Shown here in pieces: positions 1-64,000 of a stretch of 64,000 bases of DNA. The translations under genes were made by a program, and so were the position numbers. Position 1 is the stretch's first letter. The number at the start of each line of letters is the position of its first letter. The notes under the pieces are model-generated. The model did no database searches. It was not told where the DNA came from and was given only the letters and a program-made list of their open reading frames with translations. This DNA is from Conus ventricosus (taxonomy: Eukaryota; Mollusca; Gastropoda; Neogastropoda; Conidae): positions 14,400,972-14,464,971 of the forward strand of contig CM031622.1 in assembly GCA_018398815.1 (NCBI GenBank), in the 5' to 3' direction.

Positions 1-459
1 NNNNNNNNNNNNNNNNNNNNNNNNNNNNNNNNNNNNNNNNNNNNNNNNNNNNNNNNNNNNNNNNNNNNNNNNNNNNNNNNNNNNNNNNNNNNNNNNNNNN
101 NNNNNNNNNNNNNNNNNNNNNNNNNNNNNNNNNNNNNNNNNNNNNNNNNNNNNNNNNNNNNNNNNNNNNNNNNNNNNNNNNNNNNNNNNNNNNNNNNNNN
201 NNNNNNNNNNNNNNNNNNNNNNNNNNNNNNNNNNNNNNNNNNNNNNNNNNNNNNNNNNNNNNNNNNNNNNNNNNNNNNNNNNNNNNNNNNNNNNNNNNNN
301 NNNNNNNNNNNNNNNNNNNNNNNNNNNNNNNNNNNNNNNNNNNNNNNNNNNNNNNNNNNNNNNNNNNNNNNNNNNNNNNNNNNNNNNNNNNNNNNNNNNN
401 NNNNNNNNNNNNNNNNNNNNNNNNNNNNNNNNNNNNNNNNNNNNNNNNNNNNNNNNNNN
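1..459. other. Assembly gap (Ns)
   Basis: Unresolved bases. The first real base continues a minisatellite (39-bp array), so the gap probably hides more of that array. Confidence 0.99.
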
Positions 460-1850
460 TCTGACACTTTGGAAAATGCTGTCATCAATGAATGCTGTCA
501 TGAATTGGATGTGACTGTTGTCATCAATGAATGCTGTCATGAATTGGATGTGACTGTTGTCATCAATGAATGCTGTCATGAATTGGATGTGACTGTTGTC
601 ATCAATGAATGCTGTCATGAATTGGATGTGACTGTTGTCATCAATGAATGCTGTCATGAACTGGATGTGACTGTCAGGACAACAGCAACGTCTGACACTT
701 TAGAAATGCTGTCATCAATGAATGCTGTCATGAATTGGATGTGACTGTTGTCATCAATGAATGCTGTCATGAACTGGATGTGACTGTTGTCATCAATGAA
801 TGCTGTCATGAATTGGATGTGACTGTTGTCATCAATGAATGCTGTCATGAATTGGATGTGACTGTTGTCATCAATGAATGCTGTCATGAATTGGATGTGA
901 CTGTTGTCATCAATGAATGCTGTCATGAATTGGATGTGACTGCTGTCATCAATGAATGCTGTCATGAATTGGATGTGACTGTTGTCATCAATGAATGCTG
1001 TCATGAATTGGATGTGACTGTTGTCATCAATGAATGCTGTCATGAAATGGATGTGACTGTTGTCATCAATGAATGCTGTCATGAATTGGATGTGACTGTT
1101 GTCATCAATGAATGCTGTCATGAATTGGATGTGACTGTCAGGACAACAGCAACGTCTGACACTTTGGAAAATGCTGTCATCAATGAATGCTGTCATGAAT
1201 TGGATGTGACTGTTGTCATCAATGAATGCTGTCATGAATTGGATGTGACTGTTGTCATCAATGAATGCTGTCATGAATTGGATGTGACTGTTGTCATCAA
1301 TGAATGCTGTCATGAATTGGATGCGACTGTTGTCATCAATGAATGCTGTCATGAATTGGATGCGACTGTTGTCATCAATGAATGCTGTCATGAATTGGAT
1401 GTGACTGTTGTCATCAATGAATGCTGTCATGAATTGGATGTGACTGTTGTCATCAATCACAATGAATGCTGTCATGAATTGGATGTGACTGTTGTCATCA
1501 ATGAATGCTGTCATGAATTGGATGTGACTGTTGTCATCAATGAATGCTGTCATGAATTGGATGTGACTGCTGTCATCAATGAATGCTGTCATGAATTGGA
1601 TATGACTGCTGTCATCAATGAATGCTGTCATGAATTGGATGTGACTGCTGTCATCAATGAATGCTGTCATGAATTGGATGTGACTGTTGTCATCAATGAA
1701 TGCTGTCATGAATTGGATGTGACTGTTGTCATCAATGAATGCTGTCATGAATTGGATGTGACTGTTGTCATCAATGAATGCTGTCATGAATTGGTGTGAC
1801 TGTTGTCATCAATGAATGCTGTCATGAATTGGATGTGACTGTTGTTGCAG
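460..1850. repeat. 39-bp minisatellite with an interspersed 36-bp variant segment
   Basis: About 33 head-to-tail copies of a 39-bp unit (core tag AATGCTGTCATGAATTGGAT) with few substitutions. At about 460, 675 and 1139 an extra 36-bp segment (tag ACAACAGCAACGTCTGACAC) interrupts the array, giving irregular higher-order spacing of 231 and 464 bp. Because 39 is a multiple of 3 and no frame gained a stop, long open frames run on both strands (13-residue periods INECCHELDVTVV on plus, DDNSHIQFMTAFI on minus). I read these as by-products of the repeat, not genes. One copy near 1456 carries a 6-bp insertion. Confidence 0.97.
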
Positions 1851-1990
1851 TTCCTCACAACCAATCCCCTACCCCCACCCTCACCCAAAAAAACCCATAG
1901 CAGAGGTGTAAGTAACACGGGGGTGAAAATTTGTGACAGTTTAAAAACTATGATTATATTTCTTAGTGATAAAACCTGTCTGACAGACAG

Positions 1991-2035
<45 letters not shown>
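1851..2035. repeat. Short unique spacer ending in (GA)n microsatellite
   Basis: About 140 bp of ordinary sequence followed by a pure GA run at 1993-2033. The run abuts the 3' end of the minus-strand LINE and may be its terminal tail or its target. Confidence 0.85.
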
Positions 2036-2036
<1 letters not shown>

Positions 2037-2043
2037 TGACACT

Positions 2044-2049
2044 TTTATT
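2044..2049 (-). terminator. Poly(A) signal of the LINE (AATAAA)
   Basis: Minus-strand AATAAA lies within CCTAATCAATAAAAGTGTC, about 170 bp after the last recognisable ORF2 codons and just before the (GA)n run. Confidence 0.6.
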
Positions 2050-2239
2050 GATTAGGCCAAAGACCGGTATCAACAGAGGTTTACACCAGCCAGAGGCATA
2101 TAAATAGTATTTATATTACATTTCAATTATCCATTTCTAATCTCAAAGGCTCAGTTCAGTGGTTTATTTAATGTCTTTTCATCGCCAGATAATATTAGAC
2201 TGACATCTTTTTTTTTTTTTAAAGGCTTTATAAATATAT

Positions 2240-4212
2240 GTTACAAGTTTAATTTGTATAGATTTGCAAGAAGACGTGAAAGTTTAATGCTTGAAGGGTT
2301 ATTAAAAATACTTTATTGTGATGCACAATTTTCTCATTTCCTGGTATCTTGGACAAGAGAGGATGAAGTCTACCTCTGTTCCTGCATGGAATCAACAACA
2401 TGGACAGTCAAATCTTCTTTCACAAGTTTTTTCTCTGAAACATAATCTGCGGCTCTTCAAAGGCGAAACGCCTAACCAGAAGCGAATGAAAAGTGTTCTA
2501 ACCCCGAGATGTTTCAACTGGTTCCTGTATGGCACTAGAGATAGAGAGGATTTAAATTTAAATGTGCAAAAGAAAGCACATTGTTTACTTGAATTAATGC
2601 TTCTGGACCATTCTTGGTTATATGAGCTAACATGTCTGTGCTTAAACTCCACAAAAGAATTTTTCTCATCGCCCACTCCTTGATTTTCCCAAACTTCTTC
2701 AAAGCCATACTGATACAGAGTGTAACAAACTGATGACCCCCATGTTTTTCTATTTTGTTCATGAAGATTATAAAAGCATTTTGTAAGTTTTAAATGGCAA
2801 CCGATAGGAAGACATTTGTATTACTCCTAACCAGTACTTAATACACTTTACGAATATGTTAATGGGTAATGACCTGTTTCACCGTAGACCATGAGATTAG
2901 GTGTTTTAATGAACACATTCAAAAATCTTTTTAATGCAAGCAAGTGAACTTTCACAATGGCCGTTACATCATATCCCATGCCCCACACCTCTGCACCAGA
3001 GCTGAGAATATGCTGGATCTGCACATCGAAAAGCTTGAAGAATATTGAAGATCGTTCTCCTTGTGACCAGAGTAATCATATATATAACTCCCTTTTTTGC
3101 ACGGTTAGCAATATCATTTAAAGCATGCATGAACAAGTGAGAAGAGGCACAGACACCAAGATACCTATAAATGTTAACCAATTCCATTTGAGTATCACCA
3201 TAAACGATAATACCACCACTCTTATGAAGCAACATGTCCTCCATTTCTAATATAATTCTGTTTGATTAGTTGAGGTTAACTTCCAGGTTCAGTTTCATTG
3301 TAACCTTGCGCAAAATATTTAACCGGTTTTGTAAACCACAAACAGAATCAGAAGCCAGTATGACATCATCTGCAAACACAGCAATACAAGGTCTGGTATT
3401 AGTTGTGTGCCAAGCCCGCCACATTTTGTGATTTTCTCTGCAAGTTCGCTAACAAGAGAAAACAAACTAGGACTACACATTTCTCCTTGTTTCAGACCCC
3501 TGGGGCATAGAAATGAGTCTGTCAATTCACCACCACACACAAACTTAGCTTTCACTACTCTGTACATGCTTTGTATGGCTCTGTGCATATTGCCGTATGT
3601 ACTATGTTTCCTTAATATGGTCCAGAGCTTAAGTCTACCCACCGAATCAAAGGCTTCTTGAAGTCAATTAAGGCTACATACAACTTTTTATGATACAACT
3701 ATTGTTTCTGAAACCAGGCCAAAAAGTATAAATAAATGATCGACACTGCGATGCTGTTTTCGGAAACCAGCCTCACGGTCTAAAATGCTATTAGCTTCAA
3801 TCCACTGGGTTAGGGTTAGTCTTTTGTTTAAAATAAAGCTATACAGTTTGCTGCACATATTTAATAAAGAGATGCCTCTACAGTTATCTGGGGTATTTTG
3901 GTCCCCTTTCTTATGAAGTGGTTGTATAACAGCTTATGACCAATCATCAGAATATCGACCAGACATAAATAATTCATTAAAAAGTTTCACCAAGTACGCA
4001 ACAACAGTAGTTGCTGAATTTTTAAGGAATTTGTTTATGATTCAATTGTGTCCGGCCGCTTTACCATTTTTTTAAACTGCACAATGCTGAGTGTGTTTCC
4101 AGTTCAGTAATATTGTTTTCAAGCAATTCAAAGTTGATTCCTTCACTAGAATGAGTGTCTTCACTGCTGTTATCATCACCTTCAACTTCATTTTCAATAC
4201 CATGTGAATTAA
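2240..4212 (-). pseudogene. LINE ORF2, reverse transcriptase and C-terminal region (broken)
   Basis: Minus-strand frames from high to low coordinate give recognisable RT blocks: a finger region (IQPLHKKGDQNTPDNCRGIS, about 3945-3880), palm motif A (LIDFK.PFDSV, about 3680-3640), RGLKQG (about 3505), and the catalytic FADD at 3376-3365 followed by VILASDSV. Then come thumb sequence NIYRYLGV (about 3165) and a C-terminal segment (SFVEFKHRHVSSYNQEWS, LGVSPLKSRRL) ending in a Cys cluster and VDFILSCPRYQEMRK (about 2365-2320). The protein copies RNA into DNA at a nicked target. At least four frame changes and several stops are present, including one just upstream of the FADD box. Frame is continuous with the linker at 5687-6217 once the piggyBac insert is removed. 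Confidence 0.9.
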
Positions 4213-4289
4213 CCCAATGCCCACCAGATCGACCGAGATCGACCGCGAGATTTCCTCTTTCTGAATACCGGATCGACCGAGATCGACCG

Positions 4290-4395
4290 CTGAATACTCG
4301 GTCAACGACTTTCGCTTTTACCATCGCATATCCCAGAATGCAATTGCGACAGAAGAGTCTTCCGGTACTTCCGTTTCTGGACGCCATTTTGGTTT
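4290..4395. promoter_or_regulatory. Promoter-like 5' region of the piggyBac element
   Basis: Contains GATCGACCGAGATCGACCG-type short repeats (4228-4290), a CGGAAGTACCGGAAG pair of ETS-type sites on the minus strand and AAAATGGCGTC, a YY1-like site. The same kind of YY1-like ATGGCG context occurs at the 5' end of the other DNA transposons here. Function is inferred from motif content only. Confidence 0.35.
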
Positions 4396-4478
4396 TTGTT
4401 GCATGAGTTTTGGTGGAGTAGTTTCACTGCTGTGAATTTTCAAATTTCGGATTTTTTTCACGAAGATTTTCTGGGAAA

Positions 4479-4990
4479 ATGGAGGATCAAGTAACTATGC
4501 AACTTGCCGAATTCATTTTCTGAAGTGATATTGATGAAGAGAGCGTATCTGCGGGCTACATTCTTGAAGAAGATTTGAAGCAAGACAATTCGGACAGCAA
4601 TCTTGACCTAGTTATGAATAAAGATCGACTGCTGACTGATTTTGTGGCCGGAATCAATAATGATTCAGGCGATGATAATGACAACGTCGAATAGCCCATT
4701 GCTGCTGGGCCCAGACCCCCCAAAAAAAACATTCGAAACACAAAACTTGCTAGAGATTCTTAATTCTTGACTGGAGTGGTTGGCAACAAGAAGTGAAGCC
4801 CCCAAAAAATTTCCCTTGTTTTGATAGCCAGGAAACCGGGTCAGTCAGTGGGTGTGTCCCACGATTTGCCTGTAGGAGTATCACCTTTAGCCTTTTGATT
4901 TCAGAAGAATTTTGGCAGATTTTTAACGAGAAACAAATTTATTTGCTGCACAAAAGCAAGCAGAAAAGGATGAACATAAACTGTGGCCTA
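4479..4990 (+). pseudogene. piggyBac transposase, N-terminal fragment
   Basis: Starts at ATG 4479. An acidic N-terminal region typical of piggyBac transposases follows (ESVSAGYILEEDLKQDNSDS, GINNDSGDDNDNVE). Further on, split between frames, is the beginning of the transposase core (LPVGVSPLAF and then SEEFWQIFNEKQIYLL). An in-frame stop occurs at codon 15 (4521-4523), another near 4692, with frame changes about 4790-4900. The catalytic DDD region is absent. Non-functional. Confidence 0.7.
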
Positions 4991-5686
4991 AAATAAAAAC
5001 TGCCTGTTTATCAAAAAGCAAAGAGGAGCCGGACAAGAGGTACATCATCACCACAGTGTGTGTGTGCGTGTGTTGGGAGGGAAGGGAGGGGGTGCTCAGT
5101 GCACTTGTGCAAAAGCACATTTTTGTTGAATTCCATCACAATCTAAAGCCCAGTATTCTAATCTGTTCTTGTTATTTTTTCCCCTCAGTAGTTGGAAGAC
5201 AAATCTTCTTGTATGTGATGCCTCCAGTTTAACAAAATTGTTGAAGTTTGGGTTGTTGTTTTTTGCTTCACTACAAAAGTTGATTATTTAGTGTGCATAC
5301 CATACAGAATGACTTTATTTTGTTCCTGAAGGTTTCAGTACTTTGTTTAGACTTGGAAAATCACTCTGTGCTCCTAATCCATGATGTTCTGTGGGTACAG
5401 TGAATTTAGGGAAAATTGTTTTAGCACCGAGAACACCAAAGTACAGTTAGTCTGTTCGTTTTTTTTCTTTTCCTCGTGTACCAGTTCACTATATGTGGGG
5501 AAAATGGCTGTTTTGGATGGAGTGATGTCTTTGAATTTTTTTCATTACATTTACAGAATAGATAAGTTAAAAACAAATTTTCTATTGAGGTTTCTTTATG
5601 GCAAGTGTGTATGTGTTGCGGAGTTACCTCTCTTGGCATGGTATTCTCATAGTCATATAGCACAAAGTCATGCGGTAGGCAGAGGG

Positions 5687-6217
5687 TTAAAGACTCTGGA
5701 AAAATGATTATACCATTCCTCCTTGGTTATTTTATTTTGTAGAAAACTGCGATTTGAGTTTGCCCCCAAATACCTTTGGACCATTAATTGTTTAAGTAGG
5801 GATTCAATGACACTCTTATGATGTTCTGCGCTTTTCATTTTTAAAAGGTTTTTAAATTCTCTGAGTTTCTGAGCTTATGTCCGTCTGTCCTCAAAATCAT
5901 TTGTTCTGTTAATTGTTCTTAGTTTTTTCATACACTGTCCAGCATTTAAAATACCCTCATTAAACTTTTACAAAGACGCACTGATATCATGACCAATCAA
6001 ATCAGTGGCTTCTTGAAAACAAGACTTTACCTCAGCTGTTCCCGACCTTGCGAGAAATTCATCCTTCGAATCAGAATTCCAAACGTATTTTTCCAGTCTA
6101 AATGATTTTGCTCTACTTTGCAAACACAGAGTTGTTTCTCTTGATGAGCTAACATACAATTCCACTGGCATGTGTTTCAATTCTACTGCAGAAATGATAT
6201 CAAAGATTTTGACTTAA
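5687..6217 (-). pseudogene. LINE ORF2, segment between endonuclease and RT
   Basis: Minus-strand translation gives the endonuclease C-terminus (KIFDIISAVELKHMPVELYV, where HMPVE matches the usual SDHxPV position), then a linker reading VWNSDSKDEFLARSGTAEVK, NEGILNAGQCMKKLRT and ITKEEWYNHFSRVFN. It leads straight into the RT once the piggyBac element is removed. One stop lies near 5870. The right side is cut by the MITE at its TTAA target. Confidence 0.85.
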
Positions 6218-6896
6218 CCCTCTTGACAGTGGAGCGCCCGCTAGCGCCCAACCGGAAATCACACAGCCAAAACGCTGAGCGCCTGCCAGCGCCCGGTTAA
6301 AACACGTGGCAACAATGGGCGCCGCCATATTTCTCGTAGAAAAGGAAGTCTCGCGAGAACGTGACTTCCTTCTTCCTGTGGCCATTTACTTCCGTTTGCA
6401 AAAAACCGCGAGTCGATACGTGCCGTAGTTCTCGAGTTACGAATTTTTAAAGTTTTGTGGTCGAAATGCTGTTTTTCGCCATCGCTAACATTGATTTCTG
6501 CCGTTCTATAACGGGATCTAGTGATGAAGATACTGTGATTTGTAGGATTTACGGCATAAGACTTGGTGAAAGTGCTGGGTAATGAAGCTTAGAGTGACCT
6601 AGATTTCGACTGGGATGAGGTTCCAGGTATGATTCGGAAGAAAGTTCTGAAGAAGTTCTGAAGAAGATTTTTTTTTTTTTTCCCGAGTAAATGGCTCATG
6701 TGATGTTCTTCAAACTTATGATATAGCAACATATATATTCGTAGGACTTTTAAAAATTATTTTCATTTGACTATTTCCTTTCCTCTCTTTTAAATTAATT
6801 TTTTAATTGGGTAACCATGTTCAAATTACGGAGTTACTTACCTTGCCGATGGGTTTTCGGCGTAACTAAGCTAAGGTAAGTGCATGCTAAAGAGGG
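6218..6896. mobile_element. piggyBac-type MITE, copy 1 (TTAA target duplication)
   Basis: Flanked by TTAA (6214-6217, 6897-6900). Ends are CCCTCTT at the left and AAGAGGG at the right, a 7-bp inverted repeat. Inside are a GC-rich promoter-like block (6230-6420), a short coding-like remnant (FAIANIDFCRSITGSSDEDT and, after a frame change, DFDWDEVPG) resembling the acidic N-terminus of a piggyBac transposase, and an AT-rich right half. A second copy, about 95 percent alike by eye, lies at 63025-63690. The element is non-autonomous. Confidence 0.92.
6302..6410. promoter_or_regulatory. Compact promoter-like block inside the MITE
   Basis: Carries an E-box CACGTG, GCCGCCATATTT (YY1-like), and TCTCGCGAGA at 6349-6358. 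The last is a perfect palindrome known as a core-promoter motif in animals. It sits between inverted arms AAGGAAGTC and GACTTCCTT. The block is preserved in the second copy (TCTCGCGAGA at 63155-63164). A role as a transposase promoter is inference. Confidence 0.5.
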
Positions 6897-6909
6897 TTAA
6901 TAATAGGGA

Positions 6910-7434
6910 GCCGGAATAGCTCAGTTGGTAGAGCGCCGGACTCGTAATCTTGGTGATCCTGGGGTTGCGGGTTCGAACCTCCGCCGGGGCGTTTCGGTAC
7001 AGGGGGATTTTTCCCTCAGAGTTAACATTGGTTCTGACTCCATTTCCCATACAGTCCTTCGAATGAGACTATAAACCGAGGTTCCGTGTGTGAACGCACG
7101 CATAACATCTTGCACCCACGTAAAATCCCATCACCAACTTTCAGAAGAGTAGGCCAGTTTGGCCGTTGGTATGGATGACACGTTACACATAGCATGCACC
7201 CTGCCTGAGAAATGGAAAGAATAAGGAAGTAAGGAAAATGAATGATCGATATTGAACGATACTGACTGGATGACACGGGAAACGACTGAATGAAGCGCCA
7301 GCTGGCAGCTCTTCAGTCGGCACTACTCAGGTAGGCAGCCTGTTGTGTAAACGAGTGTGGATTGTAAAGCGCTTAAAGCTTGGTCTCTGGCCGAGAATAC
7401 GAGCTATATAAGTATTCATTATTATTATTATTGT
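6910..7434 (+). mobile_element. tRNA-derived SINE with LINE-like 3' tail
   Basis: The head resembles a tRNA: box A TAGCTCAGTTGG (6917-6928) and box B GGTTCGAACC (6970-6979), with a CTCGTAA loop (threonine-like anticodon CGT) but a mispaired anticodon stem, so it is not a functional tRNA. A central domain follows with ATGAGACTATAAACCGAGG (from 7063), a type seen conserved across SINEs. The tail has TTGTAAAGCGC, GCTATATAAGTATTC and (ATT)n. It is inserted in the LINE endonuclease region; only about 13 bp of LINE separates it from the MITE. I see no clear target duplication. Confidence 0.85.
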
Positions 7435-8240
7435 TGCCAGTAGTTGAAAGGTAGGTAAAAATTCCGCCAGTTCTATCGACACCTGTTCTATTCAACATGA
7501 CCACGCCAAACTGATCGCAACTATTCAATAAGTATCTACCATATCAATTTATAGTTTGATCTTTAAATGTTCATTAGTTGTCCTTAACTATTTTGCATTC
7601 ATCAGAGAAAACATCTGGAACAAGATCCTCAATATCAATTTCGTGGGAATTTTCACTTCCAGTAGTAGGTGCATTCATATTACCCATAACTATAAACGGA
7701 ACATCACCCATAACTATAAACGGAACATCACCTATTACTTCAATGATATCAAGAATACATTCCTCAAGGACAGATATACCATACAACATCAAGAATACAT
7801 TCCTCAATGTGAAATATGCCATTTTGTATCTCTATATTTTTATGATAAGCAGAGTGAATCGGTGGTACATAACAGCTTAGCAAAACAGAAGGAGTGTCTG
7901 TGTCTGTGAAATCACCAGAGACCTTTAGTGCAATAATGTTTCAAATTCTAAATCAATTCTTTCAAAATACTTACTCAATTTCTTTTTAACTAGTAATGCA
8001 ACACCCCCAGACAGACGAGCTGTTGGAACACCATTGACCTTAACGCCAGGAGCCATAAAAACCACATGATCATGAAATAATAAAGACAGAAATGATGTAG
8101 AAAAACTTTCACCAAGCAAGCAAACATCAAAACTCAATATATGCATGTGTATCAAATCCGTATAAGCAACATTGACCTTCAATGTCAAGAAGTGAACAGT
8201 CTGTGCAGACAGAAGGCCTCCCAATGTACCATTCAATGCA
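7435..8240 (-). pseudogene. LINE ORF2, AP-endonuclease domain (broken)
   Basis: Minus-strand blocks in order: IHMHILSFDVCLLGESFS (the CLxET-like position), VKVNGVPTARLSGGVALLVK (SGGVAxxVK), GDVPFIVMGNMNAP (equivalent of the GDFNA active-site block), then YGRYLLNSCDQFG and RTGGIFTYLSTTGN. This domain nicks target DNA for retrotransposition. A 24-bp tandem duplication (GDVPFIVM twice, about 7680-7735) and a further partial duplication near 7760-7810 disrupt it, with stops near 7560 and 7920. Confidence 0.85.
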
Positions 8241-8334
8241 TGGGTTGGGCCAAAATCCTATTTTTTTATTTAGGGGATCTGAGAAAGTCTTCTTTGCATT
8301 TTTCTGAGGTACGCTCGTCGGAACAGAGTCTGGC

Positions 8335-9345
8335 AGAGTTCACCGTCTCTTTTCCCTGACACTGTGCATTGAAGCGCTCCTCCGTCTTGATGAAGGGCCT
8401 CTGCTTGCAGGCCTGGGTCTGTCCTGCCGACTGTCCTTCCTGGGCGCTTCATCGTTTACAGGGGAAGCTTTGTCACTGCTGATGTTGGTGTCTGCAGACT
8501 GGTCTTCAAGAGAAGAGTTTGCTTGATGTTTTGCATCTATGGTGGATCCCTTCCCAGGCATTTCTTGTGATGGAAAGACTTCCCCTCCAGTCCTGCTTAC
8601 ATCGCCAGTATCCTCTGTGCTATGTGTCGGGTAAGTGTCTTGTTCCAACACCGGATTCAATTGAAATGCCCCTGTCGTGTTGCCGAGTTTCTTTTTCTAG
8701 GTTTCCATAACCTTCCATCATGGGGCTTTCAACAGGGAGATCATTTGCCAGGCAGTCCTTGTTCTTTGGGCTGGGTTCAGGAACACTGTCACTGTCAAGA
8801 ATCCTTCAACCACAGGCTGAACCGGTATAAAAGAGAGGTAGTGCTGCCAGGTGATCACATGCCTGGTCAGAGACACTGTCATTGTTGGTAATCCTACCAC
8901 CATTGGCAGAATCTGTGGTAGCTAAATGTTGCGTCGCCTGCTCATCTGTGCCATTTAAATTAGAGGAGCTGTCAATGCCATTTATCAGTCCATCACTCAC
9001 CAAAACTGTACAAGTTGGCTGATCTGCTGCCTGTGGACTTTCATGGTAAACATTTTGGGAGCTGGGATTTATATTATCGAACTGAGTACCAGGCACACGT
9101 GTGTTTTGATTAACAAAGACCTGGGAGGTCTGTCCTCGGTGGATGTTACTATCAACCACATAGGGATGGGTGTTCCACTGGTAGTCTTGCATGTCAGGAA
9201 AAGGACACTGAGTAAACCACGCACCCCAATTGTACATGCTTCGGTGGTCAAAATGTTGTCCATTGTGACCATCTCTGTCATACGTATTGTAAAGGTTTTG
9301 TTGATGACAACGATGGTGGGGGTGAAAACCATAATCCTGCCTTGA
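8335..9345 (-). pseudogene. Probable ORF1 C-terminal part of the same LINE
   Basis: Open minus-strand sequence upstream of the endonuclease. It begins with a His/Gln/Asn/Tyr-rich stretch (QDYGFHPHHRCHQQNLYNTY), continues Ser/Asn-rich to about 8806, changes frame, and ends in an Arg/Ser/Lys-rich tail (RPRPASRGPSSRRRSAS) with a stop at about 8340. Low complexity and a basic tail are common for LINE ORF1 proteins, which bind RNA. No zinc knuckle or RRM is visible, so the call rests mainly on position. Confidence 0.5.
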
Positions 9346-9655
9346 AAAATTGGTTGTTTCGTTGCCCCCGTTTTTCCCCTTTTCAGCCGCAGCATTTTTT
9401 TGCCCCTTGAATGGGGGTTTTTTGCTCAGCGAGTGCCTCTGTTCAGAGTAAATTTCATGGACCGTAAAAATTTTTTTCCTTTTATAAACCCGTTTTCCCT
9501 TTCAGGGTAGTCTTAAAAACCCCCGTTGTTTAGCGGGTTTCCCCTGCCAGTCTTTCTCCCCTTCTTTCGAGCCCCCCGTCCCTTTTCAGGGCTTCCTTTT
9601 TATCTCCCCCTACAATTTAAGGTAAATTTGGGTTTAAAAAGTCCTGCTCAGCAAA
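9346..9655. other. Poor-quality transition sequence
   Basis: Runs of T, C and G are inflated (for example GGGTTTCCCC and AAAAACCCCCG). I see no coding or RNA feature. It probably joins the LINE 5' end to the next satellite but looks uncorrected. Confidence 0.5.
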
Positions 9656-10440
9656 AGGACACGTAATGCCAGACACGTACATGTCCTCAGAGGCCAGTAC
9701 AATTCTCAGAGGACCACGTACATGTCCTTCAGAGACCACGTACAGTGTCCTCAAGAGGACAGTACCTGTCCTCAGAGGACACGTCCATGGCCTCAGAGAC
9801 ACGTACCATGTCTCAAGGACCACGACATGTCCTCAGAGGACCACACCAGTCTCCTGTTCAGAGTAGGATCCATGACCTTCCTATGTTCCATACACAGTCC
9901 TTCAGCTGGCAGTCTTTGCTCCTTTAAATGTACCCCGAGCTTTCCCCAAACCCAACTACATGTCCTTTTCAATGACCACTGTACATCCTTAAATTGACAG
10001 TAAATGTGCTCAGAGAAAACGTACACTGCTTCAGAAGACACGTACATGTCCTCAGAGACCACGTTAAATGTCCTCAGAGACCACGTACATGTCCTCATAG
10101 AGAGACCACGTCCTCGAATGTCCTTCAAGACCACGTCCCCTGTCCTCAGGGGACCCGTCCCATGTCCTCAGAGGACCATTCTCGGAACGTCACTCAGGAC
10201 CCACTTTTCCTGCCCTCATTTTCGGCAAATGTCCTGCAGACCACGTACATTCCAGAGCACTCCTTTTAATGAGCCATTGTCATGTCCAAGCATGACACTT
10301 TCTTTCGACCTCCATCCTCTGGGAACGTACCATGCTCAAACTACAATTACTCACACGTCCTTTGACCTCGCACTAATGTTCAAGGACCACGTACCAGTGC
10401 ATATGAACACTCAATGTTCTTCAGAGACTTCTTACTTTCC
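9656..10440. repeat. Degenerate array of a short palindromic unit
   Basis: Repeats of about 21-24 bp built from ACGTACATGTCC and GTCCTCAGAGGAC, the second being a perfect palindrome around a central base. Copies differ by many small indels. Both strands show spurious open frames with Pro/Cys/Ser periods. Confidence 0.85.
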
Positions 10441-10479
10441 GGAACTTGTGGCAGTATTTCTTGATCCTTCTTTGCACCC

Positions 10480-13400
10480 TCTTCATAATTTTAATGAGAC
10501 ATTGTGGCATATTGAACAACTTGATCACTTTCTTTGCACCCTCTTCATAATTTTAATGAGACATTGTGGCATATTGAACAACTTGACCATTCTCCCCTTT
10601 TTTATGACCACTTCATTTTAAGACTTGTGGCATATTGCACTACTTCATAATTTACTTGCCCTTAAAACTTTAATAGACATTGGCATATTAACAACTTGAG
10701 CAATTTCTTTTTAGCACCCTCTTCATTTTTAAAAACCATTTGTGATGATTGAACAAAACTTATCACTTTCTTTGCACCCTCTTCATAATTTTAATGAGGA
10801 CATTGTGGCATATTGAACAACTTACACTTTTTTTTGCACCCTCTCAAATTTTATATTGAGACAATTGTGGCATATTTAATTTGTACCTTCTTTGAAACTT
10901 GATAATTTTAATGATACAATTGTGCATTTTGAACACTTGATCATTTAGAATCTTTGCAACACTTCTTTCAATTTAATGTTAATGGGATTTGAACAATTGA
11001 CACTTGCTTCAACTCTTATCTTTTAAATTACAATGGGCAATTTGACACTTGATTCCTTTCTTTGCCCCTCTTCATAATTTTAATGAGACAATTGGTGGCA
11101 TATTGCCAACTTGATCACTTCTTTGCACCCTCTTCATAATTTTAATGAGACAATTGTGCATATTAACAACTTGATCACTTTCTTTGCACCCCTTCATAAT
11201 TTTAATGAGACAATTTGTGCTAATTGAACAACTTGATCACTTTCTTTGCACCCTCTTCCTTTTTAATGAGACAATTGTGGCATTAACAACTTTCCCTTAT
11301 TTTTTAGCACCACTTCATGATTTTAATGAGACAATTGTGGCATTTGAACAATTGATCCTTTCTTTGACACCTCTACATATTTAATGAGACAATTGTGGCA
11401 TTTGAACAACTTGATCACATTTCTTTGACAACCTCTCATATGTTAATAGACATTTGTGGCTATTAAAATGATCAATTTCTTGCACCTCTTCATAATTTAT
11501 AATGAGGCACCTTGTATTTGAACAACTGTCACTTTCTTTGCACCCTTTCATATTTTATTGCACCTTCATATTTAACCTTGTCATTTTTAACCCTTCAAAT
11601 TTATGAACCTTGTGGCATATTGAAACATTGAGACTTTTTGCAACCCTTATAATTTTGAACAATTGTGGCATATTGAACAATTGATGCATTTTTGACTTTC
11701 CCTCTTCTAATTTTAAGAGACAATTGTGGCATATTGAACAACTTGATCACTTTCTTTGCACCCTCTTCATAATTTTAATGAGACAATTGTGGCATATTGA
11801 ACAACTTGATCACTTTCTTTGCACCCTCTTCATAATTTTAATGAGACATTTGCATATTGAACAACTTTGATCACTTTCTTTGCCCCCTTTCATAATTTTA
11901 ATGAGACAATTTGGATTAAACTTGATCACTTTTTTGCCTCTTCAAATTTTATGAGCAATTTGGCATATTGAACAACTTATCATTTTTACACCCTTTTCAT
12001 AATTTTAATGAGACAATTGTGGCATTTGAAAACTTTATCACTTTTTGACCCTTTCTAATTTTAATGAGACAATTGTGCTATTGAACAACTTGATCACTTT
12101 TCATTGACAATTTCATAATTTTATGAACAATTTGGCTATTGAACAACTTCACTTTTTTGCACCCTCTTCATAATTTTAAGAGACAATTGGCATTTTAACC
12201 CTTTCACATTTCTTGACCCTCTTCAAATTTGAGACAATTGTGGCATATTGACCATCTTAATTTTTATGCACATCTTGATATTTTAATGGGCAATTGGGCA
12301 TTTGAACAACTTGATCACTTTTTTGCACGTTTAATTTTCATTGACACTTTCATATTTTACAAATTTCTTTGCACAACTTATACTTTTATGACCTTTGCAT
12401 ATTGAATCAACTTGATGCATTTAAACTTGATCTTTCTTTACCCTTTTACAATTTGATATTGAACAATTGGCACTTATTGTACAACTTGTCAATTTTAATT
12501 AGCACCTTTTATATTGAATAACTTGTGGCATTTGACCCTTTCCTTATTTGACCTCTTACAATTTTGGAATTGAATTGAAACAACTTGATCACTTTCTTCA
12601 ACCCTCTCATAATTTTAGAGAAATTGGCATATTAAACAACTTGATCCTTTCTTTCACCCTCTTCTTTTATGAAATGTAATTGAACTATTTCATTTTTCAC
12701 CCTCTTCATAATTTTAATGAAAATGGGTAAATTGAAATTGATCACTTTCTTTCCTCTTCATATTTTTAATGAGACAATTGTGGAATATGAACAACTTGAT
12801 CACTTTCTTTGCACCCTCTTCATAATTTTGAGACATTGTGGCATATTGAACAACTTGATCACTTCTTGCACCCTCTCATAATTTTAATGAGACAATTTGG
12901 CATTGAACAACTTGATCACTTTCTTTCACCTCTTCATAATTTTAATGAGACAATGTGCATATTGAACAACTTGATCACTTTCTTTGCACCTTTCATAATG
13001 TTAATGAGACATTTGGCATATTGAACACTTGATCATTCTTTGCACCCTCTTCATAATTTTATAGAACAATTGTGGCATATTGAACAACTTGATCACTTTC
13101 TTTGCACCCTCTTCTAATTTGAATGAGCAATTTGGCATATGAACACTTGATCACTTTCATTTCATTTGCAAATTTAATTGAACAATTTGGCATATGAACA
13201 ACTTGATATTTCTTTGCACCTTTCATTTTTAATGAGACATGTGCATATGAATACATATCACATTTCTTGCACCCTCTTCATAATTTTATGGAAATTGTGG
13301 CAAATTGACCCTTATTCAAATTTTTGACCCTCTTCATATTTTAATAGACAATTTTGGGATTATGAACAATTGATCACTTTCTTTCACCCCTTCATAATTT

Positions 13401-14562
13401 TAATGAGACAATTGTGGCTATTGAACAACTTGATCACTTTCTTTGCACCTCTTCTATTTAATGAGACAATTGTGGCATATTGAACAACTTGATCACTTTC
13501 TTTGCGCCCTCTTCATAATTTTAATGAGACAATTGTGGCATATTGAACAACTTGATCACTTTCTTTGCGCCCTCTTCATAATTTTAATGAGACAATTGTG
13601 GCATATTGAACAACTTGATCACTTTCTTTGCGCCCTCTTCATAATTTTAATGAGACAATTGTGGCCATATTGAACAACTTGATCACTTTCTTTGCGCCCT
13701 CTTCATAATTTTAATAGACATTTGTGGCATATTGACAACTTGATCACTTCTTTGCGCCTCTTCATATTTTAATGAGACAATTGTGGCATATTGAACAATT
13801 TGATCATTTCTTTGCGCCCTCTTCATAATTTTAATGAGACAATTGTGGCATATTGAACAACTTGATCACTTTCTTTGCGCCCTCTTCATAATTTTTAATG
13901 AGACAATTGTGGCATATTGAACAACTTGATCACTTTCTTTGCACCCTCTTCATAATTTTAATGAGACAATTGTGGCATATTGACAAACTTGATCACTTTC
14001 TTTGCGCCCTCTTCATAATTTTAATGAGACAATTGTGGCATATTGAACAACTTGATCACTTTCTTTGCGCCCTCTTCAAAATTTTTTAATGAGACAATTG
14101 TGGCATATTGAACCACTTGATCACTTTCTTTGCGCCCTCTTCATAATTTTAATGAGACAATTGTGGCATATTGAACAACTTGATCACTTTCTTTGCACCC
14201 TCTTCATAATTTTAATGAGACAATTGTGGCATATTGAACAACTTGATCACTTCTTTGCGCCCTCTTCATAATTTTAATGAGACAATTGTGGCATATTGAA
14301 CAACTTGATCACTTTCTTTGCGCCCTCTTCATAATTTTAATGAGACATTGTGGCATATTGAACAACTTGATCACTTTCTTTGCGCCTCTTCATAATTTTA
14401 ATGAGACAATTGTGGCATATTGAACAACTTGATCACTTTCTTTGCACCCTCTTCATAATTTTAATGAGACAATTGTGGCATATTGAACAACTTGATCACT
14501 TTCTTTGCACCCTCTTCATAATTTTAATGAGACAATTGGTGGCATATTGAACAACTTGAGGT
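10480..14562. repeat. 63-bp satellite array, about 65 copies
   Basis: Unit tag TTAATGAGACAATTGTGGCA with exact 63-bp spacing at 13500-14540. Copies at both ends and around 11.7-11.9 kb are nearly identical, while 10.6-11.7 and 11.9-13.4 kb are riddled with one- to several-base deletions. Sixty-three is a multiple of 3, so intact copies give a 21-residue open period. A G/A variant (TTTGCGCCC or TTTGCACCC) subdivides the copies. Confidence 0.96.
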
Positions 14563-14781
14563 TGTCTCTCCATGAAAATGATTCTAATGGTGTTCATTTC
14601 TTGCCGAGTTCACTCGTATTTTTTTTAAGCCTACCTTCAACATCAGAACTGACTTACTTTGTTTTTTCTAACATGAAGCAAAAACGATCTTCAAGATTTG
14701 CTGTTTCGGTTTGTAGGTGTTGTAACTGTGTTTTCATCACTCCCAGTCTTTGCCCAAGCGAATTGAAATGTGTCTTGAACC
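14563..14781. other. Unique spacer, nothing identified
   Basis: Ordinary AT-rich sequence between satellite and SINE with no convincing coding or RNA feature. Confidence 0.5.
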
Positions 14782-15151
14782 AGCCACCGTGGCGAAGTGG
14801 TTAGCGTCGCGGACTCCCGGCTGGGAGGTCGTGGGTTCGAATCCCATCAGTCATGTGGGTTTTTCTACCCCGACCGGCTCCTACCCAGAGTTGAGTTTGC
14901 TGCGGACCCAGCTGGAAAGACTGGGACCACAAAGTGGAGTTTCATCCACTTAATGGATGCGTTTCTGAGAGTGTTGCTCAAATTTCCTGACCAACACTGC
15001 AGGTGCCTGCATCTCTCGGGCTTGGTTGACGCCGGGATATATTATGAAAGGAAGCATAGAGTACAGCCCTGTCATGTAGTCTCAGACCGAAATGGAAATC
15101 CGTAGCATCATCTTAATCATCCTCATTCTCATCGATCAGCATAAAAAAAAA
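14782..15151 (+). mobile_element. tRNA-derived SINE with poly(A) end
   Basis: Box A TGGCGAAGTGG and box B GGTTCGAATCC (14834-14844) give a Pol III promoter head. A body of about 280 bp follows, ending in A9 (15143-15151). The anticodon arm does not pair as a true tRNA would. It is a different family from the SINE at 6910, with no (ATT)n tail. Confidence 0.8.
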
Positions 15152-15182
15152 GTCTCAAATTCTGTGGCCCTTCATGCCCTGC

Positions 15183-15830
15183 CAGACCTGTTTACCCCCT
15201 TGGCTACCCAAGTGTAATCCCAAATACTGAAAAGTGTAATCTTATGGGGGAAAAGTGTAATCGAAGGCGCTTGTGAGAAGCCGTGCCCACATGTCTCTTA
15301 CAATCGAACATTCCGCCATGTTCACAGCTGAAGTCCGACTTGCATATGCTACAATGCACATATCCCGGCCCTTTTCTTGATGGGAAAAGACAGTTATACT
15401 TGTCATGGTATACCTGGCGGTATTTTTGAGTAACTCGTGCCTTTTTTGGTTTCTCAGGAACTGTTTCTTCCATAACACGGCAATCAGAATCGTCGTCTGT
15501 CTCATGCTGAGCACGCTTTGACGCCATCTTTGATAATGATGTCAACCCGCGAAAGTTATCTCCCTTACTAAAACGTTCAACCTCATGCCTGCCCGCAATG
15601 CTGGCTTTCGGTTACACCGATATGAAGGAATAACTGAACACTGTAACTTTCGCAGGCGGCACAGTGAGTGAACGGGCCATCGCGTTGTTGAACCGACGAG
15701 AATGATTGCTTTCGAAAAGTGTAGTTTTGGCGATCCGCGTGGCGGAATTTAATGTTTGAAGGCGTAATGGCGTAATTGGAGGTTTGAAATCGTGATTTAT
15801 TACGCCAAAGGCGTAAAGTAAACAGGTCTG
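15183..15830 (-). mobile_element. hAT-like TIR element with 6-bp target duplication, copy A
   Basis: Perfect 13-bp terminal inverted repeats CAGACCTGTTTAC at both ends. The 6-bp direct repeat CCCTGC lies immediately outside (15177-15182 and 15831-15836). It is 648 bp long and holds only the first exon-like part of a transposase on the minus strand, so it is a deletion derivative. Left end contains three GTGTAATC-type motifs (15212-15262), candidate subterminal binding sites. Related to 21674-23096 and 59189-60258. Confidence 0.87.
15204..15527 (-). pseudogene. Transposase N-terminal exon with BED-like zinc finger
   Basis: Starts MASKRAQHETDDDSD at 15527 in a YY1-like ATGGCG context. A basic stretch (KPKKARVTQKYRQVYHDKY) leads to a finger with C-x2-C-x16-H-x5-H spacing (CSICKSD to HVGTASH), the layout of BED or hAT-type N-terminal DNA-binding domains. 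After the finger the frame runs into the terminal inverted repeat and stops at 15204, so the catalytic domain is missing. The matching exon at 59541-59917 has identical finger spacing and the same MASKRA start. Confidence 0.7.
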
Positions 15831-15836
15831 CCCTGC

Positions 15837-16326
15837 TCTCATGGTGACCTCAATTTCGATGTCCTCTCCACGTCTGTGGTCTTGGTTTGGTTCCATCGGG
15901 GTCACCGGTATCGGCGAGTCCATGGGGGCTGTCATTGGACGGACATGGTGGCGCCCTCCGGGAGAGCTCACGAACGCCGGCTCTGCAACTAAGCAATTAT
16001 TGTCGTCAGTAGGGGGCTTAGTAGGTGGTGTCCTGCATGTGTTAGATCAGAACAGGCGCCACTGAACACCACCGAAGTGACTCGGCAGCAGTGCAGTGTC
16101 TCCTCCAGTGGGTTGCCTCTTGACGACTTGACATTGACTGCTCCCTATGGATTGCCGGTGCTGGGGCTGCGGCGGGGCCGACCGGGCTGTGGCTGTGGAC
16201 GGGGTGTGAACGAGCGGCATGGGTGCACTGCCTCTGAGGAGGCGCAGAGGTTGGGACAGCAAAACAAAAACAAAAAAAAATGAAACACTCTAAACAAGAA
16301 AACACGTCTTTCTTCAACCTTTGACC

Positions 16327-16328
<2 letters not shown>
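15837..16328. other. GC-rich non-coding sequence, possibly an old repeat
   Basis: No convincing ORF. GC content is higher than its surroundings, and it ends in an A-rich stretch (AAACAAAAACAAAAAAAAATG) before the GA microsatellite, as the end of a retroposed copy might. I cannot assign a family. Confidence 0.3.
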
Positions 16329-16390
<62 letters not shown>

Positions 16391-16729
16391 CAGCTGGGCA
16401 CAGTATCTCACTTAAACCGAGGATGTCCGTTGTTGATGGCCTCATCAGGAAAAAAGATGGACCTAGAGGCTCCACGCTCAGGATCAGGAGAGGCAGAAGG
16501 GGAGGTGAATTCTCCCACCCCTAACCTACACAAAAACGTTCAAGTTTCCCCATAACAGGGTGCCAATGTCCTTTGATCCACAATCTTCACAGACCTAACA
16601 TTCAGATACAAATTTGTGTGTGTGTGTGTGTGTGTGTGCGTGTGCGAGTTGTGTATTGTGTACATGCATATGGGCAAGTGTGTGTGTAGTAGTACTTCAG
16701 TATTACGTCTGTTCACGTATGTGATATTA

Positions 16730-16788
<59 letters not shown>

Positions 16789-16991
16789 TGCATAAATGTC
16801 TGTGACTATGTGTTCGCATAATGTGATTACCTATATGCATGCAAGTATGCAAATGTCCCTCTAAGCAGTGTGTGTATGAGTGTGTGTATGTGAGGTGTGC
16901 ATGTGTATGTGTGCGAGTGTATTTTGTGTGAAGTGTGAGTGTGTGTGTGTGTGAGTGCTCATTTGTGTGTGTATGTGTGTGCAAGTGCATG

Positions 16992-17061
<70 letters not shown>
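16329..17061. repeat. Microsatellite cluster: (GA)n, (GT)n, (GA)n, (GT)n
   Basis: Pure GA run at 16329-16383, GT-rich 16613-16690, GA 16736-16789, and GT-rich 16865-17061 with a pure stretch at 16995-17060. The segment 16390-16612 between them is unique and featureless. Confidence 0.95.
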
Positions 17062-17062
<1 letters not shown>

Positions 17063-17415
17063 CGTGAATCTAGATTTTTACTCAGAACAAAGCCATGTTA
17101 TTTCTTGGCATCAAACTGTATCATGAAAATTAATGTGAGATTTACCTCATCCCATATTAATTCTATGCTTATCTCATTTTTTCAAGGTAGTTTCTTCTTT
17201 TTAGTTTTGAGCCCTTTCCCTAATGGTTATCACGGCAGGCAGAACTCCAGTTTCTACCAAGTAAGTATAGAAGAAAACAAGTGACAAACAATAAATAAAT
17301 AAACAAATAAACTAACAAACAAACAAAAACAGGAATACCACAGAATTAAGGGGGAAAACCCTTTTAATCACACATTTATTCCTCTGACTCAGTTTGATTA
17401 AAACAGTGATGCATA

Positions 17416-17489
17416 TGTACACTACTCAAATGGAGTACACTACTCAAATGGAGTACACTACTCAAATGGAGTACACTACTCAAATGGAG
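17416..17489. repeat. 18-bp minisatellite, four copies
   Basis: TACACTACTCAAATGGAG repeated four times head to tail. Confidence 0.95.
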
Positions 17490-18668
17490 CGAACATGAAA
17501 AAAGTCCTCACGGTTAGCGAGATCTATTGAAAGATGGTCTGTTTGCCAACAGTATAGAAATACACACACCACACAACAAAAGTTGGACAGCATGTATGTC
17601 TATGCACCACATCAACATCAAGTGCGTCCATTTTCACCACCTGATGCAAGAGCTGGAAACTCGACCAAACTCTGCAGCAAATTATCTGAAATATGTTCTC
17701 CACAGAATACAACGGACTGCATTTTGACGAAAGTATTCTTCTACTTGTGTCATTGGTCGATTTAAAGGGAATTCACTCTTACACACCAAGCACAAATACC
17801 TAGCACCCCCTACACACACACACACACTCACACACACAAAAGACATCAAAGCAGGCATTTTCATTTCCATGAAACAAACTTTGTCATCAGACAATAACGC
17901 TATAATCAAATCACCATCTAACGAAACCCCCAACCCCCACCCCCCCACCCCCAACACCACTTTCCCGCACCCACACACACAAAAAAAAAAAACATACAGT
18001 ATGAGGAATCCTGAAAAACATACTGGCTCAAAGAATTTGCTTGATTAGAACAACAAGACCACAAGTCAGTCTGATAAAACTGTGCAGCAGCCCACACAAA
18101 GTCGGCTCCTGATAACAAACGAGGAAAATGTTTTCACTGCCTGATCATCAAACTTTTCAACATACAAGAGACCCACACTTGCCTAGCTGTAACACTATTT
18201 CACTGGGTCATGTCATCTGCAGAAAAAAACAACTGAGAAGACACACCAAATCATATGATATTCGCTTACTCCAGGCAGCATGGCACACAAAGAAAAGAGC
18301 TTCAAAATGATTTCCTTGTATTTATCTTCCATGCTTGGAATAAAGACTAAATTGTGCTAGACTTGACCCAATTACCCCATGTTCAGGTTGAGTGCAGACG
18401 GCTGAATACGTTCATGTGTGCCCAACCAGAGGCAAGCAGCTGGCGGAAAAGGCTTTGAAAGAAATGTTAACAATGAGAAAGTGGGCATACTTATGTGAAG
18501 TCTGGAAAAGCTGCCACAGTTTGACTCTAGGTGATCCAGAGACTTGGACAAAATCCAGGAAGCAATGCACTTTCTACTACTGTAATCTTTGAAGTTCTAT
18601 TCCGTCCATTAGGAGCTTGAAAGTATTTTTCAAGGCCACCTTTGTAGGTCCACATCACACCACCCTAC
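17490..18668. other. Unique AT-rich DNA, no gene identified
   Basis: Only short scattered open frames and a CA/C-rich patch at 17811-17990. It could be intronic or intergenic. Confidence 0.5.
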
Positions 18669-18772
18669 CTCCCTCTTTGAGACTACAGAATCCAAGAGTC
18701 CTGACTTCTTCGGCAGCCCCCTGGGCACTTTGGAAGAGACTCCCTTGCTGGAAGCACCCTTGCCATTTACTC
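18669..18772 (-). CDS. Candidate internal exon, unknown protein
   Basis: Minus strand: a good acceptor (TTTCCTCCTCCCAG) precedes an open stretch reading NGKGASSKGVSSKVPRGLPK then KSGLLDSVVSKRE, followed by the donor-like AG/GTAGGG. Composition is Ser/Lys-rich. No domain is recognised and a chance exon is quite possible. Confidence 0.25.
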
Positions 18773-18842
18773 CTGGGAGGAGGAAATACTGATGAATAAA
18801 GATACAGAGAAAAAGAGAAGCATGCAAAAATAAAAGAACTTG

Positions 18843-19650
18843 TTAACTCTCTGGGGATGAAGGGCCCCTATCGGGCCCCAACTCGTACACGCATTTCAGA
18901 CGAAGGGCCCTGATCGGGGGTTTTGTACAATTTTGAATTTTTGGAGTAGCACCCGCCTCGCGGATGACATGTTAATCTAATTAGAATATCATTGACCTTT
19001 CCCCTTTCGAAAGCAGCTAATGGTTCATGAAATTTTCGCTGAGCGAGCGAGCCACTGGGCATTTTTGTTAGTCACTGTTCATCTGTTCAATATATGTCTA
19101 CAATGGCGTCTCAACTCAGTACTACTCCACAGCGAAGCCCAGACATATGTCGCTGTAGTCAGCGATTTATGGCCTTAGAAGTGTTAAAATCACCTCAGAC
19201 TGATGGTTCAGACATTGAGGAAGACTTTGACGACAGTAATGAGGATTTCTATTGAAAGTGGAGTTGAGAGAAGTTCCGATTCTGAACTCAGTCTGGCGGC
19301 ACCGATAGCTGATGCGAGTGACAAGAGTGGAGAGGGTGGTGGTAGTAACGATCGCACAACACAGTCCAAGCAGAGAGGACAGCGGGTGCCAGACATGACA
19401 GAGGAAGGGATTTTACGGTTCATGATGCAGGACCGGCATGAAGTGTGCCAGACATGACAGAGGAAGGGATTTTACGGTTCATGATGCAGGACTGGCATGA
19501 AGATTGTTTATTTGTTCTGCTGTGCCACCTTTCACTGGCTTACTCACATCACCAGAATGCCACACCCCTTCACTGTCTTCTTCGGCTGAAAATGCATCGT
19601 CTGCCACATGTGGTCAAGTCCGGGCTTCCTGGCAAGGTGCGTACATTTCA
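18843..19650 (+). mobile_element. piggyBac-like element, 5' fragment
   Basis: A TTAA (18843-18846) is followed by CTCTCTGGGGATGAAGGGCC and two imperfect copies of a GAAGGGCCC-TATCGGGCCCC motif, a plausible subterminal repeat. An ATG at 19103 opens MASQLSTTPQRSPDICRCSQ and then an acidic run (SDIEEDFDDSNEDFY), typical of piggyBac N-termini. One frame change near 19253 leads to SGVERSSDSELSLAAPIADA and PDMTEEGILRFMMQD. A 59-bp direct duplication (19387-19503) breaks it. No catalytic domain or right end is found; the 58-bp array starts where the rest should be. Confidence 0.5.
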
Positions 19651-19654
19651 TTGC

Positions 19655-21316
19655 GTTATCATCCTATAACTGTTAGGGCTTTTTTCTATCTCACTCACAC
19701 AGGTATCATTATGTTATCATCCTGTAACTGTTAGGGCTTTTTTCTATCTCACTCACACAGGTATCATTATGTTATCATCCTGTAACTGTTAGGGCTTTTT
19801 TCTATCTCACTCACACAGGTATCATTATGTTATCATCCTGTAACTGTTAGGGCTTTTTTCTATCTCACTCACACAGGTATCATTATGTTATCATCCTGTA
19901 ACTGTTAGGGCTTTTTTCTATCTCACACAGGTATCATTATGTTATCATCCTGTAACTGTTAGGGCTTTTTTCTATCTCACTCACACAGGTATCATTATGT
20001 TATCCTGTAAACTGTTAGGGCTTTTTTCTATCTCACTCACACAGGTATCATTATGTTATCATCCTGTAACTGTTAGGGCTTTTTTCTATCTCACTCACAC
20101 AGGTATCATTATGTTATCATCCTGTAACTATTAGGGCTTTTTTCTATCTCACTCACACAGGTATCATTATGTTATCATCCTGTAACTGTTAGGGCTTTTT
20201 TCTCACTCACACAGGTATCATTATGTTATCATCCTATAACTGTTAGGGCTTTTTTCTATCTCACTCACACAGGTATCATTATGTTATCATCCTATAACTG
20301 CTAGGGCTTTTTTCTATCTCACTCACACAGGTATCATTATGTTATCATCCTGTAACTGTTAGGGCTTTTTTCTATCTCACTCACACAGGTATCATTATGT
20401 TATCATCCTGTAACTGTTAGGGCTTTTTTCTATCTCACTCACACAGGTATCATTATGTTATCATCCTGTAACTGTTAGGGCTTTTTTCTATCTCACTCAC
20501 ACAGGTATCATTATGTTATCATCCTGTAACTGTTAGGGCTTTTTTCTATCTCACTCACACAGGTATCATTATGTTATCATCCTGTAATGTTAGGGCTTTT
20601 TTCTCACTCACACAGGTATCATTATGTTATCATCCTATAACTGTTAGGGCTTTTTTCTATCTCACTCACACAGGTATCATTATGTTATCATCCTATAACT
20701 GTTAGGGCTTTTTTCTATCTCACTCACACAGGTATCATTATGTTATCATCCTATAACTGTTAGGGCTTTTTTCTATCTCACTCACACAGGTATCATTATG
20801 TTATCATCCTATAACTGTTAGGGCTTTTTTCTATCTCACTCACACAGGTATCATTATGTTATTATCCTATAACTGTTAGGGCTTTTTTCTATCTCACTCA
20901 CACAGGTATCATTATGTTATCATCCTATAACTGTTAGGGCTTTTTTCTATCTCACTCACACAGGTATCATTATGTTATCATCCTATAACTGTTAGGGCTT
21001 TTTTCTATCTCACTCACACAGGTATCATTATGTTATCATCCTATAACTGTTAGGGCTTTTTTCTATCTCACTCACACAGGTATCATTATGTTATCATCCT
21101 ATAACTGTTGGGCTTTTTTTCTATCTCACTCACACAGGTATCATTATGTTATCATCCTATAACGTTAGGGCTTTTTTCTATCTCACTCACACAGGTATCA
21201 TTATGTTATCATCCTATAACTGTTAGGGCTTTTTTCTATCTCACTACACAGGTATCATTATGTTATCACCCTATAACTGTTAGGGCTTTTTTCTATCTCA
21301 CTCACACAGGTATCGG
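19655..21316. repeat. 58-bp minisatellite, about 28 copies, with acceptor-like motif
   Basis: Unit contains CTGTTAGGGC, then TTTTTTCTATCTCACTCACACAG and GTATCATTATG, with 58-bp spacing. Each unit carries a pyrimidine tract ending in CACAG/GT, a good 3' splice-site look-alike on the plus strand, and the array is preceded by a donor-like AAG/GTGCGT at 19637-19645. C/T variants (CCTGTAAC or CCTATAAC) divide the array into a left and a right block. Confidence 0.96.
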
Positions 21317-21667
21317 CGTACACACACACACACACACACATTTATGAAAGTAATTACAATGATAATTACACCATATTGACATATTCTCCTATTTTCAGGA
21401 GACAGCATGGGCGAGTAAAATAAAAAGAAAGCGTTTTTAGATAGATAATGATTTATCTGCAGTTGTGTCAGGTGCTGTTGCTGTTTGCAGTGGATGGATA
21501 GAAAACCAGTCTGTATCACCACCGCCAGGGTCAACCCCTACACCATGACAGATGTGACTGTGACGGACCATTTCCCGTCCAGTCACAAATTTTTATGCAA
21601 CCGGGCAAACCGGAAGGTAGTCGTCCGGATGCCGGTTAAAAAGTTTACCTGACTGCTGCTCACCTGC
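21317..21667. other. (CA)n and unique spacer
   Basis: A short CA run at about 21320-21341, then unique sequence with an imperfect hairpin (GTGACTGTGACGG against CCGTCCAGTCAC, 21554-21585). No gene seen. Confidence 0.5.
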
Positions 21668-21884
21668 GCACTGCAGACCTGTGCACCCCCAGCAAGACAT
21701 CCCAGTATCCAAGCAAATGATTTTCAGTATTTTGGGTGAGCTTTCAGTATTCTGAATGTTTCCAAGACACATATAAAACAAAGTGAAAAAGAAACACGTG
21801 AATTGCCCCGGTCACTCCTTTGTCATAAATCGTCCCAGTACAAGGTGATCACGATGCAGAATCTTCCGACACATCCGAAAATAA

Positions 21885-22500
21885 TCAACAGAAGTTAACA
21901 GTTTGTATGGCCGCACTTTGAATATGGAAATATCATATGGTATCCCTTACTCAAAAGGCAGTCAAAGGCAGTAGAGAAGGTACAAAGAAGGGCTACAAAG
22001 CTACTACGGGAATGCAAAAATATGGATTATGAACAACGGCTAAGATACTTAAACTTACACTCCTTAAAGGTAGACGTATCCGCGGTGATCTGATCGAAGT
22101 ATATAAAATATTTAATGATATGGTGGATGTACAAATAGAGGATTTCTTCAAATTATATACTGATAGTGTTACAAGGAAGCCAGATGGGAAAATCTTCATT
22201 GAACACTGTCAGACTAATAAACGTAAAATGGTTTTTGGAAAGAGAGTAGGCTAACACATCTTTGGAATGATCTACCAACTAACATCACAGTTTGCACAAT
22301 CTACTAACTCATTTAAAAATCTCCTTGATGCGGATCATAAATTCACTAAATTGTTATTTGAATTTGATTAACAAACCAATATGCGCATATGCAACAAACC
22401 AATTCAGAATACTAAACAATACATGGATGGGATTCAAGAAAGGCGCGAGCCTAGGCTACGTATATCAGCCTGTCCCCTACTACTACTACTACTTTAAAAA
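21885..22500 (+). mobile_element. CR1/L2-like LINE 3' fragment nested in copy B
   Basis: Plus-strand codons give the conserved end of RT-type ORF2: KAVEKVQRRATKLLRECKNM, YEQRLRYLNLHSLKGRRIRG, DLIEVYKIFNDMVD and, after a frame change, LWNDLPTNI. The end is a short (CTA)n run at about 22478-22493. Strongly 5' truncated, as usual for this group. Confidence 0.8.
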
Positions 22501-22559
22501 AAATGTGTTTTGGACAAGTCTATTATGTTCACAGCAAGTCACTTATTTGCATACGCTGG

Positions 22560-22684
22560 CTTGAACAGCTGAACTCTTTTTTTTTCCCCCCGAACCACAG
22601 ACTGCCGGTGAACTGTCATTCTCTACGCCGTTTGCCGCAGCAACAATCTCCACCAACACTTGTAGACGCTTCGTCATCCGCCAT
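22560..22684 (-). pseudogene. Remnant transposase 5' exon of copy B
   Basis: ATG at 22684 in AACATGGCGGATGACG opens MADDEASTSVGGDCCCGKRR. After a stop and frame change it reads GGKKKRVQLFKPAY, which aligns with KKGKRQQLFIP of the 59917 exon. No finger survives. Weak but consistent in place and orientation with the other two copies. Confidence 0.4.
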
Positions 22685-23102
22685 GTTTGAACGCACGCGT
22701 ACGAGATACGGAGCACGGCCGCAGTTGCGCATTTCATGACAAAGTCGAGTGACATATGCCAATGTAATGTACACAAGATAACTTCGTTTGCCCTCAATGT
22801 ATAGTCTGCTCATATGATATTATTATCATCTAACGGCAGGGCGAGACCAACGACTTCGCAAAAAAACATTTCGTTCACCTGACAACGGAATTGCATTCTC
22901 CGCGCCTGATTATGTCCCTTAGTTTCACCGCTAAGGTGACTGTGCAAACTGTCAATTTTTGCGGCGGAGATCGAAGCAGCCGATACCGTATTTCGGTGAC
23001 GAGTAAATCCGTATTTTGAGCGCACTATCAGTATTTCCGTATCCCCAGCTTAAATCCGTACTAAATACGGAGAAATACGGGGGGTGCACAGGTCTGGCAC
23101 TG

Positions 23103-26100
23103 TTAAAAGCCGGGTGAGCTGAACTGGTTAGGCAGTCTCTGCAGTGATTCCGGAAACGCAACTATCCAGAAGGCCGAAGGGGGGATTTCCACTTTTTTTT
23201 GGGGGGGGCAGTCAGTTAACCCGTTTCCCCCAGGAAAGAAGTTTTCCCCTGGATTTGGGGGGGGACGGCTCCCAATTCTCTGAGGGTCGGGGCCGTATTT
23301 TGTGTTACCCCCCCTTTGTTCTCCGCCTGTGTCGGTGTTGGGGGCCCAGCCTGAGTGCCGACAACCCCCTACCGGCCAAACTGCCCCCGGTCCGATACCC
23401 GCTAAAGGCCAGTTGGGGGGGACCCCGCTGTTTGCCAACCCGGAGCGCCGCCCCCCCCGAGTTTTGAACCAGCAATGTTGGCTGGGGCCGAAAACTGTTT
23501 TCCTTTTGTTTGGGGTGTGAGCCACAGCTCCTTTTGTGAGATTCGCCCTGTTCAACAGAGACGCTTGGTGTGGTAGTTTTTTTTTTTAAGCCAAAACCCT
23601 CTGAATTTCAAAAAGGGCCCGGGTTTTGGGCCCTTGTTTGCGCTGGGGGGTCGTCTCTTCTTCATTTTGCCCTCTTTTTTACCCTTTTAAACTTTTCTCG
23701 CATCTTCTTTCGTCTCATCGTCGGGGGAAACCCCCGCAGGCAATTATAAAATTTTTTTTGTTTTTAAACCCCTTGGGGGTTTTCTTTTCCCCGACCTTTT
23801 GATTTCTTTTATTTATTATTTTCGTTTTCTGAGGGTGGGGCAGCACAAACAAAAAAGGTGTTTTTTTTGTTGCCGGTGTCAATTTTTCGGGTGAGGGGGT
23901 TTGTTTTTAAAAGTGAAGGGGAAAAGTAAAGATGCTTCCATAATTTTTTTGTGCAAAAGGGGACAGTCAACACTCGCAGACAGCCCCTTTCCCAAAACCC
24001 GGGGAACTTAAACCATAAGCGGGGGATATTTTCGGGAAAAACCCCCGGCTGTCCAAACACGGCTGGGGGGGGAAAAAAAAGACCTTTGAAGTGGGGGGAA
24101 AAAGCTTTCCTTCAAACCTCTTCCCCCCTGCCCCCAAAACCCTTGTTTTTTGGACAACATGTTTCATTTTAAAATTTTTAAAATATCATTTTTACCGTAG
24201 TATAGAAATAAAAGCCGGGGGGCCTTTTGGAGTGAGGGAAAAAGGGGGTTTAAAAAGTGTTTTTTTTCTTATTTGTGTTGGCTTTAATATTATTTTGATC
24301 ATAAAGTGCCCAATGGCGTAAAATCCCCCCAAAAATCAAATTTGAACATTTTCTTGGTTTTTTTTGGTGGTAAACAGCCTGCTAAAAACATTTTTTTTTT
24401 CCCCTTTGATATCTATCCCAAAAGAAAATCTCCAAAGAGTCAATTTTGGGGACGGGAGAAAAAAAAAGGTTTATTTTTCACCTGGTTCAAGAAGTTTGAA
24501 AAAAGAAGAAAAAGGAAGTTTAGTATTTTCACCCCAATAACCAATATGTTTCTAACCGTTTTAAAAAGTTTACGAAGAAAAGAAAATTTTTTGTTGCTTA
24601 TAGCCGGGCCCCAAACCCAAAGGGCCCATCAGGGCAGTCACCAACTTTTTAAAATCAACCCCCAAAGTCAAAAAAAAAAAAAAATTAAAAAAAAAAAAAC
24701 ACCTTTCAAAAAACTCTGTAAATGACCACGGCGGGGGCCCCCAAAATCACAGCGACTGCATTCATTTTCCCCCAACGCTTTCCCTTGTGCCCGGGGCTGG
24801 CCCCCTTAAAAATTTTCAGCCACCACACGGCCGACCTCTGTGTTTTTTTTGGATTTCAGACGGGGAAAACCCATTTTGAAGTTAATTTACGTACGGGGTT
24901 TTTTTTAACTATAAATTTTCTGTATGACAAAAATGGCGCGTGAGAACTTGAGAGTGTGAAAAAAATTTTTGGCATTTCAGCTTCTCTTGTGAGTCCCAAA
25001 ATTTAAATTTTCGTTTTTAAAAACTTTTGACAGAACTTTGGGGCCCCGGCCCGAAAAACCGTGTGCTGTGCGCGCGCTCCGGCTTTTTTTGGGCCCGGCT
25101 GGTAGGCCTAAGCCAAAGCAAAAAAGGCGGGGGAGGGCGAACTTTTTTTTGGGGCCGAAGAAAGGCCAGGCTTTGCCCAAAAACTTTTGTAAAAATAAAA
25201 GTTATTTAAGCATTTGAAAAGGGGCCCGAATTTCCCAAAAAGTTGTATATAAAACATTTTTCTTCATTGTTGCTACATTTTTTTATGTACTATTTTTTGC
25301 AGGGAGAGCAACGAGGCCTAAAATAAAAAAGGGAAACTTTAGGGGAAATAACTTTTACTACAAGCAAAATAATACTAAGATAACAGAAAAAGGTAGAAGG
25401 CAAAACAATAAAAAAGGAATAATTATTAAATTAAAAAAATACTTCTTTTTCCAAACACTCCCTACAAATTTCTATCCCCAAATTTCCCAAATTAAAAGTG
25501 TATTATTTTGTACCTTTTGGGTGTTTTGTGTTTTGTTGTGTGTTGTGTGTGTGTGTGTGTGTGTGTGTTTTGTGTGTGTGGTGTGTGTGTGTGTGCGTGT
25601 GTGTGGTGTGTGCGTGCGGAAAAAGTGTACTTCATTTTAAAAGTGGGGGGGGGGGGGAACGGGGGGGGGGGTGGGCGGGGGTTTTGAGGAGGGGAGAGGG
25701 GAAAAACCAGCAAAACCCCTGTCAGTTTTCACATATTCTGAAAAAACAAGCCGCTATCTGAGGTGTTGGAACACCACGAGACATTTTGCCAAACAAGCCT
25801 TTGTGTTGTTTAAAAAGTGAAGGAACATTTATGGATAAACAAATTTGGATATTGACAAGAACCTTGGCTTTTCCCTTTAAAAGGGGTTCGTGTTTTCCCA
25901 TCTTTTTGGGGTGTGTTTTTGCTTTTGCTTTTGCGTGCTGCGTGCTTTGCGTGCTTGCGTGCTTGTGGTGTTTTGGTGTGGTTTTGTTGTGTGCTTTGGG
26001 GGTGTGTGTTGGGGTGTGTGTGTTGTGTTGTTTTGTGTTTGTGTGTGTGTGTGTGAGTGAGTCAGTGTGTTGTGTGGGGTTTTTGTGTGTGTGTGTGTGT

Positions 26101-27430
26101 GTGATCGGTTTTTTTCTTTTAAAGTCATGCTTCCCGTCAGTTTAAATTTCGCTTCTCTCTCTCTTCTCTCTCTCCCCTTCCTCCTCTCCCTCTCTCTCTT
26201 CTCTCCCCTTCTCTTTCCTCCCCCCCTCCTCTCTCCCTGCCCTCTCTTCTCTCCCTCCCCCCCTTTTCCCCTCCGGCCCCCCCAACCCCCTCAGTTCCGA
26301 ATTTTTTGTGTATTTTGGGTGTGTGTGTGTGTGGGGGTTTTGGGGTTTTTGTGTGTGGTGGGGGTGTTGTTTTGGGTGGGGTGTAAATATCTTTTTTTGT
26401 TCTGTGAAGTAATGCATGCACGTCAGTTTCAGTTCGGTTTCTCCTACCACTTCTTCTCTCTCTCTCCCTCTCTCTCTCTCTCTCTCCTCTCCCCCGCCTC
26501 AAAACCTCGTATGCCGTGTCCCTTTTAAAAAGTTTTTTTTAAGTGTGGGGTGTGTGTTTGGGTGTGTGTGTGTTTTGTGTTTTGAGGGGAAAAAGGGAGG
26601 AGAGGAGAAGTGTGTGTGTTTGTGTGTTGTGAGAGGAGAGAGAGAGAGGGGGAAGAGAGATGGGGGAAAAGGGGAGAGAGAGAGAGAGAGGGGGAGGAGA
26701 GATTGTTCAGTTTTGAGTGCAAGCCATTTCATGTGAAACTTTTCTCTTGATCATGTTTTTATTGATTTTGAATGTACAAACCCTATCTGTGCATTTTCAA
26801 GTTCTTCATATTTGAAAATTTTAATCGGGTCCCCCCTCCCCCCCCTCCACTCTCCTCCCTCTCTCCCCTCTTGCTGTTTTTAAATTGTTTTTTGGTGTGA
26901 AAAAAAGGGTTTACCCAAAGCTTTTCTTTTTCTTTATGTATGTTTTCCCAAATTCAGTCATCCCCCCCCCCCAATCTCTCCCCCCTCCCTAAAGTCAGAC
27001 TCTTTTCTCTCCTTTTCTCCCTCTCTCTCTCTCTCCCCTTCTCATCTTTTTTTGGCATGCGCCCTTTTGAAAAATGTATGTTTTTTTTTCTTCCCTTTTT
27101 AAATTTAAAATTTGGAAATTTTTGCTTTGCAGTGTCTTTTGTAGCTTTTTTTATAAACCCAAACCCTCTTTTAAATTTTCTTTCTTTTTTTCCCCTCTCT
27201 CTCTCTCTCTCCTCTCTCCTCTCTCTTCTCTCCCCTACAGACACAAAAACGCACACACACCCCAACCACCACACCCCACACACACACACAACACATACAC
27301 CCACACACACACACTGATTTTGGGGTTTGCGCATTTTTTTCGTCAAGGCGGCTGGCTTGTTTTTTTTTGGGTTTTTTTCCCCAATTAAACACTGTTTTAA
27401 AAGTTTTTAACCTAAACCCACTTTCTTAAA
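23103..27430. other. Low-quality, homopolymer-inflated sequence with many microsatellites
   Basis: Unusual density of 4-9 base runs of every base, such as GGGGGGG and CCCCCC, with (GT)n at 25540-25615 and 26035-26105 and (TC)n at 26150-26230, 26455-26490 and 27195-27235. Where a clean copy exists elsewhere (LINE tail, 24585 against 33009) the differences are runs replacing mixed bases. Around 23107-23170 it resembles a SINE box A region. No reliable gene can be called. Confidence 0.7.
24585..24725 (-). mobile_element. Damaged copy of the Jockey-type LINE 3' end
   Basis: Matches the tail copy at 32988-33110 in order (TTGCTTATAG, AAAGGGCC, ATCAGGGC, GTCACCA, AAAATCAAC, A-run, AAATGAC) but with many run-type differences. 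Confidence 0.65.
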
Positions 27431-27520
27431 TTGTTAATAATCATAATGAGGGTATTGACGGTAAGTTTCTGCTTTTATGTACATATTGTGAGTGCGCGCG
27501 CATGTGTGCATGCGTGTGCG

Positions 27521-27553
<33 letters not shown>

Positions 27554-27984
27554 TGTGGTGTGCGCGCGCGCGCACGCGTATGCGTTCGTGTATGTGTAAA
27601 ATTAAGACGCTTCTGAACAGATACTTCGTTCCGGCACGCGAAAATAGCTCACAGCGTGTTGTGGACAGAGACAATTCGCTTTTCTCGGTGTACCAGGGCT
27701 TAGCTGTGTGCAGTCGTGTAAATATTGGTCAGCTATAGGCGCGATACAGACACCAAGCAGTGTGTAGTTCGCTATTCTCCACGCTTTCAGTACTAGCGCG
27801 AGAAGCCCCTTCCGCCCTTATCTCCTGCAGCACTCCAGGGTGTCAGCAAGACCGCTAACAGTAACAGACCCAGCTGGTTGGGTGCGCGCGCACAATTTGT
27901 TTCTTCTGCTTTTCCGTCTCACGCTATTGAAGACTTTGACTCAAGCGACTTAATGCAGCAGTCAGAACTGCCGTGGACATCGTC
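27431..27984. other. (GT)n plus unique sequence
   Basis: GT/GC-rich microsatellite at 27490-27590. The remainder is unique, CpG-containing sequence without a convincing ORF. It adjoins the broken 3' end of the LINE. Confidence 0.5.
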
Positions 27985-28805
27985 CAGAAACGTACCAGAA
28001 ACTTCGTTAAAAATCTTTCTTTTCTAAAATCTTAAATCAGATGAAAAATGTTAATTCTCTCTCAAAAACTCGAGGATCACATCAGGCTCTTCATGGACCC
28101 CGCTGTAAAATGTTTATGTCTCACATCGTGCAAGTCCCAACACTCTAAAAGAACATGTTTCATTGTGAGTGGCGCATGACATGGAATGCACCACGGAGCT
28201 TCTTCACTTTTTAAAAAGGGTAAGAATGGGTAAAATACAAGGGCCGGTGTGCAGCCGGCACAAAACCCTTTTTCCTCTTTACGACCCTCCCGACGTAGAT
28301 GGGAGAAGTCCTTAAAGGGTCGGGACGGATCTGAAAGAGTTTGTTACTCGTCTGCGGTTCCAATCCTCCGGCCAGGGGTCTCTCACATAATCTTTAAATT
28401 TTTGGGGTTTCACGTCTGAGCAGGGATATAAATGTTGGACAGTTTCTCTCTTGGCGTTCTTGGCTAAACGACAACCATTTCGTTCCCGCCGATGCCAACA
28501 TGACCGGGAACCAAGCAAGAGTAATTGTAACCGTCCGCCTTCAACTTGCTAAAAAGTTCGAAGAAATGTAAAAGTTCTGGATGCAAAAGGGTTTGGGCGG
28601 CCAGCTATGGCCTCCAAAGCTGACAGCGAATCCGACAGAACCAGAAAGCCCCTTTTCGAAAAATGTGAGATTATCTTCAAGCCAAAACCAGAGCGGTAAG
28701 TTCAGCAAAAGACAGAAGCATCTGAATGAATATGTTCCAACAGTATCTGAGAAGAGCCCCAGGCAGTAGGCTGCACAGGCCACTCCATCTTCAGACTTGG
28801 AACCG

Positions 28806-29410
28806 TCAGTGAAAACTTTTTGACAGGAGGGGAATTGAACAGAGGTCAGAAATACAATGCCTTGTAACGCCAGAGAGCTGGAAACTCTTTGCGAAAAGCT
28901 GCAAGATCGAAACGAATCTCTGGTGTGAAAAGGTCCAGGGAGGTTGATCCGGAAACTTGGAAAAAATCAACACAACTCCTAGGTCTAGACCTGCATTTCG
29001 CACGTGAGGCCGCACACGAAGACCAAACGCGGAATACATTTGGGGTGTTTCAAACTTACTTTGGAACGGGGGGTCAAAGACACAGTCATAGCAGGATTCT
29101 GCGGTTCTGAGAACAGTCGGATATAATAATTCAAAGACAGTTTCAGCCTGCGGTTGGACAGTGAAGGTTCCCCCCGCCTCTGCGTACGGGCTGTACACAG
29201 GTGGTGCGGAAACACTCCAAGACAGAGACGAAGCCCTTGATGGTGATAGGGTCCAAGAGTTTGAGGTAAGACGATCTGCGGAGCCGTACACAGCACAACC
29301 ATAGTCCAGTTTGGAAGGGACCAAGGCTCTGTAGAGGTGCAGCAAAGTTTTCTTATCACGCCCCATCGGTGTGCGCTACGACCCGCAGAATATTCAGTGC
29401 TATCGGGCAA
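28806..29410 (-). pseudogene. Jockey-type LINE ORF2 C-terminal region
   Basis: Reads KTLLHLYRALVPSKLDYGCA and VYGSADR in one frame and HHQGLRLCLGVFP in another, matching the usual thumb and post-RT sequence of Jockey ORF2, followed by SCYDCVFDPPFQSKFE. Split by a frameshift near 29260. Confidence 0.8.
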
Positions 29411-29589
29411 GCAGTTTTGAGGTTTTTGATGTGGCTGAGAAAGTTAGTTTCTGGTCAAAAATGACTCCCAGAAATTTGGCCTTTTTAAAACACTGGAATG
29501 GGAGATTTCCCTACTTGAAGTTCAGGATCTGGAAAAACTGACGGAAATTTAAATGGAAGTGAATACACTGTGTTTTTGTAGCAGAAAAG

Positions 29590-30880
29590 GTGAAACCGTT
29601 TCATCCGCCCACTGAGGATTTTAATCCACGCAAAGCTGGAGCCTGCGCTGGACACTCGGTACAGGCTTCCATTGCGCAGACAGCGAAATCATCCACAAAC
29701 AATGAGCAGTCTGAACCCCTGCTGAACTGTTTTGAACAATGTTTTGATCTTAATACTAAAGAGGCAGGAGACAGAAATGCCCCCTGGGGAAACACCCAAC
29801 TCCTGCTCGGACATCAGAGAGAGGGGTGCCAACCCGACCTGAAACTGTCGTTCTGCCAAAAAAATTTTGAATAAAAAGCGGAAGATGACCTCGAAAACCC
29901 AGATCGGGGAGATCATGAAGTATCCCCCGACTTCCAGGGTATCGAGGCCTTCTCCAAGTCAAAGAAAATTGCCACGCATGCTGTCTATTCAAAAAAGCGT
30001 TCCGAAGTGAGATTCCAGATAAAATCAAATGGTCAACTGTATCCGATGTTTGCGGAAACCACACTGTTCTTTCGCCAAAAGGCCACGGTTTCGAGTTTCC
30101 ACATGAGCCTAGCATTGACCATTCTCCATCAATTTACAGACACAACTGGTCAAAGCTATGGGAGGGTAGTTTGATGGATTAGAAAAAACTTTTCCAGGTT
30201 TGGGAATTGGAATAATGAGGCTTTTCCGCCAAGAAGGGAAAGAAACCAAAGTCCACACAGGGTTTTGTATACCTGTACAGGATGTTCAGACCTATTTCGG
30301 AAGATGTTTCAACATTGATAATGGATTTCATCTATCCTGGAGAGGAATCGCTGCAAGAAAGTAAGGCAGATTTCAGCTTGTTTAACGTGAAAGGAAGATT
30401 GTAAATCTTCCAGTTGTCTGACGAAAAGTTGCAGGTGATTTTTTTTAAGGCTTTGCTTTTGACGAAAGTGGCTGATTTGTTTGAAGAGGAGGAATTCCCT
30501 TTTTAATTTAGAAGCAAGCAGATTAGCAACTGCTTTTTTCCCCCGTTATTAAAGAGTCCGAAAACTTGAGATGGTTCACATGGGACAGGTTTCTTCCTTT
30601 GATTTTCTTAATGATGTTCCACACTTTTTCTTAGAAGTTTCGATGTCAAGCCTGGAGCAGAAGCTTCTCCAGGACCGACGTTTACTGATTTAAAAGGTGT
30701 CTTTATTTAGCACGGAGTTTCTGATGGGCTTTGAGCGTTGGACCCAAGGTCGTTGGTATACCCACGCTGAGCCCGTTTCGAACTTGGAAATTTGTTGGCA
30801 GTCCGAATCGAACCAGGGTGTTTTTGGGGATTTGAAGTTTATCGGGAAAACCCCTGGAATACAGCTTTTCACATTTGATC
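29590..30880 (-). pseudogene. Jockey-type LINE reverse transcriptase (broken)
   Basis: The linker has KTPWFDSDCQ (about 30830-30800), the PWW-like block before the RT. Then TVDHLILSGISLRNAFLNRQ (about 30050-29990), GILHDLPDLGFRGHLPLFIQ (about 29930-29875), FSIKI and the catalytic box read as FVDD (about 29690). The Val in place of the common Ala is acceptable in this clade. Frame changes separate the blocks. Confidence 0.8.
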
Positions 30881-30999
30881 ACAGTGTTAGTCAGAGATTC
30901 AGCTGGGGCCGGACTCTGAAGAAAATCAGTGTCCTGAATTCCTTAGAAATAGTGGCTCAAAGAGATCCCAGTTTGCTTCTAATTTAGATTGGAGAGACA

Positions 31000-31640
31000 A
31001 GACTTTCACTTTTTACGGTTGTAGAAGGACAGGGAAATGGTCACTTCCGTGCAGATCGTCATGGGCAGACCCCTCATAGTCCAGGAAACCCGCGAGGGGT
31101 CACAAACCGACAAATCTAAACACGAAAGTGAACCTGTGGAAGAGTGGAGGTAAGTTGCAGATCCTCGTTCAGACAACACAAAAACCAAATCCGAAAGGAC
31201 ATCCTCAATTAGTAGACCTCTGGATACGTACTGACACTACCCAAAGAGGATGTGACCGTTAAAGTCACCCCAAAAGCAAAAAAGGTCGAGGGAAATTCTC
31301 CTATCAGACTGACAAGGTCCTGACGACAAACCGGACAGAAAGGAGGAAGATAAAGGAAACAGATTGTCCAGTCTTGTGGAGAGTGACTCTCGCAGCTACA
31401 GCCTGAAGGGGGGTAGACAGAGCGACAGGACTATACAGCAAAGTTTTGTGTATGAGAAGGCAACACCGCCCACAGTCCCAAAAAGTGGGTGGTTGTGCAG
31501 GTTTTTGTAAGAAAAATTAAGCCAGAAAAGTAAAGGCTTCTGGCTTTGAATTTGAGTTTCCTGAAGAGCCACGACGGGAAGGTTTTATAGATTGACACAG
31601 GGAAGCTGCAGCTCCTCAAAGTTGGGAAATTTAGTCCACG
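31000..31640 (-). pseudogene. Jockey-type LINE endonuclease domain (broken)
   Basis: Blocks visible over changing frames: LQETQIKARSLYF-like start (about 31560), DLVSLIGEFPSTFFAFG (about 31310-31260), and GSATYLHSSTGSLSCLDLSV (about 31165-31110), the conserved substrate-loop region of Jockey-clade endonucleases. Several stops. Confidence 0.75.
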
Positions 31641-31989
31641 ATATTTCCCAAAGGAATATTTTACTATCCATGGGCAAGGGCAAAAGGAGAGAGATCAGGT
31701 CATCCCTCATCAACATCTGCTGCCAAGGATGAATTTTATTTTAGTTCACTGGACGTGGGCTTCAGACCTGCTGGCAGACTTGCCAACAGTGAAGAAGGTC
31801 TGGATTTGGGAGATGTGGGGTTTCTTCCTCATCTCCACCATCTCCACACTGGGTGGAACTCCCTGCCCGCACGGGGACTGGGCAGAGGGGTTCGAGGCGG
31901 GAGTCTGGTTTTTTTAAAACTGCCCAGCACAATGTTGTAGACTGCAGGCAGTCTGAGGGGGGGCGGATTTTTTGCCTCCACCAGGGCAG

Positions 31990-32562
31990 TCACTTTGGGT
32001 TGGAAGGTGGACCTGCTTCCACCAGAGCTGACAATTCGTCCTCGCAATGTCTTTGAAAAGTGAAGTCATCAGCTGCAGCAACTGACCGAGTGGGAACTGT
32101 GGGAACTGTCTTTACGGCTGAAGCATATGAAGCTGTTGGCGTCTGACTGCCCACAACCTGCTTGCGGGCTTCAAAAAACAAGATCTTCTTTTCTGTTTTA
32201 ATGCGTTGTATAGTGGATTCCTGAATCCAAAGAGGACAGTTTCTTGAAGAGGAGGGATGATCGCCACCGCAGTTAGCACAATGTGCCGGATCTTTACACG
32301 GCCCATCATGAGTCGCCTTGCAGCAAACACCGCACACCTCCTGCCCAGAACAGCAGTCTCTGACATGGCCAAACCTCTGGCATCTGAAGCACCTCAACGG
32401 GACGGAATATACAGCTGAACACGAACATTCAGGTAACCAACTTTGATGACCGGAGGCAGCACAGGGTTGCAGAATGTCAGAAAGAGGGTGTTGGTGGCCA
32501 CTCTCTCTGCAAAGTTTCACGTCCTTTCTTCGAACAGTTCTTTTTTTCAGTAGTTTTTTCAT
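31990..32562 (-). pseudogene. LINE ORF1 (gag-like) with three zinc knuckles
   Basis: A 190-residue open stretch. Knuckle-like motifs: C58-x2-C61-x4-H66-x3-C70, C77-x2-C80-x4-H85-x3-C89, and a looser C95-x2-C98-x3-H102-x6-C109. Followed by KTEKKILFFEARKQV and a Ser/Thr/Ala-rich tail. Such ORF1 proteins coat the element RNA and act with ORF2 in a ribonucleoprotein. The N-terminal half before residue 50 does not look intact. Confidence 0.8.
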
Positions 32563-32570
32563 TAACCCTT

Positions 32571-32943
32571 ACAAACAGTCAGACCTGTGGGTAACAGGGA
32601 AAAAAAAAACTGCCACTACCAAGTGAGTTAACTTCACACTAAAAAAAAAAAACAACCTGCCAGTACAGAGTGAGTTAACTTCACACTTCCGAAATTTAAG
32701 TCACTGAAAAAATCATTTAGACTTTGCAGAAGAAAAATGTCCTCCTGTTACGACAGAATCAATTCAAACTGCTATTGCGTACCTTGGAAAAACGGTGAGA
32801 GAAAGAGGTACTTCGTCTTCCTGCAGCGCACACTCAATCTCTTTCCTCCTGAAATGAAAGTGTTATTTTTGAGTGCGTGCACATATATGCACACACGCAC
32901 ATGCGTACGCACGCATGCACGCACAAACACAAATTCTTACACA

Positions 32944-32987
<44 letters not shown>
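32571..32987. other. LINE 5' flank and (CA)n
   Basis: Two short repeated phrases (GTGAGTTAACTTCACACT, about 32621 and 32669) separated by A-runs, then unique DNA and a pure CA run at about 32950-32987. Confidence 0.6.
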
Positions 32988-32990
<3 letters not shown>

Positions 32991-33241
32991 GATAAGATAA
33001 GATAAGATAATGTTGCTTATAGCCCAGCCGACCGCAAAGGGCCACATCAGGGCTGTCACCACGTTAAAATCAACTCACAAGTCAATTTAAAAAAAAAAAA
33101 AAAAAAAAAAAACTATCACACATCTCTTTAAATGACAACTTAGAAATGCACCAGAAACTTCGTTAAAAATCTTTCTTCCGTAAAATCTTAAATCAGATGA
33201 AAAATGTTAATCTCTCTCAAAAACTCAAGGATCACATCAGG
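32988..33241 (-). mobile_element. 5'-truncated Jockey-type LINE tail copy
   Basis: Minus-strand 3' UTR identical in layout to 28090-27985 (CTTGAGTTTTTGAGAG, TTTTAACGAAGTTTCTGG) and continuing through a T-run, GCCCTTTGCGGTCGGCTGGG, GCTATAAGCAACATTATC and (TTATC)n. Both sides are (CA)n, so it landed in a CA repeat. Confidence 0.85.
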
Positions 33242-33359
33242 CGGGACATCCCACACACACACATACACACATACATAAGACATAATGGCATAATTCAAAA
33301 TAATGACTGAGGAGGAACTTTAAAATACATACTTTAAGTCTGTGTTCAGAAAAGGGACA

Positions 33360-34015
33360 GACATTGCAGAACTACTAGTTCCAGGGAGAGGAATTTGCAT
33401 TCTATTGTAGCTGGAATAGCAGTGATGTTTCTCTCTCCAGAGCTGCATTCTATTGTAGCTGGAATACAAGTGATGTTCCTCTCTCCAGAGCTGAATGAAT
33501 TCTATTACATCTGGAATACAAGTGATGTTCCTCTCTCCGGAGTTGAATTCTATTGTATCTGAAATACAAGTGATGTTCCTCTCTCCGGAGTTGCATTCTA
33601 TTGTATCTGGAATACAAGTGATGTTCCTCTCTCCGGAGTTGCATTCTATTGTACCTGGAATACAAGTGATGTTCCTCTCTCCGGAGTTGCATTCTGTTAT
33701 ATCTGGAATAGAAGTGATGTTCCTCTCTCCGGAGTTGCATTCTGTTATATCTGGAATAGAAGTGATGTTCCTCTCTCTCCGGAGTTGCACTCTGTTATAT
33801 CTGGAATAGAAGTGATGTTCCTCCTCCGGAGTTGCATTCTGTTATATCTGGAATAGAAGTGATGTTCCTCTCTCCGGAGTTGCATTCTGTTATATCTGGA
33901 ATACAAGTGATGTTCCTCTCTCCGGAGTTGCACTCTGTTATATCTGGAATACAAGTGATGTTCCTCTCTCCAGAGTTGCACTCTGCTGTATCTAGAATAG
34001 AAGTAAAGTTCAACT
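33360..34015. repeat. 48-bp minisatellite, about 13 copies
   Basis: Unit tag TGATGTTCCTCTCTCCGGAG; 48 bp gives 16-residue open periods on both strands. It ends about 25 bp from the donor of the GCLC exon, so it lies in that gene's intron. Confidence 0.96.
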
Positions 34016-34041
34016 GATGACTGTTTGCAGCATGGTCAAAC

Positions 34042-34161
34042 CTTCGGCGCATGTTGGCCTCCACCAGGTTGAAGTGAGCCATCAGACCACCGTACGGCTG
34101 GCCTGGAGTGCCCTCCACCATGTAGGCTGCATACTCTGGGTGCCATGCCGATCTGGTCTCT
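34042..34161 (-). CDS. GCLC: GCLC exon, N-terminal catalytic region
   Basis: Glutamate-cysteine ligase catalytic subunit joins glutamate and cysteine using ATP, the rate-limiting first step of glutathione synthesis, in the cytosol with the modifier subunit GCLM. This 120-nt minus-strand exon reads [20 protein letters not shown], then [15 protein letters not shown], equivalent to about residues 90-130 of animal GCLC, including the strongly conserved [10 protein letters not shown] loop. Acceptor TTGCAG/AG at 34162 and donor AAG/GTTTGA at 34042-34037. Neighbouring exons of this part of the protein are not visible nearby. It lies downstream (minus sense) of the C-terminal exons at 62 and 50 kb, so it cannot belong to the same transcript in normal order. 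Confidence 0.9.
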
Positions 34162-34870
34162 CTGCAACATACCGGTTACTATCAAACCACTCTTTATTTG
34201 CATGTATGCAATGCAGGAGAAGACAGATTATAACGATCTTTCAGATGTAGGTAGGCATTACACTTTCATTTGCTTTTGTATCTGCAGGTAAATTTATACT
34301 ATCAAATTGCGCAGATTGACAGATAAGCAAATAGATAGAGACAGGCAGGCAGACAGACACAGACAGACAGATAGACAGACAGACAGATACATACATACAT
34401 GTATTGCATTGCATGCATGGTGAAATTTAACAGAAAAAAAAGGGAAAAAAAGGAATTTAGCGAAGAATTTTCTATGGATCATTATCAAAGTCAAGGCACA
34501 ACAGATAAGATTTTTTTCCCGTTAAAATGAAAAGCAAAACTGACTCTGAAGTAGAAGCATTCGTTCTGATAATAATCAAGTGAAATATTCAGCCTCTACT
34601 CAAATAGTATCACAAGTGGACTGGTTTCCCTTGCTATTCAAAAAAAAAAAAAAAAAGTTTGGCAGCAATTAACTATTTCTTGTTAGGTGACCACACCCAA
34701 GCCCCTTTTAATTTGCCTCACAAACGACTGATCATGTGTGAGTAACAATGCACATTATGGTCTGTTCAAAATCTTAAGTTAGGCATCAACAAAATCATCC
34801 AAGCATTCAAATATTACTTTTCTCTAAAATGAATTGGCCAACACAAGGAGAAAAAAGATTATCTGTGTGT
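34162..34870. other. Intron-like DNA with a GACA/GATA microsatellite
   Basis: GACA/GATA-type tract at about 34315-34402, an A-run near 34640-34656, otherwise unique. No gene seen. Confidence 0.6.
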
Positions 34871-34970
34871 NNNNNNNNNNNNNNNNNNNNNNNNNNNNNN
34901 NNNNNNNNNNNNNNNNNNNNNNNNNNNNNNNNNNNNNNNNNNNNNNNNNNNNNNNNNNNNNNNNNNNNNN
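34871..34970. other. 100-N scaffold gap
   Basis: Exactly 100 Ns, a conventional gap of unknown size. Confidence 0.99.
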
Positions 34971-35111
34971 TCCATTTATAGCAATGCCTGACCCAAAGCC
35001 GGGTGGTCAGACAGATGTTGGGATTGAAACTGACCATGTGATTGAGGACTCTCTGACCACAGTTAGTCTGATCTGCGCTGGTTTTGAACGAAAGGCGAGC
35101 CAGCCTCATAT

Positions 35112-35415
35112 TGCACTTCAGGTCAGCGTGGTGTAGTTAGTATACCTTGTCCCACTATGTACCCGTCAAAATGTCATTATCATCCTTTGCACTTCAGGTC
35201 AGCATGGTTTAGTTAGTATACCTTGTTCCACTACGTATCCATCAAAATGTCATTATCATCCTTTGCACTTCAGGTCAGCGTGGTTTAGTCAGTGTACCTT
35301 GTCCCACTATGTATCCATCAAAATGTCATCATCCTTTGCACTTCAGGTCAGCGTGGTTTAGTTAGTATACCTTGTCCAACTATGTAGCCATCAAAATGTC
35401 ATTATCATCCTAAGT
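35112..35415. repeat. 76-bp minisatellite, four copies
   Basis: Unit tag GCACTTCAGGTCAGCGTGGT, four copies with a few substitutions, one 3-bp loss. Confidence 0.93.
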
Positions 35416-35827
35416 AGTACATTGTATGTGTGAATTTCCGTTATGTGGATGGACATCAAGTAGAAACGATTGTATAACTCTTTGCATTACTGTAATATTT
35501 GATCCTGGATTTGAATGGAACTGAAAACAAGATTATCAGATGGTCCAGCACCTTAGGATCTGTCAGAAGCTACCCTAATTCAACTTCTTTATGATCCTAC
35601 TTGAAACTGAAATGAAGAATTCCAGCTATAGCTTTAAACATTGTGAAAACACACCAGACAAACTGTCTAACTGCTTCTTTACTGAAACTAGCTTCAGAAT
35701 ACCTCAACTGATCCAAATGTGCTCTAATAAGTTAAATAGTATCATGCAAGGCAAACATTTTGGATCAACTGACAGAGTGAAAGGAAAAAATTATCTTAAG
35801 TGTATCGTTTCTCTTAACAATCTTCTT
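35416..35827. other. Unique AT-rich DNA, nothing identified
   Basis: An open stretch on plus enters the next minisatellite, but no homology is recognised. Confidence 0.5.
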
Positions 35828-36055
35828 GTGAACATGGCTCATGATGCATCATGGGAAAGCATGTACACGTATGGCTCCTGTTTGTTTGTGAACATGGCTC
35901 ATGATGCATCATGGGAAAGCATGTACACGTATGGCTCCTGTGTGAACATGGCTCATGATGCATCAGGGAAAGCATGTACACGTATGGCTCCTGTGTGAAC
36001 ATGGCTCATGATGCATCATGGGAAAGCATGTACACGTATGGCTGCTGTTTGTTTT
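35828..36055. repeat. 52/60-bp minisatellite, four copies
   Basis: Unit tag GTGAACATGGCTCATGATGC; some copies carry an extra TTTGTTT. Confidence 0.94.
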
Positions 36056-36500
36056 GTGACAGGTCTGCATGCATTCCTTTTTTCTGAATTCATTTATTAC
36101 CAAATTTACTTTCAAATATGTGAGTGACTGAATACAGTTACAACAAAAACTTGTAAACACTACTGAATCACACTGAACACCACTGGTTATTCTTTTTTTT
36201 TTAATTGTTTTCAGTATTTACATGTCATTTACAATGGTCCTCATCTGTGAACAATCACTCAATTTGTGAAGAAAATTCTTGTATCACAACTTCTGCCAAC
36301 AGTACAGAATACTAAACATAATGCTAAAATACATATTATAATGTTACATATTATAATGTTACATATTAAGCTAAGCTTTGTCAATATGTAATTTTGCCAC
36401 CTGCAAATAAATCATCACCCTGACACAATGTCAAATGTTTCCATGAAACGATGAATTGTACCCAATGTGTTTTATTTCTTCCCTATAATGAATATGTGTA

Positions 36501-36539
<39 letters not shown>

Positions 36540-36550
36540 GTGTGTGTGTG

Positions 36551-36600
<50 letters not shown>

Positions 36601-38337
36601 CGTGCATAGCATGTGTTAATACACATCTGTCTGTGCATCTTGACATTTTACTGTGTTTGCAAATAAGTGTGTGAAGTTCATGACATATTTTACTTTTACT
36701 GTTATCATAATGATTACAAATTATCATTATCATCATCATTAATATGATTTTTTTTTAAATCGTTTTCAGAGGTGGTAGTAGTGGTTGTGGCGATGCTCTC
36801 ATCAATTCTCAATTTTGATATTGGAAGCATTTAACATTCAGAAAATTAAAGAGTAACAATAACAGATCATCAACAAACAAATATAACCCAAATCAACAAA
36901 AACTAAATTTCCAGTGAAGCGTAGTCTGACCCTTGTAGGAAAACTAAGGAATAACTGAAGACATTTCACCACATAATACTACACAAGCAATGCTGAAAAT
37001 AAAGATCGATAAATGTGTCACTGTCAATGTCTGGAAGGACATCAATGCTGCACAGAAGTAATACACACACCTCTGAATGCAGAGATGACCCAATACTTGT
37101 TATGAAAGATCAAATGAGAATATGATAGAATGAGAACATATACTAAAGGGTACTTGGAAAGAGGGGAGGGATGTTCTTTTACTTGCATCTGATGTCATGG
37201 GCCTACAACAGATGATACTTCGCCATAAACAACCAAGCTATGCTCGAACGGTCATACTATCAATAAAGCCTAAGACTACTCACAATTAATTTTTTTTTAA
37301 ACTAAATCGCACGATAGGAGATCAATAAAATAATCATCCACGCTTATTAAAAGAATAAAGCATGTCCTATTGTGCTCATGTCCTAATTGTGCTCATGTCC
37401 TAATTGTGCTCATGTCCTAATTGTGTCATGTCCTATTGTGCTGGATATACACATTACTCTGCATGCTTCCTCAACATTAAAAGATAAGGTGTAACTGTAA
37501 TGAAACCATCTGGTTCTAGGACGATCAATGAATCAATAAGCCCATAGCCATTAAGTGCCCCTTCTAAGGATTACAATCCCTATTCAGACATCAAAGATCA
37601 GCAGTAAGGCTGGCACTTCAAGGACTGCATAGGTAGAGCCTTAAATAGCTACTGCTGGGGAATGGTCAAGCATGCTAGAGGGGCGCAACAAACACAAACA
37701 TTGAAGAACACAGTATACAAGAGAGCGAATATAACGTGTTCATGACATATTATTACAAGAAAATTGGGTTACCCTAACTTTTTTTGACACATACTCCCAG
37801 CAACCCAGTGGAAAATGGGCAAGTGAGCAAAGGCTGTTAGGCTTCACATAAGAAGTAAAATTTGGTGGGTTGGAGCACACACATACACGCATACCCAAGA
37901 TGTGATCCATACTTGCTCTTACTAAAAGAAACAAAAAAGACACTGTAAACATATTGTTTCTGGTTCAAATAGTTTAAGTCACAGACTCTTTCACTGGGTT
38001 ATACCAAATCTCACCTGGAACAACAAATGTTTGTACATATACATCACAGGATCACTCTATTTTCTGTAAGGAGAGTGTACATTTTCCTGTTGACAGCTGA
38101 ACATAGGCATGGATCAAATGAGGATACCATCAGCATAATTTGGGTTGAAAATACAAAGGCACCGGAGTATGGATCAAATATGGAGGAGTTAACAAAATTA
38201 ACAAAGGCAAGAATGTGATCCCATTGTTTTCATAACCTGAGGGGATGTGTGAAGTGTTTCTACATCCTTGTCCTGCTGTCTGAAGGGGCGCAGGTGGTTG
38301 AGAGTGGGGAAAGAGGGGATAAGACAAGCTGCAAGAA
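36056..38337. other. Long unique AT-rich stretch with microsatellites
   Basis: (TG)n at 36494-36594, and a 17-bp repeat (TGCTCATGTCCTAATTG, about 37365-37440, four copies). No exon, RNA gene or transposon recognised; intron-like. Confidence 0.55.
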
Positions 38338-38465
38338 TTGGCAATGAAGCCAGATCAAGCTGAATGCAGCAATACCGTGAGAGTTGGCACTGAAGCCAGA
38401 TCAAGCTGAAGCAGCAACCGGAGAGTTGGCACTGAAGCAGATCAAGCTGAATGCAGCAATACCGT
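38338..38465. repeat. About 46-bp repeat, three copies
   Basis: Unit tag AAGCCAGATCAAGCTGAATG, three imperfect copies. Confidence 0.85.
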
Positions 38466-38542
38466 TTCGAGAGACTTGTTTGAAAAGTGGGTTTTTGCAG
38501 TGTTGAACTCTCAACTCCAGCCACAGCTTGGTGCCTGAGGTT

Positions 38543-39500
38543 GGCCTCCCTGTCTTCAAATGGGCTGGAATTGACGGCTTCCTCTTCCCCTGTACAGTGG
38601 CCTCCCTGTCTTCAAATGGGCTGGAATTGACGGCTTCCTCTTCCCCTGTACAGTTGGCCTCCCTGTCTTCAAATGGGCTGGAATTGACGGCTTCCTCTTC
38701 CCCTGTACAGTTGGCCTCCCTGTCTTCAAATGGGCTGGAATTGACGGCTTCCTCTTCCCCTGTACAGTTGGCCTCCCTGTCTTCAAATGGGCTGGAATTG
38801 ACGGCTTCCTCTTCCCCTGTACAGTTGGCCTCCCTGTCTTCAAATGGGCTGGAATTGACGGCTTCCTCTTCCCTGTACAGTTGGCCTCCCTGTCTTCAAA
38901 TGGGCTGGAATTGACGGCTTCCTCTTCCCTGTACAGTTGGCCTCCCTGTCTTCAAATGGGCTGGAATTGACGGCTTCCTCTTCCCCTGTACAGTTGGCCT
39001 CCCTGTCTTCAAATGGGCTGGAATTGACGGCTTCCTCTTCCCCTGTACAGTTGGCCTCCCTGTCTTCAAATGGGCTGGAATTGACGGCTTCCTCTTCCCC
39101 TGTACAGTTGGCCTCCCTGTCTTCAAATGGGCTGGAATTGACGGCTTCCTCTTCCCCTGTACAGTTGGCCTCCCTGTCTTCAAATGGGCTGGAATTGACG
39201 GCTTCCTCTTCCCCTGTACAGTTGGCCTCCCTGTCTTCAAATGGGCTGGAATTGACGGCTTCCTCTTCCCTGTACAGTTGGCCTCCCTGTCTTCAAATGG
39301 GCTGGAATTGACGGCTTCCTCTTCCCTGTACAGTTGGCCTCCCTGTCTTCAAATGGGCTGGAATCGACGGCTTCCTCTTCCCTGTACAGTTGGCCTCCCT
39401 GTCTTCAAATGGGCTGGAATTGACGGCTTCCTCTCCCCTGTACAGTTGGCCTCCCTGTCTTCAAATGGGCTGGAATGACGGCTTCCTCTTCCCCTGTACA
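38543..39500. repeat. 57-bp minisatellite, about 17 copies
   Basis: Unit tag GGCCTCCCTGTCTTCAAATG; 19-codon open period on both strands. Each unit includes TTCCTCTTCCCCTGTACAG, a strong acceptor look-alike on plus. Copy-number slips of single C residues shift the frame in places. Confidence 0.96.
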
Positions 39501-39625
39501 GTGCAGTTTCTATCACCACCAGCCCTGCCACACTGTACAGTGCAGTTTTCTATCACCCCAGCTCTGCCACACTGTACAGTGCAGTTTTCTATCACCCAGC
39601 TCTGCCACACGTAGTGCAGTTTCAT
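39494..39625. repeat. About 40-bp repeat, three copies, adjoining the 57-bp array
   Basis: Unit tag TGTACAGTGCAGTTTTCTAT. It shares TGTACAGT with the preceding array, so it may have been seeded from its last unit. Confidence 0.85.
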
Positions 39626-40481
39626 AATGCTGCAATTACAGTGCATTCTTCACTCAGCTCGCCACACTTCTTGAAACTATCAAGTTTAGCATAATCAATG
39701 AATGCTGGGTAATTTAGACAGAGACTGCTCCACTCAGGTTCTGCTCATGTCAAAGTCTATGAAACAAAAAAATATTACGAAAGGTTTCTATCAAGATACA
39801 TAAATGCAAGTAGGCTGAATCATGTATGCACAAATAAAGGGAAAAAATGTGTGCAAAATACATCATTAGAATCATCCAATAATGACTTCACTGACATAAT
39901 GACTCTCTGTACCAAAACAACATGATATATGAGGTAGTTCACCTTCTAAAACAAAAAAACACGTATTAATGATGTTCACCATTAGCACACACCATCAATT
40001 TCCCAACAGTAAAGCACAATAAAGTTTGGCATGAGCAAAATAACACAAACAAACAAAAAATCTGACTTATGGGAACAGCAGTTCTCACAACCAGTGAGCG
40101 CTTTCCAGATTTCTTTTATGGATCAACTGACAGAGCTCAGCTTCCGCCTTGTGAGCAATGGCAGAAAGCAAACCTTGTTAAATAACTGTTGAATGATTTA
40201 TTTCGTTTATTTTTTTCACATAGATCTCTGATGCCTGTGACTGATAGGACTAAGAGTCCATGGCAATATCAAGTTGACACTAGAGCACTACAAGTACATC
40301 ACTATGTGCATAATATTTCATCGTCTTGTGTGCACCACATTGTTTCCCTGTCTAATGCATTCTCTCTACAAATTGCATGTTTATTTCATTGTCTTACACA
40401 AAGGTTCCAATCATTTCCTTTTTTTTGTGTTGTGTGTGTCTTGTTTCATTTGCCGCTTGTGCCAAGAGCCTGGCAGCCTGG
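39626..40481. other. Unique AT-rich DNA, nothing identified
   Basis: No convincing exon or repeat family. Confidence 0.5.
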
Positions 40482-41012
40482 GAGCTCTCCAAAGTCACCA
40501 CTTGTTGTGAAATCCTACACCATGCCTCAGTCCGTGAGCCCTCCAAAGTCACCACTTTGTGGTGAAATCCTACACCATGCCTCAGTCCGTGAGCCCTCCA
40601 AAGTCACCACTTGTGGTGAAATCTACACCATGCCTCAGTCCGTGAGCCCTCCAAAGTCACCACTTGTGTGGTGAAATCTACACCATGCCTCAGTCTGTGA
40701 GCCTCCAAAGTCACCACTTGTTGGGGTGAAATCCTACACCATGCCTCAGTCTGTGAGCCCTCCAAAGTCACCACTTGTTGTGGTGAAATCTACACCATGC
40801 CTCAGTCTGTGAGCCCTCCAAAGTCACCACTTTTGGTGAAATCTACACCATGCCTCAGTCCGTGAGCCCTCCAAAGTCACCACTTGTTGTGGTGAAATCT
40901 ACACCATGCCTCAGTCTTGGAGCCCTCCAAAGTCACCACTTTGTGGTGAAATCCTACACCATGCCTCAGTCTGTGAACCCTCCATAGTCCACTTGTTCTG
41001 GAGAAATCCTAC
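40482..41012. repeat. 53-57-bp minisatellite, about 9 copies
   Basis: Unit tag CCCTCCAAAGTCACCACTTG, with length variation in the TTGTGGTG segment. Confidence 0.93.
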
Positions 41013-42544
41013 ACCACGCCTCCTTTAAGCAGAACCTGCTCATCAGATTGCCTTCTCCAGTTCATTTTTTTTCCCCTTTACTTCTTCCATGATCCAAATC
41101 AGCAAGTTTCTTTTCCACCTTCATTCAACCCTCCATCTCAAACTTGAAAAAGAAAATGAAGACTTACAGGAGTTTGTTGAAGTTAAAAGAAAAAAAAAAG
41201 AGACTCAGAGGAGTTTGTTGAAGATAAAAGAGAGCTAGTATAACTACCATCTACAGAACACATCTTCTCTTGTTTTTTTTTTAAATTGTTTGAAATTAAA
41301 ATCAGGAAATATCTTTCTCACTTTTCAGTTAGTGCTGCAGTTATACATGGGCCAACAGTCAAATGAGAAGAGCGCTTGCTTGAGGAGTTGATGGTGGTGA
41401 GAGCGAACCATCATGGACTTAGTTTTTTGTTTTTTTTTCCCCGTGTGCTTAGAGTTGATTTTATCAAGATTTTGCGCATTACAAATACATAATAATTATT
41501 GTTATTATATTTGTGACATGAAAACCCTCTCTGTCCACCCGGCAGTAAATGGATACCTGATACAGCGCAAGGAATGAAAAAGAGAACAGAAGGAAAGTGA
41601 TGGCGTCCACCTTCCCATCATGCCATGTCCCAGTCACAGTGAACCTCCTGACAGTTCATGGCTCCTAAGGCAACTGTAAAGGGACTTCAACCGTTTATCG
41701 TTGTAACACTATGTTGCATCGGACCAGCACTGTATAATGAGTTGGTATTATAAACTCACTGGAAACTGCCAAACACATTTGCACAGAGGACAAAAATTCT
41801 TCGAAAAATATTGGTATGGATTCACCAGAACACAAAAGAATTATTCAAGCAAAGCACACGTAATTTTCACTACAGGTGTACATTATTTTTGCAATAAAAC
41901 AATCAAGTGATCCATTCTGCATGGTCCAGTTCATGACTTATTCTGTATCATCTGCGTCGAAAAGTCTCCATTAAACAAACAATGTTGTAAAGAAGAGCAA
42001 TGAGATAAACATATTCTCATTTTGAAAGCTGGTTTCCATTACAGCTTATGCACAAATACTCTACATATGTACCACATGGACTCACAGACACTCACATATG
42101 ACAGTCTGATTTGTGTGAAACTTCAGTTTGGGGGATGACTGGAAATACTTAATAATGCAGACTTGACATTGACATTCTCTTCACTGCATGCACCTAAACA
42201 GTTCTATGATGAAGGATCTGCTTCATAAGCACACCTCACATGAAATATCTGCACTGTACATTCCCTCTGAACAGCAGAGTCCAGGGAAGGATCTGGTCTC
42301 TTCTAAGATTTCCATTTGCATCATCAGGCATGTGTTCACATTGGAATGCAAATCACTTTGTCAACAATAACCTCAACATTTCAAAGGCGTCATTTCCATT
42401 AAGTTCACAAAGTCGTTCCTTGCATCTGTTTATGATGTGCATGCAGCTTACTTTTGCACAAAACATTATTTGGCAGATCTGTACTTAGAAAAAAGACAGC
42501 AGGGATGTGTTGGCAAGGGTCAATGAACACAGAAAATTGTACGT
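41013..42544. other. Unique DNA with a possible degenerate SINE
   Basis: 41360-41700 contains ATTTTGCGCATTACAAATACATAATAATTATTG-like tail material split over 41470-41505 and CCCGGCAGTAAATGGATACC (41539-41558), phrases of the kind seen in old SINE bodies. The rest is featureless. Low confidence. Confidence 0.3.
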
Positions 42545-42985
42545 GTCCCATCCAACATGCCCTGTGCATGGCCGTGTCCCATCCTACATGCCCTCTGCAT
42601 GGCAGTGTCCCATCCTACATGCCCTCTGCATGGCAGTGTCCCATCCTACATGCCCTCTGCATGGCAGTGTCCCATCCTACATGCCCTCTGCATGGCAGTG
42701 TCCCATCCTACATGCCCTGTGCATGGCGGTGTCCCATCCTACATGACCTCTGCATGGCAGTGTCCCATCCTACATGACCTCTGCATGGCAGTGTCCCATC
42801 CTACATGACCTCTGCATGGCGGTCTCCCATCCTACATGCCCTGTGCATGGCAGTGTCCCATCCTACATGACCTCTGCATGGCAGTGTCCCATCCTACATG
42901 ACCTCTGCATGGCAGTCTCCCATCCTACATGCCCTGTGCATGGCAGTGTCCCATCCTACATGACCTCTGCATGCATGTCTCCCAT
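42545..42985. repeat. 31-bp minisatellite, 14 copies
   Basis: Unit tag TCCCATCCTACATGCCCTCT; 31-bp spacing rotates through all three frames, and none carries a stop, so long open frames appear on plus. Confidence 0.96.
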
Positions 42986-43849
42986 ACTGCTCATCCTGGC
43001 CTCCTGTTCACAGCCACACCAAGGTCGTCCTGACTGGCTGCAGTCAGTCCTCGGGAGCGACCAGTCTGAGGTGGTTTTCATGGGGCAAAACCCTGCACTC
43101 CTGCTGAGCTACTCTGGTGGTTTTCGGTGGTACCTATTCTGATGAAGCCTACCCAGGATACCACCTATTCACCATAATTTTGAGGCATTTTGAGGAGAGT
43201 GTCACCCAATCAGTCCAACTGCAGTGTCCATGATGCTGCCAACACCAAACACTTGCCACTCGCAAAATGAGGTGTTGCTGTGGAGAGGAAATGAGGTGTT
43301 GCTGTGGGAGAGGAAATGAGGTGTTGCTGTGGAGAGGACATGTAAACTGAAGTTGCAGTAAGGGTAGGACATGAGGGGCCACAGAACTGTTCTTGTCTTT
43401 AATGCTAACCAGTGGGGATACAAATATGGATGATTAAGATAACGATACAGTGTTCTTTCTACACAGCACAACATGATAGGACTGTACTTTGCTTCTTTTG
43501 TTTCATATCTTGGCTTCAACCAAGTCCGACACACACAGAAACCTGCAGTGTTGGTCAGAAAATATGACTGTCTACAACACTCTTACAGATGTATATTATT
43601 AGGTGGATGGATCTTCTGCATTCAAGCCTGTAGCACACTCTACTCTGGGTAGAAACAATTCCACAAACAATTGCTAAAAAGTCCTAACAACATTTGCCAC
43701 TAGCTGAATTAAAATCCATGACCTCCCAGCCCTTACAAGAAGTCAAAACTTGCAGTGCCTATACTTCACCCATACAACCAGCAATCTGCACAAACAATAC
43801 TTGGATCAATCAACAACAAAGATTACAAATTGGATTTTCTTTGGCTGCT
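42986..43849. other. Unique DNA with a 24-bp triplication
   Basis: GAGGTGTTGCTGTGGAGAGG occurs three times at 43269-43340. No gene recognised. Confidence 0.6.
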
Positions 43850-44165
43850 CTGTGCATTACTCTCAATCAACTGCACACAGCCACCTCCTCTCTTTCTCAC
43901 TGTGTATTTTGCTCTATCAACTACAAACAGCCACCTCCTCTTTCTCACTGTGTATTTTTCTCCATCAACTACACACAGCCACCTCCTCTCTTTCTCACTG
44001 TGTATTTTTCTCCATCAACTACACACGGCCACCTCCTCTCTTTCTCACTGTGTATTTTTCTCCATCAACTACACACAGCCACCTCCTCTCTTTCTCACTG
44101 TGTATTTTTCTCCATCAACTACACACGGCCACCTCCTCTCTTTCTCACTGTGTATTTTTCTCAGA
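43850..44165. repeat. 51-bp minisatellite, about 6 copies
   Basis: Unit tag ACACAGCCACCTCCTCTCTT, 17-codon period, open in three forward frames. Confidence 0.94.
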
Positions 44166-44614
44166 TTCAAGGATTAGATTTTTTAAGTCATCTGAATAAG
44201 TTGTTAGGTGTTCCAAAAATGATAACTGACTTCCATCAGTATGTTGAATTATACAAAAGTTGTTGATATGTACAGAAGTTAAGCTCTGCCCTTTCTTTCT
44301 CTCCTTTTTTCAAACCATTAGAACACAGTCTGTTAAAGTAACCAGCTTTACGCTACACTTATCAAATGAACAGCATTCCACAGGGGTCTGTAAAAGATAT
44401 CATGCATTACCATACAAATAAACTTAAAAGAAAAATACTGTTCCACAGAACAAAAGAAAAAACAAACTGCAAGACAAACACGACACTTTTTGAACTCTGT
44501 GGCCTTCAGGCAAGGCAGACTACATTCAAGACAACAAAAGCAAAGAACAAACGATCACTTCTCTCTTCAAACTGGCTGTATAATGGACATGGAATTCCAC
44601 ATCCAATCCGCGCC
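44166..44614. other. Unique DNA, nothing identified
   Basis: No convincing feature beyond a chance open frame on plus. Confidence 0.5.
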
Positions 44615-45318
44615 AAATCTGAGGAGATGAGTGATTATTCTTCCTTTGTTTTCCTTGTCTTGAGGAGATGAGTGATTATTCTTCCTTTGTTTTCCTTGTC
44701 TTGAGGAGATGAGTGATTATTCTTCCTTTGTTTTCCTTGTCTTGAGGAGATGAGTGATTATTCTTCCTTTGTTTTCCTTGTCTTGAGGAGATGAGTGATT
44801 ATTCTTCCTTTGTTTTCCTTGTCTTGAGGAGATGAGTGATTATTCTTCCTTTGTTTTCCTTGTCTTGAGGAGATGAGTGATTATTCTATCTTTTTTTCCT
44901 TGTCTTGTGGAGATGAGTGATTAATTCTTCCATTTGTTTTCCTTGTCTTAGGAGAGAGTGACTTATACTTCCTTGTTTTTCCTTTCTTGAGGAGATGAGG
45001 TGATTATTCTTCCTTTGTTTTCCTTGTCTTGAGGAGATGAGTGATTATTCTTCCTTTGTTTTCCTTGTCTTGAGGAGATGAGTGATTATTCTTCCTTTGT
45101 TTTCCTTGTCTTGAGGAGATGAGTGATTATTCTTCCTTTGTTTTCCTTGTCTTGAGGAGATGAGTGATTATTCTTCCTTTGTTTTCCTTGTCTTGAGGAG
45201 ATGAGTGATTATTCTTCCTTTGTTTTCCTTGTCTTGGGAGATGAGTGATTATTCTTCCTTTGTTTTCCTTGTCTTGAGGAGATGAGTGATTATTCTTCCT
45301 TTGTTTTCCTTGTCTTGT
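44615..45318. repeat. 41-bp minisatellite, about 17 copies
   Basis: Unit tag GAGGAGATGAGTGATTATTC; three central copies (44880-45000) are noticeably more diverged than those on either side. Confidence 0.96.
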
Positions 45319-45473
45319 GTGAATGTAGTCCGTCTTGCCTGAAGAAGACCCAAGAGGTTGAAACGCGTCGTGTTTGTCTTGTACTGTGTTTCTTTTGTTT
45401 GGCCATTAGTCATTTTTCTTTTAACTTTGTGTTAACTTCTGCCTGCAGTCGCCTCACATTGCCACATGCAAAA

Positions 45474-45725
45474 GCAAATCAAAGGAGAAATCAAAGGAGA
45501 AATCAAAAAAAAAGGAGAAACAAAGGAGTAGCTTTGCCAACAAACCTACCACAACACAGTTCCAAAGCAAATCAAAGGAGTAGCTTTGCCAACAAACCTA
45601 CCACAACACAGTTCCAAAGCAAATCAAAGGAGTAGCTTTGCCAACAAACCTACCACAACACAGTTCCAAAGCAAATCAAAGGAGTAGCTTTGCCAACAAA
45701 CCTACCACAACACAGTTCCAAAGTA
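45474..45725. repeat. 52-bp minisatellite, four copies, with a 12-bp expansion at its left edge
   Basis: Unit tag GCAAATCAAAGGAGTAGCTT; the left edge repeats AAATCAAAGGAG on its own. Confidence 0.93.
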
Positions 45726-46016
45726 AAGCAAGCACTGTCTTTTCCGGAATACAGGCACTGTTGTAGCCTAGCCTTGCTCCTGGTTGTGTTTCATGAGCAA
45801 CTGTGAGCAAGGTGTTCTCTATGAAGGAATAAGAACATCGAGCCACAGTCACGTTGTCTAAACCCTCGCCTGCTGGTGTGCGCAATCTTCAGCATCACCC
45901 TCCACCCCACCCTCCTCACCACCACCTCCCTCCCCCTCTCCCTTCGCTCCCCAGTCCTACTAAACAGAAGGGAAAATAAACAGCTAGTTCTTTTTGTTTC
46001 GCTTTTTTTAATTTTT

Positions 46017-46022
46017 TTTATT
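46017..46022 (-). terminator. Candidate poly(A) signal (AATAAA)
   Basis: Minus-strand AATAAA about 106 bp downstream of the stop codon at 46128, well placed for the gene ending there. Confidence 0.5.
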
Positions 46023-46127
46023 TTGGTCTACTGACGGTACTACTTCCCCCCTCCAACTCTTCCTGTCAGTCAGCAGTAAATCAAGCCAACATTCCTGTAC
46101 CCGTCCGTAACGTCAGTTTCAACACTA

Positions 46128-46310
46128 TCAGCAGCTTCCGCTGGAGGCTGATGGGACGGAGGGGGCGCTACTGTCAGGCTTGGCTGAGGGGTGGGGGTTC
46201 TTCCTGTTGAGGAACTGCTCAGCGTTTTTCACGGCCGCAGGAATGGTGTCCTTGGTCAGGGTGTGGTGTCCAAACACCAGCTCGGGTTCCTCCACTTCCT
46301 CTCTGGACAC
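46128..46310 (-). CDS. Terminal exon of an unrecognised gene
   Basis: Acceptor GTGTCTCCCAG/GTGTCC at 46311, then VSREEVEEPELVFGHHTLTK, DTIPAAVKNAEQFLNRKNPH and a Ser/Pro-rich end with a stop at 46128-46130. Phase 0 at its start matches the phase-0 end of the exon at 46434. Codon content looks like genuine protein and the tail is hydrophilic. I do not recognise the family. Confidence 0.6.
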   Translation of the reverse strand: MSREEVEEPELVFGHHTLTKDTIPAAVKNAEQFLNRKNPHPSAKPDSSAPSVPSASSGSC

Positions 46311-46409
46311 CTGGGAGACACATCACATGTCAGACAAATGTCCACACTTTTTTCCTCTCTGGACACCTGGGAGACACATCACATGTCAGACAAATGTCCA
46401 CACTTTTTT
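46298..46409. repeat. 56-bp tandem duplication across a splice acceptor
   Basis: CCTCTCTGGACACCTGGGAG and the following 36 bp occur twice (46298, 46354). On the minus strand this duplicates the acceptor and the first 13 exon bases, creating two adjacent AG choices. Confidence 0.85.
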
Positions 46410-46433
46410 TTCTAGTTACCGTACCGACCTAAC

Positions 46434-46707
46434 CTTTTGACACTCCATGTCTGTCAACATTGTATCGTTCTCCTTCACACTTTTCAAATATGTCTTTGCA
46501 TCTTTTTTTACCAAGGGATTATTTCTCAGCATTTTTCTAGTGAGCCACTGATACACATGGGCCAGTGTGTACCTCCTGTCTAGGAGAGGTCTGAGCTGAA
46601 AAGATGTGTTGACAGCGCCTGCCCTGTTTATCACCAGGATCTCATTCCCCTCCATCACAGGTTGCACTGCATCAAGTGCATGGTAAACGCCACAGATCTT
46701 AAGAAGA
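46434..46707 (-). CDS. Internal exon of the same unrecognised gene
   Basis: A 274-nt open exon: acceptor TTTCTCTGTAG at 46708, donor AAAAG/GTTAGG at 46434. Reads LLKICGVYHALDAVQPVMEG, NEILVINRAGAVNTSFQLRP, LLDRRYTLAHVYQWLTRKML and on to TMLTDMECQK. It has the amino-acid balance and helical look of a conserved globular domain and no stops. Upstream exons are not found; on this strand they should lie at higher coordinates, where GCLC exons sit, which is puzzling. Confidence 0.6.
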
Positions 46708-47390
46708 CTACAGAGAAATGAAGAATGTGGAAAAGAAGACTTGAAGGGGAGAAGAAGATAGAAAAGATCCATTATGAAAAGCAGAAGACAAAACAGAAAA
46801 AAGGCGGGTTACAATGTGTCAGGGCCCTCACCCTTAACATGTCTGACATGGGGGACCCTACTAGAGGCATCAACTCCTATCATGTTTCACTTGGCCAGTC
46901 AGCCACTTGACTATACAGGCCTAGATGCGTTTTCAAAATCTTTCACCAACCTCCCCTTCAAGTACTGATGCATCCATCGGCAAAGCCCAGAAGAACCACT
47001 GAACCATGCAAGCAATCTGACCATGGCCAGGTTGCAGCCCCTGGATGGCCCCATGTGGGGAGAGCACTGCTGCCCCTGAATAGGGCTGCTCTGTCTCTGT
47101 TGCAGGATACAGGCACACATACCCTGGGGTATGATGGACGGCCATCACGCCACAGCAGCCTACATGCTTAGTCATAGATGGGAGATACTGCCACATGTGG
47201 GATGGCCGAAGCGTGTGCAGTTGTGTTATTCCTGTCCTGGGAATCTTTCTTGCCATGGATCAAGAATCCTCCAGCCCTGCTCAGTGGCAGGTGGACACTG
47301 TCAGATTGGCATAACAGACAACCCTGGCGAGGTTCTTCCACAGCTTCCATACAATAGCCTTTCAAATTTTACCAAACAGATTTTTCATAC
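46708..47390. other. Intron-like unique DNA
   Basis: No further exon recognised. Confidence 0.5.
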
Positions 47391-47392
47391 AT

Positions 47393-47423
<31 letters not shown>

Positions 47424-47530
47424 ATATATATATATATATACACCGAGAGAGGGGAGAGAGAGGGAGAGAGAGACAGACAGACAGATAGACAGACAGACAC
47501 AGACAGATAGATAGATAGATAGATAGATAG
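47391..47530. repeat. Microsatellites (TA)n, (GA)n, (GACA/GATA)n
   Basis: TA run 47393-47440 with interruptions, GA-rich 47445-47470, then GACA and GATA tetranucleotides to 47530. Confidence 0.93.
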
Positions 47531-48084
47531 GCTGCCGACCACCAAGAGGGCATCACCAAACGCAGCATGGTCTATATACACATCCACTTGGATGTAAAAC
47601 TACTGTGAGGAGAGTTTACAGCTTGATGAACAACTATAATATATAATAAATAACTGAAAATCAACAAATTTGGGAGAAAGTCTCATGGAGAAGATGTTGC
47701 AGTGCTTGACTTATGCCTTAAACCCAATGCGATGCTCAGGCCCTGGAAACCTAGCTAACACCATTTGCACCAGTCATCAAGTTGTGCGTGCACCTGTGCC
47801 TGTGACTGTGCCTGTGTCTGTGTGTGTGTGTGTGTGCACCTTTACTCATATATGTATGCTTTGAGTATGCCGACACCAATACTTGCATATGCATGTAAAT
47901 GTGCACATGCACACACTTCCCTTCATGCATATGAACATATACAGACACATGGTGGAATAGTATTTTAGAAGTTGGCAATAAAAATCATAACTGAATTTTA
48001 ACAAAAATTAAAGAAAGCAAGAAATCAAATCAGCAGACGCACACATAGAGCAGCCTTCCCTGATCAAACATTATCCCTACATTC
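47531..48084. other. Unique DNA with a small GT tract
   Basis: GT run at 47817-47836. No gene recognised. Confidence 0.5.
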
Positions 48085-49855
48085 ACATCAACATGCCATG
48101 CAGCCTCTTACCCCAATTAAACATTATCCCTACACATTCACACCACCATGCCATACAGCCATTTACCTTAAACATTATCCCTACACATTCACACCACCAT
48201 GCCATACAGCCATTTACCTTAATCAAACATTATCCTTACACATTCACACCAACATGCCATACACCCATTTACCTTAATTAAACATTATCCCTACACATTC
48301 ACACCACCATGCCATACAGCCATTTACCCTAATTAAACATTATCCCTACACATTCAAACCACCATGCCATACAGCCATTTACCTTAATTAAACATTATCC
48401 CTACACATTCACACCAACATGCCATACAGCCATTTACCTTAATTAAACATTATCCCTACACATTCACACCACCATGCCATACAGCCATTTACCTTAATCA
48501 AACATTATCCTTACACATTCACACCACCATGCCATGCAGCCATTTACCTTAATTAAACATTATCCCTACACATTCACACCACCATGCCATACAGCCATTT
48601 ACCCTAATTAAACATCCCTACACATTCACACCACCATGCCATGCAGCCATTTACCCTAATTAAACATCCCTACACATTCACACCACCATGCCATACAGCC
48701 ATTTACCCTAATTAAACATCCCTACACATTCAAACCAACATGCCATACACCCATTTACCCTAACTATTTAAATATTATCCCTACACATCTACACCAACAT
48801 GCCATACAGCCTCTTACCCTAACTATTTAAATATTATCCCTACACATTCACACCAACATGCCATACAGCCATTTACCCTAACTATCTAAACATTATCCCT
48901 ACACATTCACACCAACATGCCATACAGCCATTTACCTAACTATCTAAACATTATCCCTACACATTCACACCACCATGCCATACAGCCATTTACCCTAATC
49001 AAACATCCCTACACATTCACACCACCATGCCATACAGCCATTTACCCTAATTAAACATCCCTACACATTCACACCAACATGCCATACAGCCATTTACCCT
49101 AAATAAACATCCCTACACATACCTTAATTAAACATTATCCCTACACATTCACACCACCATGCCATACAGCCATTTACCCTAATTAAACATCCCTACACAT
49201 TCACACCACCATGCCATACAGCCATTTACCCTAATTAAATATCCCTACACATTCACACCACCATGCCATACAGCCATTTACCCTAACTATCTAAACATTA
49301 TCCCTACACATTCACACCACCATGCCATACAGCCATTTACCCTAATTAAACATCCCTACACATTCACACCACCATGCCATACAGCCATTTACCCTAATTA
49401 AATATCCCTACACATTCACACCACCATGCCATACAGCCATTTACCTAATTAAACATCCCTACACATTCACACCAACATGCCATACAGCCATTTACCCTAA
49501 TTAAATATCCCTAACGTTCACACCACCATGCCATACAGCCATTTATCCTAATTAAATATCCCTACACGTTCACACCAACATGCCATACAGCCATTTACCC
49601 TAATTAAACATCCCTACACATTCACACCACCATGCCATACAGCCATTTACCCTAATTAAATATCCCTACACGTTCACACCAACATGCCATATACCCTAAT
49701 TAAACATCCCTACACATTCACACCAACATGCCATACAGCCATTTACCCTAATTAAACATCCCTACACATTCACACCAACATGCCATACAACCATTTACCC
49801 TAATTAAACATCCCTACACATTCACACCAACATGCCATACACCCATTTACTGATG
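48085..49855. repeat. 52/55-bp minisatellite, about 33 copies
   Basis: Unit tag ATGCCATACAGCCATTTACC. Two length classes: 55 bp with CATTATCCCT and 52 bp with CATCCCT. Long units dominate the left, short ones the right. A TAACTATCTAAA or TAACTATTTAAA variant marks a central subset, evidence of segmental amplification. Confidence 0.96.
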
Positions 49856-50292
49856 AACTTGCAACCATCACCTTCCATTCCCATCCATCCTCAACTCCAC
49901 CGTAATACATGGCACATCTCCACTTGTGTTATCATACATCCTCCCTACCACTTCCCAACACACATACACACACACACATGCACAAACTTTTTGATCATCA
50001 CAAGACTACCGTACTAACCTTCTCCAACAGAAACACATATGCAAACATGCTTTGTGTGGGTGTGTGTGTACATGCATGCGTACATGTGTGTGTGTATATA
50101 TGTGTGTGTGTGTTCATGCACGCATGTTCAAACATGCATGCGTGTGTCTGTGGACAATCCACATTCCACATATCACCTCACAAGTGCACACTCACGACTA
50201 CACATCCTGGAGGCAAATGGAAGGTAACCCTGGTAGATTAGGATCTTCCTAGACCCTGGGAAACAGCTTTTCAGTACCTGGCTGATCCTCAC
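49856..50292. other. Intron-like DNA with a GT tract
   Basis: GT-rich 50056-50150; otherwise no feature until the exon. Confidence 0.5.
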
Positions 50293-50412
50293 CTTCGCAA
50301 ACTTCATCAAAAGGTCGTAGGCAAATGCCCTCAGATATAACAGAGTCCTGCTTGTATTCTGGATGTACAGCAACCAAGTCTCGTATCCAGCGGGCTGTGG
50401 TCTTTAACTCCC
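50293..50412 (-). CDS. GCLC: GCLC exon, C-terminal region (one-base frame break)
   Basis: Acceptor CATCTGTGCAG at 50413; donor GCGAAG/GTGAGG. Reads ELKTTARWIRDLVAVHPEYK then QDSVISEGIC, followed after one extra C by YDLLMKFAK, matching the end of animal GCLC (RASGE..ARW, HP.YKQDSV). The previous exon (62253) ends with one base of a Gly codon and this one supplies the other two, so the pair is consecutive. The extra base (about 50328-50332) would shift the frame; base error, allele or pseudogene are all possible. The exon holding the final residues is not seen. Confidence 0.88.
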
Positions 50413-51439
50413 CTGCACAGATGGTAACACCCTGGTCATGTTCTCTCTCAAGTTGTGTCGCTCAGTGCCCCGCCAGCCACACAAATCACATCAGGGCTGA
50501 AAGCACACTGACATCAGCGCTGGGAACAATTCAAAATGCCACGACCAAAACCTGGCTTTACACCACACTTGTCGTGTCAAGGGCTGACTGGGACTAGATT
50601 TTAGTCTCGGCATTTTGAATCATTCCAGGGTCTAATTCTAACGTGCTTCCACCCCTGATATCACGTTCTTCTTTTCTTTAATCATATCAATTGAAACGTG
50701 CTGGTCACCTTTGAATATTTACAATTTACTTCAGGTGGAAGATCTTTGAACAAGCTCAGCGTGGAATCTTTGGTGAAAGGAATTTTTACTACTAGAGACG
50801 TTTCAGAATATACCTACCTGTCCAAACAAGTGCCTCGTCCCTATTTGGTGTTGATGGTCACCATGTCATCAGGATCCCCCCCCCCCCCCCCCCAAAAAAA
50901 AAAAAAGAAAAAAAGAAAGCTCAGCTTGACTCTTTACCCAGCTAGCCAGAGGGACGGACTGCCCTTGGTGAGTCAACTTGACTGCATCATATTTGTACCA
51001 GCTCATTTTTCACATCTTTTTACCGACCAAGAATAAAGGTGCTACTGTTTGGACAATTACGTATATCATACACCTACTTTTAGTAGTAAAATATCTGTTT
51101 TCTCACACTTAACTGTTCAGAGAAAGGCCAGACTTCTGAAAAGGACGGTGGAAGCACGCTCACATTGATTAGGGAGGTACTGATCCCCCATGAGAACATC
51201 TCTGCATAACTACCTAAGCCTAGAACTTGGCACCAGAATCCACAGTAGGCCCTACATGATGGTCTCCTATGCTTAGTCTGGAGGTGAAAGGTCAGGTCCC
51301 TGCCGTCCTTCAAGAGAATGTCACAAGAGTGACAGGCAATAAGCGATCCAAAAAGAGAAAAGAATTTCTGCAGCACAAAGTCAGGAAAAGGAGAAGACCC
51401 CTTCCCCAGACATACTGGGAAAATGAGTACAGACAGTGC
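50413..51439. other. Intron-like unique DNA with a poly-C/poly-A tract
   Basis: A C-run then A-run at 50877-50905. Apart from a weak zinc-finger-like match (51269-51334) nothing is identified. Confidence 0.5.
51269..51334 (-). CDS. Possible C2H2 zinc-finger exon
   Basis: Within a 120-codon minus-strand open stretch, CHSCDILLKDGRDLTFHLQT followed by KH fits C-x2-C-x3-L-x5-L-x2-H-x4-H, close to the C2H2 consensus with Leu for the usual Phe. A single finger without splice evidence may be chance. Confidence 0.2.
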
Positions 51440-53402
51440 CACTCCAAAGACCCTGTCACATCAATATCAATGGTGGTGTGGACAAAGTGCAAAGACCCTG
51501 TCACATCAATATCAATGGTGGTGTGGACAAAGTGCAAAGACCCTGTCACATCAATATCAATGGTGGTGTGCACAAAGTGCAAAGACCCTGTCACATCAAT
51601 ATCAATGGTGGTGTGGACAAAGTGCAAAGACCCTGTCACATCAATATCAATGGTGGTGTGGACAAAGTGCAAAGACCCTGTCACATCAATATCAATGGTG
51701 GTGTGCACAAAGTGCAAAGACCCTGTCACATCAATATCAATGGGGTGTGCACAAAGTGCAAAGACCCTGTCACATCAATATCAATGGTGGTGTGGACAAA
51801 GTGCAAAGACCCTGTCACATCAATATCAATGGTGGTGTGCACAAAGTGCAAAGACCCTGTCCACATTAAAATCAATATATCAATGGTGGTGTGGCACAAA
51901 GTGCAAAGACCCTGTCACATCAATATCAATGGTGGTGTGGACAAAGTGCAAAGACCCTGTCACATCAATATCAATGGTGGTGTGGACAAAGTGCAAAGAC
52001 CCTGTCACATCAATATCAATGGTGGTGTGGACAAAGTGCAAAGACCCTGTCACATCAATATCAATGGTGGTGTGGACAAAGTGCAAAGACCCTGTCACAT
52101 CAATATCAATGGTGGTGTGGACAAAGTGCAAAGACCCTGTCACATCAATATCAATGGTGGTGTGGAACAATAGGTGCAAGAAGACCCTGTCACATCAATA
52201 TCAATGGTGGTGTGGACAAAGTGCAAAGACCCTGTCACATCAATATCAATGGTGGTGTGGACAAAGTGCAAAGACCCTGTCACATCAATATCAATGGTGG
52301 TGTGGACAAAGTGCAAAGACCCTGTCACATCAATATCAATGGTGGTGTGGACAAAGTGCAAAGACCCTGTCACATCAATATCAATGGTGGTGTGGACAAA
52401 GTGCAAAGACCCTGTCACATCAATATCAATGGTGGTGTGGACAAAGTGCAAAGACCCTGTCACATCAATATCAATGGTGGTGTGGACAAAGTGCAAAGAC
52501 CCTGTCACATCAATATCAATGGTGGTGTGGACAAAGTGCAAAGACCCTGTCACATCAATATCAATGGTGGTGTGGACAAAGTGCAAAGACCCTGTCACAT
52601 CAATATCAATGGTGGTGTGGACAAAGTGCAAAGACCCTGTCACATCAATATCAATGGTGGTGTGGACAAAGTGCAAAGACCCTGTCACATCAATATCAAT
52701 GGTGGTGTGGACAAAGTGCAAAGACCCTGTCACATCAATATCAATGGTGGTGTGGACAAAGTGCAAAGACCCTGTCACATCAATATCAATGGTGGTGTGG
52801 ACAAAGTGCAAAGACCCTGTCACATCAATATCAATGGTGGTGTGGACAAAGTGCAAAGACCCTGTCACATCAATATCAATGGTGGTGTGGACAAAGTGCA
52901 AAGACCCTGTCACATCAATATCAATGGTGGTGTGGACAAAGTGCAAAGACCCTGTCACATCAATATCAATGGTGGTGTGGACAAAGTGCAAAGACCCTGT
53001 CACATCAATATCAATGGTGGTGTGGACAAAGTGCAAAGACCCTGTCACATCAATATCAATGGTGGTGTGGACAAAGTGCAAAGACCCTGTCACATCAATA
53101 TCAATGGTGGTGTGGACAAAGTGCAAAGACCCTGTCACATCAATATCAATGGTGGTGTGGACAAAGTGCAAAGACCCTGTCACATCAATATCAATGGTGG
53201 TGTGGACAAAGTGCAAAGACCCTGTCACATCAATATCAATGGTGGTGTGGACAAAGTGCAAAGACCCTGTCACATCAATATCAATGGTGGTGTGGACAAA
53301 GTGCAAAGACCCTGTCACATCAATATCAATGGTGGTGTGGACAAAGTGCAAAGACCCTGTCACATCAATATCAATGGTGGTGTGGACAAAGTGCAAAGAC
53401 CC
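51440..53402. repeat. 45-bp minisatellite, about 43 copies, right part nearly perfect
   Basis: Unit tag GACCCTGTCACATCAATATC with 45-bp spacing. From about 52190 to 53400 some 27 copies look identical. Open in all three plus frames and one minus frame, giving apparent proteins of up to 796 residues that are pure repeat. Left copies have GTGCACAAAG/GTGGACAAAG variants and three irregular units (51740, 51860, 52165). Confidence 0.97.
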
Positions 53403-54195
53403 TTTCATACGCTTGTCACATCAATATCAATGGTGGTGTGCACAAAATGCAAAGTAACAAAGTGCACAAAAACACAAACGGCAGGCAGCGACAGTGCCAC
53501 TCCAAAGACCCTTTCATACGCTTGTCACATCAATATCAATGGTGGTGTGCACAAAATGCAAAGTAACAAAGTGCACAAAAACACAAACGGCAGGCAGCGA
53601 CAGTGCCACTCCAAAGACCCTTTCATACGCTTGTCACATCAATATCAATGGTGGTGTGGCCACAAAATGCAAAGTAACAAAGTGCACAAAAACACAAACG
53701 GCAGGCAGCGACAGTGCCACTCCAAAGACCCTTTCATACGCTTGTCACATCAATATCAATGGTGGTGTGGGACAAACACACAAACCCGGCAGGCAGCGAC
53801 AGTGCCACTCCAAAGACCCTATAGTCACATCAATATCAATGGTGGTGTGGCACAAAAACACAAACGCCGGCAGCGACAGTGCCACTCCAAAGACCCTTTC
53901 ATACGCTTGTCACATCAATATCAATGGTGGTGTGGACAAACACACAAACGGCAGGCAGCGACAGTGCCACTCCAAAGACCCTGTCACATCAATATCAATG
54001 GTGGTGGGACAAAAACACAAACGGCCGGCAGCGACAGTGCCACTCAAAGACCCTTCATACGCTTGTCACATCAATATCAATGGTGGTGTGGACAAACACA
54101 CAAACGGCAGGCAGCGACAGTGCCACTCCAAAGACCCCTACGCTGTCACATCAATATCAATGGTGTGTGGACAAACACACAAACGCCAGGCAGCG
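53403..54195. repeat. Composite 110-bp repeat containing the 45-bp core
   Basis: Units add ACACAAACGGCAGGCAGCGA and CAGTGCCACTCCAAAGACCC to the 45-bp core, with 110/111-bp spacing at 53480, 53590 and 53700, then shortened forms. The same CAGTGCCACTCC phrase occurs once at 51434, left of the first 45-bp unit, so the composite is the likely ancestral form. Confidence 0.93.
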
Positions 54196-54974
54196 ACAGT
54201 GCGCGACGAAACAGAACATCAAGGCCTGAAAGCGCAAGTGACATTCCAGAGAGGCGTTTGCAGCCTGGGCAACAAGTATAATGGGTTTCCCCTGAGTCAA
54301 TCCTCCATAATCTTCAGTCCTGATAGGAACCCACTACACCCTGTGACTTCCAATGCATGTACAGTGTCCGGAACGGCAGGCTCGCAAGGCACAACGGCAG
54401 GAGCCCAGACTCAGGTACCCTTACATCCGAACGGGAGGAAGCCCTTCTGGCCACAGACATAACCGGCAAATCACCTTCTAACCTGAGTATCACCTGGGTT
54501 TTCTCATAAGCAATCCCTGCTACGCAACAGAAGGAGCTCTGATCCCCGACTCTGTTCTCTGAAGGTACATCTTTATCAGTCTAACAGGACAGTTAACCTC
54601 CACCTTCAAATGTCGGCCTGGGACTGACAATGAAAAAGCTAGCGAAGCGGCTAGAAAGGAGGCATGGACGAATGACTGACGTCGGCATGCTGCTTTAGAG
54701 ACACAGTCAATCCAACAACTATTTCAAAATGTGTTAATCACCAAAGATTCACATCAATCTGAAACTATAAACATGTTGAATAGAAACAAGTACAAAAGCA
54801 TCAAATTATTACGATGTATCATACATCAGCTAATATCATTTTACAAATACTGCTGTGAATCAATCAAATGACGATCCTCAAAACAATCTCCACACTAAAT
54901 TGTGTATATCATTAAAAAAATACTATTTCTGTTCAGCTTACAACCAATGACTGTTTAGGATATAAGTAAATATC
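54196..54974. other. Unique DNA, nothing identified
   Basis: No exon, RNA or mobile element recognised. Confidence 0.5.
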
Positions 54975-55638
54975 TTTCACTTTTGAAACAGTCAGGAACA
55001 CGTGATTTAGATGGATTAGATGCAAGAATATTGAAAGATTCATGTCTAATAATCATTGATACACAATACAATTTGTGTTTAGAAAAACGTATTTTTCCTC
55101 TTTATAAATCAGGATATTCATCGAATCCTTCAATTATAGACCTATTTCTATTTTGTCCTTTCTTTCAAAACCTACTGAAAAACACTTACAGAAGTGTTTG
55201 TATTCTTACCCTTTAAAAAAACAATCTTATCCATGAAGATCACAATCAGGCTTCTGCGCAAACTACTCTCGTCATACGACACTCGTACAACTTATTGATA
55301 ATCTACTGTACAGCATAAATGAAATAAATTTACTGGCATAATATCTGTGGACTTTGAAAAAGCCTTGAATGTGACTAATCATTCCTTGTTGTTGTGTAAT
55401 CTGGAATTCTATAAATTATCTCCAGAATTCATCTGTCTCATGTCATCTTTCCTATCTGATAGGATACAATCAGTTACGGTAAATAATCAAACATCTCAAC
55501 TTTCGTCCATTAGATAATATCTAAGGATCTATATTAGGCCCCCTCTTGTTTTCCATCTATGTAAATGACCACATGTCTATGAACGCAAATAAAACCAAGT
55601 GCATGTACATGGGTGAAACCTACAAAACTTGATTTGAC
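54975..55638 (+). mobile_element. CR1/L2-like LINE fragment with TTGATTTGACT tail
   Basis: Plus-strand RT blocks over shifting frames: SGTRDLDGLDARILK (about 54990), PLYKSGYSSNPS then YRPISI-like (about 55100-55165), SVDFEKALNVTNHSLLL (about 55345), ICLMSSFLSDRIQSVTVNNQ (about 55432-55490), PPLVFHLCK (about 55540, the LGPLLF position) and KTKCMYMG (about 55593). The next bases AAAACTTGATTTGACTG look like the 3' tail also seen at 61935-61958, so the part between KTKC and the tail is deleted. Confidence 0.8.
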
Positions 55639-55639
55639 T

Positions 55640-55765
55640 GAAATTAGGCCGGGGTCCAGGGGCCGCCTAGGCCCCGGCGGGTACAGGGGCAGCGCCCCGT
55701 TGGGGGGTCCAGGGGGGCGAAGCCCCCCGGCGAAATTGATTTTTTAAATGTTTTAGGCCAATTTC
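55640..55765. other. 126-bp GC-rich palindromic element
   Basis: Ends GAAATTAGGCC and GGCCAATTTC are inverted repeats. The interior has two GGGGTCCAGGGG phrases (55661, 55706 area) and strong hairpins such as GGGGCAGCGCCCC and GGGGGGCGAAGCCCCCC. It is sharply GC-rich in AT-rich surroundings, directly after the LINE tail. Nature unknown. Confidence 0.5.
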
Positions 55766-57228
55766 GTTGGCTCTCCTGCACCAGAAAAGCTTAATTGTAA
55801 CATGATTTCTGAAGTAAAAAGCTTAACTGTAACATGCTTTTGTGAGTTACTGTTAGACTTTATGTTCCATTAATTCATTTAAATGAATAAAAATAATATT
55901 CATGGCTTTTTGTACAAGCTCAGGAAAGTTAAAATCTAAAAGTGTAGAAATAAACCAGAATATAAAAACTCAAAAAGGGAAATTTTTCTCACCCAATCTG
56001 AACTGATCAAAACATTCCAAAAATCAAAATTTCCCCCACAAATTGTTTAAAATGGTCACTTTACTATTTGAATCAAGACTGTGTGTAAAAAGAATATACA
56101 TGCTCACACATTTGAGATGCACAATGAGGAACCAAAGTAGCTTTATTCTTGCCGGCACCATTTGTCTTTTAAGTCCAAAGAATCACACCATTTTAAATAA
56201 GGAGAAATCAAAGTTGACATGTTGTCAGCACATTTTGTCTTTCCTAGCAACCACACCACATACAGAAAATGGATGAACAAAGGTGGCCTTCTTATCTTGT
56301 CAGTTCCTCTTGTCCTCACTGTTAAAAAGCCACCATATACATGAAGTATAATTCATCCTTTCAATCATTTTCAGAATTGTCCATCAATAAAGTGCAAAGC
56401 TGTCATCCACATTTCCATCATTTTCCATGGTGTCAAACAAAAGCAAGGACGAGTCATTATGATTCCAGTTGATTTTGATTAAGCAGTCATATATTATGAA
56501 ATTCTCTTGCCCTGTCAAACAATGAGTGGTAAAGAAAACTAAAAAAAAAAGAAAAGAAAAAAAGAAAGGAAAGATGAAGAAAAAAAAAAGTCTTTCAGTC
56601 CAGTAGTGGGCGCTTGAAAAACTGCCTGATGTCTGCAGCACCAGCTTTTCGTTTTCTACTGGAGCCAGGTACTGGAGATACATAATGGAGCAGCTGAAGA
56701 AGCAGACTGAACATGACAGGGCACAGATGGACATAGGCCTACAGATGTAGCAATGTTGACAGGTGGGGCTGCAGCTGGAAATAGGCTAGACGTGGAGGAG
56801 TAGCTACATTTTTTTTTGGCTGCTTGTGATAAATATTCCGAGGTGGGAATTGGTGAAATTAAAAAAAAAAAAAAGTAAAGTGTAGTGAGGATTCAGGTCA
56901 TTTCTGTTTTTCCACCTTTTCTTTTCCTAAAAAAGTATCATAACAAACATGATTTTTTTAAGGAAAGGAACTAAAAAAATAAATAAATAAACAAACAAAA
57001 TGAAAACTGACAACAACAAAACCCCCACTCAATAATAAAATTCTAAGAATCCCATCACCTCCCACCTGAAAGTAATATATAAAAAAAAAAAAAGGAAATT
57101 TAGGCCTACTCTTTAAAAAAATCCAAACAATAAAAAATTGGAAAATTTTCCACCCCTGATATACATTAAATTACTCCCACCCCACCAAAAATATCAACTA
57201 TAAGTATAATTAGCTCCCCCCAATCCCG

Positions 57229-57229
<1 letters not shown>
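55766..57229. other. AT-rich unique DNA
   Basis: A-rich runs at 56540-56590, 56860-56875 and 57080-57092; AAAAGCTTAAYTGTAACATG twice at 55785-55836. No gene recognised. Confidence 0.5.

Positions 57230-57276
<47 letters not shown>
57230..57276. repeat. Poly-C tract, 47 bases
   Basis: Uninterrupted C run; length is unreliable in any assembly. Confidence 0.95.
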
Positions 57277-57279
<3 letters not shown>

Positions 57280-59188
57280 CAACTTTTTAATTTGATTCTA
57301 ATTACTTTAGCAAAGAATAGAAAAATGTTAACTCGCCTTCATGTTTTTCTTATGCTCTGGGTGATCAGCATGGCTTCGAAGTTTCTTTTTTCCGTTCGCT
57401 CCGTAACTGATCGTTTTTTAACAAACGATGTATACAGAAACACGTGCCGGCCACATTTATTTTCTTGCACCACTTGCGATATTCATTGCCGTCGTCATCA
57501 GTTGTGATTTTTCGTGACACTGATGGTCTTTTGCACTCTGCTAAGTGTTGTTATAATTTGATGTCTGATCACTAAAGTCTAGTGTGCCATCTCAGTGTTC
57601 CAAAGCAAAAGTCGGCACCCCAATTCAAATGTGTTCGTGCCATTCATAAGATTGACCCTGCTAATTTTTCTCATGACATCGCTAACATTATCACGCCTGA
57701 CGTAACACTTACTGATTTGAACATTGGTCTTAGAAAAGTTTTGGATAAGCATGCGCCTGTATGTCAGCGGACGGTACACTGGCGTCGTCCGGCTCCGTGG
57801 TACAACTCAATTGCACCTGAGCTGCGAATATTGAAACGCGAGCGACGTCGAGCCGAGCGGCGCTGGGTATCATCTAGACTGACAATACACAAGCAAATTT
57901 ACGATGCTGCCAAACAGAAAGTCATACAGTTTGTCCATCAAGCCAAAACCGCTTTTTATTCTTCCAAAGTTGCAGCAGCATCCTCGTGTAAAGAACTGTT
58001 TAGAACTGTCACTAGCATGTTGGGTAATGCTGCAAGTGTTGTAATGCCGTCCACTCATGAGCCGTCACAGCTTCCTGGTTTGTTTTCTCAGTTTTTCGCC
58101 CACAAAATTCAAACAATTCGAAACGCTTTCTCCCCATCCTCAGATACTTCAGATCAGTCTGTTGTTTTTAACGGTACCACACTCTGTGAGTTCTTGCCAG
58201 TGTCCGAGCAGACTGTTCGTAAAATCATCACACAGTCTGCGAAAACATCCTGTGACCTTGACCCCATTCCCACCCCACTCCTCTTTGAACACCTTGACTC
58301 TCTCCTTCCTACCATCACCAAAATTCTTAACGAGTCTCTGTCTTCTGGCACAGTTCCCACTGACTTTAAGACCGCCCTTGTTAAACCTCTACTCAAGAAA
58401 AGCAGTCTTGATCCCAACGTTCTTAAAAATTACAGACCCATCTCAAATCTTCCTTTCCTATCCAAAATTCTTGAGAAAGTCATTCTTCAACAGCTCTCTG
58501 ACCATCTGGCCTCAAACAACCTCCTCACACCACATCAGTCAGCCTATCGCCCTGGGCACAGCACGGAGACCACCATCCTTCGCATTCTCAATGATATTCT
58601 AAATTCCTCAGACGAAAACAAAATTTCTGTCCTTCTTTTGCTAGATCTTTCGGCAGCCTTTGACACCATAGACCATGAAATCCTTCTCTCTCGTTTGAAA
58701 TACACATGTGGCATCAGGGAAACAGCTTTAAATTGGTTTCGTTCTTATCTTCTAGACAGGAAACAGTTTATTCAAGTGGGTGATCACCGTTCTGATGAAT
58801 CTAACCTCCAGTTTGGCGTGCCTCAGGGATCCGTGCTGGACCTGTCCTCTTTATTTTGTACACCACTCCATTGTCTAATGTCATCCACGGCCATTCCGTT
58901 TCACACGAAATGTTTGCGGATGATACTCAGCTGCTCCATTCCTCTGTCATCGATGACTACTCACCCCTTGTTTCTACTCTTCAATCTTGTACTTCTGATA
59001 TCGAGACCTGGATGTCAGCAAATAAGCTTAAATTAAACTGTGAGAAGACTGAAGCCATTCGTTTTTCAAAGCGGTCACATCATGGCCCTGATCCGATCCC
59101 TTCTTCTTTGACATTAGGTTCCAGCACTATTGAATTTTCAAACACTGTTCGTGACCTTGGTGTTCTCCTTGATAGTGACCTCTCAATG

Positions 59189-60258
59189 CATAGCTGCCCA
59201 CCCCCCTCCATAACTTCCAGGGACAACCTTGCCCAAAACCAGTATTCTGAAAAAATTCCAGGGACACTTATTTTACACGGACGTTTACACACGGACGTTT
59301 ACACACACACATCACAATAACGACTGTACAACACAAACTTTGGTACATGCATGTACTCACCATAAGCGTTTCATGATGCGGCACATATATATTTCTGCTA
59401 CAGTTTCCCTTCTTTGCATGAGGCTGTGATCCTGAACAGCACTAAAGTAATCCACCTACAAGTGCATCGCACACAGTCACTTTCTGGTTGAAAATAGCAA
59501 TCTTTACTGAACATTTTCAGTCTCTGTCTGTTTGAAAGTATTATAATATTAAAGTCAGGTTAAGTTCAACTGCTAGGTCAAGCATCATTATTTCAGCCCG
59601 AATCACAGCTAAATTGAACTTTTCTGAAGATGCAGAATTCGTGAAAAACGATGTCATCTTCAAATTAGCCTTCTCATTGTCTCGTATCTTACTGTTCTTG
59701 TGTTTGTCCGTAGCCACATGTCGTTTTATATCATCTCCGCCTCCTGAACCTATCGCTACATCACAAGAGCAGATACCACAGAAAGCGAACGTGTCGAGTT
59801 TACCTTGACTCATGAACGGCCATGTCTCCTTATATTTGGGATAAAAAGTTGCTGTCTCTTCCCTTTTTTGGGTTTAGAAGGCCCAGGTAGCGATTCCGCG
59901 GCACGTTTCGACGCCATTTTGCAACCAGGAAGGAACAGGTTACGACTTCGCGCATGCGTAGTGCAGGAGTTTGTCGAAGCCAAGATGTTGTCTGCTACTG
60001 TTATGTTCGTTCGTCTTTCGTGTTTTACTCGGTGTATTGTTGGCTATAAAGTCTGTTTTAGAGAAATGGATGGAAAAATAGTGGTTTTGGTCTTCACAGC
60101 AAAGATGCTTTGAATGTTTTCAGCGCAAAAAGGCATGATCGATGGCAAAATTTGATTTCCCGGGACACACTATCAAAAACAGTATTCCCGGGACAGGTGC
60201 CGACTTTTTACCAAAACCCGGACGAAATACGGGTACTCCGGGACAGTGGGCAGCTATG
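59189..60258 (-). mobile_element. hAT-like TIR element with 6-bp target duplication, copy C (inside the L2-type LINE)
   Basis: Perfect 13-bp inverted repeats CATAGCTGCCCAC, flanked by TCAATG on both sides (59183-59188, 60259-60264). Right subterminal region has CCCGGGACA-type repeats and ATACGGGTACTCC (60225-60240), similar in style to copy B. Contains a transposase 5' exon on the minus strand. 1070 bp, deletion derivative. Confidence 0.9.
59541..59917 (-). pseudogene. Transposase N-terminal exon of copy C
   Basis: ATG at 59917 in AAAATGGCGTC opens MASKRAAESLPGPSKPKKGK and RQQLFIP; a one-base frame break near 59840 leads to YKETWPFMSQGKLDTFAF and the finger CGICSCDVAIGSGGGDDIKR followed by HVATDKH, spacing C-x2-C-x16-H-x5-H as in copy A. 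Then KMTSFFTNSASSEKFNLAVI and RAEIM, resembling the post-finger linker of hAT-family proteins, and a stop at 59541. No catalytic region. Confidence 0.75.
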
Positions 60259-61117
60259 TCAATGAAACAGCATGTCACAAAAACTTGTCAGTTAGCTTAC
60301 ATGGAACTTAAACGAATTGCTGCTATTCGACCCTATCTCACTGAAGACGCCACAAAAACTCTCGTTTCATCATACATCCTTTCAAGGCTAGATTACTGCA
60401 ACTGTGTTCTCCTTGGCTGTCCCTCAACTGTCATCCAACCCCTCCAACGTGTACAGAACTCTGCAGCCCGTCTCATTTGCAAATCTCCTAGGACCCAACC
60501 CTGCAGCCCTCTCCTGAAAAAGTTGCACTGGCTCCCCGTTGAAGAAAGAATTAAATACAAATGTTGTTGTCTCTGCTTCAAGATTTTCACTGGCGATGCC
60601 CCTGCCTATCTTTCCGATCTCCTTCAAGTATATGTCCCATCACGAACGCTCCGCTCCTCCACCGACACCAGGACCTTCCGCTTTCCCAGTTACCGTCCCC
60701 ATCGTAAACAGCATGGAGAACGAGCTTTCTCATACGCAGCTCCCAAACTCTGGACTAAACTCCCCTATGACTTAAGACATTCTCAAACCTTTTCTTCCTT
60801 CAAAACCTCCCTGAAAACCCACCTTTTCAAACAATACTAAGAAGACAGTCATTACCAGATAGTTGATTGACTCTTGTTGCTTCTGTGGATCGCTTAGTAG
60901 TTTGTGCTTGTTGCGGCTGTTGTGTATTGTGTGTCTGTGCTTGAGAGTGTGTGTGCGCGTGGGAGATAATGGGAGAGAGCCTTTGTTTTTCATTTCTGAG
61001 CCGTTTTTCAATGCATTTTCTTTACATTTAGCAATTGTATTTTTTCTGCCTTTGTAAAGCGCCTTGTGCCGTGGAAGGCGCTATATAAATCCCCATTATT
61101 ATTATTATTATTATTAT

Positions 61118-61312
61118 CAGTTTCGTTTAGCCATTGTCATCTCCTTCTTTCAAAAAAGCCATGACTACTTAATTTCTGGAGCACCGTGCAAACTTTCGTT
61201 GTCAGTCAGACGCGCCAATGTTAGCCTGTGAAGATGCCGGAAACACAGAAACAGCTACTTCCGGTATGAGATGGAAAACTTGGATCGAACACAAAATCGG
61301 AACCGATAAATC

Positions 61313-61358
<46 letters not shown>

Positions 61359-61400
61359 GACGGAAGTTCCGTCAAGACTGAAAGTCATTTTGACGGATTT
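61118..61400. other. Unique DNA, poly-T and a perfect palindrome before the gap
   Basis: T-run of 40 at 61314-61353 and GACGGAAGTTCCGTC at 61360-61374. Confidence 0.85.
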
Positions 61401-61500
61401 NNNNNNNNNNNNNNNNNNNNNNNNNNNNNNNNNNNNNNNNNNNNNNNNNNNNNNNNNNNNNNNNNNNNNNNNNNNNNNNNNNNNNNNNNNNNNNNNNNNN
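61401..61500. other. 100-N scaffold gap
   Basis: Exactly 100 Ns; the right flank begins CCGTCCATAGACGGAAAAG, related to the GACGGAA palindrome on the left. Confidence 0.99.
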
Positions 61501-61544
61501 CCGTCCATAGACGGAAAAGTTTCACCCATGCATGTATGTATGCA

Positions 61545-61960
61545 TGCGACAAAAAAGACCATACAAATGATTTCACAGTTCAACCCATCATTTCTATACG
61601 ATAATAAAACTGAAGAAGTCAACTCGCATAAAATGCTGGGCGTCATTACTGACAAAGATTTATCATGGTCTGACCACTTATATATATATGTAATACTTGC
61701 ATATGTGTCAGTATACAATTTACTGACACACGCATACGAGTGATGGTACTAAAAGGATGAATGTTAAATTTCTTGTCTTTGTTTATGGTGCAGATATTGC
61801 ACCTTATTTCCTTTATTTGGATGTGTTTGTGTATCATTTTTTTTAATTTTCATATTATTCATTTCGTTCAGTTTTGCAGATAGCCTGATGAAAAAAAAGC
61901 AGATACTGCTTATTCAATGTACCAACTCAAAATAAAATTTTGACTTGATTTGACTTGACA
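61545..61960 (+). mobile_element. CR1/L2-like LINE 3' end
   Basis: YDNKTEEVNSHKMLGVITDK and DLSWSDHL (61597-61680) match the LGV-x-D-x-L-W-x-x-H block after the RT. A 3' UTR with AATAAA (61931-61936) and the tail TTTTGACTTGATTTGACTTG follow. Same tail as the fragment ending at 55638, so the two are one family. Confidence 0.75.
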
Positions 61961-62252
61961 CCCACACATAGATTAAACCCAGAAAGACACAGAGACAGAC
62001 AGACAGACAGAGCGAGAAACAGACACAGACAGTTTTTTTAGTAATAGACAGAATGGCGATCATCCAGGAAGCACCTAACCATCCGCTTAGCAACTTCACA
62101 CATAGAACACTGTAAACCGCATTCACTTGCATGACAGAGCCTCCTGACAATGGTCAGTATTATGTGTATTGTGCAGCACTGGAATACTCCTGTGCAGTAA
62201 TGTACTGTATATGTTACATGATTAGTTTTTCACAGGTCACATCTCTCCTCAC
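61961..62252. other. Intron-like DNA with a GACA tract
   Basis: Short GACA microsatellite at 61989-62020; otherwise unique. Confidence 0.5.
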
Positions 62253-62370
62253 CTGAAGCTCGCTTGCTGATGAGACGAAGATACTGTTCCACTGTACACC
62301 TGGTCTCCACATCACATTCAATGTTGTCTAGGTAGGTGTTGATCTCGGGCAGTATCCCCACAAAGTCGTC
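62253..62370 (-). CDS. GCLC: GCLC exon, C-terminal region
   Basis: Minus strand, acceptor GACACGTTTCAG at 62371 and donor TTCAG/GTGAGG at 62253. Reads DDFVGILPEINTYLDNIECD then VETRCTVEQYLRLISKRAS, ending in phase 1. This corresponds to the segment of animal GCLC just before the RASGE-ARW block, which the next exon (50293-50412) supplies. The 12-kb intron between them holds the L2-type LINE and the 45-bp satellite. No disabling change here. Earlier exons should lie beyond the window's right edge. Confidence 0.92.
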
Positions 62371-62906
62371 CTGAAACGTGTCATCACCTAACACCAATAT
62401 ACATCTTCATCTGAAAGAGACGGTTCACTTCAGTAACCTTAATTGTCTTGCAGTATATCATCACCCAACCCCTAGAAACATAACCATCTGAAGATGCAGT
62501 TATCTTCAGTAATTTTAATCACAATCGTTCTGACATGTATCATCACCTATCAACTTCATAATCACCTGAAAGATACAGTTATGTTCAACAATTGTAAGTT
62601 TTCAAACCAAGATGGATGCATTTCTCAAGCATCCTGGAAATATGCTGCAAGACCAGGAACTGAGCCTGAATCAGTGAATGAGTCAGTGGTCAAGGTAAAC
62701 CAAATGACGGACAGCCTCAACTCTGGCCAGAGATGTCAGTTCCCATAACACCTTGGTGAATGAAAACAGGGCCAGAGACCAGCCAGGTGAACATCAGGAC
62801 TTCCGAGGAGTTGGATGGATGTACAAATCGACACCCAAACCAAAAAAGAAAGGGTGTAGGCTAAAAGAGCGGAACTGTCTGCGACTTGCTTGTCAACTAC
62901 TAGCCA
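62371..62906. other. GCLC intron, weakly repeated
   Basis: Three degenerate copies of a roughly 85-bp phrase (CATCTGAA, CAGTTAT, TATCATCACC) between 62380 and 62600. Nothing else recognised. Confidence 0.4.
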
Positions 62907-62917
62907 AAGGAATGAAG

Positions 62918-62963
62918 ATAAGATAAGATAATGTTGCTTATAGCCCAGCCGACCGCAAAGGGC
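62918..62963 (-). mobile_element. 46-bp ultra-short insertion of the Jockey-type LINE tail
   Basis: Minus-strand GCCCTTTGCGGTCGGCTGGG, GCTATAAGCAACATTATC and (TTATC)n, flanked by an 11-bp target duplication AAGGAATGAAG (62907-62917 and 62964-62974). It shows that the TTATC tail is the genuine 3' end of the 28-32.6 kb LINE family. Confidence 0.9.
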
Positions 62964-63024
62964 AAGGAATGAAGAGAAAGGCACAAATTCAGCATCAATA
63001 GAGGCAGTACCACTGACAGATTAA

Positions 63025-63690
63025 CCCTCTTGACAGGCGAGAACCCGCTAGCGCCCAACCGGAAATCACACGGCCAAAACGCTAAGCAACTGCCAGCGCC
63101 CGGTAAAACACGTGGCAACAATGGGCGCCGCCATATTTCTCGTAGAAAAGGAAGTCTCGCGAGAACGTGACTTCCTTCTTCCTGTGGCCATTTACTTCCG
63201 TTTGCAAAAAAAACGCGAGTCGATACGTGCCGTAGTTCTCAAGTTACGAATTTTTTAAGTTTTGTGGTTGAAATGCTGTTTTTCGCCATCGCTAACCTTG
63301 ATTTCTGCCGTTCTGTAACGAGATTAGTGATGAAGATACTGTGATTTGTAGGATTTACGGCATAAGACTTAGTGAAAGTGCTGGGTAATGAAGCTTAGAG
63401 TGACCTAGATTTCGACTGGGATGATGTTCCAGGTATGATTCGGAAGAACGTTCTGAAGAAGATTTTTTTTTTTTCCCCGAGTAAATGGCTCATATGATAT
63501 TCTTCAAACTTATGATATAGCAACATATATATTCGTAGGAATTTTTAAAATTATTTTCATTTCACTATTTCCTTTCCTCTCTTTTAAATTAATTTTCAAA
63601 TTGGGTAACCATGTTCAAATTACGGAGTTACTTACCTTGCCGATGGGTTTTCGGCGTAACTAAGCTCAGGTAAGTGCATACTAAAGACGG
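63025..63690. mobile_element. piggyBac-type MITE, copy 2
   Basis: Same family and orientation as 6218-6896, flanked by TTAA (63021-63024, 63691-63694). Ends CCCTCTT and AAGACGG (one mismatch in the right repeat). Retains E-box, YY1-like site and TCTCGCGAGA (63155-63164). It lacks a short AAGTTCTGAAG duplication present in copy 1 near 6650. Confidence 0.93.
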
Positions 63691-63694
63691 TTAA

Positions 63695-64000
63695 GTTAGC
63701 AGACAGTCATTTCACCAGAAGTGTTTAGTGTTGTATTAGCCATGAAAATGCAGGCCAGCAGAACAAGCCTACTGGTTAGGATTTGTTCCAGCTTTGACAT
63801 GGTGCAAATTATGACGCCAAAACTGGTCCTTTTCTGGGACACTTTCACCACAGAGGAGGGTCTTCACACCAGTTTCAGAGGTCCTTCTTGTGGAAGACCT
63901 TTCCTAGGCAGAGGCCCCTGGCCAATATGCAAGTACCTTGAGCCAGTTCTGCACTACAGCAGGAAGTCAGCTGGTCTCCTTGCTTCCTGGTGAGATCTGA
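63695..64000. other. Unique DNA, nothing identified
   Basis: An open plus-strand stretch (63721-63993) shows no recognisable domain. Confidence 0.5.

Follow-up and report, generated by a model that had tools for sequence, protein, structure and literature searches.

Internally deleted, probable hAT-type transposons of Conus ventricosus and their 6-bp target duplications

Known hAT elements with unusual duplication lengths

A 6-bp target duplication is a known minority habit among hAT transposons, in which the usual length is 8 bp; Hermes, for instance, generates duplications of 8 bp, as opposed to the 6 bp of the elements described here. The hAT6 group, composed of hAT elements with 6-bp duplications, was named by Kapitonov and Jurka in 2007 (Repbase Reports 7:1192, as cited in PMC12730594), and it has been placed with hAT5 in one lineage that also contains Blackjack and other animal hATs (PMC12730594). 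An animal entry of this group is hAT6-1_NVp of Nasonia (PMC3942097). The hAT5 and hAT7 groups are likewise defined by an unusual duplication length, of 5 and 7 bp, respectively, versus 6 bp here (PMC12730594). Short derivatives also occur in the Buster group, where the Mar MITEs of Drosophila are said in an excerpt of PMC3517528 to come from internally deleted full-length hAT elements; these differ from ours in their 8-bp nnnTAnnn duplications.

The E1 and E3 families of C. ventricosus, with the ends CAGACCTGT and CATAGCTGCCCAC, resemble hAT6 in combining a hAT transposase with 6-bp target duplications. This is a likeness by description, and descent from the named Repbase group is a possibility. 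The first-pass annotation had regarded the system as under-described, which holds for the literature on hAT6 (sparse in the library searched) but not for the group itself, given its naming in 2007.

Structure, insertion and copy families of E1, E2 and E3

The window, i.e. the whole 64,000-nt stretch of DNA analysed, was scanned for exact inverted repeats of at least 10 bp, located 150-12000 bp apart and adjoined by direct repeats of 5-10 bp. This revealed five pairs, three of which correspond to the elements designated E1, E2 and E3, while the others, at 11460-13717 and 55608-61530, have 10-bp ends with a 10-bp repeat and 12-bp ends with the repeat CATGTA, respectively. A stricter scan (ends of at least 13 bp, 6-bp repeats, at most 8000 bp apart) detected three pairs in the window versus none in 200 first-order Markov shuffles.

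All three elements are non-autonomous and oriented on the minus strand. E1 (648 bp; 15183..15830), of hAT6 type, has perfect 13-bp ends (CAGACCTGTTTAC) and is flanked by CCCTGC (15177..15182 and 15831..15836). The ends of E2 (1423 bp; 21674..23096), perfect over 17 bp (CAGACCTGTGCACCCCC), are bordered by GCACTG (21668..21673 and 23097..23102). E3 (1070 bp; 59189..60258), again of hAT6 type, carries perfect 13-bp ends (CATAGCTGCCCAC) between two copies of TCAATG (59183..59188 and 60259..60264). These coordinates, ends and duplications, reported in the first-pass annotation, proved exact upon re-checking. The termini are CA..TG in each case, and the inverted repeats are within the 5-27 bp given for hAT elements in an excerpt of PMC3517528. 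E1 and E2 share the end sequence CAGACCTGT, with 15 of the 17 end bases of E2 identical to the left end of E1; beyond these 17 bp, alignment yielded no match between the two. A further end sequence of these elements is CATAGCTG. A pair of CAGACCTGT sequences extending from 32580 to 36067 was rejected as an additional element, having 9-bp ends, no 6-bp duplication and an assembly gap inside.

E3 interrupts the reverse-transcriptase region of a LINE (57582..60840, plus strand; RVT_1, E 6e-20 at 57582-59033), which is also broken elsewhere. When E3 is removed to restore the empty site, the frame 58856-59188 joins 60265-60840 and runs through the junction for 302 codons before reaching a stop.

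Forty main genome matches were scored for each of the E1 and E3 families. Those of E1 show 99-100% identity and cover query positions 87-648, i.e. the 5′ part with the finger; three of them, including the window copy, span 647-648 bp. The E3 matches (98-100% identity) cover positions 368-1070, again the finger-bearing 5′ part, and eight, the window copy among them, span the whole 1070 bp. For the E2 family (also 40 scored matches), the window copy and others are at 95-98% identity. Divergence figures calculated for E2 exclude 3 of 23 rows, which had been wrongly oriented. The low divergence suggests that the families were recently active.

Among the paired copies of the three families, 52 of 56 are flanked by a 6-bp duplication. 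An 8-bp duplication, the length usual in the Ac, Buster and Tip groups and named beforehand as an outcome that would speak against a 6-bp group, was found in none (0/56). The exact 6-bp repeat is present in 19 of the 23 paired E2 copies and absent from four. In the stretches examined, the end pair was not found at 3 of 14 E1 loci (L014, L084 and L085) and 7 of 30 E2 loci. At locus L025, the duplication scored (TCTCTA) is that of a related element lying outside the E3 copy, which is itself flanked by AAAATA, also of 6 bp; both sites are within the 51-site target set considered below. Virus-borne relatives were also sought: CAGACCTGTKYACCCCC occurs in 11 IMG/VR stretches, none of which contained a paired end (exact CAGGTCTG only) with a 6-bp repeat.

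Transposase of the E3 and E1 families

The first-pass annotation had recommended recovering a full-length copy and searching its C-terminus with domain profiles. Such a copy of the E3 family, L051 (2787 bp), possesses both ends and a target duplication, and its transposase is encoded by a single unbroken frame of 677 aa comprised of (i) an N-terminal C2H2/BED-like finger, (ii) an RNase-H-type DDE catalytic core that contains the helical insertion of hAT enzymes and (iii) a C-terminal hAT dimerisation region (PF05699; E 1e-6, 28.9 bits versus a cut-off of 21.4). Modelling of a homologue, rather than of the window's own family, predicts a DDE/RNase-H transposase with a hAT-type fold resembling that of Hermes, to which identity is about 16% when the structures are aligned; a direct sequence comparison with Hermes shows weak similarity (E 0.14). 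PF05699 was also detected in the C-terminal frame of the E1-family locus L053 (E 2.1e-12, 47.1 bits), and the N-terminal, middle and C-terminal pieces of this family match the E3 transposase with E values of 1.2e-13, 1.2e-19 and 6.5e-19 (121-protein set). The catalytic protein is thus common to E3 (whole) and E1 (in pieces), and the unrelated catalytic domains that could have separated them were not encountered.

Used as a query, the full-length L051 transposase identified database relatives, unlike the N-terminal pieces alone, which gave no match in Pfam, the protein database or PDB (the last searched with the E1 piece only). A hAT-like protein of Batillaria attramentaria (BaRGS_00003805; P0001), known from a protein record only, contains PF05699 and is 64% identical to the L051 transposase in an alignment covering 97% of the latter. 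Other relatives, from molluscs, spiders and sea urchins, are similarly known from protein records alone.

The window copies have an ATGGCG start on the minus strand, at 15527 (E1), 22684 (E2) and 59917 (E3), as first annotated; the N-terminal frame itself is cut short in two of them. In E1, the residual transposase start (15204..15527, 107 codons) extends beyond the internal deletion junction at about 15270 and includes a zinc-finger-like stretch, HCSICKSDFSCEHGG...RHVGTASHK (15270..15356, minus strand). Its N-terminus aligns with that of E3 with a score of 95 versus a best of 54 among 2000 shuffles. The E3 remnant (59556..59917, deletion junction at about 59556) is broken 35 codons after the ATG, and its finger-like stretch FCGICSCDVAIGSGGGDDIKRHVATDKHK (59697..59783, minus strand) lies downstream in a different frame. 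The E2 frame (22616..22684, minus strand) comprises only 22 codons, MADDEASTSVGGDCCCGKRRRE, and has no finger, so the claim that the derivatives retain both a promoter and the finger was too strong; in the family consensus it runs on into KKKRVQLFKPAYANK in a neighbouring frame. Across 46 homologues, the finger region has two fully conserved histidine columns and two cysteine columns with almost complete conservation.

The description of these remnants as captured exons is not supported: in the E3 family, a continuous frame of 677 codons makes up the whole gene, and E3 of the window corresponds to the full-length element from which 1.7 kb of internal sequence is missing. The 5′ coding piece is contiguous in the parent, and therefore nothing was captured.

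We consider it very probable (roughly 0.93) that E1, E2 and E3 are internally deleted, non-autonomous members of young hAT families of the 6-bp-duplication kind (hAT6). This reading is based on the ends, the duplications, the copy families, the deletion relationship of E3, the transposase membership of the E3 and E1 families and the E3 empty site. The single hAT-like group proposed initially thus stands for E1 and E3, which combine PF05699, 6-bp duplications and internal deletions; E2, matching hAT6 in duplication length only, would belong to it on sequence resemblance.

In the mechanism that we propose, the finger and adjoining region may bind the element ends, and the DDE core most likely cleaves at each end and transfers the ends to the two target strands at positions separated by six bases, with gap repair at the target most likely producing the 6-bp duplications. 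Internal deletions probably arise when the gaps left at donor sites are repaired imperfectly. Shortened copies of E1 and E3, which retain about 560-700 bp of the 5′ end and about 90-370 bp of the 3′ end, would be moved in trans.

Alternative explanations and significance

Six-bp duplications are also usual for IS3EU, and mobilisation by IS3EU/GingerRoot or Dada, other 6-bp superfamilies, was weighed. The termini of IS3EU/GingerRoot are TA..TA, occasionally TG..CA for GingerRoot (PMC10045372), and the IS3EU ends exceed 30 bp in the described rust-fungus families, versus CA..TG and 13-17 bp here. Since the E3- and E1-family transposases carry the hAT dimerisation region, and the modelled E3-type fold appears Hermes-like, this origin is already contradicted for E1 and E3 and seems exceedingly improbable overall; as regards Dada, the two features favour hAT in E1 and E3. 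It is also highly unlikely that the 5′ coding pieces were retained for a function, e.g. as a finger protein repressing or aiding transposition. The scored E1 and E3 matches do include the finger-bearing part, but this stretch adjoins the 5′ end, needed for transposition anyway, and is contiguous in the full-length element; moreover, the E3 frame is broken ahead of the finger, which E2 lacks altogether.

E2 could share the CAGACCTGT ends and the 6-bp duplications with E1 and yet be moved by a separate transposase of a different lineage. Its lack of a finger and its divergence from E1 past the ends are consistent with this, and the recovered loci included no full-length copy of E2 (nor of E1). 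Two E2 loci, L074 and L064, were rejected as transposase carriers, as they leave the E2 form early and continue, by eye, into what is apparently another inserted repeat. E2 also contains, at 21890..22494 (plus strand; approximate bounds, by eye), a 3′-end fragment with a (TAC)n tail, which we take from its sequence to be of LINE type and which is part of the family consensus. Against a separate lineage are the near-identical ends, the duplication length and the N-terminus of the E2 consensus, which over about 25 residues is similar to the N-terminal part of P0086, a hAT protein from Nucella (48% over 25 aa, E 2.4e-4 in the 121-protein set, for a 48-aa remnant written across two frames). We regard a separate transposase as rather unlikely and tentatively favour the inclusion of E2 among the hAT families.

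A broader proposal is that these elements represent a distinct 6-bp hAT branch with an N-terminal C2H2-like finger, distributed across molluscs and other invertebrates and having its own weak palindromic target, approximately TnACATATGTnA, unlike Buster. Central TA occurs at 5 of 51 target sites (p 0.11, no significant enrichment). Scoring the target pattern on its own source sites is circular; across families it exceeded the background maximum in three of four directions, two of them barely, and failed from E3 to E1. This test is mixed and the pattern therefore weak, so the branch is put forward tentatively, as possible rather than probable. If it is real, a single hAT clade would have changed its strand-transfer spacing from 8 to 6 as a fixed trait for which a structural explanation could be given.

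Apart from the spacing question, this is ordinary transposon biology. The three families add young, well-documented members to a hAT branch with few descriptions so far. With Hermes structures available as a reference, the L051 element gives a direct route to what sets 6- versus 8-bp spacing.

Terminal repeats and target duplications

Inspection of the window (C28:14400972-14464971 in the 3.52-Gb genome) confirmed the coordinates, ends and duplications of the three elements exactly as described in the first-pass annotation: E1 (15183-15830) has perfect ends of 13 bp and the duplication CCCTGC, E2 (21674-23096) ends of 17 bp and GCACTG, and E3 (59189-60258) ends of 13 bp and TCAATG. When the whole window was scanned for inverted ends flanked by direct repeats, these elements and two other pairs emerged. 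Only E1, E2 and E3 combine ends of at least 13 bp with 6-bp repeats, and this combination was absent from 200 first-order Markov shuffles of the window.

For E3, separate proof of the duplication comes from the insertion site: the element interrupts the reverse-transcriptase region of a LINE (RVT_1, E 6e-20). In silico removal of E3 and one TCAATG restores a 302-codon frame that starts at 58856, crosses the site and stops at 60840. The LINE and E3 are surrounded by 12-bp inverted ends CATGGGTGAAAC and a 6-bp direct repeat, CATGTA (55608-61530), which could mark another 6-bp element; close to the right end of this pair there is an assembly gap (61401-61500), and the flanking DNA is repetitive. 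Elsewhere in the window, at 654-1799, 38528-39311 and 51269-54462, the ORF list shows repetitive translations in several reading frames, which suggest long tandem repeats and not genes.

Paired ends were sought at 72 genomic loci (10 E1, 30 E2 and 32 E3, two of the last duplicating copies seen at two other E3 loci). Exact ends were paired at 54 loci, 50 of which carry an exact 6-bp duplication; the four paired copies in which it is missing are all E2. At 18 loci (the E1 locus L014, seven E2 and 10 E3) the pair was not found in the examined stretch; two of these E3 copies are complete in the loci L050 and L051, both with 6-bp duplications. Among added E1 loci, L086 and L087 have paired ends with the duplications GAATAG and GGAAAG, respectively, and the right end was not found in the examined stretch of L084 and L085. 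Overall (72 loci plus four added E1 loci), the duplication is present in 52 of 56 paired copies. Lengths of 1-14 were tried and all 52 gave 6; 8-bp duplications did not occur among the paired copies. The 51 target sites gathered are all mutually different, and the insertions are therefore independent. These sites display a weak palindromic pattern about TnACATATGTnA, which passes three of four cross-family tests, two of them barely; this tentative target preference needs more sites.

Coding capacity and internal deletions

In ten E3-family loci the far end did not lie within 1500 bases. Nine of these loci share about 99% identity over 2.2 kb, which extends beyond the deletion junction of E3 into coding DNA, and in the tenth (L029) the match is limited to the first 828 bases. 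The transposase frame is open to the end of the examined stretch (622 codons) in four loci and broken earlier in six. The full-length copy proposed for recovery was obtained at L051: it is 2787 bp long, with both ends, GTATTA duplications and a single uninterrupted frame of 677 codons. The closest relatives of this transposase are gastropod proteins, which hints at a gastropod host. E3 corresponds to bases 1-707 and 2419-2787 of this element, and is thus a plain internal deletion of an L051-type element, as had been suggested.

In one of the four open loci (L031, extended as L050, G000:C17:48924900-48929500), a nested element beginning CAGGGATGAAAAC occupies about element bases 2255-3821 and breaks the frame further on; it holds another finger-like stretch. 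A scripted scan paired unequal ends of this nested element and gave the repeat GGACAC, of 6 bp. Read by eye with equal ends, the repeat is 5 bp long (GACAC, the hAT5 length) if the ends are CAGGG..CCCTG and 7 bp long (GGACACC) if they are AGGG..CCCT. Locus L025 contains a second element (756-2842; ends CATAGCTGCCAAC, 6-bp duplication TCTCTA), inside which an E3 copy is inserted.

No full-length copy was found among the E1 loci examined. The E1-family copy at L053 (1786 bp; duplication of the 6 bp TAACAG, reverse strand) encodes both termini of the transposase, the N-terminal one including the finger, separated by an internal gap. Different middle parts of the protein survive at L084 and L087.

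The claim that the deleted copies keep the finger fails for E2, in which only 22 codons follow ATGGCG and the finger is absent. The E2 family consensus, to which a LINE-like fragment belongs, encodes MADDEASTSVGGDCCCGKRRRDDSSPAVCGSGEKKK and then, in a neighbouring frame, KKKRVQLFKPAYANK, which resemble the pre-finger segment of the Nucella hAT protein P0086. The E2-family transposase was not recovered among the E2 loci examined, and the placement of E2 within hAT is therefore presumptive. Two E2-type loci, L064 and L074, run on from different E2 points into a common sequence starting CAGAGATGGG, probably another repeat family.

Copy families and relationship to known hAT elements

In the genome searches the best 40 candidates per element were scored; the family counts are therefore minimum values, with the window copy among them. 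Among the best 40 of 290 first-look E1 candidates, the main matches share 99-100% identity; three span 647-648 bp and 37 span about 87-648. In many of these 37 partial matches the missing end lies about 500-670 bp further on, and the copies of this type retrieved are 1146-1230 bp long. The best 40 of 126 E3 candidates (main matches at 98-100% identity) include at least eight copies of the 1070-bp form. The best 40 of 197 E2 candidates are 95-98% identical to the window copy, and 20 of 23 aligned copies differ from the family consensus by 0.35-1.56% (the other three rows, wrongly oriented, were omitted). Such low divergence suggests recent amplification of the families.

E1 and E3 are members of hAT. 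IS3EU elements, described as having TA..TA ends (PMC10045372), were excluded for both. Transposition would proceed by ordinary hAT cut-and-paste, with strand transfer at a six-base spacing, and the internally deleted copies would be amplified by transposase supplied in trans. It is probable that the finger recognizes the ends; the deletions may have originated by gap repair, and the families may be active.

The proposal of an under-described hAT group with 6-bp duplications holds in part: according to PMC12730594 (citing Repbase Reports 2007), the names hAT5 and hAT6 denote hAT families whose duplications measure 5 and 6 bp, and PMC3942097 lists a hAT6 entry, hAT6-1_NVp. The E1, E2 and E3 families are therefore new representatives of an already known kind of transposon.
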